Below are positions 1-64,000 of a DNA stretch of 64,000 nt, one piece after another. Under the pieces are notes generated by a model, which saw only the letters and a program-made list of their open reading frames with translations, was not told the DNA's origin and made no database searches. Every line of letters starts with the position of its first letter. Within the stretch, counting starts at the first letter, position 1. The stretch spans positions 66,220,681-66,284,680 of the forward strand of contig NC_134848.1 of NCBI RefSeq assembly GCF_965363235.1, written 5' to 3'. The stretch is from Mytilus galloprovincialis (Eukaryota > Mollusca > Bivalvia > Mytilida > Mytilidae). Position numbers and translations under genes: made by a program.

Positions 1-3000
1 CGTTTTACAGTCGCGTGTTTCAACCATTTATTTCCATCGTGTACTAAAACTTTCTGTCGTTTTGAAGTGGTTCTAACTGTTTTGAATGTCTGTCATAATA
101 GTGTGTCTGTTTGCTTTGTCTTTCCTTTAATTTTCGGCGAATATCCTGTGAATTGTTAACATTTAGTAGCGGTGCTGTTGTTGGTAATGTAGTTTTTAGT
201 CTACGTCCATAGAATATTTGTGCTGGTCATAATTCCAATTCTGTAATTGCGGTATTCCTGTAATCCAATAGTGATTTGTACGGGTCGTTGGATTTCTTCA
301 GTACAGATTTAATTGTCTGAACTGACTTTTCGGCTTGCCCATTAGATTGTGCGTATGTAGGGCTAAATGTAAGATGTTGAAATCCGTAATCCTTTGCGAA
401 ATCTCTGAATTCAAGACTGCTGAATTGGACTCCGTTGTCTGAGTAGAAGATATCCGGAATTCCACATCTTGAAAATGTACTTTTCAAGTAAGCAATTGTG
501 TTCTTACTAGTTAGATTGTCTAATTTGTGAATCTCGGGCCATTTGGAGTAGTAATCAACGATTAAAATGTATTAAATCATTCCCATTCAAATGGAAAATA
601 TCTGCGGCAACTTTCGACCACGGTCTCTCCGGTAGCTCTGATTCAATCATCGGTTCTTTTGTTTGTTCTTTTTGATTCTCTTGACATGTTGAACATTTGC
701 TAATGAAATCTTCTATTTGAGCGGCCATTCCATTCCATTCGTGGATTTTATTTAGCATCTCACGTTGCATACTTTTCGGTACAATCAGTTTGTGTGACTT
801 GAAAAGTAGTCCATCTACACATGAAATCTCATCTCAGAATGTCCAGTAAGGAGTCATAATTTTTACTAATTCTGACTTGTCTAGCGGCCATCCTTCGATA
901 ACTGTTTTTGTTAATTCTTTGAGTTCAAAATCATCGGCTGTTGACTTTTTAAATCTATCATACATCTGTTGTGAGATAGGCAAATACGCTAATAAAGTTA
1001 ATTCGTTAACCGTTAAATCAGGAACTCAATCTTCTTTGGTTTCCTGCAGGTAATTTCGACTCAAGTGATCTGCTAGAAACATTAGTTTCCCTTGCTTGTA
1101 TTGTACATTGAGATCGTACTTTTGTAATGACAAAGGTAATCGTTGCAATCTTGGTGGAGTTTGTTATAGCGGCTTTTTAAATATCTCTTGTAACGGCTTG
1201 TGGTCTGTTTCAACAAGTACCTTTCGTCCAAAAATATATTGGTGGAACTTTTCACAGCCATACACTATTGCTAGTGTTTCCTTTTCTATTTGTGCATATC
1301 TCTGCTGACTTATTGTCATAGCTCTCGACGCGTACGCAATCGGTTTTTCCTTCTTGAAGAATCACTGCACCTAATCCCTTTTGACTTTCACCAACTGAAA
1401 AAGTTAATGGTAATTTTAGATCAAAGTATTTAAGTACTGGCGAGTTCGTAGCCATATGTTTCAGCTTTTGGAAGCTTGTTTGTTGTTGCTCGTTCCAATG
1501 CCATGCAGTTTTCTTCTCAAGAAGTTGTCTTAGTGGTGCGCTAACTTCTGTGATATTCGGTATGAACTTGATAAGACAGTTTATAAATCCTAGAAACGTT
1601 AACAGCTCGCTTTTGTTTTCAGGCGGATTCATAGCTTCTACAGCTCTAACTTTTTCTTGATCTGGTTTCACTCCTTCAGATGTAAGTAAGTGTCCAACAT
1701 ACGATATTTGATTTCTTCTGAATTCACATTTCTCAGGACTCAATTTTAGATTGTTTTCTCTTACTCTATCTAAAACTTTTTATGTCGTTCGTTGTGTTCT
1801 TGTACATCTTTGCCCCATATCAGAACATCATCTATGATAGATACTGCGCCCTCTATGTCATCAAACATTTCAGACATTGCCTTTTGAAACACTTCTGAGG
1901 CGGAGACGATTCCGTACTGTAGACTTTTGAATCGGTACCTCCCAAATAGAGTGTTGAATGTACAGAGCTTCGAGCTCTCTTCTGTGAGCTTGAGCTGCCA
2001 TAATCCATTTTTTGCATCAATTTTACTCATAACCTTTGCTTCAGGCATATTAGCTATCACTTCTTCGATAGTCTTTAATGACTAATGCGCTCGACGGATC
2101 CCTTTGTTGAGGTCTATTGGGTCTAAACAAATTCAGACCTTGTTATTTGGTTTTATAACCGTAACCATAGAATTAACTCAAGGAGTAGGTTCAGTTTGTT
2201 TTACAATTATTTCATTTTGTTCCATTCTCTGGAGTTCCTCTTAAACCTTGTCCTTTATTGCTATTGGTATTTTTCTAGGTGCGTGTACTACCGGTTGTAC
2301 TGTACTGTCAATTTGAATTGAGTGTATACACCCTATGCCTTTAAAAATGTCTGCGTAATTCTTTCGGATATCTTCCGGTATTGGATTTGTTTGATTGCTT
2401 TCAATGATTTGGTTGTCATCTGTTTACATTGTGTAAAGTCTTTTAATTAATTCAAAGTTTGCATACTAAGTATGCTTTTCCTCCAAGTACTGATGTTGAA
2501 TTTATATCAACAATATAGAATTTGACATCATAAGTTTGACCTTTGTAAGTGCAGGGAATGTTAACTGCATATCGTGGTTTAATACTGTGACCTGAGTACG
2601 ACTTTAATGAAATGTCTGTTTTTGTTTTGATTACATCGAGATTTAGCTTCGAGAATGTTTTTGTAGAGATGACGTTGCATTTAGCTCCAATGTCTAGTTG
2701 AAATCTGATTGGTTGATTGTTTATTTTCAAGGTCTCGTACCACGTTTTATCTATAGTGTGTATATGAGCGTCTATAGTTCCTACGTAAAATTCACCATCT
2801 GATGAGCTGTCAGAATCACTAATCGTGTGTATGTTCTTCTTGTTGCGAAAGTCACGTGATTTGTTTTGTTTTGTTTTACACATTGCAGCAAAGTGGTTCA
2901 TCTTTAAACATTTGTTACATTTCTTACCTTCAGCATGGCATTGTTCATTTCGGCGATGATCAAGTCCACATTTTCCACACTTTGAATTCCTTTGTGATTT

Positions 3001-3580
3001 GTACTTTCTAGGCACATATTCTTCTCTTCTTGTTGATGTGTGCGCGGACGGTTTCTTTTTTAACGCATGAATTGATGTATCCTCTCCATTCATTGACCTT
3101 AGTTGTTTTTTCGATAGTTCGTATGTTCTTGAAATATCGATTGCCTTTTCTATAGTTAGATCACTTCCTTCGTTTATTAGTTTTTCTCTTATTTTCTGTG
3201 ATTTAACGGTAAATAAGATTTGGTCTCGCAACATTTCTTCTTCTTGTTGATAGTCACAATCATTAATCAATATCCTTAAATCGGTAACAAACTGTTCGAA
3301 AGTTTCTACGTCTGATTGCTTTCTTGTTGTGAATTTGTACCTTGCATACAATTTATTTGATTTAGGCTTTACATAGTTTTCGAATTTCTCATAATACGTC
3401 TTTAACCATGTTAACAGCTTGGCCTCTGCAACTTGTAAATTCCACGTGGAGTAAATATCCCGGCCTTTATTTCCAACCCATATCATGAGGTAGTTACATT
3501 TCGATTCCCCGTTCTTTGATTTAAGTGGTCCTTCGAATATAAACTGCACGTGGTGTTTAAACGTTTTCCATGCTGTCGGA
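1..3580 (-). mobile_element. Ty3/gypsy-type LTR retroelement, broken fossil
   Basis: On the minus strand the parts run in Ty3/gypsy order: a gag-like region with two CCHC zinc knuckles (about 2880-3000) followed by an aspartic-protease-like stretch (about 2640-2720), reverse transcriptase (about 1770-2400, with an IDDVLIWG-type active-site motif), RNase H/connection (about 1250-1750), and integrase (zinc-binding part about 555-770, core about 227-490). The element runs off the left edge, so its 3' LTR would lie outside. I could not find a 5' LTR to the right of 3.55 kb, so that limit is approximate. It is clearly broken, with roughly half a dozen or more breaks, and looks old. The protein flavour resembles single-polyprotein animal gypsy elements; the lineage (for example Mag-like) is not settled. 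Confidence 0.85.
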
Positions 3581-3599
3581 TAACAATACCTAAGTACTA

Positions 3600-4945
3600 T
3601 TGTTTAATATAATTTTTAATTTTTATTTCAAATTTACTTTTATCGCGCTCCTCTACATGTTCAAATGAGATATTTTATTGATGTTGACCTAATTACATGG
3701 ATATGAAACACACACATATACATGTATACATATCAGCTTCTATTGATCATGGAGCAGATTTGTAAAAGTAGGCTTGATTGTTTCTAAATCCTAAAAAACA
3801 ATTATGTTATACGTAATATACAGTTATGAGATGATATGTCTGAATTTAAAAAAACTAAGTACTCAATTTAATTTTCTTACCATAACAATTATTGTAACTT
3901 CTCAAAAATACATATTAAATATGGCGTCTTGTCTTGTTTATAATCCAATGTCAAAGTGTTCTATAACGAAATATTACGTATTCACATGGTTATACCCGAG
4001 CTTTTTTTTTATGGACGTGACAAGATGAACTTACCTTTTTAAATAAATGACTTGACATTTTTCCGAATTACTGGATGCATTTAACTACCTTATGATAATA
4101 TGTTTTTTCTTATGATTAAATCTATTTTTATATCAAGTGAAAATTCCCATTTGGCATCAATAATGATAATCTATGAAGCGCGTTTTGATTCATCGAAGTG
4201 TAACTATATCTGATTATAATTCATGTTTTTCCTTTCATTGTAGAGAATAACTATTATGAATTATTATTTATTCATGAATATATGAAAATTAATATGTTTA
4301 AAAATATTAAAGATCAATTACTAGGTTACACACGAAATGGTTGCTATTACTTCACTTGTTAATAAAAATGACAAATATCCATGCATGTACATTAATTTAC
4401 CTCTCGAAATTGTTACATTGGATGGTTATGATAGCTGTCACTAAAGGAACAAGTAATGCTGTCATTTTCAAAGCACGTGAGTTAACCTCCCAAGTTTTGC
4501 TTGGGTTTATGTTACTTGTTTTTTTTCTTTATCAGATTCTGTATTCAACTTGTTTGACATGGTGTTGTCTTTGTCGCCCTTGTACTATCTCTCTCCCTAG
4601 AAAGGATAAAACATACTTCTTCATTACAAATCAGAATTACGACACGATATGATAAGAATTTTCTTGAAATAAACAGATACCTAGATAAAAAAAAACTTAA
4701 CAAGCATATGTCGGTAATTAAATTTAAAAGAAGTAACAAAAGAAAATAAGAAAAAACAGGTCAAAACATCGGTTAGAATTGAGAGTAGACTCAAACAAAA
4801 GTAGAATATCAAAGACTACGCACAGCTACTAAGGTCAACTCCTTTATAATAAACATAACCTGTTAGGAATCCATATTGACTGATCTGTTTCAGGGGAACA
4901 TCAAACTGATAACTTTGTGTTGTTAATTTAAGCAGACTGCAACTT
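3600..4945. other. AT-rich stretch without recognised gene
   Basis: AT-rich sequence between the gypsy fossil and a LINE scrap. Open frames here (for example 4341-4652) are hydrophobic, low in complexity and lack any recognisable motif or splice context. I see no gene and no clear repeat. Confidence 0.5.
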
Positions 4946-4949
4946 ATTG

Positions 4950-5110
4950 AACGACTTAAAGAATATCTTCAATTTTAATGTTTTCAAATTTAAGTATGAT
5001 GGATATATACTTCCGATTATAGATTACTTTATTACCGTTTGGGAAAATGCTTCAAAATTAATATTGAAACTAGTATATAAACAGTCAAGTCGGACAGAGA
5101 GGGAACGAGA
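4950..5110 (+). mobile_element. Possible LINE reverse-transcriptase scrap
   Basis: A short frame contains GYILPIIDYFITVWENASK, which resembles the thumb/C-terminal part of animal LINE reverse transcriptases (pattern Y-ILP-DY...VW-N.SK). Nothing recognisable of the rest of the LINE is present nearby. It is followed by the first unit of a TACGTA-bearing minisatellite. The assignment rests on one motif. Confidence 0.35.
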
Positions 5111-5224
5111 AATTCCAAGCCTGATGTGCATTCATTTAGAGCAATGGCAAATAACAGGATATTAAAGCAATAACACTCATACTACGTGACATTATAGCAC
5201 TACGTAACACTTACTCTTCTACAT

Positions 5225-5372
5225 AGACAATAATAGTGCATTGACTTGACATATCAACGATATAAGGATGAGGCTTAGAAATGGGGAAATGCTCTGCACA
5301 GACTCGCATTTCCCCGTTTCATGCCGAATCCTTATATCGCTGATATGTCAAGTCAATGCACTATTATTGTCT
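5225..5372. repeat. Fold-back MITE, copy A
   Basis: A near-perfect hairpin: the left arm begins AGACAATAATAGTGCATTGA and the right arm (to 5372) is its reverse complement, through a TATCAACGATATAAGGAT-type segment. The ~55-bp centre carries ATGGGGAAATGC...GCATTTCCCCGTTTC, itself partly palindromic. A second copy lies at 33652-33797. It has no coding capacity, so it is a non-autonomous inverted-repeat element. It sits inside or next to the minisatellite that starts at 5162. Confidence 0.75.
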
Positions 5373-5861
5373 TTATACTGAAATCTAAAAAAAACATTTT
5401 CAATTGTTGTTTAGTGCGTTAAGGTTATTTATTTGATTTAAATATTGGGGGAAATACCTTTTAAAAAGGCCTCACATCATGCTCGTGGAGAAATATACAA
5501 CACAATGAAATTTACATTTACCTGTTGAAACCAACACTTGATGGTGAACGAAATCGTTTGAGTATGGACTTTTAAAATATCAACCATAAGCATAAAACCT
5601 AATGATTTATAGGTTGCAAACAAAAAATATTAACAAATTAAATATGTTTTTCCTATAATTGCAAAAGAAACAATGTTGAGTCGTTCCACGCATCGTTGTA
5701 TGCATTTGAAACAAGAACAGGTTGAAGAGGTCGTATGAATAATTCATTATTATTTCGGCAATTTCTATTTAAATATTCACGAGGAAAAGTGATATCGGGT
5801 CAGTGACTGTATATGACATAGAAATATACAGTCCACGCATTTGACTGCACAAATAGAACGA

Positions 5862-6665
5862 GTGCAGTATAAATGACAATATAGCCACTACGTAAATAAT
5901 ATTGAATACCCTTTATGACATTATAGTCACTACGTAACATTTGTTTACCCATCAAGATATTACAGCCACTACGTAACACTTTATTCCGACATCATGTCGA
6001 CACTACTCCACATCTAAAATACAGCACTGGTTTTATCTGTACATACATATCTCATTTTAACTGTACATACTTGAAGGTATAAGCTGGTCAATCTCGCTGG
6101 AGTATAATACACTCAAAAATGAGTCCACTCATTGACGGGAAGATGTATAGAAATTCCCTATAAAACATTACAGCCACTACTTTAAAATACTTTCGCCACT
6201 TCATGATATATTATAGTCACTACGTAAAATATACTCTTCCTACATGACCACTCAAAACTTTATTCCATCAAAAAACTTCGTAACTCCACCTCCCTCTCTT
6301 TTCATAACATTAAATCCACTTCGTATCGCGTACTCCTTTACATGATATTATAATAACTACATAACATATACTCCCCTACATGGAACTATAGCCTCAACGT
6401 AACAATTTTTCGTTCTATATAACATCAGTGGCATCACGTTAAAACTACACCACCTACATGACATTATAGTCATTACCATGATTATGTAAACAGCATTTCA
6501 CGCGAATTACATTATAGCCACTACGTAACACTAATTCCACCTACATGACCATGATGACAGTATAGCCACTACGTAACACAAGTTCCCCTACATGAGGTAA
6601 AAGCTACAACGTGACACATAATCCCCCTAAAAGACATTATAGCCACCACTTGCAAATCGCACTTA
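5862..6665. repeat. Decayed minisatellite with CACTACGTAAC core
   Basis: Irregular tandem units of roughly 35-45 bases follow the pattern ACATGACATTATAGCCACTACGTAACAC plus a variable spacer. Well-kept cores occur near 5886, 5925, 5962, 6215, 6525 and 6563, with degenerate units between. A related unit lies at 5162-5222, so the array was probably continuous before the fold-back element and other sequence separated it. No gene is seen. Confidence 0.7.
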
Positions 6666-7197
6666 ATCCACATCAATAACAATTTAATGCTATTACGAAA
6701 CACTTACGCTCTCTCAATAACATATAAATCCTATATATGAATTTTCATATCCATTGTTCTACAACTTCATGACTGATTGTGATCGGGATTATTAAAATAA
6801 TAAACAACACCGTTCTATTTGTTTGTAAGTGTATAAAATCAAAACAATATAATAATCGACTTACCGACTTGCACAGCAAATGCCTTGATCCGTTTTTAAT
6901 TTGTTTACGTCAGGAATATGCATTTCATAACTACCAATGACCGATCAAAGAATCAAACTTTGTAAGAATATCATCAATTATGTCCTGTAAAGTCTACCAT
7001 ATATTATCTATCATCAACATACACAAAGATCTTATTTATTTATACACAAAGAACTGTCTGCCATGCATCGTGTCGATGTTGAATGTAAGTTAACTGTCCG
7101 CAATATAGGTTAAATATGTTAAAACGTATAATACAACACTAAATAGTTAAATGCTATAACTTTTACATTTGTCAAATCATAAAATGTATTATTTAAG

Positions 7198-7357
7198 AAA
7201 TAATTCATGGAAGCCATAGATTGTTGGAAATTTACACATGGCCTGGGACGTGATATTCGAATTTTAGCCTGAGCGTTAGCGAGGGATAAAATTAACGAAT
7301 ATCACGGCACAGGCCATGTGTAAATTTCCAACAATCTATGGCTTCCATGAATTATTT
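7198..7357. repeat. Fold-back MITE, second family
   Basis: Long palindrome: AAATAATTCATGGAAGCCAT... on the left is matched by ...ATGGCTTCCATGAATTATTT on the right, with arms of about 65 bases including AAATTTACACATGGCCTG. The loop holds CCTGAGCGTTAGCGAGG. It is non-coding. This is a typical hairpin MITE and is unrelated in sequence to the 5.2-kb one. Confidence 0.75.
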
Positions 7358-7359
7358 CG

Positions 7360-8560
7360 ATTCTAATAGGACAAATACGGTCATTAAAAAACTGAAGCGA
7401 GGGTTGGTATGCTGTGTGTGTGGCTGTTCCTTTTTACTCCCTGTTAGATAAAGCTCAAATATCTTTATAAATATGTATTTCGTGAATAACTGCTAGAAAA
7501 AAACTTTTTAATTCTTTAAATTCTCAAACCTAACATTTGCCATATTTTTCTCGTAAGCTTCGGAGTTCCGTCACAAATCAAAAGTTGACTTTTTGTAACT
7601 AAGGAGCCGCCATGTTGACTTGCTGAAATGAGTAAATATGTGAATAATGCAATAGAATAGAAAATAAAACAAAACCTACCTCCAAAATCAGTTTTAATAC
7701 AATATCATACGAATTCCGATGGTTCACGCTTTCAACTTTAGCGGTTTCATTTGTATGACGTCATGTTTTGAAATGACTTAAATGCGCCATAAAGATTAAT
7801 AGACTTTCGCGGAATTTTATTTTATTTCTATTTTGTTGATTTCCCCGAGCTCTTGTGCATTACTTCTTTTTATTATGCATACGAATAAGAATAAGTTATT
7901 TTGTCTTTTTTGAATTGCACTTTTTAAAACAATAAAATCGGCAAAGGGTCTGCAAATAGGTTCCAATATATGTAGATTTACGTTGGAAGTATATTGTAAC
8001 AGCCATTATTATGTATATCTCTGAGTCTGCGCTAAGTATATTTTATCGAGAATTTTATCACAGTGTTGTTTACAAAGCTAAAAAAGCACGTCATATTAGA
8101 ATATAAGATAAATTCAATCGGGTTAACGACCTCATAGGTGCATTCAACTTGAAATATTTAACATGTTTAATTGGATAAATCACTACAAAATAAATTACAA
8201 ATGATCTTCTGTGACAAATTGATATGACTATTTATAAATCATTTATATATACTATATTATGTATTTTAGTAAATTGATGCACATCCTGACATTAATTAGA
8301 TTTTGTTTATTTTGTTAAACATGTTAAATGCAGATTGTTGGCATTGAGTGCAGAACTAAGTAAATCTACGATGGCTGTTCATGTTAAAATTCCATCGTAT
8401 AATGAACTGTGACACGTATGAACACAGGTAGTTTTATCTCACTATAAATAAATAATATCAAGCTCAATCTAGCATGGTTCTTTTTAAAAGCAACATTGTA
8501 AGGAAAGCAATTAATGTTATTGTCATGTGTGTCTGATATCTTATGTAACTATCATTACAG
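7360..8560. other. Intergenic, upstream of gene 1
   Basis: No gene or defined repeat is seen. The last part (about 8400-8660) aligns by eye with 18900-19150 upstream of gene 2, so it belongs to the duplicated unit and probably holds promoter and 5' UTR sequence. A possible 3' splice site (ATTACAG, ending 8560) could make 8561-8666 a 5' UTR exon. Confidence 0.4.
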
Positions 8561-8662
8561 AAGAAACACTGATTTGGATAGCCCGGTGCTGATATTGAGT
8601 ATACGTTTTGGTACAGACTGACAAAAAGAAGGGAAGATATATCATATGGTGGACGGCCAGAG

Positions 8663-11600
8663 ATGGGTATAGTATATAATTAACACATGCATTTTAGGTG
8701 TTAAATCCTCATTATAAACACACGAAACTTAAATCTCATCGCACAACCGACTTTGGACATCTTGTTAAAAAAAAACCTACGGCTTCAATCATGTACCGTT
8801 GTGGTTATAAAGAACCAGACAGAAAATTTAGCCTTTTTCTTTAAATTCTTTTCCCTATCGTCAAAAAAAATTACTGTTAATTGTTTCAGTATATTAAAAA
8901 ACATTATCGTAATAACTCGACATGCTTAATTATGAAGTACATCCCATGTACTTTCCCGATATTTTGTGTTCATATTTGTCATTATAAAACCGAATTTGTA
9001 TTTGTATTTCCTTTGAATCCACGTATCGTCTGTCCCAAGAACCAATTATCATTATTTTTTTTTTATTAATTATGATAAAAGCGTGACCATCCCTGATTTT
9101 TGAAACATGCACTTCTTGATGTATTTTTTCTCTCAAGAGTTTCAATCTTAAGTAGATTTAATTCAAATCGTGATTTATGTGATAAAATTGGCAATTATTC
9201 AATTCTTAATTTACACTCAGACACACACTATGTGTTAAATATGGAAAACTTACATATCAAATTCAATAAATGACAGAATAGACAGGAAACTAATAACTAA
9301 AGTGTATTTTCTAAAGATCATAAAACTTGCAAGAAACATGCATCTTACAAAATGAGAGCAGATAGTTTCTTTATAAATATAGATAAATTATGCAATAACT
9401 GACAGTGACAAAATGACAGCATCTTCTGTATTTTTAGTACAGATGGATATGTTGTGTACTATTTCGGTATATATTTTTCTCCAAAATTGAGTAATTTCCG
9501 GTAGTAGTAATTAATGTTGTCAATTTCGTTCTTTTCAAATAAAATCAAACAGATTATATGCCGCTATTGTGATGACTTAAATCTAAAGTATTAGCTAAGT
9601 CATTTGCTATTAGTGTTTCATGATATTCACTATTTTATATTTATCATAAGGGATGCAATGGAAATAGCACTACGTTAACTACTATAATAATTGTTCTAGT
9701 GAAGAGCTTCATACACAGGGGTACATAGTTATAATAGGAATGTACAAAATAATTCCATCGAGGATAAGCAATTAATTTAAGAACTCAACATTTCAGACTC
9801 ATCTCAAGAAGAAAATCAGCACGGAGAAAGTAAAAAATATATGTTTGACAAAGAATATAATTGTGGAACGGATGCAAGTGAGGAAAATGACGATGATATA
9901 AACAAAACATCTGATTGGGTTTCACCAAAAACCAACAAGAAGAACTCATGTTGTTCTTGCATTAAAAAACAAAGATGGAACTGTTTGATTGTTTTCCTCG
10001 TTATTTCATTAAGTTCATTTTTAGTATCAATAGGATTCGTGATATACCTTGTGTTTCAATTCCAAGATTTGAGTTTAGAGTTTGCAGGTATGTAAAAATG
10101 TTTATTTAAATAATTAATATATATGTACTATAATATAATATTAGCCGTTTGGACAAGTTTGGTAAGCAAGTAATTCTTAAAAAGAAAAATACACAAAATT
10201 CCAAACTCCAGGTTTTAAGCTTACTATAAACCTCTGAACACAGGCACATTGTAATACCATAAATGGACAATCGATTATATTTTGTTTTAAGGAAAACTCG
10301 AATGAAAACGCTTTACTGTCACTTTCTTATTTCCATTTTACAGTATTGAGGAACAATTCTTTGCACAACAGATTGCAGATAAAAAAATCTGAAGAGGAAG
10401 TTGAAAGGTTATTTGTTGGACATGAAAAACATAGTGAACACATTAACAGCATGGATATTAGTAAGTTTAACATGTTTGTTGAGTAGAGGTCATAATTTCG
10501 CGTTTTTGGGGGGAGGGGTGAACACTTTTTTTTTTATATATATGTCACTTCCTGATAAAAGCGAATGTAACGTAGGTATAACTGAAGTTAACATTTCTTT
10601 TGTTTTAATTTGAAGTTGTTTATTTACTAGATACAGGAAGATGTGGTATGAGTGACAATATACACATCTATACTATTAAACGAGAAGACGTCATTTTGTG
10701 TGTCGCTTCTCTTTCTTCCACAATAAATCAAACATCATGCCTCTGTGTACTATAGGTAACATGCATAGTCGCATTTGTCATCCATTCTTACGATTATTCA
10801 GATTGAGTTATTATGGGAGAAAAACGACAAAAAAGGAGTCCGAATATGATTCCGTCGTCAGACTGACTTTTAGTCATAGATAAGACTTCCGGTTTGAAAC
10901 ATGCACAAATACAACCAATCGTATGATAGATAACACAAATGAAAAATAAATAAGCCAATCAGATCGTTCTCCATATCATGGTGTTTAGATCGTAAGGCCC
11001 ACAACTATTATACCTCCTTATAGAGGACAATTATTTTTCGCGTTTATCTACATGTAAACTACGATTAAACTACTTTACTATATAGTCTAAGAGACTCTCT
11101 GTATTCTGTCTACTGTTTTCTTTGAAATGTTTGCTATTTAATGGGTCATACCAGTTGCATATATATCAAAATAAATAAAACATGTGACACAAGTACAACC
11201 AATCGTATGATAGATAACAAAAATGAAAAAAATGAATAAGCCATTCAGAGCGTTCTCCATATCATGATGTTTAGATCACAAGAATCACAACTATAATACC
11301 TCCTTAGAGAGGACAATTATTTTTCGCGTTTATCTACATGTAAACTACGATTATACTACTTTAATATAAAGAGACTCTCTGTATTCTGTCAGGGACTTTC
11401 TATGTTAGTATAGAAAGTCCCTGATTCTGCCTACTGTTTTCTTTGAAATGTTTACTATTTAAGGGGTCATACCACTTTCATAAATAAGTAAAACGTGCTT
11501 AATTTCATCTAAAACTACCTCAACCAAAGACTTTAACATGAAGGGGGACAGACGGACGGACGGGCGACCGAACGAATGAACGCACGGATGCAGACTAGAA

Positions 11601-14600
11601 AACATAATGCCCATAAATATGGCAGCCAAATTTATTGTTGAAAGGGAAAATAGTGATTTGGCAAAAATGAAAGTAAGGTAGAGATTAGAGGAAGGCAGGA
11701 CCTTTTTGGGGGCGTCGGGATCGGGTGTTTTTTAAGCTCCTGATTTTGGGATTGATCCTTACGTGATCCGGGAATATATTTTTCGATTTCGGGATTTCGG
11801 GATACAAGATTCTTTAAATTCTGCATCTCGGGATTTCATGGTTTTAAGCCCAGGATTTCGGGATCAGGACCCCTCCGACAACCCCTCAAATTAGCCTTAG
11901 TCGGTCTTGGTCATTTATACAAGATTCATATCCTACCATTGGCATGTTAATAAGGCTTCCAAAAGAAAAAGCACTGATGGATTGTCCTAGAAGGATATTT
12001 TATTAGACTAATAATGGTTTATATATAAACAGTTACATTTATTTCATGTATGAAACGGTGCAATTTTTTAATTTGATTTCACTTTTACCAAAAGAAGCAT
12101 TATAGCAAAGGAGAAGTATAATTGTGGTCTGAGGCAGAAACACGAAAAAATTGAATTTAACAGAAAGGAAACAAATATCAGACTTTAGAAAAAGGGAGAG
12201 AGCTTTTCATACCTTTTATGAAATTCTCCATACATAATATCTTTGACAAAAAAATCATCCTACAATAGTTCACAAGATGTATATGCCCGCGATTTCGCGG
12301 GTGTGTTCTAGTTTTGTTGAAGCGTAAATCACTTGACACATGCTTGATATAATATGGTTAAACCCTTTCCACTCAGATATCAAAAATTCAAAATGTTTAA
12401 TTGCTGCTTTTAAGCACGCGTCATTAAAGAGTACAGACCACAAATATGTCTAAAAAAAAGTGTTGCTTATTTGGTGCTGGTCTTTAAAATTAAGTACCTT
12501 TCTAAAACAAAAGTTGTCTCTATTTCTTCTTTAACATTTGGTATAAGAACAACCGTTTTGTCAGTCCTTAAGCCAGGAACATGATATTTTCTTCTTTACT
12601 TTACATGTTTGTTTCTTTTGCTTAACTTTCTTTTGTTTGATTGATTAATAAAGGCAACAGTAGTATACTGCTGTTCAAAACTCGTAAATCGATGGAGAAA
12701 AAAATCCGAGTAAATATAAATGGAGAACAGCGACACAACATTAAAATGTAACACACACAGAAACAAACAAAGCATTAGACAAAATCCGATGATTTTAAAA
12801 CATTTTAAACGATTAAGGTGCAAGTTTCAGATCCTTTGTAATGTCTGAAAAATGGAGAAATATTTGATTTATAATATTTTAAATCACACTGAAAGTGCGT
12901 CCTACAATTACAGTGATTATTAAGGAATTTCATTAAAATATCCCCCTCCCCCCCCAAAAATGGAAAACATATTCTGCTTGTGCAGTTTGCAACAAACACA
13001 CGCGTACAAAGTAAAACATCGAATTACTCTTGAAATCTTAAAGCTTACGTACAAATTGAATTATTTCTTTTTATAGTGTTAAAAAATTATACAGATATTT
13101 TCAATGAAAACATTGGAAAACTTCAAGTGGATGTCAGTGACTTAACAAAAATGCATGAAAATCAGGTGAAAATACAGAGAGATATACAGAAACTGATAGA
13201 GACTAACAATAGAAATACCAGAATGAAGTTAAGAAAACTTGACACAAAAGATATTTTGGTCCAAAAACAAATTGATGAAATAGTTCGGACACAAAAGACC
13301 TTTCAGCAGAAGCTGTCCGATTTTTTAATGGCAGGTATGAAGAGAATCTTAGAAAACTTTTAAAATTACTATATTTAAAATTTCTTCCTTTGCATTATAA
13401 AATGATTCCCACTGTTGTTAAGTCGGAATATATTTTTGCTATGTTCGAGTTTTACAGTAGAGTTTAGTTGCCAACGATCTCATGTAGAACTTTCATAACT
13501 TTCAGAAACTTGTGATATTAACTGTAGAATGTATGAGAAGAAAGTATGTTGCAACTGATCCTTCCGTGTCTTTTAAAGTTATTTTAACAGTGCAAGATTT
13601 AAGATGCGAGAATATTTAAAACACTTGTTATGTTAAGCAAGTCACATGATAACGAATTGGACTTATTTCACGAACCACTTTAAATTGACATTTTTTTACC
13701 TGTCTTTATATTATATTTACTTTAATTTCAACATTGTCTACTGCGTTGTGTCTTTAAACGAAAAATGAGAAAAGTATACAGAACTCCGAGGAAAATTGAA
13801 AGCGGAATGTCCCTAATCAAACGGCAAAATCAAAAGCTCAATCACATCAAACGAATGGATAACAACTGTCATATTCCTCAGTTGGTACAGCCATTCTCAT
13901 ATGGTATGAAGAAAATAGTGGATTGAACCTGGTTTTAATACTAGCTAAACCTCTAATTTGTATGAGATGAGAGTCGCATCAAACTCCATTATATTGACAA
14001 CGATGCGTGAACAAAACAAACAAAAAAGAGTCGATTTTATGATACAGAGTTGAGATAGGAAACGGGGGTTGTGCCGTGAGAGAGACAAAACCCGACCAAA
14101 GAGCAGAAGAGGCAGAGACTTAATCCTCTCAATATACATCTTGTCAATGTGGAATAACCAAATACACAACAACACGCACAATAAAACTCTGTTTTAAGGA
14201 AGTCCCAGTCCGATGTTTGAATAGGTATCAGACAACACTAAGCAAAATGACAACGATCAACATCAGTTAATAACGGTTACAAACATGCCAGCTCCAGACC
14301 TCAATGACACTGACCGAAAGAATACGTCTTCATCATAGAAAAATCAAGCACAATCCCTTTCGTTAGGAGTTAATAATACCATCAAACATTATACGAGAAG
14401 AACTAGTATATATTTGTTTAGGGGCAAGCTGAAGGACGCCTCCGGGTGCGGGAATTTCTCGCTACATTGAAGACCTGTTGGTGACCTTCTGCTGTTGTTT
14501 ATTTCTATGGTCGGGTTGTTGTCTCTTTGGCACATTCCCCATTTCCATTCTCAATTTTGAGTATTCCAGCATACCTGTAAATTTTCACACTTGTTGTTCT

Positions 14601-16287
14601 CAACTTTTTTATAGTATTACTGGTTAAAGTTAAAAGAGACAGAAGATACAATAAGGTACCAGTAAAAAATCGCATAAAACTAACAACACCATTAAAAAGA
14701 ACGAAATACGATGATATTGTGCTTATTAGTTAATTGTTTTCTTTATTTCTTGGTCTTTGTATTATGTATTCGGGTTTTGTTTTCTGTAATTAGTTAAGAC
14801 TTCAGTTTTATCATGTATATCTTTTATATTCATTTGATAAAATTTACTGTTTGCATTAGCATAAATTGTTCTAAATAATAGGGATATTCTTATCACAAGT
14901 AGAAAACCCTAGCCGCGTTTGGCACAACCTTTTTCAACTTTTGATCCTCAGTGCTGTACAACTTTGTACTTTTTTTGACTTTCGAACTTTTATATCTGGG
15001 CGTCACTGGTAAGTCTTGCGTGGACGAGGCGCGTTTTTGGCGTATTGAATTTTAAACCTGATGCCTGTTGTTATCTAATATTCATGTGTTTCTTTGCATA
15101 ATACGTTCTCCTATTTTTTTGTATTGTTGTCCTCTTATATTATGTTGTCATTTTAATGTTATATTTAAATAAAGGCAACAGTAGTATACCGCTGTTCAAA
15201 ACTCATAAATCCATGGACAAAAAACAAAATCGGGATAACAAACTAAAACCGAGGGAAACGCATTAAATATAAGAGGAGAACAACGACATAACACTAAAAT
15301 GTAACACATATAGACAAAATCCCACGAGAATAACAAATATAACATATATATATAACATCAAAACCAAATACATGAATTTGGGATAGACAAGTACCGTGAC
15401 ACGTCTTATCGCAATGTGAATTTACACTCAAAAATAAGAGAAAACAAACGACACAACGTTATAATGTAATACACACAGAAACGAACTATAATATAACAAT
15501 GACCATATTCCTGACTTGGTACAGGGCATTTTTAAAGGAAAAAATGGTGGGTTGAACCTGGTTTTGTGGCATGCCAAACCTCGCACTTTTATTACATTGC
15601 CATTAAAGTGCGAGGTTTGGCAGGCCACAAAACCAGGTTCAACCCACAATTTTCTTCTTTAAAAATGTCCTGTACAATGTCAGGTAAATGGCCATTGTTA
15701 TATCATAGTTCGTTTCTGAGTGTGTAACATTTTTACGTTGTGTTTCCGTTGTGTCGTTTTTTTCTTTTATATTTTAGTATGAATTCACATTACTATAAGA
15801 CGTGTCATGGTACTTTTCTATCCCAAATTAATGTATTTGGTTTTGATGTTATATTTGTTATTCTCATCGAATTTTGTCTAATGCTTAGTCCGTTTCTGTG
15901 TGTGTTACATTTTAATGTTGTGTCGTTGTTCTCCTCTTATTTTTAATGTGTTTCCCTTAGTTTTGGTTTCTTACCCCGATTTTGTTTTTTGTCTATAGAT
16001 TTACGAGTTTTGAACAACGGTATACTGCTGTTGCCTTTATTTGGACCCTAAATCAAATAAATAAATTCCATTTATAAAACATTGTCCTTTTACTAAATGA
16101 AAAACACATTGTTTTTCAACTGTTAAATAAAATTGCACAAAAAGTCATAGTTTACAAATTGTTTATTTCAGGATCCAATGAACAAATAAATACCCAGAAA
16201 ACAAACCACAGTCAATGGATCTCCTACTCGTCAGGAATACACACATTGTTATTTTCTATGATTCTGTTTATTATCCTTTGCATGTAG
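8663..16287 (+). CDS. Type II membrane coiled-coil protein with C-terminal GPI-like signal, gene 1
   Basis: Coding exons by eye: 8663-8666, 9797-10087, 10344-10460, 13077-13334, 16172-16287, giving 261 residues. All junctions are GT/AG and all introns phase 1. Exon 1 contributes only ATGG; the start is inferred from conservation of CCAGAGATGG before the donor in gene 2 (a later start, 9841, is the alternative). Residues 1-64 form an acidic cytosolic tail ending in a Cys/basic cluster (CCSCIKKQRWNC, possible palmitoylation). Residues 65-88 are a hydrophobic helix with positive charges on the N-side, so N-in. Residues 100-220 are charged and heptad-like, contain no Cys, and carry NNS and NYT sequons. 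Residues 224-261 hold NHS, then a small-residue site (SSG, 243-245), then 13 hydrophobic residues to the end, as in GPI signals. No family match is recognised. The topology equals that of tetherin/BST2; function is unknown. Confidence 0.7.
10667..12312 (+). mobile_element. Non-autonomous Helitron in intron 3 of gene 1
   Basis: The left end begins TCTATACTATTAAACGAGAA after an A. The right end has a hairpin, CCCGCG-ATTT-CGCGGG (12286-12301), then a short spacer and terminal CTAGT (12308-12312), followed by T. These are the TC...hairpin...CTRRT ends and A/T target of Helitrons. No Rep/helicase frame is present. Inside are a ~280-bp direct duplication (10912-11490) and an AT/GGGATTTCGGGAT-rich part (11700-11880). 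Gene 2 intron 3 has AAGCGTAAATCACTTGA (about 24525), which in gene 1 resumes just after the element (12320). Gene 2 therefore gives an approximate empty site. Confidence 0.8.
10912..11490. repeat. Direct ~280-bp duplication inside the Helitron
   Basis: Two tandem copies start with ACAACCAATCGTATGATAGA (about 10912 and 11195) and run through the same ATTATTTTTCGCGTTTATC and CTGTTTTCTTTGAAATGTTT blocks. The second copy carries a small extra piece around 11391-11425. The duplication lies wholly within the Helitron. Confidence 0.7.
12640..12835. repeat. Relic of the AATAAAGGCAACAG fold-back family
   Basis: The sequence from TTAATAAAGGCAACAGTAGT onward matches one arm of the complete fold-back element at 15172-16049, including CTGCTGTTCAAAACTC and ACACACAGAAACAAAC. 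It is a single truncated arm in intron 3 of gene 1. Other relics of the same family lie at about 18780-18900 and 22290-22425. Confidence 0.65.
13757..14565. repeat. Nested mussel-type repeats in intron 4 of gene 1
   Basis: 13790-14010 carries an element with CCTAATCAAACGGCAAAATC, CTGTCATATTCCT...TTGGTACAG and GTGGATTGAACCTGGTTTTA. Related copies lie at about 23235-23480, 51090-51310, 54165-54420 and 55655-55905. 14400-14560 carries, in reverse, an element ending TGTCTCTTTGGCACATTCCC...CCATTTCCATTCTCAATTTT; further pieces lie at about 20440-20625, 36727-36775 and 47485-47535. No coding capacity is seen. Confidence 0.65.
14885..15060 (+). repeat. Element with GACGAGGCGCGTTTTTGGCGTA core, partial
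   Basis: Contains TATTCTTATCACAAGTAGAAAACCCTAGCC-type sequence, a TGGCACAAC...TTTTTCAACTTTTGATCCTCA section and GGGCGTCACTGGTAAGTCTTG, then GGCGTATTGAATTTTAAACC. It is a divergent copy of the family best preserved at 21405-21775 and 56460-56865. Confidence 0.6.
15172..16049. repeat. Complete ~880-bp fold-back element
   Basis: The ends are inverted: AAATAAAGGCAACAGTAGTA at the left and TACTGCTGTTGCCTTTATTT at the right. The arms stay complementary through TTCAAAACTC, AAAATGTAACACA, GAAACGAACTATAATATAAC and the inner AAACCTCGCACTTT...AAAGTGCGAGGTTT, meeting near 15597. Each arm is thus about 420 bases with almost no loop. There is no protein frame. It lies in intron 4 of gene 1; gene 2 lacks it at the equivalent place. 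Confidence 0.8.
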
Positions 16288-16336
16288 GCGAAAAATATGA
16301 TATCTATTTTTGTATCTTCATTAATGAAATGACTGC

Positions 16337-16342
16337 AATAAA
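16337..16342 (+). terminator. Polyadenylation signal of gene 1
   Basis: AATAAA lies 50 bases after the gene 1 stop codon. The corresponding place in gene 2 (about 33875) has ACTGCAAAAAAAAGTGCAATG, so the hexamer is lost or changed there, and gene 2 must use another site, perhaps AATAAA near 33600. Confidence 0.5.
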
Positions 16343-17374
16343 AAAGTGTAATGTTAAACTGTGATCAATTATAACCAACAACTTCTCAAACAAATCAATT
16401 TATTAGAATATTGTGGAGAAAGTGAATTAAAACATATATTCTCATAAAGACTTCAAATTTGAGTTATGTGCCAATAGAATAAAAAATTATACAACACAAA
16501 TGAAGACATAAATTGTATTAAAAGATTTATGCTTCGTTGTTCCATATTTTTAAGACTCTTCTGCAGGAACAATTGTTATGAGCGTCACTGAGGAGACTTA
16601 TTTAGACGAAACGCGCGTCAGCCTTATCAAATCATAATCCTGGAACCTTTGATGATTAACGTAACCGATCTCGTTAAGGCCTTTTTCATACATTCAAGGG
16701 AAATTGAAATTGGACCATAATACTTGATAAAATTGTTGATTTTTACCCTTTCTTGAAATTGCTCAATTTATAAAAAAAATATTTTCATTATCATCAAGTC
16801 ACTTTCACCGCATTTTTTTTTAAAGAATATAAAAAAATCATTAAAGTCATAAGAAACGAGTGACCGGTGAAAAATTATGTTCTTCCAATTCTTGAACCAA
16901 TGCATACAAACATCATAAACTTAGTATTCTGTTCAAGAATTTTTTATTTTTTTGGCATAAATTTCGTATAATCGTCAATTTTTGTTTCAATCGATCAGTG
17001 TTGTTGTGAAAATATGGCAGGTAATTAAAGTTCGTGTTTTGAAGGCGAAGTTTAACGATTGTCACCTGTTGGTCAACAATCAACAAAAAATCAACAAAAA
17101 AGCATAGAAATTGAGCACGTGTTTAACATGTAAATTCAGATAATAGTTTATTTTAAGGACATCCATGCGTATTGCGATCACCGGATTTTTTGCGAGATGG
17201 GTCACACTGAGGTCACTTTGCATACGGAAAATATGTTGGGGAAATTTCTTCCTGGAAGGAAGCAATTAAAATAAAGTAAACTTCTTCTAAATATGAATAA
17301 ATTAAAGATTTTTCTTCAGAAAAAAGTATATGTACATAAGTTTTACAATGTAAACTATCCATTGAGTTATAAAA

Positions 17375-18632
17375 CTAGAGGCTCTCAAGAGCCTGTGTCG
17401 CTCACTTGTTACTGTATTTACTGATGTTGGCCATCTTGGTTGGTAGGCGGGGTCATTAGACACTTTTTTAAAATAGATACCCTAGTAATTATTGTGGCCA
17501 AGTTTGGTTAAATTTGGCCCATAGTTTTAGAAAAGAAGATTTTTGTACAAGTTACGAAAATGACGAAAAGTTGTTCAATATTGACTATAAAGGACAATAA
17601 CTCCTTAAAGGGTTCTCTGACAATTTTGGTCATGTTTGACTTATTTGTAGATCTTACTTTGCTGAACATTATTGCTGTTTATAGTTTATCTCTATATATA
17701 ATAGTATTTAAGATAATAACCAAAAACTGCAAAATTTCCTTAAAATTATCAATTTTAGAGCAGCAACCCGACAATGGGTTGTAGGATTCATCTGAAAATT
17801 TGCGAGGAGATAGATCTTATTCTGATGAACATTTAAATTTTGAAAGATTTGCCCTAAATGTCTTAGTTTCAAAGATATAAAGCAAAAACTGCATTTTACC
17901 ACTATGTTCTAATTTTAGCCATGTCGGCCATTTTGTTTGGTAGGTGGGGTCATCGGACACATTTTTTAAACTATATACCACAATTATGATTGTGGCCAAG
18001 TAAGTTTAAATTTGGCCCAGTAGTTTCAGAGGAGAAGATTTTTGTACAAGTTACAAAAAATGACGAAAAAGTTGTTAAAATTGACTATAAAGGGCAATAA
18101 CTCCTTAAGAGGTTGACTGACAATTTTGGTCATTAGACTTATTTGTAGGTCTTATTTTGCTGAACATTATTGCTGTTTACAGTTTATCTCTATCTATAAT
18201 AGTCTTCAAGATAATAACCAAAAACTGCAAAATTTCCTTAAAATTACCAATTCAGGGGCAGCAACCCAACAACAGGTTATCCGATTCGTCTGAAAATTTC
18301 AGGGCAAATAGATCTTGACCTGATCAACAATTTTACTCTGTCAGATTTGCTCTAAATGCCTCGGTTTTAAAGATATAAGCCAAAATATACATTTTACCCC
18401 TGTGTTCTTTTTTTAGCCATGGCGGCCATCTTGATTTGATGGCCAGGTCATCGGACACATTTTTTAAACTAGATACTCCAAAGATGATTGTGGCCAAGTT
18501 TTGTTAAATTTGGCCCAGTAGTTTCAGAGAAGAAGATTTTTGTAAAAGTTTACGAACGGCGGACGCCGGACGACGGACGACGGACGCCAAGTGATGAGAA
18601 AAGCTCACTTGACCTTTCAGGTCAGGAGAGCT
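17375..18632. repeat. Intergenic repeat with internal ~500-bp tandem units
   Basis: Begins CTAGAGGCTCTCAAGAGCCT (a short hairpin) and ends GGACGCCAAGTGATGAGAAA...AGCTCACTTGACC...GGAGAGCTAAAAA. The body is two full copies and one partial copy of a ~500-bp unit (about 17420-17915, 17920-18410, 18415-18560), each with GGCCAAGTTTGGTTAAATTTGGCCCA-type sequence and GGACAATAACTCCTTAA. I know similar repeats from bivalve genomes. No coding potential is convincing; frames here are repeat shadows. Confidence 0.75.
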
Positions 18633-18779
18633 AAAAAACACATGCATTATATTTTTTAATTTGAGGTTTCTTATGACTTTAAAAAAGAAGAGGTTTTTTG
18701 TCGAGTTTTATGTTGCTCAGTCTATATGTAATGATGCATCAATATTGTGTGTTTTAAGTACAGATTTGTTTGAGTGATT

Positions 18780-18905
18780 TAACCAACCAGTTTGTCGTAA
18801 AATGTCCGGTGTCCCTCGGTTAAAGTTTGTAACCCCGATTTGTTTTCTCTTATTCGATTTATGATTTTTGAACAACGGTATACGACTGTTGCATTTAATT
18901 AACTA
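18780..18905. repeat. Fold-back family arm relic
   Basis: Contains GTAACCCCGATTTGTTTTCT and TTTTGAACAACGGTATACGACTGTTGC, the right arm of the fold-back element whole at 15172-16049. It is truncated on its left. Confidence 0.6.
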
Positions 18906-19148
18906 TCATCATTTAAGACATTCATAATATGAAAGTAGTTGTAATACTTCCCTATTTATATAAATCATATCATGGTCCATCTATGTTGCTCTATTTAATA
19001 AAACCCATGTAAGGAAGGAAATTGATGTTATTTTCATGTTTCTTCAGTATCTTTTATTTGGAAAGCATCTTTCTAAAATGAAGTATAATTTAAGTACTGA
19101 CTGAAAATTTAATCGGGAAAATATATCATCAAATTCATAAGGCCAGAG

Positions 19149-22100
19149 ATGGGTATGGTATTTGATTTATTTATTCATTTTCGGTGTTAAATCTTTATTA
19201 TAAAGATAAAACACAAAATCACACAGTATAACCGAAATTAAACATTTTGTTTGAAAACTGACGGATTCTATAATAAGATTGAACATTTTCATTTTCTTTT
19301 TAGTTATATTTATCGTTTATAAACATATTGTTAATTGTTTCAGTGTACTAAACATTATTGAAATTACTCGACATAGTTAAGAAATTTATATTAACCCATA
19401 ATTTGTACTGATATTTGTCATTATTTAAACGAATTTGTATTTTTATTTTCCTCTGAAAATCCATAATGACTTAAAAATATGACATTTCTGGCGTACAAAA
19501 ATATAAGCTTTTTAAAATTTGTTTTAACAAGAAGAAAATCCATATATTTTTGTGCAGTTTTTAAGACTGAAGTTGATGCATTTATGGTATTTGATTGACA
19601 TTTGAAAATTATGAACATGATGAAAATGATGCCTCAATGTTTGATCGTGAATACGCCGGAATAGAATGTATTCTATGTCTACGTACCATTTTAAACAAAT
19701 CAGCAATAAACAGGAAGGGTTATCAATATTTGGTGGGTCTTGTGTTGCTTAGTCTTTTATTTTCTATGTTGTGTCTTCTGTACTATTATTGTGGGTTTGT
19801 CTTTTGATTATAGCCATGGCGTTGTCAGTTTATATTCAATCTATGAGTTTGACTGTCCCTCTGGTATCTTTCGTCCCTCTTTTATCAAAGATACAGGCTT
19901 ATAATGTGATACGCCAAACGCGCGTTTAGTCAACTGTAATACCGGTGTCGCACATTGGCCTATAAATTGACATGGAACAGACGTAAAGAGAAATTTACTT
20001 ATTCTGAATATGCTAGTTGCACGCAAGAGGAACGCAAAGCAATTGTTAGACACACATTTCATAAGTTTATAATTCGTCGAAATGTGAAAATATGCGCTTG
20101 GTAAACACTTTTCCCCCCAGCAATGTTTTTGAAGCATACACATTTTCATATAGCTTTAGCGTTGTTGAAGTGTATACCTGTTCGCTACCCGCGAAAACGG
20201 TACAGGTAAGTATGAGACACGTTTAGAGCACGTCAAGATCGTTTAACTTTTACTTAGACTCTAACTTGAACGCATGCCGAGTGTGTTTGTAACATACGCC
20301 TGCACGTGAACGGATGAAACGCACATATGGCGTACCAAAAACGTATTCTGACATTCAACAAAACTTGCTCTGACATTTATAAAGTGACATATGTCCGTGA
20401 ATTTACAAGACCATATGTATCCAGAAGTACTACAAACAACAAAATTGAGAATGAAAATGAGAAATATATGAATGAAACAATAACCCTACCAAAGAGCCGA
20501 TAACAGGCGAAGGCCACCTATTGGTCTTTAATGTAGCAGAAACATCCCTCAAACGGAGGTCGACCTCAGCTGGCCCCTGATTAAAAATATATACTAGTTC
20601 AGTGAAACACCTCAGAATTACATGTTTCAGACACGCTATATCACGGATAACCGTTCCAGGTACGACCGGGACGCGTCTCAAATATGTTCAATTTATTCAA
20701 AGGAGGTTTTTCTTTCGTAGAGTGCATAACAATTACGTTAGACAAGCGACCAACATACGCACGCATATGTTACTTACACGCCCGATAAACGCGTATGTAC
20801 GCTGCTTGTACGCCCTAATACACACGCTCTTAGCTCGTTGTGCACACGATACAGATATGATTGACAAGTTGAATGTGTCTAAATTACTAGCGTATTGGCA
20901 GCGTATTTGGATTTTAAGCACGCCAGGCGTACGTCAGTGCTACGCGCTGGTTTATGACGCCGATAAAAGACTCTCAGATTAGAATTGTTAGTACAAAAGT
21001 GAAGAGCATTGAGGACCCAAAATGTTGTGCCAAATAAAATGTACGGTTAAAGGAATCTATGTCTGGCATTGTAGCAATGCATTTGGCAAGGTGAATTACA
21101 ACGTGTATTGGTCGAATATTTTGTAACTATCATCTTACCTGTACTTGGTTGCTGAAAAAAAAGAAAAAAACAATGAAGTCCTATTGTATTTTTACAAAAT
21201 TTTGTAATGCAAATTTAAAATTCGGTCAATTCAAGAAAATTAAATTTAATTAACTTATATTTAAGTCTGGTGTCATGATAATTCGTTTTATATTTTGGGG
21301 TTCATTACAATAAAACGAAATTGAGTACATGTCTTGCAAATTGTATTATATCACATGAATAACGTTTTGAGGCGTACTAAATTACAATCCTGGTACCTTT
21401 GATAACTATTTACACCACTGGGTCGATGCCACTGCTGGTGGACATTTCGTCCCCGAGGGTATCACCAGCCCAGTAGTCAGCACTTCGGTGTTGACATGAA
21501 TATCAATTATATGGTCATTTTTATAAATTTCCTGTTACAAAACTTTGAATTTTTCGTAAAACTGAGGATTTTCTTATCCCAGGAATAGATAACCCTAGCA
21601 ATATTTGGCACAATATTTTGGAAATGTGGGTCCTCAAAGCTCTTCAACTTTGTACTTGTTTGGTTTTATATCTTTTTTATCTGAGCGTCACTGATGAGTC
21701 TTATGTAGACGAAACGCGCGTCTGGCGTACTAAATTATAATCCTGGTACCTTTGATAACTATTTGACAGCTTACTAGTTCTTAAAACTGCAACAATTGAA
21801 AACCTTTTTTTTTCGAGAATTTCTAAATTTGAAAATATTGAATTTGATTAAAATTCAACGAAGTAACTCCTTTATTTGGCCTTTTAAACTATTTTTGATT
21901 CGGACATCTCTGGTGAGTCTTTTGTAGACGGAACGCGCGTCTGGCGTAAATACACAATTGAATCCTGTTATATATGATGATTTTATTTACTTCCTGACAT
22001 TATCGTTTGCGATCAGGTTTTGAAAAAAAAAATAATGATAAATGGCGATTGTATGGCTTAAAAACGCGCCACAGGTTCCTAAGTACAGTGAATGTTGTTT

Positions 22101-25100
22101 ATATTTCTTTGTTTTCGTTTACCGACATTGCAACATTTTATGAAAGTTCAACTCTTTCTATTTTATTCGACTGTCATACAAGGAGGAGGTTTTCCCACAA
22201 TTGTTTTCTTAAAATGTCCTGTTCGAAGTTAAGAATATGGAAGTTGTTATCAAATAGTCCGTCTTAATGTCTGTTTGTGTTTTAGAAGTTCAGTGTTTCT
22301 GATGTTCCGTTGTTTCCCTCTAATTGTTGATGTGTTTCCTCGCTTTTGGTTTGTGACCAGGATTTGTTTTCGCTCAACCGATTCATGACAATTGAACAGC
22401 GGTATACTACTGTTTTCCTTATTTAGCATTCCGTCATATCTACTAGTTGCATGATTGATTAGAAATATTCATAGAAAATTATGAATGCACGTATAGTCTA
22501 GTTCAAGAACAGATTTCTTTTATTTTAACAAAATCAGAATAAATTTCTAGATTTTTCCAATTATTACTTTTCATATACTGTTTGTCATGGGAATAGGGTA
22601 AACTGAAATACTCCAATAATCTTTCCTCCGAAGAGTCCATATTTAGACATACATTTACATAATTATAATGCGCATGTCTCAAATAAGACCATCGGTGAAT
22701 AACATAACAAATTATTTACAACAAAACATTTCAGAGGATCATGACGATGATATAGGCAACACATCTGATTGGGTCTCACAAAAATCCAAACAGCAAAAAT
22801 CATGTTGTTGTAGTAGATGGAAGTTAGTTATTATTTTCCTCGTCATATTAACAAGTTTATGTCTAGGATCCATAGGCTTTGGCATATACCTTATGCTACG
22901 ATTTCAAGATTTGAGTGTTGAGCTAGAGCGTGCAGGTATGTTCATTTAAAGAATGTATATACCTGAAATCAATATAATATAATATTAGCCCTTTGAATAA
23001 TTTTGATGTATGATTTAACGTTGTTTTCTGTGAGTTCATTGAAATTGAAATAACAATATTGTTTTTAAGCTCCGTCTGCACCAATAGGGGATTTAAAGAT
23101 TGCAAACAAACGTTTACTGGCTTCGCTAACGTGTTGCCTTTAAGCATTATTTGAGACAACGAAATCACCAATTGATGCCGTTAGAGCTTAAAATATAATA
23201 CAGTTATCTTTTAAATAACAAAAAAAAAAAACGAACGTCGTGGAAAATTCAAATAGGAGAGTCACTCGTCAAATAGCAAAATCGAAATCTTAATCACATC
23301 GAACCGAAAACAACTGTCATATTCCTGACTTGGTACATACATGCAGAACATGGTGGATTACACCTGGTTTTATAGAAGTTAAACCTCTCAATTATTTTAG
23401 AAGTTAAACCTCTCAATTATTTTAGAAGTTAAACCTCTCAATTATTTTAGAGTCGCATACAATTCCATTACATTGACAACAATATGTGAGCAAAACAAAC
23501 AGACATAATAGGTAAAAATGTAAAACAAATTGTGGGTACAGCACTCAACATAGTGTCGTGATCTTAATCACTATAAATACAAACCAGTATGTCAACAATG
23601 AAAAACAAAACGACATGTGGGCACTATATAGACAAAGCACATAAGCAGAATCGAAATAAAAGCCAAGCATATAAAAAATGACCATACCACTATAACACAA
23701 TAGCGGAATGTATAAATAACGAGCCACGCCAAAAGGACATTACCAAAAAATGGACAAAACAGTGAAGGATAAAATGTACAAGGACAAATAAAAAGAATAA
23801 AAAAAGAAGATGTGGTATGATTGCCAAAGAGACAACTGTCAACAAGAGACCAAAATCACACAGACATAAACACCTATAGGTAACCGTACGGCCTTCAACA
23901 ATGACGCTATATCACGTCAAGTAGATGATAAACCAGTCAGTGTCTAGAACCAATAGTTAAAATGCCATCATGTATTATCGGTGAGGCTGATACCGATTGT
24001 TTACCAACAAGGTCTTGATATCATCTGATGAACATCTTATAATAAACTATTACACATTTCATAAGTTTTGAAGTGTAATAAATGGAAGAAACCAGAAAGT
24101 AAATTTGTAGAAAAGCAAGTTCTTTTGAAATCAACCATATTTTTGAAGGCTTGATTTTCTTCGTGTATTTTGTTACATTCTCAATCTTATTAATTTTTTT
24201 AATTGAAAACGCGTACCGTACGCTTAATACTTTTCCTCTGTTTTTAACATTTTGCAGTATTGAGGAACAACTCCCTGCAAAACAGATTTCAGATAGAAAA
24301 ATCTGAAGAGGAAGTTGAAAGATTATTTGATGGACATGAAAAACATAATGACAAAATCAATAACATGACCATCAGTAAGTTTTACACGTTTTTGATTGGA
24401 GTTTACAATTTCTTACTTTTTCATTGGGGAGGAAAATGGGGTTTGCAATTAACGTGGGATTTCCTGATAATTGTAAATGTAACGTAGTGTAACTAACGTA
24501 AACATTTCTTACATCTTTCGTTTAAGCGTAAATCACTTGATATAATGCGGTCTAACCCTTTGCACCCAAATATCTTTTTTTTCTAAATAGTGCAAGATTT
24601 GGGTAATTAATAGCTACAAACTAGAATTTTGAAACTTGGTATACTATTAATGCTTCTTTGCAAAGTGTGTTCATCTAAGTGACAAAAGAAAAAAAAAACA
24701 AAGGTCCAAGAAGTGTGACCCGATCTGAAAATTATGTTCAATTCTTCCTGCTCTTCCTAACGGCTATCACGTGGTATCTCAAGAAATAATCAAATACAAA
24801 TCCGATTAAGATTGTTAACTTATTAATACCACAACCATTGTTTCAATAGATGTAGCTTGATAATTTTGCCCATCGAATTAGTAAATTTGCCGGATTAATT
24901 ATAACATGAGCATGAGGAAAGGGGGCCACATGTGGAGTAGGATCTGCATACCATTCCGGAGCACCTGAAATAACCCCCAGCTTCTAGTAGGATTCGTGTT
25001 GCTTGGTGTTAACTTTTCTATGTTGTGTTTTGTGTTTTATTATTTGTCTATTCGTCTTTTTCTTTTTTTAGCCATGACGTTGTCCAGTTTTTTTCGATCT

Positions 25101-28100
25101 ATCAGTTTGCCTGTGCCTCTGGTATCTTTCGTCACAATTTTAAATGCTGATTCACATTTTGTCCTTTTTTTTTAACTGCCTCGGTTTTCCAGTGTTTTCC
25201 TCGAGTGCTAAAGATCGTGGGTTTGAACTCCAGCCGTGTCGAACCAAATCTTTAAAATAGTAAGTATTTCCTACTTCTCTGCTAAGCATATGAATGAACA
25301 AAAAATATAAAAAAACACATACGAGACTATGAAAAGCCAGAGGTTCCTGACTTGGGACAGGCGCAAAAGTTGCATGTCGTTTTTAAACTGCGTTGGGTTA
25401 ATGACTATAATAATCCCATAATTCCTCTTTTTCATAATCAATCACTCTACAGTGCGTGTCACCATGAAAGTGATTAACAAGTAGTTGCCTTGAAATTGAA
25501 AAAAAATGTACAAAATATAATCCTCTTCAAGTTGTGCGATGTACAATAAAAAATATACGTAATATGTAGAAAATGAAATTAAACTTCATTCATCGACAAA
25601 AAACAGCATCACTATAATTTCATATCCATTTCTAGTGTTAAAGAATTATACAGTTATCTTCAATGAAAACATTGGAAAACTTCAAGTGGATGTCAGTGAC
25701 TTAACAAAACTGTATGAAAATCAGGTGAAAATACAGAGAGATATACAAACACTGATAGAGACTAATAATATAAATACCAGGCTGAAGATTGATGAAATAG
25801 TTCGGACACAAAACTCTTTTCAACATAAACTGTCAGACATTCTAATTGCAGGTATAAAGAGAACTATGATATACTTAATTTCTATTCTTAAAATGATTAA
25901 ACAACTGTGTCGCATGAGGTTTTATCTAATGAAATTGTATTTATTTTCAACGTTTACCAATATAACAATAACTGTATTTGTTTTCCCATACAAAATATAC
26001 AATGATATACAAATATTCACTGCATAATAGAGCTTTCTTACAAATTGACGAAATATGCTTGACGAATCATACGTAAGACTCGTTTTTGGGATCCTTTATT
26101 TTGACATATTTAAATAATAGTCGTGGAACTTCGGACAATTATCGTGCATGCAACGACACTTATTAAATTGGATTTTTCTTGAGATATATTTCGGATTTCG
26201 GGACGTACGATAGGTTAGAATATGATTATTGATACCACCAGGTCGGAGGAGATAACACTACAAAATATTATAAATATAGATTCGTCAGACGAAAAAAATG
26301 CCCCTAGAAGACTAAAAACCGGCCCCTCCCCCACTCTTCAATATTACAATGTTGCACTGTTCAATCTAAGAAAATGTCAAAGCAAATACATTGTCTTCTT
26401 CCCCAACAAAAACACAAATACTTCGGAAACCTTGTTTTAAAATTTGCAACGTTCAAAATAATAAAATAAAAATGAGGGAAAAAGATGATCTTCATACTAT
26501 GCCATATGCTGGTGCTCGTTTCAAAACTTTTAAATCATCGCCTCTCCCCTGATTATATTCATTCCCCCCCCCCCCTAAATGTGTATATATGATACACCGG
26601 AGCAATGGGACGGTTATTTTAGCGTATAACTGCGTTTTGCCTATAGTCCTGAACATTCATGAAACATTGGCTTCTGGACGATAAGTGACAACTTCGCGTC
26701 TATCTTCCAAACATGTGTACTGTTAAATCGTCATTATAAAATCCACAATATATATGGTGCAAAATTGTAGATTTGTTTTTTTGATATACAAAGTCTGTTT
26801 TTCTAGATTTATTCAACATTACTGTTTATAAACATTGTAGCATAATTTTTTAGCAAATCTCGATCTTCCACTTTGACATTTTGCTGAAAGTGTACTGTAA
26901 CAAATAAAAATAAATGTGGATCTTGTCGTTAAATTTAGACTTACTTCAATAATGTCATTGAAATGTTAATCGTGTAACTCGTGCTTAAACAATTCCCGCG
27001 AAAATGTGTGTACTCGTGGTTTACGTAAGTAACGTATCGGACGTAAGTGTATTTGACACTATTTTTCTCTGTTTGATTATATTAAAATCGTGTATTATTT
27101 GCGATATTATTTTTTTTTAAATAAATTTGATTTAGAAAAGAATGCTGTTTTACTGGATAAAACAAAGACTTTTTTTAACTGTTATTGTAGAAATGAAATA
27201 CGAGCTCCCTTTACGTTCGTTTCGTCAATTTGTAAGAAAGCTCTAATAGCATTAGTGTCCAGCTATAACCTACTGTACAATCGATGAGTTGATTGATTGA
27301 ATGATTGATGTTTAAGGTCATTTTTACAATTATTGTAATATTTCGTAGCGATCAGTTGCTATAGGCGAAGAAAGCCGGGGAGAACCACCGACCACCTTTA
27401 GAAAAACTGGCAATCCTATTCAATTAAGATGAGAACTACTTAAAACACTTGACCAACCTTAAAAGAGCTTCACCCCATAAGCATAATGATAAATACTGAG
27501 GTATATAAATATATAGAGTCGAGTGCACCTTACCCGTTCATGATTTTAACTCACAACAGTAACAGTGTTGACTGGCTAGTGATACAGTAGATCGACTTCG
27601 TAGACCACTCGGTTACAATCGATGACATTACAAAATATATTAGTGTTCATTTTAATATTACTTGTTACACTTACCTGATATCCTTACATTATGGATTATC
27701 TTTCCGGTATTTGGTCACATCTCGCTCAAAACGCTTGACTGATCAAGAATTCAAACCTCTCGGTGAATCAGTCCAAGCGTGAGAACCCCTTCAGTATTCT
27801 TTCCGGCGAAATCCAAAGCGGTCACGTTTCTTTATTCGTCAGAATTAACGTGTCTAAGACACAAGTTTTTGCAAATTAAGTTTTCGTATGCGTGCAAGGA
27901 TGACGGAAGCTACCGTTCATCACACGCTCAGTGAAGACGAGGTACTTTCTACTGCCAGCAGTCCAAAATCATCAGTGGCAGGGGATGCTCGGGATAAAAT
28001 GGCGGAGCCAAAAGCCTCGAGAAAGACCAGTTCCCGTAGGTCCAAGAAAAGGGACGAGGTAGAGGAACTGAATAAGAAATGGGAAAGCCGTTTCTCACAG

Positions 28101-31100
28101 ATAGAAACCAGGTTTGATAAATTTTTTGATTTATTTAGTTCAAACGATGGTATAAATATAAACAAGGATACTGTCACGTCAGGTGAGCAGAGACCTTGTC
28201 AGAATCAATCTGAACAAGATAGTGGCTCTTCAGGAGCGCACAGACTTGTTCAGGATTCTAACCATGAACATTTTCCAACAGATTCAGTTCGTGAAAGGGA
28301 AAATGAAGATGTTGTATCTTTGGCACCAGGCCTTAGAGAAAGACATGACATAGGTTTACTATCAGAAGATGAGTCTTCTTTAAAAAGTGAAACTGAAAAT
28401 CCTCAAAAATCTTCATCAAGATTCAGTAAATATGTGAATGGTAATGAAAGTGACTCAGATGAGAACAATAATGATCACTTAAAATCTTTATTTGGGGATG
28501 ATGTAAAGACTAAAAAAGAGACAAGCTCTGGAGGTCTTATTCTTGACAAAAGTCAAATTGATATTTTATCTGGTTCTTGGAGGTGTAAAAATCCAGAAAG
28601 GTTGACAGCCTATAATGATGAATATAGACACAGTTTTCCTGTTCACGAGAAAACTAGTGATATTTTAGAAGTACCTAGTCTAGATAATATGGTACCTGAT
28701 TTATTAGTGAAAAAACATGGTGCTAAAGCTTATTCAGTAAGCCAGAAAAGCAATTTATACAATCCTTGTTTAAAATCCCTTGAAAAGTTGGCGTATCAAG
28801 GCCAGGTAGCTGCACGCATGGGGATAATTACTACAGCATACACCCAACAAGCTTTGGGCAATTTGTTAAATACTTTGTCTGAAAATGAAGTTAATCTAGA
28901 CAAATCTATCCAACTTGTAAGAGACATATTTGCAATGTCTACAAAATCTTTGGACCAAGTGGCACGGGCTGGTGCATTTCACCACTTAATTCGTAGAAAA
29001 GCTACTTTAGAGGACACAGGTCTTAATGATATTAAAGAGCTTAAGCATCCACTTGTATCATTACCTTTGACAAAGTCAGGTGTCATTGGTGACAATATGG
29101 AACAAACCCTTAAAGACAGGGTTGACAAAAATAAACAATTAAAAGAGTTACTGCCTGAATTACATGTAAATAAAACTTTTTCAGTGAAAAGGAAAGCTAC
29201 AGGCAATCAATTTTCCAATGATTGGTCTAAGAAACCAAAATTTGACAATGCACAAGGTTCTACTTTCACAGGTGCTAAGTCTAATACACAGCGTACAGTA
29301 CAAAGAACTAGTACAGTAACAAGACCAGATAAAGACGACAAGAGTTCTGGTACAACGAACAATTTTCGTCGCTTTAACAACCCATTTCATGCCAAGGGGC
29401 AACAAAAGAAATGACTATCAGATCAAGGTAAGCAACTTTCATGTGCAAATGTTGCTTCCAGAGATACCTGTAGGGGGTCGTTTAAGCCTATTTCTAAAGG
29501 AATGGACAAAAATAACAAACGATCAGTGGGTTTTATCAATTATAAAAGAGGGCTACAAACTGGAATTTCAACAGTTTCCTCCAAAAACAGGAGTAAAAAT
29601 AACTTCTGTTCCTGCAAAAGATTTAGAAATTTTACATTTAGAAGTAAAAGAACTTATGGAAAAAAGCGCTGTAGAATATGTTCCGCAAGCGGACATTTTA
29701 AACGGTTTCTACAGCACATTTTTCCTAGTTCCGAAAAAAACAGGGGACATGAGACCCGTAATAAATTTAAAACCCCTCAACAGGTATCTCCGAAAACAAC
29801 ACTTCAAAATGGACTCTCTGTCAACAGTTTTGAATGTAGTAAAACAAGGGGATTGGGCAATATCTCTCGATCTAAAGGACGCATATATGCATATCCCTGT
29901 ATTTCAAAAACACAGACAGTATCTGAGGTTTTGTGTAAAAAACAGCCCTTGCTTACAATTTTCAGCTCTACCGTTTGGTCCAACATCAGCTCCTCGAGTT
30001 TTTACCAAAGTAGTATCGGTAGTAGCTGCACATTTACGAGCACAAGGCATCAGACTAGTAGTATACCTGGACGACTGGTTTCTAGTAAATCAATCATCTC
30101 TCATGTTAGTCCAGGATCGAGAGATAGTGTTGAATCTTCTGGTAAAGTTGGGTTTCATAATCAATCTAAAAAAATCCTCTTTAACTCCAACACAGAAAAT
30201 AACATATATAGGTGCATTATTCCATCTGGATTTAGGAATAGTAATGCCAACACATGAAAGAGTGTTGAAATTACAAAAAACAGTCAAAGTAATGAACTTG
30301 AAAAAACATGCAACAGCCAGAGATTTTTTACATCTACTTGGAATTATGGCTTCTTGCATAGAGATGATTCCCTATGCAAGACTTCATATGAGACCAATTC
30401 AAATTTATTTGCTGAGTCATTGGCGCCCCACTTCTCAAAATCTGGAACTGAATGTTCCAATTACACAATATCTAAAATCTCATCTGATTTGGTGGTCAGA
30501 TACAGCCAACATTACAAAGGGCAGATCTTTACAACACTGGGAAACTCATGTGACCATAACGACAGATGCTTCTACATCGAACGGTTGGGGTGGTCACATG
30601 GATTCCCAGATAGTCCAAGGGACCTGGTCAGATATACAGAAAACTCAACATATCAATTGTCTAGAGTTGGAAGCTGTACTGAAAACAATACAACATTTTC
30701 TCCCTCAGTTGAAAAGGAAAAATGTACTTCTGCGATGCGACAACTCGACTGTTGTACAATACATAAACAAACAGGGGGGCACCAAATCAATTCAGCTTTG
30801 TCAAAAAACTTGGGATTTGTTGAAACTCCTAATAGAACACAAAATTCAGATAAAAGCAGCACATATAGCAGGCAAAGCGAATGTGTTAGCAGATCTTCTA
30901 TCACGGACAAAAATAAGACACACAGAGTGGTCTCTTCAGGAGACTGTAGCTCAACAAATTTTTGTCAGGTTAGGCAGACCGATGATAGATTTGTTTGCAT
31001 CAGCGGAAAATCGCAAAGTGAAAATTTTTTGTTCATGGTTTCCACACCCGGAAGCATATGCAATAGATGCTCTGTCCATACCGTGGGACAATGTAATCGG

Positions 31101-33197
31101 GTATGCATTTCCTCCGATCTGTCTAGTACCGAAAGTGCTCCAACACATGAATCGGTACAATTGCCAGCTAATTCTTGTAGCTCCTCATTGGCCAAGGAGA
31201 CACTGGTACCCAGAACTGCTAAAAATGATATCAGATTATCCCATAAAAATACCAGTTCAAAAAAATCTACTACATCAGCCAAGAACAAAAATATACCATC
31301 CAAGCCCAGAAATATTCAGTCTGGTTGCATGGCCTCTATCAACAGAATTTTCAAAAAGAGAGGCTTTTCTAAAGAAACTAGACAACTCATGTCAGCTTCT
31401 TGGAGAACAGGAACTCAAAAGGACTATTCTAGTAAGTTCAAAAAATTCTGTGGCTGGTGTAGTGAAAGGGAAATTGATCCCTATTCTGCCTCTTTAACAG
31501 AAACTGCAGATTTTCTTACAAGTCTGTATACCAGTGGTCTCCAGTATAGTACGATTGGGGGCTACAGATCTATGTTATCAAGTGTTTTACCCCCAGTTGA
31601 AAAAATACCAGTAGGTCAACACCCATACATTATTCGTTTATTGAAGGGTGTTTTCAATTCAAGGCCTCCCAGGGTCAAACTACTTCCTGAATGGAATTTA
31701 GATAAAATACTTGAAATGTTAAAGAAAAAGCCTTTTGAACCAATGAAAAAGGCTGAACTCAAGTTTATCACATGGAAAACTGTATTTTTAATTGCTATCA
31801 CTACTTTCAGGCGTTGCAGTGATATACAGGCCTTACGTTTGGGAGATGGAAATATATCTGTACATAGCAGAGGAGTTTATTTTATTAGAGAAGGATTGTC
31901 AAAACAAGACCGTCCTGGACATTTTGGTGCTAAGATTTTTGTACCTGCCTTTGATGCAGAAAAGCTTCTTGACCCTAAAAGGGCATTAACGTACTATTTA
32001 AAGAGCACTGACAATTTTCGTGGTGAAAACAGACAAGATAGTAAATTGTTCTTAGCAATCAGTAATCCACATAAGCCAATTTCAAGTCAAACAATTTCAT
32101 CATGGATTGTGAGTACCATTCAGATGGCATATAACGACAAAAAGAAATCTGTTAAGGCTCATTCGACAAGAGCTATTGGTCCTTCTTGGGCTCTTTATAA
32201 AGGTGCATCAATGAAGAACATCATGGAAGCTGCTGATTGGAGCAGGGAATCCACATTCACCAAATTTTACTTACGTCACATAGACCCTCATGTTTTATCG
32301 AAGTAAATAAAAAAAAAAGAAGAAAAATACATAAAATTCAAAAAAACAAAAAAAGAAGAAAAATGTGTACAGTTTTTTAACTTGTAATATAGTTTGTATA
32401 GTGTTGGAACTATTCATATCCGACGAGATGCGATGCAAGCTTTTAAACCTTTGTGTGTGAGATGAAAAAGACATCTATTTAATGTGTTTAAAGTCAAACA
32501 TTTAGACTTTGTATATAGTGTAATATAGTGTACATTATTTGAACAAAAGAATTACAGTCCACCGCTTGAGTTGGGACTGCTTTAGAATCTATGGATATCC
32601 ATAATGTAAGGATATCAGGTAAGTGTAACAAGTAATATTAAAATTGTACAATTTTGTTCACAAATTGGAATTTTGTGAACGTAGTTACACTTACCTGATA
32701 TACTACCCACCTCCTCCCCATTAGTAATTCTTTTGGCAATCTGTTTGGATTTCGCCGGAGAATACTGAAGGGGTTCTCACGCTTGGACTGATTCACCGAG
32801 AGGTTTGAATTCTTGATCAGTCAAGCGTTTTGAGCGAGATGTGACCAAATACCGGAAAGATAATCCATAATGTAAGGATATCAGGTAAGTGTAACTACGT
32901 TCACAAAATTCCAATTTGTGAACAAAATTGTACAATTTGCGAATAATCATATGAAGATTTAAAATAATGTCAGTCACGGTCACCTATCCTAGTGTCATAT
33001 CTATACATGAATTCAAACGTGAATAACACTTGCAAAAATTATATATACATGACAATTTTATGTATTATTTATTGATTTCAGGATCCAATGCAGGAATACG
33101 CAAACAGAAAACAAACGATAGTCAATGGATCTCTTACACGTCAGGAATACACACATTGTTATTTTTTATTTATATTGCACTCGTTCTACTTGCGTAG
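19149..33197 (+). CDS. Type II membrane coiled-coil protein with C-terminal GPI-like signal, gene 2
   Basis: Coding exons by eye: 19149-19152, 22735-22935, 24258-24374, 25636-25851, 33082-33197, giving 217 residues. All introns are phase 1. Exons 3 and 5 have exactly the lengths of gene 1 (117 and 116 bases). Exon 4 is 42 bases shorter, removing 14 residues without a shift, and exon 2 lacks about 30 cytosolic-tail residues. Residues 1-30 form an acidic tail ending KSCCCSRW, 31-55 are the membrane helix, 56-180 a Cys-free heptad-like ectodomain with NNS, NMT and NYT, and 181-217 hold NDS and TSG before a 13-residue hydrophobic end (LLFFIYIALVLLA). Tail and TM divergence with a well-kept ectodomain start suggests a young duplicate under its own selection. 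Intron 4 (7.2 kb) holds a SINE and a whole DIRS element in the same orientation. The frame of exon 2 is also open upstream to 22668, but the shared acceptor argues against that start. Confidence 0.7.
19590..19665 (+). pseudogene. Possible stray exon-2 relic in gene 2 intron 1
   Basis: The + strand reads ENYEHDENDASMFDREYAG, close to the gene 1 exon-2 stretch EENQHGESKKYMFDKEYNCG that the gene 2 exon 2 lacks. No splice sites bracket it. Because the gene 2 exon-2 acceptor region (22660-22734) already aligns with that of gene 1, this would be a leftover of a separate duplication or conversion event, not a split exon. The similarity is short and could be chance. Confidence 0.3.
19720..19990. repeat. 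Mussel-type repeats in gene 2 intron 1
   Basis: 19735-19875 has TTTCTATGTTGTGTCTTCTG...TTATAGCCATGGCGTTGTCAG...GACTGTCCCTCTGGTATCTTTCGTCCCTCTTTT. The same family lies at about 24985-25130 and 35940-36095. 19880-19930 carries, in reverse, the TACGCCAAACGCGCGTTTAG core of the GACGAAACGCGCG family. Non-coding. Confidence 0.6.
20170..21145. repeat. CpG-rich block dense in ACGC/GCGTA motifs, interrupted by a repeat
   Basis: This block stands out from its AT-rich surroundings by many ACGC, GCGTA and CGTAC words, often in both orientations (for example GCGTATGTACGC, GGCGTACGTCAG). Short inverted sequences, GTACAGGTAAG near 20200 and its complement CTTACCTGTAC near 21137, may be terminal repeats. 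A mussel-type repeat (about 20440-20625) has inserted in it. Frames such as 20602-20982 show no motif and read through the motif field. Best guess: a non-autonomous DNA transposon with subterminal motif arrays. Confidence 0.4.
21405..21985. repeat. GACGAAACGCGCGTCTGGCGTA element, well kept, plus partial copy
   Basis: 21405-21775 has the whole pattern: CACCACTGGGTCGATGCCAC, GGTATCACCAGCCCAGTAGT, TCTTATCCCAGGAATAGATA, GAGCGTCACTGATGAGTCTT, GACGAAACGCGCGTCTGGCG and TAATCCTGGTACCTTTGATAA, whose last words also flank its left end. 21890-21980 is a divergent partial copy. Other copies: 48955-49040, 49405-49630, 53360-53560, 56460-56865; scraps at 16575-16650 and 62565-62625. Non-coding. Confidence 0.7.
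22190..22425. repeat. Fold-back family arm relic
   Basis: Runs from AAAATGTCCTGTTCGAAGTT to GAACAGCGGTATACTACTGT, following the order of the right arm of the 15172-16049 element (TTGTTTCCCTCTAATTGTTG, GTGTTTCCTCGCTTTTGGTT). It is truncated and diverged, in intron 1 of gene 2. Confidence 0.55.
23235..23510. repeat. Mussel-type repeat with a threefold 26-bp tandem
   Basis: A copy of the CTTGGTACA...GGTGGATTACACCTGGTTTTA family in intron 2 of gene 2. Within it, TTTTAGAAGTTAAACCTCTC plus AATTA is repeated three times (about 23383-23452), a local slippage expansion that other copies in the window do not show. Confidence 0.65.
23815..24050. repeat. GATGTGGTATGATTGCCAAAGAGACA element
   Basis: Contains AGATGTGGTATGATTGCCAA, GAGACCAAAATCACACAGAC and CCGTACGGCCTTCAACAATG in that order, a repeat I recognise from mussel sequence. 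Related copies are at 47740-47870 and, in reverse, about 35675-35725; its tail (ACGTGGCCGGGTACTTGTAT) recurs at 40815-40915 and 49675-49765. Non-coding. Confidence 0.6.
24985..25150. repeat. Repeat with TTAGCCATGACGTTGTCCAG core
   Basis: Same family as 19735-19875 (CTATGTTGTGTTTTGTGTTT, TTAGCCATGACGTTGTCC, CCTCTGGTATCTTTCGTCAC). It lies in intron 3 of gene 2. Confidence 0.55.
27283..27635 (-). mobile_element. tRNA-derived SINE with bivalve-type 3' domain
   Basis: Read on the minus strand, the head (27635 downward) has GTAACCGAGTGGTCTA, an A-box like that of Ser/Leu tRNAs, and GTTGTGAGTTAAAATCATG in the B-box place. The body ends with GGTTCTCCCCGGCTTTCTTC, AACTGATCGCTACGAAATAT and a TTAAACATCAATCATTCAAT tail, the conserved 3' domain seen in many mollusc SINEs. 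It is diverged but nearly full length. It sits in intron 4 of gene 2, just left of the DIRS element. Confidence 0.7.
27664..27817 (+). repeat. DIRS left inverted terminal repeat
   Basis: Starts GTTACACTTACCTGATATCC and ends GGCGAAATCCAAA. It is the reverse complement of 32744-32895 except for a two-base length difference. Confidence 0.9.
27888..29414 (+). CDS. DIRS element frame 1, gag-like protein
   Basis: A 508-residue frame at the usual place for a DIRS gag-like protein. The N-terminal third is rich in Ser, Glu and Lys (a basic RKTSSRRSKKRDE stretch, then acidic), the middle is more structured, and the C-terminus is basic and Asn/Thr-rich. No zinc knuckle is seen, as is common for DIRS. 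It overlaps the start of the next frame by 26 bases. Treated here only as a part of the element. Confidence 0.8.
   Translation: MRARMTEATVHHTLSEDEVLSTASSPKSSVAGDARDKMAEPKASRKTSSRRSKKRDEVEELNKKWESRFSQIETRFDKFFDLFSSNDGININKDTVTSGEQRPCQNQSEQDSGSSGAHRLVQDSNHEHFPTDSVRERENEDVVSLAPGLRERHDIGLLSEDESSLKSETENPQKSSSRFSKYVNGNESDSDENNNDHLKSLFGDDVKTKKETSSGGLILDKSQIDILSGSWRCKNPERLTAYNDEYRHSFPVHEKTSDILEVPSLDNMVPDLLVKKHGAKAYSVSQKSNLYNPCLKSLEKLAYQGQVAARMGIITTAYTQQALGNLLNTLSENEVNLDKSIQLVRDIFAMSTKSLDQVARAGAFHHLIRRKATLEDTGLNDIKELKHPLVSLPLTKSGVIGDNMEQTLKDRVDKNKQLKELLPELHVNKTFSVKRKATGNQFSNDWSKKPKFDNAQGSTFTGAKSNTQRTVQRTSTVTRPDKDDKSSGTTNNFRRFNNPFHAKGQQKK
29389..31497 (+). CDS. DIRS element frame 2, reverse transcriptase/RNase H
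   Basis: A 702-residue frame. Reverse transcriptase occupies about residues 60-300 with the YLDDW active-site motif, RNase H about 370-510 (TTDAST, LELEAV, DNSTVV blocks). A C-terminal part contains IDLFAS and YAFPPICLVP, which fits the methyltransferase-like region of DIRS1-group elements. It overlaps frame 1 at its start and frame 3 over its last ~1.1 kb, as is usual for this group. Confidence 0.9.
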   Translation: MPRGNKRNDYQIKVSNFHVQMLLPEIPVGGRLSLFLKEWTKITNDQWVLSIIKEGYKLEFQQFPPKTGVKITSVPAKDLEILHLEVKELMEKSAVEYVPQADILNGFYSTFFLVPKKTGDMRPVINLKPLNRYLRKQHFKMDSLSTVLNVVKQGDWAISLDLKDAYMHIPVFQKHRQYLRFCVKNSPCLQFSALPFGPTSAPRVFTKVVSVVAAHLRAQGIRLVVYLDDWFLVNQSSLMLVQDREIVLNLLVKLGFIINLKKSSLTPTQKITYIGALFHLDLGIVMPTHERVLKLQKTVKVMNLKKHATARDFLHLLGIMASCIEMIPYARLHMRPIQIYLLSHWRPTSQNLELNVPITQYLKSHLIWWSDTANITKGRSLQHWETHVTITTDASTSNGWGGHMDSQIVQGTWSDIQKTQHINCLELEAVLKTIQHFLPQLKRKNVLLRCDNSTVVQYINKQGGTKSIQLCQKTWDLLKLLIEHKIQIKAAHIAGKANVLADLLSRTKIRHTEWSLQETVAQQIFVRLGRPMIDLFASAENRKVKIFCSWFPHPEAYAIDALSIPWDNVIGYAFPPICLVPKVLQHMNRYNCQLILVAPHWPRRHWYPELLKMISDYPIKIPVQKNLLHQPRTKIYHPSPEIFSLVAWPLSTEFSKREAFLKKLDNSCQLLGEQELKRTILVSSKNSVAGVVKGKLIPILPL
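30354..32306 (+). CDS. DIRS element frame 3, tyrosine recombinase
   Basis: A 650-residue frame whose C-terminal ~330 residues are a tyrosine recombinase: an N-terminal SAM-like domain (around GTQKDYSSKFKKFC), then the catalytic Arg in FRRCSD, the HSTR box and a C-terminal Tyr region (FTKFYLRH). The N-terminal half overlaps frame 2 in another frame and may not all be translated; the real start could be near 31.3 kb. The enzyme would insert a circular DNA copy, which explains the lack of an integrase and of a target duplication. Confidence 0.9.
   Translation: MHRDDSLCKTSYETNSNLFAESLAPHFSKSGTECSNYTISKISSDLVVRYSQHYKGQIFTTLGNSCDHNDRCFYIERLGWSHGFPDSPRDLVRYTENSTYQLSRVGSCTENNTTFSPSVEKEKCTSAMRQLDCCTIHKQTGGHQINSALSKNLGFVETPNRTQNSDKSSTYSRQSECVSRSSITDKNKTHRVVSSGDCSSTNFCQVRQTDDRFVCISGKSQSENFLFMVSTPGSICNRCSVHTVGQCNRVCISSDLSSTESAPTHESVQLPANSCSSSLAKETLVPRTAKNDIRLSHKNTSSKKSTTSAKNKNIPSKPRNIQSGCMASINRIFKKRGFSKETRQLMSASWRTGTQKDYSSKFKKFCGWCSEREIDPYSASLTETADFLTSLYTSGLQYSTIGGYRSMLSSVLPPVEKIPVGQHPYIIRLLKGVFNSRPPRVKLLPEWNLDKILEMLKKKPFEPMKKAELKFITWKTVFLIAITTFRRCSDIQALRLGDGNISVHSRGVYFIREGLSKQDRPGHFGAKIFVPAFDAEKLLDPKRALTYYLKSTDNFRGENRQDSKLFLAISNPHKPISSQTISSWIVSTIQMAYNDKKKSVKAHSTRAIGPSWALYKGASMKNIMEAADWSRESTFTKFYLRHIDPHVLSK
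32597..32700 (-). repeat. DIRS internal complementary region
   Basis: The reverse complement of 32641-32700 is identical to the right end 32879-32938 (60 bases), and that of 32597-32644 is identical to the left end 27649-27696 (48 bases). The two overlap by ATTT. The region is thus a complete copy of the predicted circle junction, the known DIRS template for restoring its ends. Confidence 0.93.
32744..32895 (-). repeat. DIRS right inverted terminal repeat
   Basis: Starts TTTGGATTTCGCCGGAGAAT and ends CAGGTAAGTGTAAC; inverse of 27664-27817. The element continues 43 bases beyond it to 32938. Confidence 0.9.
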
Positions 33198-33651
33198 TCG
33201 AAATGCGTTCACTGTATATTTCTCTGTCATATACAGTCACTGTCCCGATATCAATTATCCTCATGAAGTTTTAAATAGTAGTTGCCTAAACTATATTTAA
33301 TTATTCATGACGAACTCTTCAACGTGTCTTTCTTTCCAATATAAACAATGGCGCGTGGAACGACTCAGCTACACTTATTTCTGTTACAATTGTTGAAAAA
33401 AACATATTTCACTGGTTAATATGTTTGTTTAAAACCTATAATTCATTATGTTTTATGTTTAATGTTGATAATTTTATTTATACCCAAACAAATTCGTTCA
33501 ACATCGGATTGGTTTCATCAGATCAAATTTAATGTATTACAAGATAACTCCGCCAGATATGGTCCTCTTTTAAAGGGGGTTTTCCCCAATATTCAAATCT
33601 AATAAATAACAATAACACAATATTTTAGTTTTTTTCAAGATTGCTATATAA

Positions 33652-33797
33652 AGACAATAAAAGTGAATTGACTTGATATATCAACGATACAAGAATTCAG
33701 CCCGTAACGGGGGGAAAGATCGACAGAGCCTCGCTGTTCCCCGTTTCTAAGCCTCATTCTTATATCGTTATGTCAAGTCAATATACAATTATTGTCT
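33652..33797. repeat. Fold-back MITE, copy B
   Basis: Same family as 5225-5372: left arm AGACAATAAAAGTGAATTGA, right arm ending ACAATTATTGTCT, with the same TATCAACGATA and CCCCGTTTCTAAGCCTCATT centre. It has diverged more than copy A. It lies 0.45 kb after the gene 2 stop codon. Confidence 0.7.
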
Positions 33798-33897
33798 ATA
33801 TTTCTTTTAGTTATCCTTTACAATTGTGCGAAGAACACGTCTTTTTATCTTTAATAGTAATTAAATAGAATTACTGCAAAAAAAAGTGCAATGTTAA

Positions 33898-36721
33898 AGC
33901 TAGGTTCACACTGCCGATCAGATCAACTCGATGATCCCGATTGTCCAAATTTCCACGACCAAGCTCAACCAAATTCTTGATCGGGCCTGTTTACGACTTA
34001 TACCCGACCGCCATCCGACTGTACACGACCTTAACTCGGCCATTCACGACTCCTTAATGACTCCATCTCGACTCCATCCCGACAACAAAATGAATACTTA
34101 TTCGACAATTCCGATCAATTCACGATCTTGACACGATCTTTACTCGACTAGCTAGACCAAATCAACTATTCAGGATCTCAGCCTGATCTCGACCAGACCA
34201 GATCGACCTGATCGTATATTGGTGGTAGGGATAATCGGGAATTAGTCGGGTATGCACATTTCTAGTATAAAAACGTCCGAGTTTGTTTATTCCCCGCCGC
34301 TTCGGATTGGGCATTAAGTGTTACACTTGTCCGTCCGAACGCAAGTACGTACCAACATGACCCTTTATAATGTTATATATATGCTAACTGGGGCATTATC
34401 GGTTTCACATGGACACATTCTCCGTTTTTTTGGTTATATTCAGCAGAAGGTCCGAGTAAAATCATACATTTAAAATATCTACATAGAAATAAAGTAATTG
34501 ATTTGTGGGCAAGGTGCATCTTCGCTAGCCAAGGGTTACGATCCACTTCCCTCGTGGAGAGGAGGGAAGTGGATCGTAACCATTGGCTAGCGAAGATGGG
34601 GCAAGGTGGTAAAAGCTCAGAGAGACTGGTTAGTAGCTGTGACAGAGCTTGCAGAGTGCATAGAAGACGAACAAGAAGATGTAGACAGCAACGGGCGACG
34701 AGAAATCTAGGTGAGGCAATGGCTGACACGACGACCACTGTGAGGGCCGTATGAGAGACTTGCACTAACTCAACAAAAAGGAACCAAATGCTTATAAAAC
34801 TTCCTCATAGTGGACACTGATATGTAATGGTAGTTTTATTGCTGTTTTTTGAAAATGACGCCACAAAATGAGATTTGTCACTGGATTAGTACTTATGTTA
34901 GATAGCAATATACCTAAACTTTACCATTCCCATTTCCTTGCTTTCTTACAAATAAAGCATACTGTTTGTCAAATATATGTGCATAAGTATGTTATCAGTA
35001 TTTTTCATAGATTTGATATCCAGTAGTTGAATGGTTAAAGATATTTGTTTTCTTTTTGCTGTATGGCACCAACCTGTATGTATTTGCCAAAAAATATTGC
35101 AAAAAGTAGGCAAAGATGTCACATATTTCCCCAAAATTTGACCCAAAGTAGAATTGGGAGGGATACCTTTTCTGAAACAGTTTACAACTTTACATATATC
35201 TATCAAGAGATCAAGAGCGCATTTCTTTCTAACCAAAGTTTGTTAAACGTTGTGTGCCGTTTGTTATAGTTTGTTAAACGTTACAGAAGTAGAAACAAAT
35301 GCATCGTTTGGTTAGAGGGGATTGAAATTTTGACAAGCAAGAACACGTTTAGATAATTGATTTAATGTTAAAAGAAATGCATCGTTTGAACTAACAAACG
35401 ACGAACGACAAACTGTAGACGCATATGCAGCGAGTGTATAGTTTATAAAAGTTTATGCAAACTTGCAAAAGTATGTTAGAAACAAATGATCAAAACGTGT
35501 GCTCGCTGAACAGTTTGTATCGTTACTGTCAGAAAAAATTCGCACCAATTAAAAAAAACATTTCTTTAGTCTCATTTTTGTGTGAAATAACGTCAAAAAG
35601 TTCGAATGAAAAAAAAATTGACTGTAAGGTGACCTATAGTTGTTATTGATAATTTCTGCGTAATTTGGTGTTCTGTGAAGAGCTGTCTCATTGGCAATTG
35701 TACCACATCTTCTCTTTTTATGCTACAAACATTTATGGACAAACGGAAAATACGGACAACCAAAACAGAAAATAGCCCATAAAACAGGTAAAATATAATC
35801 TTGATGTTCTTATAAACCAAATTTGAAAAATAACTTAGTCATCAGCAGTTTAACAATTACTTTAATATTTGAAAAATCAGCCAGTGCTAAAATTACAGAA
35901 TTTTCTTCCCTTCTGGAACATCTGAGATCATCCCAGGTTTTGTTGGGTAACGTGTTTCCTAAATTTTAGTTTTCTATGTTATGTGGACTGCTGTTTGTCT
36001 TCTCGTCGGTTACCGTTTTTGCTATGGCTGTGTCGGTTTGTTTTCGACCTTTTAGTTTGATTGTTCCTTGGGTGTCTGTTGCCTCTCTTTTAAAATGTTA
36101 CCTCGTCTTGCAAAAGTAAAGACACATACTGTTATTGGAGGAATTTTTGTACAGTTAAAAATAATGTTGCCACCATATTTTTGCGGAAGCAGAGTTATGA
36201 AGTTAATCAGATCTGCACACACTTTTAGAGAATCGTGTAGCAGTCATGTGTATTCGTGTATGGCCGAGTAGAGATCGAAGAGTGGTCGATTGTGATCGCG
36301 AAGGGATCGGATATTGGTCGAGTTGGTCTATAATAAAATAAATATATTAGTCGCAGTGATCTGGAAGCGATCGGGCATTGGTCGAGTTAATCTGGAAATG
36401 ATCGGACCTTAGTCGAGCAAAGGTAGAAATAATCGAGTACTGATCGGTAAAATTTTTGTATTCCGACCAAACTTGATCTCTACACGATCCTTTCCCGATC
36501 AATTCGACCGCTACTCGACGAATTCTCGATCTCTTCTCGAGTGACCTGCTTCTCGATCCTTACACGAATGTTTTTGACATGGGTAGAAAGTCAGATCGAT
36601 GAAGAGCAAGGTAGACTATCCCGAACTTTCTTGTCGATTGAGTCAGACCATTCTCCCGATCACGTAATTTGGCTTGATCGGGCTTGATAGAGTTGATCTA
36701 ATCGGCAGTGTGAACCTAGCT
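33898..36721. mobile_element. Decayed PIF/Harbinger DNA transposon with subterminal motif arrays
   Basis: Terminal inverted repeats AGCTAGGTTCACACTGCCG (33898) and CGGCAGTGTGAACCTAGCT (ending 36721) are flanked by TAA (33895-33897 and 36722-36724), the Harbinger target pattern (TTAA or TTAAA can also be read). Around 34646-34825 the + strand keeps pieces of a Harbinger transposase N-terminus: RRE, VRQWLTRRPL, GPYERL, KEPNAYK and, in the next frame, NFLIVDTDM, with stops between, so it is inactive. The outer ~350 bases at both ends are packed with CGATC/CGAC words. No DDE core is recognised. Copies of other repeats (35675-35725, 35940-36095) have inserted. Gene 1's 3' flank, otherwise alignable, lacks it. 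Confidence 0.8.
34516..34597. repeat. Long perfect-arm hairpin inside the Harbinger element
   Basis: TCTTCGCTAGCCAAGGGTTA...CCACTTCCCTC is followed after GTGGAGAG by GAGGGAAGTGG...TTGGCTAGCGAAGA. The arms are about 36 bases with one or two mismatches and an 8-base loop. Because of it, open frames appear on both strands here; they are shadows. Confidence 0.75.
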
Positions 36722-36724
36722 TAA

Positions 36725-37850
36725 ACAAAGAAGACAACAACCCGACAATAGAGCAGACAACAGCAGAAGGTCATAGAATATTATGGAGAAATTGTAATTG
36801 TATATCCTTTCCTTTTATATAAGTCGAGTTTAGATAGAAATAAATATTTTTATAACACAAGGTGAAGACATAAATTCTATAAAAAAAACCAAACATATGC
36901 TTCTCAGTGACCTTAATTTTAAAGACTGTTTTGCATGGACAATTGTTGTGTTTTGACTTGACGTACAATGTATCACAGATCTTTCTAGTTGCTACTCCTT
37001 TTGGTCAAATAATTTTTGTTTTTGTTGTAAAGATCGATTAAAACCTGTTATACCTCGTTGTATCGATGGTAAAACTTGCTGTTGGTATCATGATCATTTT
37101 ATCTGGCCTTGAAATTTGATAAATCATTAAATCAAAATTTTCGAAAGGGTTTGCCAAAAGCAGCTTTGATAATTTTTTCTAGGGATAGAACACTTAAGTA
37201 TTTTTTTTAATTTCGAAACTAAAACGATAAAACTTGAGATTAAAACGATTATACCATACTAGGAAGGAGAAACGACTGGCTAATTAATACCAATCCATCA
37301 AGTGTTGGTTTATAACTTTACACAAAACGCACAGGCTTTATACCATGAGACAATCAAATACAAAAGATCTTGCTATACAATCCACCAAAAAGACAACTAC
37401 ATCATCAAATAGTATGGCATATACTGCTTTGAAATAATATATGAAAATAAAATATAACTCGGATGGACTGATTGCCTTCCAAAGGTGACTGGGAAATAGA
37501 ACAATGGACACTTAGGTTTTCGTCCGACCGGCAGTTAAACACTTGAACAAGTGAGGCATACATTTGTCTTGTGTTCATCACTTGCAGAAGGCGTGGCACG
37601 TGGTTGCGTAATTGAGGATACAAAATTGGTTAACATTATTTAGGACTGGAAATTTATGGAGCAACTGCTTTTATTGCTGATCTTTATCTTAAATGGAGGC
37701 CTTCAACACAGAAAAAACTCGCGAATCTCACCACAAGTTGAAAATAGGCTTCCGATTTGAGCTAAATTCTGGGATTTATATATATGAATATAGGACATAC
37801 AATTCTCTTGCATTGCATATTAATTACGATTAAAAATCTGTACACCTCAC
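36725..37850. other. Downstream flank homologous to gene 1 flank, no gene
   Basis: 36770-36960 aligns with 16400-16580 after gene 1 (ATTATGGAGAAATTG, CACAAGGTGAAGACATAAAT, GGACAATTGTTGTG), so the duplicated unit extends this far past gene 2. The rest is AT-rich with no feature I can name. Confidence 0.5.
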
Positions 37851-37855
37851 ACTAG

Positions 37856-38041
37856 TGAATGTGTCCTCATTAAAGCAGTTACCTCAAGAACAATATACCA
37901 TGATAATGGAGCGATCTGAGAAGACATATAGAAATTGGAAGTCCGTGTTCTTCTACGATACATGTAGATTTGATTGGATGTCAATTGTCTGCATGGTTTG
38001 TTTCATACTTTTCTTCAGTATTTTTTTGTCGAATAATTTTT
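37856..38041 (+). pseudogene. Candidate orphan membrane exon of the gene family
   Basis: Bracketed by a possible acceptor (CACACTAG) and donor (GTAAAAG), this 186-base segment is an exact multiple of three and has phase 1 at both sides, like exon 2 of every family member. It encodes a ~45-residue polar tail, RNWK, a Cys/aromatic stretch, and a hydrophobic helix MSIVCMVCFILFFSIF. Sequence identity to the family is weak. I find no matching exons 3-5 before gene 3, so it may be a relic of a lost copy, or an alternative first part of gene 3. Confidence 0.3.
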
Positions 38042-38481
38042 GTAAAAGTATTCGGGTATTGAACATCCCCGGTTTCAAATGTTTCATGTATACACACCTT
38101 TGCCTTTTAAATTTTATAGATATTTATATATCCATGGCTTTCACTTTGTTTTGAGCTAGCGCTGCTGATGATGGTAATTTAAGAAAATGGCAAGATTTAT
38201 TAAGTGTAATTTTCATTTTAGAGAACCAATCTTTTACCAACACCTTACTAATAATATACCAAACGTAAAATAGAAACCGTTACTTTTACTTTAAAACTAT
38301 AAGAAAAAGTATGTCAACCTCGTAATGATGAGACAAAAGATAAGGATTTAAATCTATCGTATACATAAATTCTTTTAGAATTTCCCTTATTGATTCCAAT
38401 TATAACTAAGCAATTTTACACTTTTTGTAACTATTATATACAATTATGTTCTGTTACGTTACTTTGCCTTTATACCGCTAA

Positions 38482-38733
38482 GTCAGGTGGCCTTGATAGG
38501 CAAATAACCTCTGACCTGTTCAGAGCCCCTTAATCATGATAACTTGTTCTAAATTTAGCACAAGAATAACTGGGACAGGAAATATTACGTTTAATTGTTA
38601 TTAAACCGTGCAGTCAGGGGGCCTTGGTAGGCAAATTACATAATATGGTGTTTTGTTATGGCCCGTTCAGAGCCCCATAATTATGATAACGCGTGTTCTA
38701 AATTTAGCAGAAGAATAACCCAGACAGGAAATT
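38482..38733. promoter_or_regulatory. Tandem ~125-bp duplication upstream of gene 3
   Basis: Two copies share GTCAGG-GGCCTTG-TAGGCAAAT, GTTCAGAGCCCC-TAAT-ATGATAAC and GTTCTAAATTTAGCA-AAGAATAAC, followed by GACAGGAAAT. The second copy ends 82 bases before the gene 3 start codon. A trace (GTTATCACTTGTTCTAAATT) recurs at about 52050 before the gene 4 start. Position and conservation suggest proximal promoter sequence, but no factor is assigned. Confidence 0.45.
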
Positions 38734-38814
38734 TCCACATCATCTATTTTTACTTTCACTTATTCAAAATTGTTTGTTAACGTATTTAATTTCAGTCTAC
38801 TACAGACAATCAAG

Positions 38815-41800
38815 ATGTATACAGGTAAGTTAGCAATAAGAATATTTACGAACAGATGATTTAAGGAATACCACATTAGACATGTGATCTAATTCGGGCT
38901 CTAATTCTTAGTGATTAGAAAATAATAATATATAATTGATATATATCCAAGAAAAATGGCGGAATTTTTAGTCGCAGATTCTTACGTAGATCTAATGTTA
39001 GATAACATGTAAAAAAAAAAACACTAAATAAAAATAAACAATGAATTAGTGTGTATATCTTATAATGTTGGTGTATGAGATAACACGGCTCCACCTTATT
39101 CAAGTTGTTGTTCTCTTTAATTGTTACTTTTTACGTAAGTTATCGGTGTAATACTTACTAAGGGTAGACGGGTATAGAGAATGGTTAACACCTAAGGGGC
39201 CTCTGTTTGGATAGGCGGGATGTTGAAATACATAGGCACGTCGGGTCGGAACGGAGTGTGTTAAATCAGGAACAGACATACCGTTCCCATGTTAAATATG
39301 AGGTGCAGGGTGGGACACGTGCATATATATATATATGCGTTTTACATGTTTTAAAAACTCTTTCTACAATTGAGGAATCTGTCGATGGCATATTATTAAA
39401 ATGTATCATTACTTAAAATGATAGTTGATGTTTTTTTCTTAAATGATAACAACTGAGTTGTATCATGCAATATAGATTAATTTACTGGTTGTTATTTTCT
39501 AATAATCGCTAGGGTGTAAAAGAAAAAAAAAATAATTGAGGTCAACGCTTTTATATAATATTGTTTGATCATACATGCTTCACTCATAATTTCTAACAGT
39601 GAGAAATATAATTAATCTATTGAACTGACTACACCGAGGACTACACAACTCAACAGTGTAATCAATCAAACATGTATGGAAAAATTACTTTCACTTTCAT
39701 TTTCCCTATTGGATTCCTGATGTCTATGTCTAAATATCTATTTTCAGAAAATTAAAATTGACAATTGATTTATTCTACTTCATTAAAGTATTTGTTTACT
39801 TATATAGTTGACATTTACCCAGATCTCGTTTACTTTACATATATTCATTTGTATTTTATGGAACTACAATTTTACTGCATTTAAATACAAACTGAATTAT
39901 ACATGTTATAAGCATTGTGACACAGTGGCGGATCCAGAAGGGGGGGGGGGGGGGTCCGGGGGTTGGAACCCCCCTTTTTTTTTGGCCGATCAATGCATTT
40001 GAATGGGGACATATAGTTGGAACCCCCCTTTATCCTGGGTTGGGAACCCTCCCTTTTTAAAATGGCTGGATCCGCCCCTGTGACATATGATTATTCATTT
40101 ATATAATATCCTACTTTTTACATATCCACCTTTACAACTATATATATAATATGAAACATAGCAGTAACAATCGTTAAAAAAATATGTAAGTCATGTCTTA
40201 CAAATAAATTTAAAAAAAAACATGTGTGTTTAATTGTCTCATTAAGATTTAAAGGGTAGAGTGGAATATTTTGCCCAACATTGTTTTACATGTTTTAGCT
40301 AAGTATATAAATACTGATAATTCGGCACATTTGGCTGTCACTAAAACCCTATAGTTCAACATTTTAATTTAAATGCGGCAGAACAAATAGTGATGGTAGT
40401 AAAACCAGGAAAACATTATATTTAATTTGCCTCACATTGTATCAAATATAGTATGTAAGAAAGAGTTGCCTACGAATATAAATGCATTCGAAACGTAAAC
40501 AAGATTTCGACAGGAAATTAAAAGAAATAAATAGAATGTACTTAAACACATAGATATATGTACTTTTATCAAGAGATGTGTTAAGTACTCCGTCAACATA
40601 TAGACTTCGATCTTTTTAGTCAAAGATATTTGTAGGAAGTGTTAGTACTGATTCATGTAGTTCTTAACGAAGATCGAGATGAAGTTATAATTATGATGCC
40701 TCGCCGCATTCGTCTTGAAAAGGCATGAAATATTTGCCACTGGACTTTAAAAACAAACAACCACCGTGTTAAACTAGATTCACATGGCTTATAAAAGAAC
40801 ATAGAAATAAAACACAGAGTGGACGTGGCCGGGTACTTGTATAACTCAACATACATGAAAAGCACTTTACGTACAGATCTAAGAGTACTGACAGTTGCTT
40901 ACAGCTAGTTCAAAGCCACTCACAACTATTTAGAAAATCATGAATCTGAATCTGTAAGTCTGTACCAAACTGATCTGGGGTTTGTCTGACCGGAAAGGAA
41001 ATTTGATGTTTTTCTATATAATTAACTAAAAAAACTACATTGCTCTCTGACCGAATGATTTTTATATTGGTGTCACGTTGGCGTCGTCGTCTGCGTCGTC
41101 GTCGTCGTCGTCGTCCAAATACTTTTAGTTTTCGCACTCTAACTTTAGTAAAAGGGAATAGAAATCAATGAAATTTTAACACAAGGTTTATGACCACAAA
41201 CGGAAGGTTGGGATTGATTTTGGGAGTTTTGGTCCCAACATTTTAGGAATTAGGGGCCAAAAAGGGCCCAAATAAGCATTTTCTTGGTTTTCGCACTATA
41301 ACTTTAGTTTAAGTAAATAGAAATCTATGAAATTTTGACACAAGGTTTATGACCACAAAAGGGAAGTTGGGATTGATTTTGGGAGTTCTAGTTCAAACAG
41401 TTTAGGAATTCGGGGCCAAAAAGGGCCCAAATAAGCATTATTCTTGGTTTTCGCACAATAACTTTAGTATTAGTAAATAGAAATCAATGAAATTTAAACA
41501 CAAGGTTTATGATCACAAAAGGAAGGTTGGGATTGATTTTGGCAGTTGAGGTCTGAACAGTTTAGGAATTAGGGGCCAAAAAGGGGCCCAAGTAAGCATT
41601 ATTCTTTGTTTTCGCATCATAACTTTAGTATAAGTAAATAGAAATCTATGAAATTTAAACACAAGGTTTATGATCACTAAAGGAAGGTTGGGTTTGATTT
41701 TGGGAGTCTTGGTCCCAACAGTTTAGGAATAAGGGGCAAAATTGAACTTTGTTTGATTTCATCAAAAATAGAATAATTGGGGTTCTTTGATATGCCGAAT

Positions 41801-44800
41801 CTAACTGTGTATGTAGATTCTTAATTTTTGGTCCCATTTTCAAAATTGGTTTACATTAAGGTCCAAAGGGTCCAAAATTAAACTTAGTTTGATTTTAACA
41901 AAAATTGAATCCTTGGGGTTCTTTGATATGCTGAATCTAAAAATGTACTTCGATTTTTGATTATTGGCCCAGTTTTCAAGTTGGTCCAAATCGGGGTCCA
42001 AAATTAAACTTTGTTTGATTTCATCAAAAATAGAATAATTGGGGTTCTTTGATATGCCAAATCTAACTGTGTATGTAGATTCTTAATTTTTAGTCCCGTT
42101 TTCAAATTGGTCTACATTAAAGTCCAAAGGGTCCAAAATTAAACTAAGTTTGATTTTAACAAAAAATTAATTCTTGGGCTTTTTTGATATGCTGAATCTA
42201 AACATGTACTTAGATTTTTGATTATGGGCCCAGTTTTCAAGTTGGTTCAAATCAGGATCCAAAATTATTATATTAAGTATTCTGCAATAGCAAGAAATTT
42301 TCAATTGCGCAGTATTCAGCAATAGCAAGAAATCTTCAATTGCACAGTATTGTGCAAAAGCAAGAAATTTTCAATTGCACAGTATTGCGCAATAGCAAGA
42401 AATCTTCAATTGCACAGTGACAGTATTGTGCAATAGCAAATATTTTCAATTGCACAGTATTGCACAATAGCAAGAAATATCTAATTGCACAATATTGTGC
42501 AATAGCAAGAAATTTTGAATTGATTGGAGTTAGCTTTCTTTGTCCAGAATAGTAGTTGAATCAACTTAAATCATTGTTTTATACAATATACAATGTATAT
42601 TCACTTTTACTACCAACTGATAAATTAAAACAATCTTTACCATTCAGTGATAACAAGCACCTTTTGTTACATTTTAATATTTTATGATGTATTTAGATGA
42701 GTAGTTATTGTTGCAAAGTCCATTAGAAATTTGAATTGAGATCAGTTTTGGAAAAAGGGAAAGGGGATGTGAAAAAAAATGGGGGGGGGGGGGGGGGGGG
42801 GGTGGGGGAGGTTAAATTTTTCTCATTTCAGATTTCATAAATAAAAAAGAAAATTTCTTCAAACATTTTTTTGAGAGGATTAATATTCAACAGCATAGTG
42901 AATTGCTCAAAGGCAAAACAAAATATTTTAAGTTCATTAGACTACATTCATTCTGTGTTCGAAACCTATGCTGTGTCAACTATTTAATCACAATCCAAAT
43001 TTAGAGTTGAATCCAGCTTGAATGTTGTGTCCATACTTGCCCCAACCGTTCAGGGTTCAACCTCTGCGGTCGTATAAAGCTGCGCCCTGCCTGGTTGTAT
43101 ATATTTTCTTTGGCGCAATGTTTTAATTCTCAATGTTGACATTTTAGACAAAGACGACAATGAGTATCCAGATCGCTCTGTCAAGTTACTTAACGAGAAG
43201 AGAAGTGAATATGATGTTGACATGAAATCTAATGGCGGGAAACAGACGAAAAATCCGCAGCGAAAAATATGTACATGTGTTTGGATTAAAAAAAGGAAAT
43301 GGAAAGTTTTTTTCGGTATCATAGCAGCGTGTAGTATTGGCTCCGTTGCATTGTCATTTTACAAAATGGCGAATTTGTCCCTTGATGAGAAAGGTACGTC
43401 AGAAAAAATAGTTTTTTACCAATTCTAAGTACAATGTATTGACTTTAGGTTTAAGCATAGAGCTGTGTCGGATAGAAATCGACCTTGTGTCCCTACATAT
43501 ATATTAATTTATACATCTCGTAACCTACTTCGGGTTGAAAAAGTTTCGATGGAAAGTGTGTTAGAAGGTATAACTGTTTAAACAAAATCTACAACATGTA
43601 CAAAACAGACGAACATTCATCTTTAATTTCGTATGTGACTTACATGACTTAATCCACTTCGTCCCAAGGGGGACATAGGGCGACTACAGTTCTGTAGTCG
43701 TTTCTGTAACGTAATATTTTTTACAAGTTAGGGGTGTTGGCCCTAAGCTAAACCTTCTACGTGAAGGGTCGGGTTGTTCTGTAGGGGGTTTCCATCCCTT
43801 AGACGATTGCTGTTGCTAACGAGTTCCATCTACCCGGATTTTCTATTTGGATTAACTTCCATAGCCTTTGACTATTCCCAAGTCACCCACAAGGCAGTGG
43901 GGCATTTAACCCATAGCTGGGGCAAGGTTGATTAGAGCCAGGGCGTGTCCACTCGCCGGTGGGCCTGCACTCTGCATCTCTAAGGCCCTTGCTGCTCTGA
44001 GATCCCTTGCAAATTAGCCTGAGATACTAGACCCCAGTATCCGTGTGTTACCGCGAGGAGGCATTGCAAGAGTCTTGATGGTGTAGAGGCTTTGTACCAG
44101 CAGGAGAGGCTGACGCACTCGGCTCTCTTTTCGTCCACAGAGTGGACTAGCTGTATGTGAGTGTATCAAAATTAATTCTTATAAATGTCTATGTATATGG
44201 GGCACTTGCGTGAGGTATACGTAAATTTCTATCCGATGCAGCTCAATCAATTATGTCAATCTGAAAGTCATTCCTCATCTATATGAATGTTTAATAAGTT
44301 CTACAAAGACCTCCCCCCCTCCGCAAAATGGATGGGGTTAAATTTTTATGTTAGCTCAATTGTCAAATAAAGTATGATCAGATATTTGGTTGAGGAAAGA
44401 GCCCCGTCCATAATTGATTGACTTGTTGATGTTAAACGCCACTTTCAACACTATTGTTATACTTCTCCGCGGTCAGTTTTTATTGATGTAGGTAGCCGGT
44501 GTCCTAGTGTATACTAAATTTTGCATCGGTAATGAAATTTGAAAAAAGATATTGTAAATCATGACGATTTTCTGATTATTTTTAAAATGTTTTTTAAATT
44601 ATATTATGGTTTTATATATGTAGTTTACATAACATGAATTTATGTGGTTAGTCTTTATTATTGTATATATGGTAAAAATATATTACCCAACCTGTATATT
44701 TTCAGAGATATCCAGTATGAAAAAAGACATATTAGATATGAAACAACAGAGGAAAAAATTTGAAAATGACATTAAACTATTGTATGCTGGACATTACGAT

Positions 44801-45115
44801 CAAAATGACAACTTGGACACATTAGAAACAGGTACGTTACATATCTAGAGTGTTTAGGGAGCAACCATTTAACTTCAAGGGGACGGGTTAGTTTTAGAGT
44901 GTCCTAGAGTGTTTAGGGAGCAACCATTTAACTTCAAGGGGACGGGTTAGTTTATGTTTTATGTTTCTGTCATTTTTTTTTTTTTTTCATATGCTTGACG
45001 TTGAAGAATGTGTATTTTGGATCAAATTGGGGATAGGAATATTTTGTTTTAGGAAAAAAACATACCCCTTTCCTTTTTGAAATTAAATGGTTGTTCCCTT
45101 ACTGATGTTCAGGGG

Positions 45116-45153
<38 letters not shown>

Positions 45154-47104
45154 TTGAAATATAGAAAGTATAATGCAATACTGAATGATTGTAGCTTGCT
45201 CAACGTCCAAAGAAAAATATGTCAATGAGGCTGTAAATATTTAATTAGTTTCACTTTTATTATTGGATTTATATCTAAATATATTTTCTGAAAATTTATG
45301 AAGTTGACAATTGATTTATACTTGATAATTTATTTCGTTGACCTTAAACCATATCATCCTTTATTTGTATTAAGTTGTTTGCAAGTAATAAAACTACGTT
45401 TTTACTACATTTTAATATTCATTTAGTGTTTTAGAATGAAATATGATCGGCAACTCTATGAACTTGTATTTAACTTTACAACTGTGAATATGAAATTTTG
45501 TTTTAAGTAACTGTTAGAAAATATAAAATCGTAAGGTAATATAATTAATAGACAATGTATGCATTCAACAGTCCCTTTTAATAAACGATCGAATATTTGC
45601 TCAATGTGTTAACTATCTATCTGAGGAACATCGCCAATTTTCATTTGTCATGATAGTCGACCATTAAAAACCTTAGGGTATAGATTTGAGACAACAACAA
45701 ATATTACCATAAACTATTATTTCATATTTTCGTGACGGGGAATTTTATAACGATATGGACATTTTCCCATTTGTGAATGCTGAACGTTTCCCAATAACTG
45801 CTTGCCTCCATTTTATTAGAACTTATTTTTATATAAATGGAAGGTAATTTATATATATTTCTTTGCAGTGCTTCAGAATACAACTGTGACCTTTAATGAG
45901 CGCATCAACAATCTTACAACAGAGCTTAACACATTAGCTAAAAAATACGAACGTCAAGGAAGACTCCAAATGGAAATGCAAAAACAGATCGATGCAATGG
46001 GAACGAAAAATAGAAAGAAGTTTGAAGAATTCAACCAAAAGATGGTTGTTATGATGCAAAAAATAAATGATATGATTGCATCACAAGAAGCTCTGAAAAA
46101 TGAATCAAGAGACACTCAAAGTAGTTTACGTAGGGAAACACAAAACGCAGTGGATAAGATACGAAATGATTTCAGAGCTGCACAACACAAGTTAGAATCT
46201 GACTATAGAGAAACTCGGAACTCACTCAATGAACTTAAAGCAAGCCAGCAATCTCTACGCAGTATGTTACTTGGGAAACGTAAGTTAAATTATTAAAAAA
46301 CACAATCTTGTTATGGAACGACCATTTTACTTTAAAAACAGGGGGTGTATGTTTTATTTTTTAAAAAATATTCTGATCATTAATTTGATGTAAAAAATTT
46401 ATTTAGTTAAGCTTCAGGTAATCGCTTGAATGCAACACACTAATAATATGACGAACCACAAAAGTCTTTACATTGTCCGAGACACTTGAAGTTACTAGAA
46501 GTTTTTGTCCGAGACACTCGAAGTTGCTAGAAGTTTTATATGAATCATATTGACTTCCGATTTCCATAGGTTTGAGTGGTAAAAAACGAGAGTGGACACA
46601 ACATTTTCAAATAAAAGTATGATACTTCAAACTAATTGTTCGGTTAACCATTCTGTCACACGTCAGACTAAATATTGAATGTAAGGATATGTGGTACGTG
46701 TGATTGCTCCTCATCATATACCAAATAACTAAGATGTTAGCAACTGCAGGTCCCTATAAGGCCGTAAACCATGAGCAAAACGCCTACCAAATAGTCAGCT
46801 ATAAAACACGTGACAAAATGTGAAATATTGCAGTTGTGAATCTTTAGGGGTTCAAACATTGGACATCACTTACATTGTCTACAATATAAATCGGATAAGA
46901 TCTGTCATTTTTACTAAAATCACTTTCAGTTTTGAACATATGTAATCATTCATAGCAGTATTCATAAATGTTTATATTTTATTTACTTGTTTAGTTTCAG
47001 ATCTGAAGAAGCAAGTTCAAACCAAACCAAATTCCGGTCCGACTACTCGAAGCTCTGTTGGATTAATTTTAGTTTTACTGTTATTCATCCGTTTATCTTT
47101 TTGA
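38815..47104 (+). CDS. Type II membrane coiled-coil protein with C-terminal GPI-like signal, gene 3
   Basis: Coding exons by eye: 38815-38824, 43148-43393, 44706-44831, 45869-46279, 46995-47104, giving 300 residues. All introns are phase 1 with strong donors (GTAAGT, GTACGT). Residues 1-56 form a charged tail with KICTCVWIKKRKWK, 57-75 the membrane helix, and 87-264 a long Lys/Glu/Gln-rich coiled coil without Cys, with NTT, NLT and NES sequons. Residues 265-300 are a linker (QTKPNSGPTTRSS) and a hydrophobic end VGLILVLLLFIRLSF, a good GPI-type signal with NSG as possible attachment site. Exon 4 is 411 bases against 258 and 216 in genes 1 and 2, so the stalk is much longer. The exon 5 acceptor is ambiguous by six bases (46995 or 47001), both in frame. 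With gene 4 it forms a second subfamily. Introns are filled with repeats. A plausible poly(A) signal lies at 47658. Confidence 0.75.
39923..40080. repeat. MITE with CAGTGGCGGATCCAG ends
   Basis: Ends CAGTGGCGGATCCAG and CTGGATCCGCCCCTG are inverted and flanked by TGACA (39918-39922, 40081-40085). The inside has inverted GGGTTGGAACCCCCCTTT-like repeats and a G-run. The ends are of a type common in animal MITEs. The 5-base flank repeat does not fit the 8 bases usual for hAT, so the superfamily is open. Confidence 0.7.
41045..42530. repeat. Compound tandem repeat in gene 3 intron 1
   Basis: Opens with a GTC/CGT microsatellite (41080-41116). Then come four ~165-base units starting TTTTCGCAC--TAACTTTAGT and ending GGGGCCAAAAAGGGCCCAAA (about 41119-41740), two or more ~240-base units with GGGTTCTTTGATATGC (41745-42260), and about eight short units of AATAGCAAGAAAT-TTCAATTGCACAGTATTG (42280-42520). 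Similar arrays are familiar from bivalve genomes. Regular spacing might suggest CRISPR, but the units are diverged and eukaryotic. Confidence 0.75.
43460..44244. mobile_element. GC-rich element with 20-bp inverted ends in gene 3 intron 2
   Basis: GAGCTGTGTCGGATAGAAAT at the left and ATTTCTATCCGATGCAGCTC at the right are inverted repeats bounding ~785 bases that are much richer in G and C than the surroundings (for example CCAGGGCGTGTCCACTCGCC). No long frame and no target duplication are apparent. It is probably a non-autonomous transposon; I do not recognise its family. Confidence 0.55.
44410..44512 (-). mobile_element. SINE 3'-domain fragment
   Basis: On the minus strand it reads AGTATAACAATAGTGTTGAA, AGTGGCGTTTAACATCAACA and AGTCAATCAATT, the conserved 3' end of mollusc SINEs, here 5'-truncated. 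Same class as the nearly complete SINE at 27283-27635. It lies in intron 2 of gene 3. Confidence 0.6.
44846..45150. repeat. MITE with partial tandem copy and (AT)n
   Basis: 44912-45101 has inverted ends TTTAGGGAGCAACCATTTAA and TTAAATGGTTGTTCCCTTA. Its first 50 bases are also present in tandem at 44846-44895. An (AT)n microsatellite follows (45118-45150). The same family appears at 50400-50620 and, as a scrap, at about 46310. It lies in intron 3 of gene 3. Confidence 0.65.
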
Positions 47105-47124
47105 TTGGTTCTTAATTCACCGGG

Positions 47125-47345
47125 CGTTTTAGAAAAGCGGCTCCTGATGAACGTTTCTGCACCCTGTGCAACGACGGAACTGTCGAAGATGAGAAACACT
47201 TCTTACTATACTGTAAAGCTTTCAATAATTTGAGTCACATGCCATTTGAATCAGTGAACATTGATATTTATAACATCAATGATAGTACATTTGCAAATTT
47301 GGTGACATGCATTTCACCAAAGACAAACAGCCAAATAATGGAATT
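47125..47345 (+). mobile_element. LINE C-terminal fragment in gene 3 3' flank
   Basis: The + frame reads ERFCTLCNDGTVEDEKHFLL followed by YC: the CX2C...HX4C zinc-like motif found after the reverse transcriptase of many animal LINEs. It continues to MEFIFL and a stop. Only this C-terminal piece remains. It lies 20-240 bases after the gene 3 stop codon, so it would be part of the gene 3 3' UTR if the AATAAA at 47658 is used. Confidence 0.6.
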
Positions 47346-47484
47346 TATTTTTCTGTAAAAGAGAAGAAGTAACAATTTCACATTAATTTTGCTTATTGAA
47401 AATATGAACATTAAGTTTAAGATGACTTATAGGTCCAATTGAAGGATGTAAAAGGTGTAATTTAAAATAATCAATAATCAAAAT

Positions 47485-48560
47485 AATGGGGTTGTTGTCT
47501 CTTTGACACATTCCCCATTTCCATTCTCAATTTTATTGTATTATTAAAATGTAATATTATTTATTCTTATGTACACATGTCACTATAATCATGATCATAA
47601 CCGATATAGTTACACACTCTTCACAACGATAAACTCTATGTGATATTTTGTACTTGCAATAAAGCCAATATTTTTATATGTAACACGACTTTATAATCTT
47701 TATTTCAACGAAAAAAAATGACTTATCCAAATATAATAAAAAAGATGATATCGTATGATTGCCAATGAGACAGTTCTTCAAAAGAGACATAATAACACAG
47801 AAATTAACAACTACTATATGTCACAGTACGGCCATGTAAACAGGCATGTATACTATAGACTGAGGTCGATTTAATCATTGACAAATTGTATGTACACTTC
47901 TCTAGACAGAATGTGGCACTCTGGATATTTTTATGTCGCTTGTTTCTTGTCTCCTTGTCTTTTTTTTGCCTTGTCTTCTTGTCTCCACATGATAAGTTAC
48001 ATTGTTTGCTGCTTGACTGAAGCCCATATGGATTTTACTAACCGCATATGAATCTTAACAAAAAGGTTTACTATAAGTTCGCATTAAAGACCAGACATTT
48101 CATCAATATGTTATATTGTTTGATTGTTTGATGCGTAACGTCCAACAGCAAATATTTCATATATGTTCAGGACGAGAAATTTTACAATAAATACAATTTA
48201 TTAGGCCTTGAACACGAGGGCGTCACGGATAAGGTCGGGGAAATTTGGAGTGTCATATAAAAATGAATGCAATTGGATAGGGACATACGTTTAGCCTTTC
48301 TATACATACGGAACCCTCGAAGAGTTGGCCAAAGATTCTTAACGTACAAAGAGCATACACTCTCTCTGCAGGTTGCACCGGGTCCTCATTCAAAGAGGAC
48401 GTGACTTCGTACTTTTATATCCCACACATCCTAACGGACGCCATACATTGACAAGGAATTTTACGACAGTCTGAAAAAAGGTTATCATTTTATTCACCAG
48501 TCACCCTTGATAAGATTTCTGGTAACCATGCAGAGGAAGATAGTATTGAACTTGGTCAAA
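47485..48560. repeat. Repeat-rich intergenic stretch
   Basis: 47485-47535 is a TTGTCTCTTTGACACATTCC-type scrap. 47658-47663 is AATAAA, a candidate gene 3 poly(A) signal. 47740-47870 is a GATTGCCAATGAGACA element. 48115-48560 begins TTTGATTGTTTGATGCGTAA and holds a GTCACGGATAAGGTCGGGGA segment of unknown nature. No gene is seen. Confidence 0.45.
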
Positions 48561-48954
48561 GTGTGTTTTCACCGCCAAATACAGTGTAAACGTGACAAAC
48601 GTCTAATATTGTGAACTAAGATCATACACTCGATAAATTTTACCTAGTAGTACATATAATTCTGATTTAAAATTCAATCTGGGGAAAAGTTTACATTGGC
48701 CTTTGTTCTATCTGACGTCCAGTGGCAAATATTAACTGATTCAACAGATGAGGCAAATTAAAAAAATCATTACATTTGAATGATGCCTGTTCAACAGACG
48801 AATGTAGCTAAAATCCTGGATGGCACTTTGAGCTTTGAGTACAGTTACGAATCTCGAAGTACATGTAGTATGTCTGTTCATATGTTACTATTAATATCCA
48901 TATATATAATTGTATATGAATCCACGAGCCCGTTCTATTTTTTCTATATTAATC

Positions 48955-49770
48955 CGAGAGATGGTGGACATTTCTTCCCCAAGGTTATCACCAGCCCAGC
49001 AGTCAGCACTTCGATCGATGTTGACATGCTATTGGCATTTCAATAACATAATTGATAGGGGTGCCGCTGGGTTTCTGTTATCCCACCCTTTTCATATAAT
49101 TTAGATTTCAAAAATATATACCTATTCATATATTGCGTAGGTAAAAATGTTGCATTTTCCCATATTGTTTGGGTTTCGTTTGGTGTGTAATGTACCAGTA
49201 GAATATTAAAGTGCAAAATGAGAAAAAAAAATGGTTGATAAAACACAGCCAGGAACAGCAAGAAAGATGACAGACAAAGTTATGTGAACTTTATTGACCT
49301 TATATATTTCTGATAGATTACCCGACCTATTTACATGTTTTAAAGCTAGAAAAGGTGACCTATTCCAGCGGTGCGTCCTATCACCTTGCCCCCCCCCGGA
49401 AACAAAACTTTGAATGTTTCGAAAAACTAAGGATTTTTTTTTATCCCAGGCATAGTTAACCCCGTTTTGGAATTTTGGGTCCTCAATGCTCTTCAACATT
49501 GTACTTGTTTGGCGTTTATAACTGTTTTGATCTGAGCTTCACATATGGTCACCGGTGAGTCTTTTGTAGACGAAACGTGCGTCTGGCGTACTTCGTATAA
49601 ATACAACCTTGATACGTTTGATAACTATTAACTCATCAGATGCATACAAATAGAATTACATCTAACGAAAAACACATGGACGTGGTCAGGTACTTATACA
49701 TCTCAACAACAAAAGAGACACCAAGTACATATCTAAGAGAACTTGCAGTTACTGACGGCTATTTCAAAGC
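48955..49770. repeat. GACGAAACGTGCGTCTGGCG-family copies and a second repeat tail
   Basis: 48955-49040 (GGTTATCACCAGCCCAGCAG) and 49405-49630 (TTATCCCAGGCATAGTTAAC...GACGAAACGTGCGTCTGGCG) are two pieces of the family whole at 21405-21775, separated by 49045-49400, which looks like an insertion and contains a C-run near 49388. 49660-49770 (ACATGGACGTGGTCAGGTAC) is the tail of the GATTGCCAATGAGACA family. Frames here are shadows. Confidence 0.55.
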
Positions 49771-49799
49771 CAAGAACAACTAGTATAAAAATAAAATAA

Positions 49800-52140
49800 T
49801 GCATCTACCGACTAAAGCAAATATAGGTGTTGAGGTCTAAATGTTTGGGTAAAAAACCTTTCAAGTTGAATTTGGTCACAACTGCAAACATATACGTTAA
49901 GTTTTCGTTTAGCGATCTAGTCAATATAAGTAGATGTATATGTCTGGCTTTTACATTTAAAGCTCTTTTGTACAGTCTTGACTGTGTATCAGCTGTTTAT
50001 TCATTATTGTTTCATAATCTTCTATTATATATACTAATAAATAAACGGAATTGAACATGTTCTGGACTACGTTAAACAATCATAATATATTATAATGAAT
50101 GAAACATGTGCAACAAGCCAATACCTTTCAATACTATTTTCTGAAAATCAACTTTCTGAAATCTGATATTTATCATAAATCTATGGGGAGCAAATTTACT
50201 AACAGATGTATGTTGTAAACTAAATATTTTAACACGTGCTGGTAGATAAAGAAAAAAAGATTTGATAACTTAATCAAAGTTGATATATATTAAAGGATCG
50301 CTTTTAGTCAAGACCAAGTAATATTACTAAAACAGTTAAATTCTCTTCATGTCCATTTTATTTTTGTCCTTACATCACTTATTGGGATGGTTTTGCTTTA
50401 AGGGAGCAGTCATTTAACTTCAAAAGGGGGAGGGTTATGTTTAATTGTGTTTATTTTTTTCGGCGCTATCAATCAAATCAATCTTTCAAAATTTCAACCT
50501 AAAACATATGAGGAAAAATCTGGATTCAGAATATTTTTTTGGGGAAAAGTCTGCGTTAATACCAGAATAATTTTTTCTCTCATCAAATTGGGGGTCAGAA
50601 TATTAAATTCTCATAAAACATTTTTTGTAAAAAGGATATTATATGATTCTTTCTGTATGTAATTATACGATTGAAATTATACACACGTCGTTCTTTTCTG
50701 AAGTAATTATATAGAGTTTAACCGTATTATTTTCTACACTTTGCACTCTTATTCTCTTTTCCTTGTTTTCTTTCCTCATGCTGCTCTTCATTATTTTTTG
50801 TGATTCATCTTCTTCTATAAACTCCGTCCAGACCTGATAATGACGTAATATATAAAACATAAATACCATTCAACCTTGATACAGCGAGTTACATTTGTTG
50901 TGGAAGGAAATTTCCAGTGAAAATTTATAACTAGCTTGTTCTTTGAATTTATACATGTTACATAATATGTAAGTTAATACTTAACATAGTTTTCGACTAT
51001 AATATATTATCAGTAAAGTCAATGAACCAATTGAAAGCCAAGGATGCAAAAGAACAGAAACACGAGAATAGTTGTGTGAAAAAGAAAAATCATAAAAATA
51101 TTAAAATCCGAGGAAAATTAAAAAAGGGAAGCTTACACAGATCAAACGAATGAACATCAAAATGTCATATATCTGACTTGATACACACATTTCATATGTT
51201 GAAAATGGTGGATTAAACCTGGTTTTATGGCTAGATAAACTTCTTACTTGTATGACAGTCGCATACAATTCCATTAATTTGACAACAATGTGTGAACAAA
51301 ACAAACTGACATGATAGGTAAATAAGTAAAATCTAGAAGTACAACATTGTGTTATTATCTTTTAAGATTAAAATCACTATAAAAAAACAAATTTGTAAAC
51401 ACACATTTTCAATAACACAATATCGGGCATGTATAAGTACGTGTACAGAGTCACATGCCAGGACAATAGTGGCCAAATTCAGATATAAAGGCCAACTTTG
51501 CATGAAGAAGCTGGAATCTTTATAAGCATGTTTAATAGATATATATCAACTACTTAGGTTAAACTTTATCACTTTATAAAGCAGTTTGAATAGCTATAAT
51601 TTCATTATAATCAATTTTACCCAGAATTTCAGACATAAGTTTTAAATTATGTAGGTAAAAAATGTTTGTGCTTTCGAAGGAACAACACATTTGTATTTCT
51701 CTTCATGCTCAGTCAGTATGCGTTTCCATATTCTACACAAGAACACTACATAAACCATGTTGCAATAAATCAAACGCAAAAAAAATCTCAGCCGCACACT
51801 ACACATTTTCAGACTTTTTGCGCTTGCTCTTTACCGTTTTCACAAATCTGCATTGTCATAGGGCATGCCGATTTCCACAAATTAGTATTTCGATTACATA
51901 AACAAATATATTACGGACTTAGACCTCTCTCACCGGTCATACTGGCCGCATAAAGGAACAACACAATTTATCACTTGAATTATTCATTCAGAAATCTATG
52001 TTTACAATAGTAATCACTGACATCAGTGATTATATTATAGGATAATAAAAGTTATCACTTGTTCTAAATTCAGAAATTAAAATTTACCCAAACAAATCTA
52101 CTTTCATATTCACTTATCATGATTTGTTGTGAGATTGTGG
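49800..52140. other. Intergenic between gene 3 and gene 4
   Basis: Contains a copy of the GGGAGCAGTCATTTAACTTC MITE family (50400-50620) and a CTGACTTGATACAC...TAAACCTGGTTTTATGG repeat (51090-51310). The rest is AT-rich; two overlapping frames at 51660-51955 show no motif. The last ~120 bases before 52171 share words with the gene 3 promoter region. Confidence 0.45.
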
Positions 52141-52778
52141 TTTGGTCTCACTCTGCAACTAATATTAAATATGAATAAAGGTAAGTTCTTTAGAATATAT
52201 TCAAATTTGTCGATTGAATAATTTCGTTCTGAAAACACATAATTTAGATATATACTAGGTTGTGACTAGCAAAAAAGTTATTAAAAGTATATTTGAGAAT
52301 GATACTTTGGACGCAAATGGATACTTCTATAATCGGGGATTCCTAACTTGAAAATATTTATAGAATAACTAAGATAACGAAGAATTCAACGCCTATTGTT
52401 GTATGACGTCAGAGAAGTGAAATAACAACGTTTTTTTTACACGAGGAAATAAATTTATTCACTGCAACCAATGTAATAAACGAATCTAATAATACAAGAA
52501 ACAACCAAGTGTCAGACACAAATTGTTCTTACGTATATGTGTCATATAATACAACCCTATAGTCACATGATCGCCTCATTCGAGGTATTATTTTTTTTTC
52601 TATTTAAGTAACTATTTTAATCCCTTTCCTAAATTATGCAATATTTGAATCATAAACCTTTAAACACAATTAAACATAGACAACAAACGCATCTGCCGAC
52701 AAGCAAAAATTCTTCGACTTTGATAATGATTTTGTCAAGTTCAACATAAATAAACGAAATAGTACAATTTATATCTTT

Positions 52779-52980
52779 GCTGTGGATTCATTTATTTTCG
52801 TGGGTATCAATTTTCGTAGATTCAGTAAACATTTCATTTTCGTGGATATTTTATTTCGTGGTTTTGTCAAAGTCTGCATACAAGCCTATATAACATTTGT
52901 AATTATAATATTATAAACATTTGAATTCGTGGTTCGCCTTCACCCACGATATCCAACGAATAACAATGATTCCACAGTAT
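52779..52980. repeat. MITE with TGCTGTGGATTCATT ends
   Basis: The left end TGCTGTGGATTCATTTATTT is inverted to the right end AACAATGATTCCACAGTA. The inside repeats TTTCGTGG and TTCGTGGTT words, the pattern of a short MITE common in bivalves. It lies in intron 1 of gene 4. Confidence 0.6.
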
Positions 52981-53359
52981 TTAATGTTGTGTCACACGTC
53001 TCTATGTTGGCATTATATATACAGCTAAAGACAACAATTTCCATACAGATAGCTCTGAAAAATTCCTTAACGAGGATTCAGCCGACGTGAAAGTGGATTT
53101 AACGTCACACGATGAAGAAAAAAGGAAGCACAGCAGCAAAGTACATGTTCTGTGTATAGAAGAAACAAATGTCCATGTTCCGTTAGTATTTTAATAGTAT
53201 GTAGTATCGGCATTGTTGTTGGTTTAACCTACAAACTTAGTGGTCTGTCTCACGACAACAAAGGTACGTCTATAATGCTGGTATTTATGCAGTAAGAAAT
53301 TTCAATATTTAATCGCCCCGTGTATAGAGAAGTTGTGGTTAACTTGAATAGAGCATTGT

Positions 53360-53560
53360 ACTTAGGATTTTCTTATCCCAGGAATAGATATCCTTAGCCA
53401 TATTTGGCACAACTGTTTGGAATTTTCATTCCTCAATGCTCTTCAACTTTGTACTTGTTTGGCTTTTTAACTATTTTGATATGAGCGTCACTGGTGAGTC
53501 TTATTTAGACGGAACGCGCGTCTGGCGTATTAAATTGTAATCCTGGTACCTTGATGAACA
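53360..53560. repeat. GACGGAACGCGCGTCTGGCGTA element
   Basis: Runs from TTTTCTTATCCCAGGAATAG to AATCCTGGTACCTTGATGAA with GAGCGTCACTGGTGAGTCTT inside; a truncated copy of the family at 21405-21775. It lies in intron 2 of gene 4. Confidence 0.65.
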
Positions 53561-54164
53561 TTTTACCATGTAGATATAGAACGAGATTTATATACAATAA
53601 CGAATCAAAGGCATACTGAGTGATATTGCTACTTAACTGCATCTACAAATTTTACCAAATTGATGAGAAATGCATTTCCTTGTTTAGGACTTTCTTATCG
53701 AAATGTGATCGACTGTTCTGCTTTATATCAATGGAGCAATGAGAGAAACGATCATGGTATATTACACTATGGTAGTTTCTTAAATATGATTTTATAATTA
53801 TTGTGAAGAAAAACATAATTTGAACGACAAATCTTTGTTTTACATGTATCATTAAATTTATTTTATATCTTTGTATTATTTTAGACATATCCAGTATGAA
53901 AAAGGGCATATTGCAGACCAAAGTTCAAAGTAAAAAATTCGAACATGATATAACATTGTTGTTTTTTGGTCAGAGCCGCCAAAACAAAGATTTAGACAAA
54001 GCGGAAACAAGTATGTAAAATATCAATTACTACAGTACATACAATTCATAACAAGTGGTATTCAATTTTTGTTTTTCAATCCTAGATATACTTGATATAA
54101 GTGATCAAATATTAAAACAGAACTTTGTCATCATAGACAACTCAATGATGGTAAAAGACTTACT

Positions 54165-54420
54165 GGAAAAAAGTAAAATCACAAAAATACTGAATTCGGA
54201 GGAAAATTCAAAAAAGAAAGTCCCTAATCAAATGACAAGATCAAATGATAAAACACATTAAAAGAATGGACAACAAATGACTTGGTACAGGCATTTTCAT
54301 AAGGTAGAAAATGGTTGATTAAACCTGGTTTTATAGCGCTAAACCTCTTACGTGTATGACAGTCACATCACATTTTGTTATATTTACAACGATGCCTGAA
54401 CAAAACAAACATAATAGGTA
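54165..54420. repeat. AAGTAAAATCACAAAAATACTGAA element
   Basis: Starts AAAGTAAAATCACAAAAATA, continues CCTAATCAAATGACAAGATC, TGACTTGGTACAGGCATTTT and TAAACCTGGTTTTATAGCGC. It is nearly the same as 55655-55905. It lies between exon 3 and the exon 4 remnant of gene 4, so it may mark where the coiled-coil exon was lost. Confidence 0.65.
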
Positions 54421-55289
54421 AAATTGTCAAAATATGGGTACAGCAGTCATCACTGTGTTACAATCTTAAAACAAACAAATATTTCACAAAAAAGTAAACA
54501 AGTATGCTACAGTTGTGAATCAACTTTAACATCATACGCTTTTACTTAAAGAAGCTACCTTTTTCAAATGAACTGTAGTGATATTTGCCATGTTATACCT
54601 ATTCTTTCTTTGATAATTGACTGTTTTATCTTCAATCTTTGAGACCAAAGCGGTTTGTTTTTAAATTAGTTCAATATTAGGTTTTTAATATAATGTTTGT
54701 GCTGATAAGAATTTCAACAGAGCGGGTCAAGACTCACAGAACGAACTAAGAGCAAACCATCAAAATTTACTTGATAAAAGTGAGTTTTTAAAAACAGATT
54801 TCTTAAAAACTTTTACAGTTTTTACTGTATTTTTCTATTGTAACTTGAGAAGTGACAATTATCCAGTAATAAAATGAAAATTGTTTAAAGGATACATATT
54901 TTAAAGCTAAGTAGTCAACAACGATGCAGACTTTTTTCTGAGAAACATGCATTTCCATTTTCCATGCTATTAAAAAAGCTAAAAAAGACGTACTAATTGC
55001 AAGACCATAAGTGTTTACATTCTGTGGTTTTGAGGGTACATGTAAATCATAAGTAATAAAATATGACATTGTACATGTTGTATGCTATACATTTTCTATA
55101 TTACAACCTGATAACACTAACTTATTGATATATGAGTAAGTAGGAAGATACCAAAGAGATATTGCGACTTACATATATACAATAAGAAGTAATGCTCACT
55201 TATGCTAAACCTTGGGACGGACGATAGAACGGAAACAAGTAAAACGATATTCTCTCGGTATTTTGTCTAGGGGAATATATAAATAAAAC

Positions 55290-56455
55290 TTTTTGACAGA
55301 TGACACAAGTCTGTAAGTTGACAATCCAGTAAATTATACATTAAAGCTTAATGATGATTTAAAAACAATCAATACTAGTTTAACATGTTTGAGACGTGGT
55401 TGATTAATTTTAATGCAAACAAAACTGAGAGCATGACCATATCTCTGAAACTTAAAAAACCAATTCATCCACAGCTTTTAGTGAATAATATCCCCTTAAA
55501 CTATGTACATGAACAACTTTATTCTTCTTATATCTGGCCAGTTTTTGAATATGCTGATGTTGTTTGGGATTCATCTACATTGAATTTAATCCACACAATT
55601 GAAGGCAGCGACAAGAGGAACATGGTTAACATCTATTTATTTACTATATAAGGAAAAAGTAAAATCACAAAAATACTGAACTTAGAGGAAAATCAATTCG
55701 GAAAGTCCATAATCACATGGCAAAATCAAATAACAAAACGCATCAAAAATGAATGGACAAGAACTGTCATATTCCTGACTTGGTACAGGCATTTTCAAAT
55801 GTAGAAAATGGTGGATTAAACCTGGTTTTATAGCGCTTACCCTCTCACTTTTATGACAGTCTCATCAATTTCCGTTATATTTACATTGATGCGTTACATA
55901 AAATAGTCAGAATGTGCGTACATCAGTCATCATCGTATAACAATTTTAAAAGAACAATTTAACAGAACACAAAAAACATCTATCTACAATCACATTCATT
56001 GATTTGTGTGTCTGACGTCAGAAAATTGTATACGTCACATAGATTTGTCGTTCAATGTACATACAAACAATTTAAAAATTTACCTCGGCAATGTTAGCAT
56101 ACAGGGTTAAAAAATCAAAAGTATGTAAGAATAAATATCGGGATGGGGAACACTAAAGGATAGACGAGAGGCCTACAGACTTATATATTTGTACAAAATG
56201 TCTAACAATAGTACTCCTTCTTATCTTAATAATATTTTACGTTAAAAGTTCCATAATATACATGAATATCATACGCGTTATACGAATGATTTCATATCTT
56301 TTGCAGCAAGAACAACATTATACCCTAACTATTTCCTCTCAGCAGCAGTAAATTCCTTGAACTCGCAAGCTATTGAACTGCAAATTGGTCCGTCCCTTCT
56401 CGCCTTCAAAAATTATTTTACAAGTAACCGTGAAATTAAGCCTGTATTTAATTAA
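55290..56455 (+). mobile_element. LINE remnant, interrupted by a repeat
   Basis: Reverse-transcriptase pieces on the + strand: FLTDDTSL (the FADD-type active site, near 55295) then VDNPVNYTLKLNDDLKTIN, NANKTESMTISLKLKKPIHP (55420-55480), and YIWPVFEYADVVWDS (55532-55575). After the inserted repeat at 55655-55905 the C-terminal part resumes at about 56150: GWGTLKDRREAYRLIYLYKM and ARTTLYPNYF...SLNSQAIELQIGPSLLAF, to a stop at about 56455. Internal stops and a deletion between the second and third pieces show it is dead. The 5' half is absent. Confidence 0.75.
55655..55905. repeat. AAGTAAAATCACAAAAATACTGAA element inserted in the LINE
   Basis: Same family and order of blocks as 54165-54420 (AAAGTAAAATCACAAAAATA ... 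CTGACTTGGTACAGGCATTT ... TTAAACCTGGTTTTATAGCG). It interrupts the LINE remnant, so it is the younger of the two. Confidence 0.65.
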
Positions 56456-56459
56456 TGTG

Positions 56460-56865
56460 GTTTCAGCGTATCAAATTATAATCCTGGTACCTTTGATAAC
56501 TGTTTACACCACAGGGTCGATGCCACTGCTGGTGGACGTTTCGTCTTGAAGGTATCACCAGCCCAGTAGTCAGCACTTCTGTGTTGACAAGCATATCAAT
56601 TATATGGTCATTTTTATAAATTTCCTGTTACAAAACTTTGAACTTTTAAAAAAACTTAGGTTTTTTCTTATCCCAGGAATATATTACCTTAGCCGTATTT
56701 GGCACAACTTTTGGGCATTCTGGGTCCTCAATGCTCTTCAACTTTGTAATGGTTTTGCTTTATAACTATTTTGATCTGAGCGTCATTGATGAGTCTAGTG
56801 TAGACGAAACGCACGTCTGTCGTATTAAATTATAATCCTGATACCTTTGATAACTGTCTTAGGTC
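56460..56865. repeat. GACGAAACGCACGTCTG element, long copy
   Basis: Holds CACCACAGGGTCGATGCCAC, GGTATCACCAGCCCAGTAGT, TCTTATCCCAGGAATATATT, GAGCGTCATTGATGAGTCTA and TAATCCTGATACCTTTGATA, in the order of 21405-21775. It begins exactly where the LINE ends. Confidence 0.7.
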
Positions 56866-57622
56866 TGGTAAAATATAGCATGCGAGAAAATGAATGTGGA
56901 TGTCTTTTAACTTTTTTTTATTAAGCATTTTCTATTTACAAAAATACATGCTTTTGAAATTGTGTGTTTATAGTTATATAATTGTTTATCGGTAATTTGT
57001 ACATTTTTCCTTTGATGTGTACTCGCTAATAATGTCAGTATCAGTGGACTGGCCGTGATATAAAAATTATTGGGTTAGTACGCAAATGACATGCGCGAAT
57101 GCAATGCGTAAGGATCTACTTTCCCCTTTCATTCACACAATTGCGCGATATTTTTTCTGCGCAGAAACGCACGAGATTTTTGATGGAATAAAACATTTGA
57201 CATTGTTTGAAACATTCAGTCAGTTTAGCCTTTTTGAACAATTATTGTGAAAATGTGAACAGAAAATGCATGAAAAATCCGATAGACTTTTAAAAAAAAA
57301 TGCGTTTATGAAGTACAACATATCGTCCATGCTGAGTTTTTATTCATACAATACCAATACATAGCCTGGTGCTGTTCCAAGCAGTTTTCTTTTTCTGTTT
57401 CTTGAGAAGTATTTGTTTTACCTGTTCAGTCACTATAAAGTGTTACAATTCATATTTAAACGCAACACATAAATAGTTACCAAAAAGGTGCCGCTATCGC
57501 ATGATGAGAGAAGCTAGAAAAAAAAAAATGAAATTTATGCATTTTCGACATGTTTGTGGGACCATCATAAACAATTTTAAAAGATGGGGTTTCATTGTCA
57601 ATATGACAGATATTCATAGAAC

Positions 57623-57763
57623 CACAGGAATCGGAATTTTTGTCAATAAAATTCTGTAAATAATAAGTCGACTATTAATACAGATTCTCGTAGACATGGT
57701 AGAAGCTCTATAGTCGACTTTATTATTTACAGAATTTTATTGATAGAACTCCCGATTCCTGTG
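57623..57763. repeat. Hairpin MITE with CACAGG ends and 7-bp target duplication, copy 1
   Basis: The ends CACAGGAATCGG and CCGATTCCTGTG are inverted (the right arm has small differences), with inner complementary ATAAAATTCTGTAAATAATA and GTCGACT parts. ATAGAAC occurs directly on both sides (57616-57622 and 57764-57770), a 7-bp target duplication. Non-coding. Confidence 0.75.
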
Positions 57764-58149
57764 ATAGAACAAAGAACAAACAAGTGAACCGTAATATTCA
57801 TATGCGGATCCGTAGGATAACTTTTAAAAAGGGGGAGTAACCGGGGGCACCAAACTATAAAAGTCTGCTTTGACCAGAAGTGTAGCCTTTATAAGGGGTG
57901 ACTGAATATCGCCTACCCCTAAATTCGCTTCTGAAATTAAAGGTAACCGCAGGGCATGACTTTGAAAAAGCAAGAATTATAAGCTAAATGTTTAGTGAAG
58001 CTTACATTGCCTCCTGCATAAATGTCTCCTCTTAGTGCTTTCCTTGAAATTATTTGAAATCAATGTGATCGTTTACATGATGACCACTGAACGAATAATT
58101 ACAAAATAAGTGTTATTAAATAAATTTTATCCACTAAACTAAGTAAAAT

Positions 58150-58494
58150 CACAAGAGTTTGAAATCCTATCAAGAAGGGGGAAAAAATATACCAAAGTCG
58201 ACTATCACAGAAGAGCTAATACTGCAAACAGAAAAACGTCACTTTCTGAAACCATAGAGTTTGACTTCATAAACTCGTCTTACTGTCATTCCGAAAATGT
58301 TACAGGAAGATAGGATTTTATGCTGACAATCGACGACCAGATCAACATGTATTGACAATGCAATGTCAAAAGAATTTGATTACGCAACGTCATTTGCGAT
58401 TCATGTTAACGGCCGCATTCGGGAGAAGCTTTACTGTGATAGTCGACTTTGGTATATGTTTACCCCCTTATTGATAGGATTTCAAACGCCTGTG
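58150..58494. repeat. TIR element with CACAAG/CCTGTG ends and 7-bp target duplication, copy 2
   Basis: Ends CACAAGAGTTTGAAATCCTA and its near complement TAGGATTTCAAACGCCTGTG. The inverted repeats are ~60 bases and reach TACCAAAGTCGACTATCACA. GTAAAAT lies on both sides (58143-58149 and 58495-58501). The ~220-base middle is unique and without a frame. Probably related to copy 1 by its ends, target size and the GTCGAC motif. Confidence 0.75.
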
Positions 58495-58881
58495 GTAAAA
58501 TATAATTATAACTTGTCGTTGAACTCAAAATGATGATCGATGAAAAATCTGCTGATTCATATCGTATCATTCTCATTCATTGTATTTCTGACTATCACTA
58601 TGCTGATGCTTTGTGAAAAAAATAAAGAAATTTGACTTACCATTATATTTGCCATTAGTGTCATGTACAAAACAGAATATTAATGAAACGCATGCAATAA
58701 TTCCTTTTCAATACTTTTTGCAAAAGAACGTCATGCTTACTGCACTGTGACAAAATTTCAAATGACGTAATGTAGCCTGTGACGTCAAGTGTGATTCGCC
58801 GTGATTCGACGCGAAAAAGAAGTTCGTTTGTTTTTTTTTTCTCTATTATTGTAGTGATTTTTTTTTAAATTACCGATAAAC

Positions 58882-59005
58882 AGAATAAAGGACTTTTTGT
58901 TTTTGATACTGACTTTATCACAGAAAATATCAGGCTCGCCCTTCGGGCTCACCTGATATTTTACTGTGATAAAGTCAGTATCAAAAACAAAAAGTCCTTT
59001 ATTCT
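58882..59005. repeat. Near-perfect hairpin element
   Basis: AGAATAAAGGACTTTTTGTT... through GACTTTATCACAG and AAATATCAGG is matched in reverse on the right, with a GCTCGCCCTTCGGGCTCA loop that is itself a small hairpin. The arms are about 53 bases, almost without mismatch. Its outer limits are uncertain because the flanks are AT-rich. Confidence 0.7.
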
Positions 59006-59009
59006 ATAT

Positions 59010-62000
59010 ATATTGGGAAAAAAAATGAAAATAAACCAAAGAAAAGCATAAACACTGCCATGTTTTTGCTGCATTTCTATTTAATGAGTACGCAATACGA
59101 ACATTTATTATGTAATTATTTTCATGAATTATACATAAACAACAAAATAGCAAGTCCGCAATAGTTTCGCTAAATCTTGTATCCCTTATTTGATATATTG
59201 CTTTTAATTCACTTCAAAAGAAGACATACACAAGCAGTTGATATTACAAGTTGTTTATGTTTACACGTATTATTTAGTAAATACTTGAATCATGTTTGTC
59301 ATGTTGCAGGGTTTCAAAATTAGTTATGTTGAGAGTATTATGATATGTACACAAACCAATGTAAATTATCTAAGCATAACAATATAACTTATAAGACGTA
59401 ATTTGAGTTTCAGCATGTATCATGATGTAAAAACTGCAATCTCTTTAATCATCTACAAAATCTAAAAACCCAATGGACAGGTTTTGCACTCGCGCATATT
59501 TAAACAATCAATTGGTTCATAAATAAAACAAAAACAAAAGATAAAGATACGTTACATATGATGTTTTGTGTACAATTCAAATCGATTGAATTTCAATACT
59601 GAATGATTTATTATTTCGAACTGGACCTTTAACTGTCACCTATATGTTCTTTTCAAATGCATTTTGTTTAAATGAAAAGATAGTAAATAACACAGTTTCT
59701 ATAAACACAATCAAGTAATTTTAGGTACTTCGGAATACACAATTTAAAACTAAGATATGTTGTTATTGTAACCTGTATATCAAAATGAACTATTTTTTTA
59801 AGATGAGGAGATGTAAGTAGAAGTTCTTTACTGTATGGGTAAATCTATTGAAATACTACTTAGCCATTTGATAAGATCCTGGACATACTTTGCATAGTAT
59901 AGGCAAAGTAATTAAAAACAACAAATTTTAAATCATAGCAACGTATATTAGGATAAGATGGGGCTTTAATCTAGTATTGGTATGAACTTTGTCTAACCGT
60001 AATATAATTCAATTTGATACCTTTATACACATTATGATAGAGCCTCAATCTTTAAAAGGCAAGACTGCTACAAATTCGTTTATTGTAGTTGTGACCTACT
60101 TTTTTGTAAATAGAATAAACATGTTGGTGGATATTTGATTTCGTTGTGTTTCACTTCTTTATTTGAATACCATTACGACATTTAAGAATTGAATGCTTCA
60201 ACGTAGGGGTGTTTAAGCGTTGACTGAACTACATTTTGTATGAAGCGCAGATATAGCTGTTTGAGAATTAAACCGTTCTGCACCACAAGCATGATGAAAA
60301 CAGTGTTTTCACTATCTTCTAAAAGAGATGGGTATTATAAAATGTATAACTTTACAACCTGCTAAAACAGGTTCCATTTACTTGCGTTAACTTATCTATC
60401 AAATTAACAATAGTTCCTAAACATTATCCGCTGCATTTATATCTGTGGAAACCTGTACGTGTCTGACTTGACAACTCGAAATACATCAATCTACCGTCGA
60501 AAAACTTTAAACACATTTGTATCTCGGAAACTATAAAGAATCTTATATTACTAAACTTCAAGAATTTTCCTAACTTATTTTACAACAAAAAGTTTCAAAA
60601 CATCAAAATATTCATTGTTCTCCTACCTATGATTAAGCATGTTTTCCTAAATATAGAGTGAATTGGTCGAGTCGAATACAGATTTCATGAGCTACTGTAT
60701 AGCGGGTTATTTTCGCAGATTGAACAATTTGCCAAAAGATATTCCGCCATTTTGAAAGCTAAAAGGCAAAGCATGCAAAGGTATTGATACAAGTTTTGAA
60801 TCCACCAAAATAATAAGCGCCAAAATATTTCGTATACCCAATTCAATGAAAATCGCGAAATTTTACTTCCGCGACACTAACCTGCCATACGGTAGTAAAA
60901 CTTCATTGTATTGTGATAATGATGACATGGTCAAATGAACATGGTCTGAGATTTTAAAACTAAAATATGTAGAATTTTCTTATTTTTGTACTTAGCTAGT
61001 TATATAAACATTGGCTATATCTTAATTGATACTGCGATATGAAATATATTTTATCGACTGTGATTTTTTTTAAATCGGTGCCTTGTTTTTGATTTTTGCA
61101 TTTGTAGTGGTATATTATATTTTTCGTTTATGAGATGATGGTCTGACAAGTAAGTCTTCTTTTTGACTGAAGTTTATTGTATGTTATAGCTGTAATACCA
61201 TACCACTGTTCTTTGTAGGTGGGATTGTTAAGCCATCAAAACATGTCTAAGTATCGCAATTCTTCAGTGGTAAATGTTGTCAAGTTGTTGTCGTTTGTTA
61301 CCTCTGTCAGTGTTTTCTTACTAATTGTTATATCGGAAATCAGGTAATTAGTTTAAATTACTAATTCATAGCTCAATGTTCAAGTTGAAAAGACCCCGTG
61401 CTGGTTGTTAGATATGCGACCGGCCGCTTAAACTCATGCGCTGATCCTCGTTGAAAAATCCTCGGACTTGTTACCCTGTAAAATATTTCTCCGCTGACTC
61501 GTCGCAAGTCCCTGGGCGCATAGTTAGCATCTTTCGTTCAATCTCTTAGTAAATTAAAAGAAAGATGGAAAGGTTTTTGGATTGCTATTGCAGCTAAAAT
61601 ATATTTTGATGAAGGTAAATTTAGAAAAGCGTTTACAACGTCTTGTGCTATTTTCATTCTCCGGCTAGGTAACATGGTTCCATTGTGGTGATTGTCGTAT
61701 TACTTCTATAAAAATATTTAAGTTAACGATATACAGGTAAAAAAAAACATGAAATATTATGCTATAATTTTTGGAAAAGTTGAATTTTAACAATTTCAAA
61801 TACTATCTTTAAAAAAATCAAATCAACGTTTCGTAGATTCAGTAACACATGTATTTTCATGTAAATTTGATGTTCTGGTTTAGCCAAAATATGTATGTTA
61901 GCTTATATATAAATATATATATCATATTTATTTCCCACATCAAATTTATACTTTACATGTATGTATCTAACTCCCTTTCTGACAATTTTATTTATAGTCG

Positions 62001-62560
62001 TTTTTTTGTTGTATTTACTGTTGTGTGTTCATTCCAATCAGGATAATACAAAACACATAAATGATAGGTTACACATGTGGATGAAAGTTTACTTTATATT
62101 GATAAATTGAAAGCGGTATGATTCTGACCCACAAACTGCTTGAACAAAGCTTTAAGAGAGGCGAATGCAGTCGGTGCAAAAATTGATTGACCGATATGAT
62201 TGATAACATGTAAATGTTTTTGACATATATTGTAAATACATGTACATGATTTATCGTCTATTAACATTGTGTCCTAATACAATGTACCTCTAATGATATT
62301 TTTATTGCGTGTTTATTTGCATGCCGTGTAACATTCACACAGAAAGTTTTGCTTACCTTTTTAAATTATTGGAGACTTTTCGGTTATCTCTTAACTTAAT
62401 TGATTTTTGAGGTTTGATCACCGGTTAAGTACTGCCATGGCTACCGAGTATGATAAAAAGAGGGACAAAAGATACTAGAGGGGACAACTCATAAATCGAA
62501 AATGAACTGACAACGCAATGGCAAAGAATTAAAAAGACAAACAGACAAAATAATTATCAA
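59010..62560. other. Long AT-rich stretch without recognised gene
   Basis: I see no gene, repeat family or RNA gene here. 61243-61343 could be a first exon: ATG, 33 codons with a hydrophobic run LLSFVTSVSVFLLIVI, then AG|GTAATT. No further exon is evident. 61400-61510 is locally richer in G and C (GCGACCGGCCGCTTAAACTC). Confidence 0.4.
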
Positions 62561-62564
62561 AGGT

Positions 62565-63600
62565 ACTAGTATTATAATTTAATACGCCAGTCGCGCGTTT
62601 CGACTACATTTCGACAAGTTATGAATCAAACACAAACAGATTATTCTCCAAAAGTATAAGTATCGAGTATTCGACGTCTCTTTCTGCCTTCAACATATTC
62701 CTTGAACACAAACTTCCCATTATTCCAGTCAAGGTAAAGCGATCTCAAAATTTGACATTACCTGTTTCAACAACTGATTCTTTGGGCAATAATCATTGGT
62801 ATATAGAGAACCATTTATCTAAAATGTTCTCTCTGGTGAAGAAATTTCTCAACTGCTATTTATGGACTAACACACGTGTAGATGCAATATGAAATGGATA
62901 AAATGTAGTGAACTGCCGGGAAAGTGGTATCAAGCCATTTGAACCACATTATTTCACCAGTTACATAAGAACAAATTTAAAGAGAATTTTTTTAAAGTCA
63001 AAACATAATATTTTTGTAATTTTCTGCTAAAATTGTTGAATTTATTTGTCTGTCCTTTTCACATGAAGTTTATATATTATTTTTTGAAAGATCTTCACAA
63101 AATGATAAAAATCAAACTTGTAGGAATGTTGATTAAAAATAATGGAAATTTTTCGAACAGTTCTATAGATCTAACCAAAAAAGTTAAAAAAAAGTTCTCT
63201 TTGTGATGAAGTCATATACTAGTCCATTGTATAATATACCTGTTAAAGTTGTAAATAATCTCTTTGAGTCATAAGTTAAATCTGTAGCCTTATATAATGC
63301 AGAAGTTACATTTTTGGACTCCTATATTACATATTTTAGAGCCCACCCCCCCCCCCCCCCAAATAAAAAGAGCAAGTAACTCCGGATAACAATTGGACCC
63401 TTTTTATTTCATTAATAAAACTCCCTTAGAAAAGTTACACCTACAGTTTTTACCCGCTCTTAATTGGTTTACTTATACATTCTCGGATTTCAAATGTTTG
63501 GCTTTGAGCGTTCCTGATGAAGGTATATCCAGACCAGCCTCGGACGCATGAAATTATTAAACGTGTTTTCAATTGTTTGTAAATATAAACTTGGTATAGA
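62565..63600. repeat. Scattered repeat pieces near the right end
   Basis: 62565-62625 carries, in reverse, AATACGCCAGTCGCGCGTTT of the GACGAAACGCGCG family. 63342-63360 is a C-run. 63495-63565 has TTGAGCGTTCCTGATGAAGG and CGGACGCATGAAATTATTAA, another mussel-type repeat. The rest is AT-rich with no frame of note. Confidence 0.45.
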
Positions 63601-63784
63601 AACACTTCATCGAATTTAAATTCAAGAGCTGATCTGGGGAGACTTTCTCTGGAACTAAATATTAAATTTCAATCTATATTGTATCTTAGGAGGAGTTTAT
63701 TTATCAGATTATATTCTGATGAAATTAATCCTCTTTTTAAAGAATCCTTAATTTTGTCTCAAAACTGAGTCTCGGCAGAAAACA

Positions 63785-64000
63785 ATCTTGCAACTAGACC
63801 AATATTCATTGTCGATAATGGTAGGCCACACAGAGCACGCATTGTTTCAGAGTATATACGTCAGGAGGTAATTGACACTATTCCATGGCCATAAATGTCA
63901 CTGGTTATGTATCCCATTGAGCATGTCTTGGATGATATTGGTCGAAAAATCAGCAACTGGGTACAAGCTAGTAAGAATTAACAGGAATTACCAGCAGCCT
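63785..64000 (+). mobile_element. Tc1-type transposase fragment (D34E), cut by the window end
   Basis: The + frame reads FIVDNGRPHRARIVSEYIRQ then EVIDTIPWP, a stop, and YPIEHVLDDIGRKISNW. This is the C-terminal catalytic part of a Tc1/mariner transposase: the second Asp (DNGRPHRAR) and the Glu (PIEH) are separated by 34 residues, the Tc1 spacing. A stop sits in the catalytic region and another near the end, so the copy is dead. The N-terminal domain is not recognisable to the left, and the element leaves the window. Confidence 0.8.

Follow-up and report, generated by a model that had tools for sequence, protein, structure and literature searches.

An orphan, tandemly amplified gene family in Mytilus galloprovincialis with a predicted tetherin-like build

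Here we describe a gene family of the mussel Mytilus galloprovincialis that is real, has no relatives that we could detect, and has a tetherin-like build. At the level of sequence, its genes are open, follow a common splice plan and evolve under purifying selection, and they encode a hydrophobic N-terminal segment followed by an ectodomain free of cysteine; a helix, a coiled coil and a C-terminal GPI signal are predicted. We reject its membership in the tetherin family and regard it as an orphan, tandemly amplified family with a rare build. The genes lie in a window of 64,000 nucleotides, the whole stretch of DNA analysed (C11:66220681-66284680, on contig NC_134848.1), and genome searches covered the 1.38 Gb assembly in 331 contigs.

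Four copies follow one another on the + strand of the window, in the order A1 (8418-16287), A2 (22735-33197), B (38815-47104) and C (52171-54779, broken). All share one gene plan; two are A-type, one is B and one is the broken C. This exon reading, in which three copies have open terminal exons, bears out the first-pass annotation, which had claimed four + strand copies, three whole and one broken. The models are predictions from DNA, built on open frames, splice sites and homology, and inside the A and B models the exon joins are in phase 1. The features are as follows, where U1 to U4 denote the tandem units of B described below.

8418-8427, + strand: tentative mini-exon 1 of A1 (MNT+G), donor CAG/GTAGTT, placed by likeness to the B and C mini-exons, with no second copy as confirmation
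9797-10087, + strand: A1 exon 2, predicted cytosolic tail, CCSC-basic cluster and TM helix
10344-10460, + strand: A1 exon 3, start of the stalk
13077-13334, + strand: A1 exon 4, helical stalk (helix predicted by AlphaFold2)
16172-16287, + strand: A1 exon 5, GPI-like C-terminus ending in ...SSGIHTLLFSMILFIILCM and the stop
22735-22935, + strand: A2 exon 2, predicted tail, CCC-basic cluster and TM helix
24258-24374, + strand: A2 exon 3
25636-25851, + strand: A2 exon 4, in frame and 42 nt shorter than that of A1
27664-32895, + strand: retroelement of ~5.2 kb in the last intron of A2, with inverted ends and RVT_1
33082-33197, + strand: A2 exon 5, with a dispersed repeat from about 33153-33169 onward
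38796-38824, + strand: B mini-exon, acceptor at its 5' edge, coding part 38815-38824 (MYT+G); with the 19 nt that precede it, this part is present in 4/4 units
43148-43393, + strand: B exon 2, predicted acidic tail, CTC-basic cluster and TM helix
44706-44831, + strand: B exon 3, start of the stalk
45869-46279, + strand: B exon 4, long, coiled-coil-like stalk (heptads; helix predicted by AlphaFold2)
46995-47104, + strand: B exon 5, GPI-like C-terminus ...KPN[SA]GP.TRSSVGLI.VLLL..., found by reading and tblastn
52171-52180, + strand: relic of the C mini-exon (ATGAATAAAG followed by GTAAGT), with like sequence in U2 and U3
53025-53263, + strand: C exon 2, starting at 53025 or 53031, with a frame break between tail and TM
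53885-54010, + strand: C exon 3
54719-54779, + strand: remnant of C exon 4, 3' end alone

The B gene recurs along the chromosome. Genome search placed its exon 4 at four tandem sites on C11, from U1 in the window to U4, spaced by 105, 114 and 106 kb. The mini-exon, exons 2-5 and the stop are all present in U1-U4, the splice sites are kept, and the spliced frame is open in 4/4 units (300, 300, 300 and 301 aa). The mini-exon (ATGTATACAG at 38815-38824, followed by the donor GTAAGT) is identical in all four and is the likely start of B. Since an acceptor lies 19 nt upstream of the start codon (seen in U1 and U4), an upstream 5' non-coding exon is likely. Exons 1-4 of U1 align without gaps to those of each other unit; exon 5 is gapped against U4 only, whose last residues differ, and intron 3 carries large indels between units. 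A DNA search with exon 5, which skips very common words, returned the four family copies only. Within the first coding intron of B, tandem arrays of about 160-, 130- and 35-nt units lie at window 41093-42522. A Cys-containing frame at window 47116-47355, transposon-like by eye, lies within about 10 nt after the B stop in U1; similar sequence follows B in U2-U4, and the frame has no Pfam match.

The first-pass annotation had set exon 1 of A1 at 8663 (ATGG/GTATAG); we place it instead, tentatively, at the mini-exon 8418-8427, which is closer in likeness to those of B and C. An exon 1 for A2 was sought and no convincing candidate was found. The exon-2 frame of A2 is open upstream and holds in-frame ATGs, so A2 may start there. 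B conforms to the five-exon plan proposed earlier, probably with one more non-coding exon at its 5' end; A2 is less secure than had been claimed. The element at 27664-32895 in the last A2 intron has inverted ends of 137 nt that complement each other perfectly, and long frames that overlap. It matches RVT_1 (E 2.9e-20) and, just short of the cut-off, a tyrosine recombinase; we take this build to be of DIRS type. A DNA search with the last exon of A2 gave two near-full copies, in U2 and in U3 (the latter with a broken frame), and 37 further places that match the 3' part only, among 40 scored of 967 candidates. These 3'-part matches begin at window 33153-33169 and the homology between A1 and A2 stops at 33169, so the last ~8 of the 13 hydrophobic residues of A2, together with its stop, lie in this dispersed repeat (33153-33260), whose sequence is hydrophobic there by chance and would give A2, if expressed, a repeat-borne C-terminus. 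The same kind of search for dispersed copies of the 3' part of A1 exon 5, with very common words skipped, found none.

C survives as relics. Exon 2 has a broken frame in two units, U1 and U2, and a stop interrupts it in U3. Of exon 4, U1 lacks the greater part, and the U2 and U3 copies are broken. No C copy in U4 appears among the matches listed. A distant relative, U5, lies at C11:74.59 Mb, with exons 2-4 open and an exon 4 that is 41% identical. A scan for a terminal exon of U5 found none, so U5 may be incomplete.

Both A and B are maintained by purifying selection. U4 is the most divergent B unit, and comparing it with U1-U3 gave dS of 0.22-0.25 and dN of 0.075-0.084; omega was 0.36, 0.38 and 0.30 against U1, U2 and U3, respectively (Fisher p 1.5e-5, 4.2e-5 and 2.1e-7). 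Between A1 and A2, dS was 0.43 and dN 0.17, for an omega of 0.39 (p 1.7e-5), or 0.36 once the last ten shared codons were dropped. Among the close B units the ratio ran from 0.48 to 0.86 on 15-39 changes, too few to judge; the pair U1 and U2 stands at 0.86, and its exon 4 alone at 1.15, on few changes. These values mark A and B as protein-coding genes under constraint, now or until recently.

To describe the predicted proteins we used seven models: B in U1-U4, A1, A2 lacking exon 1, and U5 lacking both exon 1 and a terminal exon. By hydropathy, 7/7 have a single N-terminal TM-like segment, in line with the N-terminal tail and signal-anchor helix with a basic/Cys cluster that had been read at first pass. 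Basic residues in the 15 positions before and after this segment number 6/2 in B_U1, 5/3 in B_U2, 6/2 in B_U3, 3/3 in B_U4, 5/1 in A1, 3/3 in A2 and 1/3 in U5, a balance that favours N-in for 4/7 models, is level for two (B_U4 and A2) and is opposite for U5. From the TM to the candidate omega site there is no cysteine in any of the six models with a terminal exon, and the readable part of U5 has none past its TM; every cysteine falls in the tail, within the TM or in the C-terminal peptide that would be removed. The Cys-free ectodomain, already named as a difference from tetherin, is thus upheld, as is a glycosylatable stalk, with N-glycosylation sequons in every stalk read.

The C-terminus is the part on which a GPI anchor would depend. 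All six models with a terminal exon have a hydrophobic end, with 19-residue hydropathy windows peaking at 1.75-2.28, and in 6/6 copies a run of 13-18 hydrophobic residues, at most 4 residues from the stop, follows a small-residue triplet and a spacer. This agrees with the short hydrophobic C-terminus after small residues that the first reading had described. We then applied a home-made GPI rule that calls for small residues at omega and omega+2, a short spacer and a hydrophobic run whose end lies no more than 5 residues from the stop. By this rule, which is post hoc (set with the tails in view) and is not a trained predictor, 6/6 family copies with a terminal exon pass vs 19/1663 other ORF ends, some of which recur in duplicated units. 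In total 25/1669 ORF ends (at least 40 aa, same DNA) pass, the family's own 6 included, and 6-38 of 2000 shuffled tails do so. The candidate site of B, N-[SA]-G, is kept in 4/4 units, and the last residues vary yet stay hydrophobic; an Arg lies near the C-terminal end of the B tails in U1 and U3. The C-terminal tails of A1 and A2 carry weight because they are homologous to each other in register. When the window was scanned for hydrophobic terminal exons, five candidates turned up on the + strand, those of A1 and A2 among them, and six on the - strand, two of which have a common stop; B exon 5, which came from reading and tblastn, failed the scan filter. With chance candidates on both strands and B exon 5 missed, a hydrophobic terminal exon found by scan means little in itself.

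Between the two ends lies a predicted helical rod. On a home-made heptad score, 0/200 shuffles reach the mean of B (each of 4/4 units) or of U5, whereas heptads are weak in A1 (1/200 shuffles reach the mean and 56/200 the maximum) and in A2 (8/200 and 82/200, respectively). Structure prediction, which the first-pass annotation had proposed, gave one long helix for exon 4 of both genes: AlphaFold2 models a single helix over residues 2-135 of 136 in B (pLDDT 93.7) and over residues 2-84 of 85 in A1 (pLDDT 95.7), from exon 4 alone with the three window rows as alignment, a lone helix being a common output for charged sequences. The coiled-coil stalk claimed for the whole family is hence clear by heptads in B (4/4) and weaker by that measure in A1 and A2, with a helix nonetheless predicted for A1 exon 4. 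The B stalk spans ~195 residues from TM to candidate omega site, and stalks across the family run to about 135-195.

Searches for relatives, which might have placed the proteins in a known unrelated family, did not do so. A Pfam scan of A1, A2 and B_U1 gave a best E of 0.0056 and no family at the curated cut-off. A PDB search gave best E values of 0.31 (B_U1), 0.67 (A1) and 0.057 (7-row family profile), and of 365 pattern matches between viral contigs and the exon 4 alignment, 0 were confirmed as relatives. The BST2 profile (PF16716) is absent among the families up to E 10 for A1, A2 and B_U1 (3/7 models); the first-pass annotation had claimed no sequence homology to tetherin. Run against the genome, it gave four matches of 18.6-20.5 bits, under the cut-off of 27, and none in the cluster. 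We rejected these as a sign of tetherin homology: all four are under cut-off, and a single minisatellite holds both the first and the fourth. That long minisatellite (L029, C11:14.32 Mb) has open frames of MEYCHDEVRHQEGS repeats that weakly ring the BST2 profile, a false-positive trap. Among the papers listed in literature searches, judged by titles and abstract openings, none describes an invertebrate or bivalve tetherin; subscription papers were mostly outside reach, so a report of one may exist.

The likeness to tetherin (BST2/CD317) is one of build. The predicted order of parts is that of tetherin: a cytosolic tail, a type II TM, a helical ectodomain and, here as a candidate signal, a C-terminal GPI. 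Unlike tetherin, which uses three ectodomain cysteines (PMC3715405), the mussel family has no sequence match, has no ectodomain Cys and is arranged in tandem; the ~195-residue stalk of B is a further difference. We reject tetherin membership because neither a sequence match (in A1, A2 and B_U1 or, at this cluster, in the genome scan) nor ectodomain cysteines were found. A second point of comparison is TMCC(aT), a tetherin-like vertebrate neighbour gene that likewise joins a TM to a coiled coil; its versions from turtle and alligator restrict HIV-1 release with no need for an added GPI signal. It differs from the mussel family in lineage and in that no GPI signal is reported for it (PMC10617486). 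The tetherin gene itself is placed there between CILP2 and PLVAP (PMC10617486).

The most plausible working for these proteins, to which we give slightly less than an even chance, is that of double-anchored type II rods that tether enveloped particles at the cell surface, be they virions or secreted vesicles. The acidic N-terminal tail would lie in the cytosol, and the signal-anchor helix, directly preceded by Cys and basic residues, would cross the membrane. The Cys-free helical stalk, ~135-195 residues long and bearing sequons, would pair non-covalently with a second chain, and the C-terminal hydrophobic peptide would be swapped for a GPI lipid. Since a membrane-inserted end would then sit at each tip, the dimer could bridge two membranes, or have one end caught in a budding particle and the other in the cell. 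Tetherin dimers insert one pair of anchors in the particle while the second pair stays in the cell, and an artificial protein that resembles tetherin in configuration, yet has no sequence homology to it, is reported to do the work of tetherin (PMC3715405). Tethering is mechanistically sound because, on that account, a like configuration suffices. Tetherin is also described as tying exosomes, for which its GPI anchor is needed (PMC5033606).

By the same analogy, the tethering reading has two weak points: the GPI anchor is unproven, and the ectodomain lacks disulfides, which stabilise the tetherin dimer. A longer coil, as in B, could offset the missing disulfides. Of the membrane-bridging family proposed at first pass, constrained genes with a predicted double-anchor build stand, and bridging is sound by analogy with tetherin; we infer tethering itself, together with dimerisation, surface location and GPI anchoring.

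Other readings of the same anatomy have to be weighed against tethering. It would also fit GPI/TM-anchored surface rods for cell-cell or gamete adhesion, or haemocyte spacers, where duplication would serve dosage or recognition diversity; purifying selection, the modest divergence between units and the sequons in each stalk read are consistent with them. Adhesion proteins usually bear a recognition domain, however, and here a helix alone lies between the anchors with no recognition domain detected, and we consider such a role unlikely, if a serious contender. A further reading leaves the C-terminal stretch uncleaved in the membrane; the protein would then form a hairpin with two TM segments, or serve an internal membrane as scaffold or spacer in the manner of CLIMP-63 or PLVAP. 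Hydropathy alone does not separate a GPI signal from a short TM (windows of 1.75-2.28), and type II coiled-coil membrane spacers do exist: PLVAP and CLIMP-63 are type II coiled-coil rods, extracellular or luminal. To our knowledge these two have no C-terminal hydrophobic signal, whereas the mussel family has one in 6/6 copies with a terminal exon, and the form of that signal in all six, a 13-18-residue run at or within 4 residues of the stop after a small triplet and spacer, argues for cleavage. An uncleaved C-terminus has, in our view, a chance well below even.

Two further explanations fare worse. The loci might be decaying duplicates without a working protein, as the broken C in U1, U2 and U3 and the state of A2 (an insertion in its last intron, a partly repeat-derived tail, no exon 1 found) would suggest; but in 4/4 units B is open and its splice sites are intact, its omega is well below 1 where dS is about 0.2, and A1 and A2 are constrained too, which makes general decay very improbable. 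A true tetherin ortholog, kept since before vertebrates, would account for the identical order of parts, and vertebrate tetherins are likewise low in sequence homology, having been found by position and predicted structure (PMC10617486). Against this, the BST2 model is unmatched by the three proteins scanned, its four genome matches are sub-threshold and outside the cluster, and the ectodomain has no Cys; we find orthology scarcely credible.

Whether the tethering of particles would extend to defence is a separate matter, and we hold antiviral use to be unlikely, without dismissing it. In its specific form, this would be an independently evolved mollusc restriction of tetherin type, in which a tandem, double-anchored coiled-coil family, linked to GIMAP-type genes, holds budding enveloped viruses at the cell surface without disulfide-locked dimers; we regard that proposal as distinctly unlikely. 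Tetherin is a leading case of a protein that acts against viruses through its shape rather than its sequence, and an unrelated invertebrate family of like build would test repeated invention of the tetherin shape. Bivalves suffer herpesvirus losses, and if the family is antiviral they gain a candidate release-blocking factor. Should it have no such role, a TM-rod-GPI family beyond vertebrates would still be an unusual membrane-bridging protein.

The genomic setting offers circumstantial support for a defence role through linkage to GIMAP. At about C11:64.1-65.98 Mb, upstream of the cluster, lie 26 of the 150 AIG1/GIMAP matches listed (214 candidates); the matches are partly broken or partial and do not amount to a gene count. 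Among those listed, the dense AIG1 array (<2 Mb) ends 0.25 Mb before A1, and one AIG1/GIMAP-type match ends 4.3 kb before U5 exon 2. In a post hoc comparison confined to C11, about 0.6% of positions are as near a listed AIG1 match as U5 is, and 11.5% are as near as the cluster. The distance from cluster to AIG1 is thus not unusual for C11, and that of U5 is, which is suggestive only. Gastropods and bivalves carry expanded sets of AIG genes, and in a snail such genes respond to immune challenge (PMC7053062).

We also looked at upstream motifs. In U1, U3 and U4, the 1 kb that precedes the B mini-exon holds no vertebrate-type ISRE, kB or GAS motif; mollusc motifs may differ, and the promoter may be farther upstream. 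Upstream of A1 there is no ISRE or kB, and there are 2 GAS-like sites vs 0.56 expected. Near the start of the window, at 227-3603 on the - strand, broken gag-pol-like frames, with zinc-knuckle, RT and integrase-like parts recognised by eye, mark an LTR-type retroelement.
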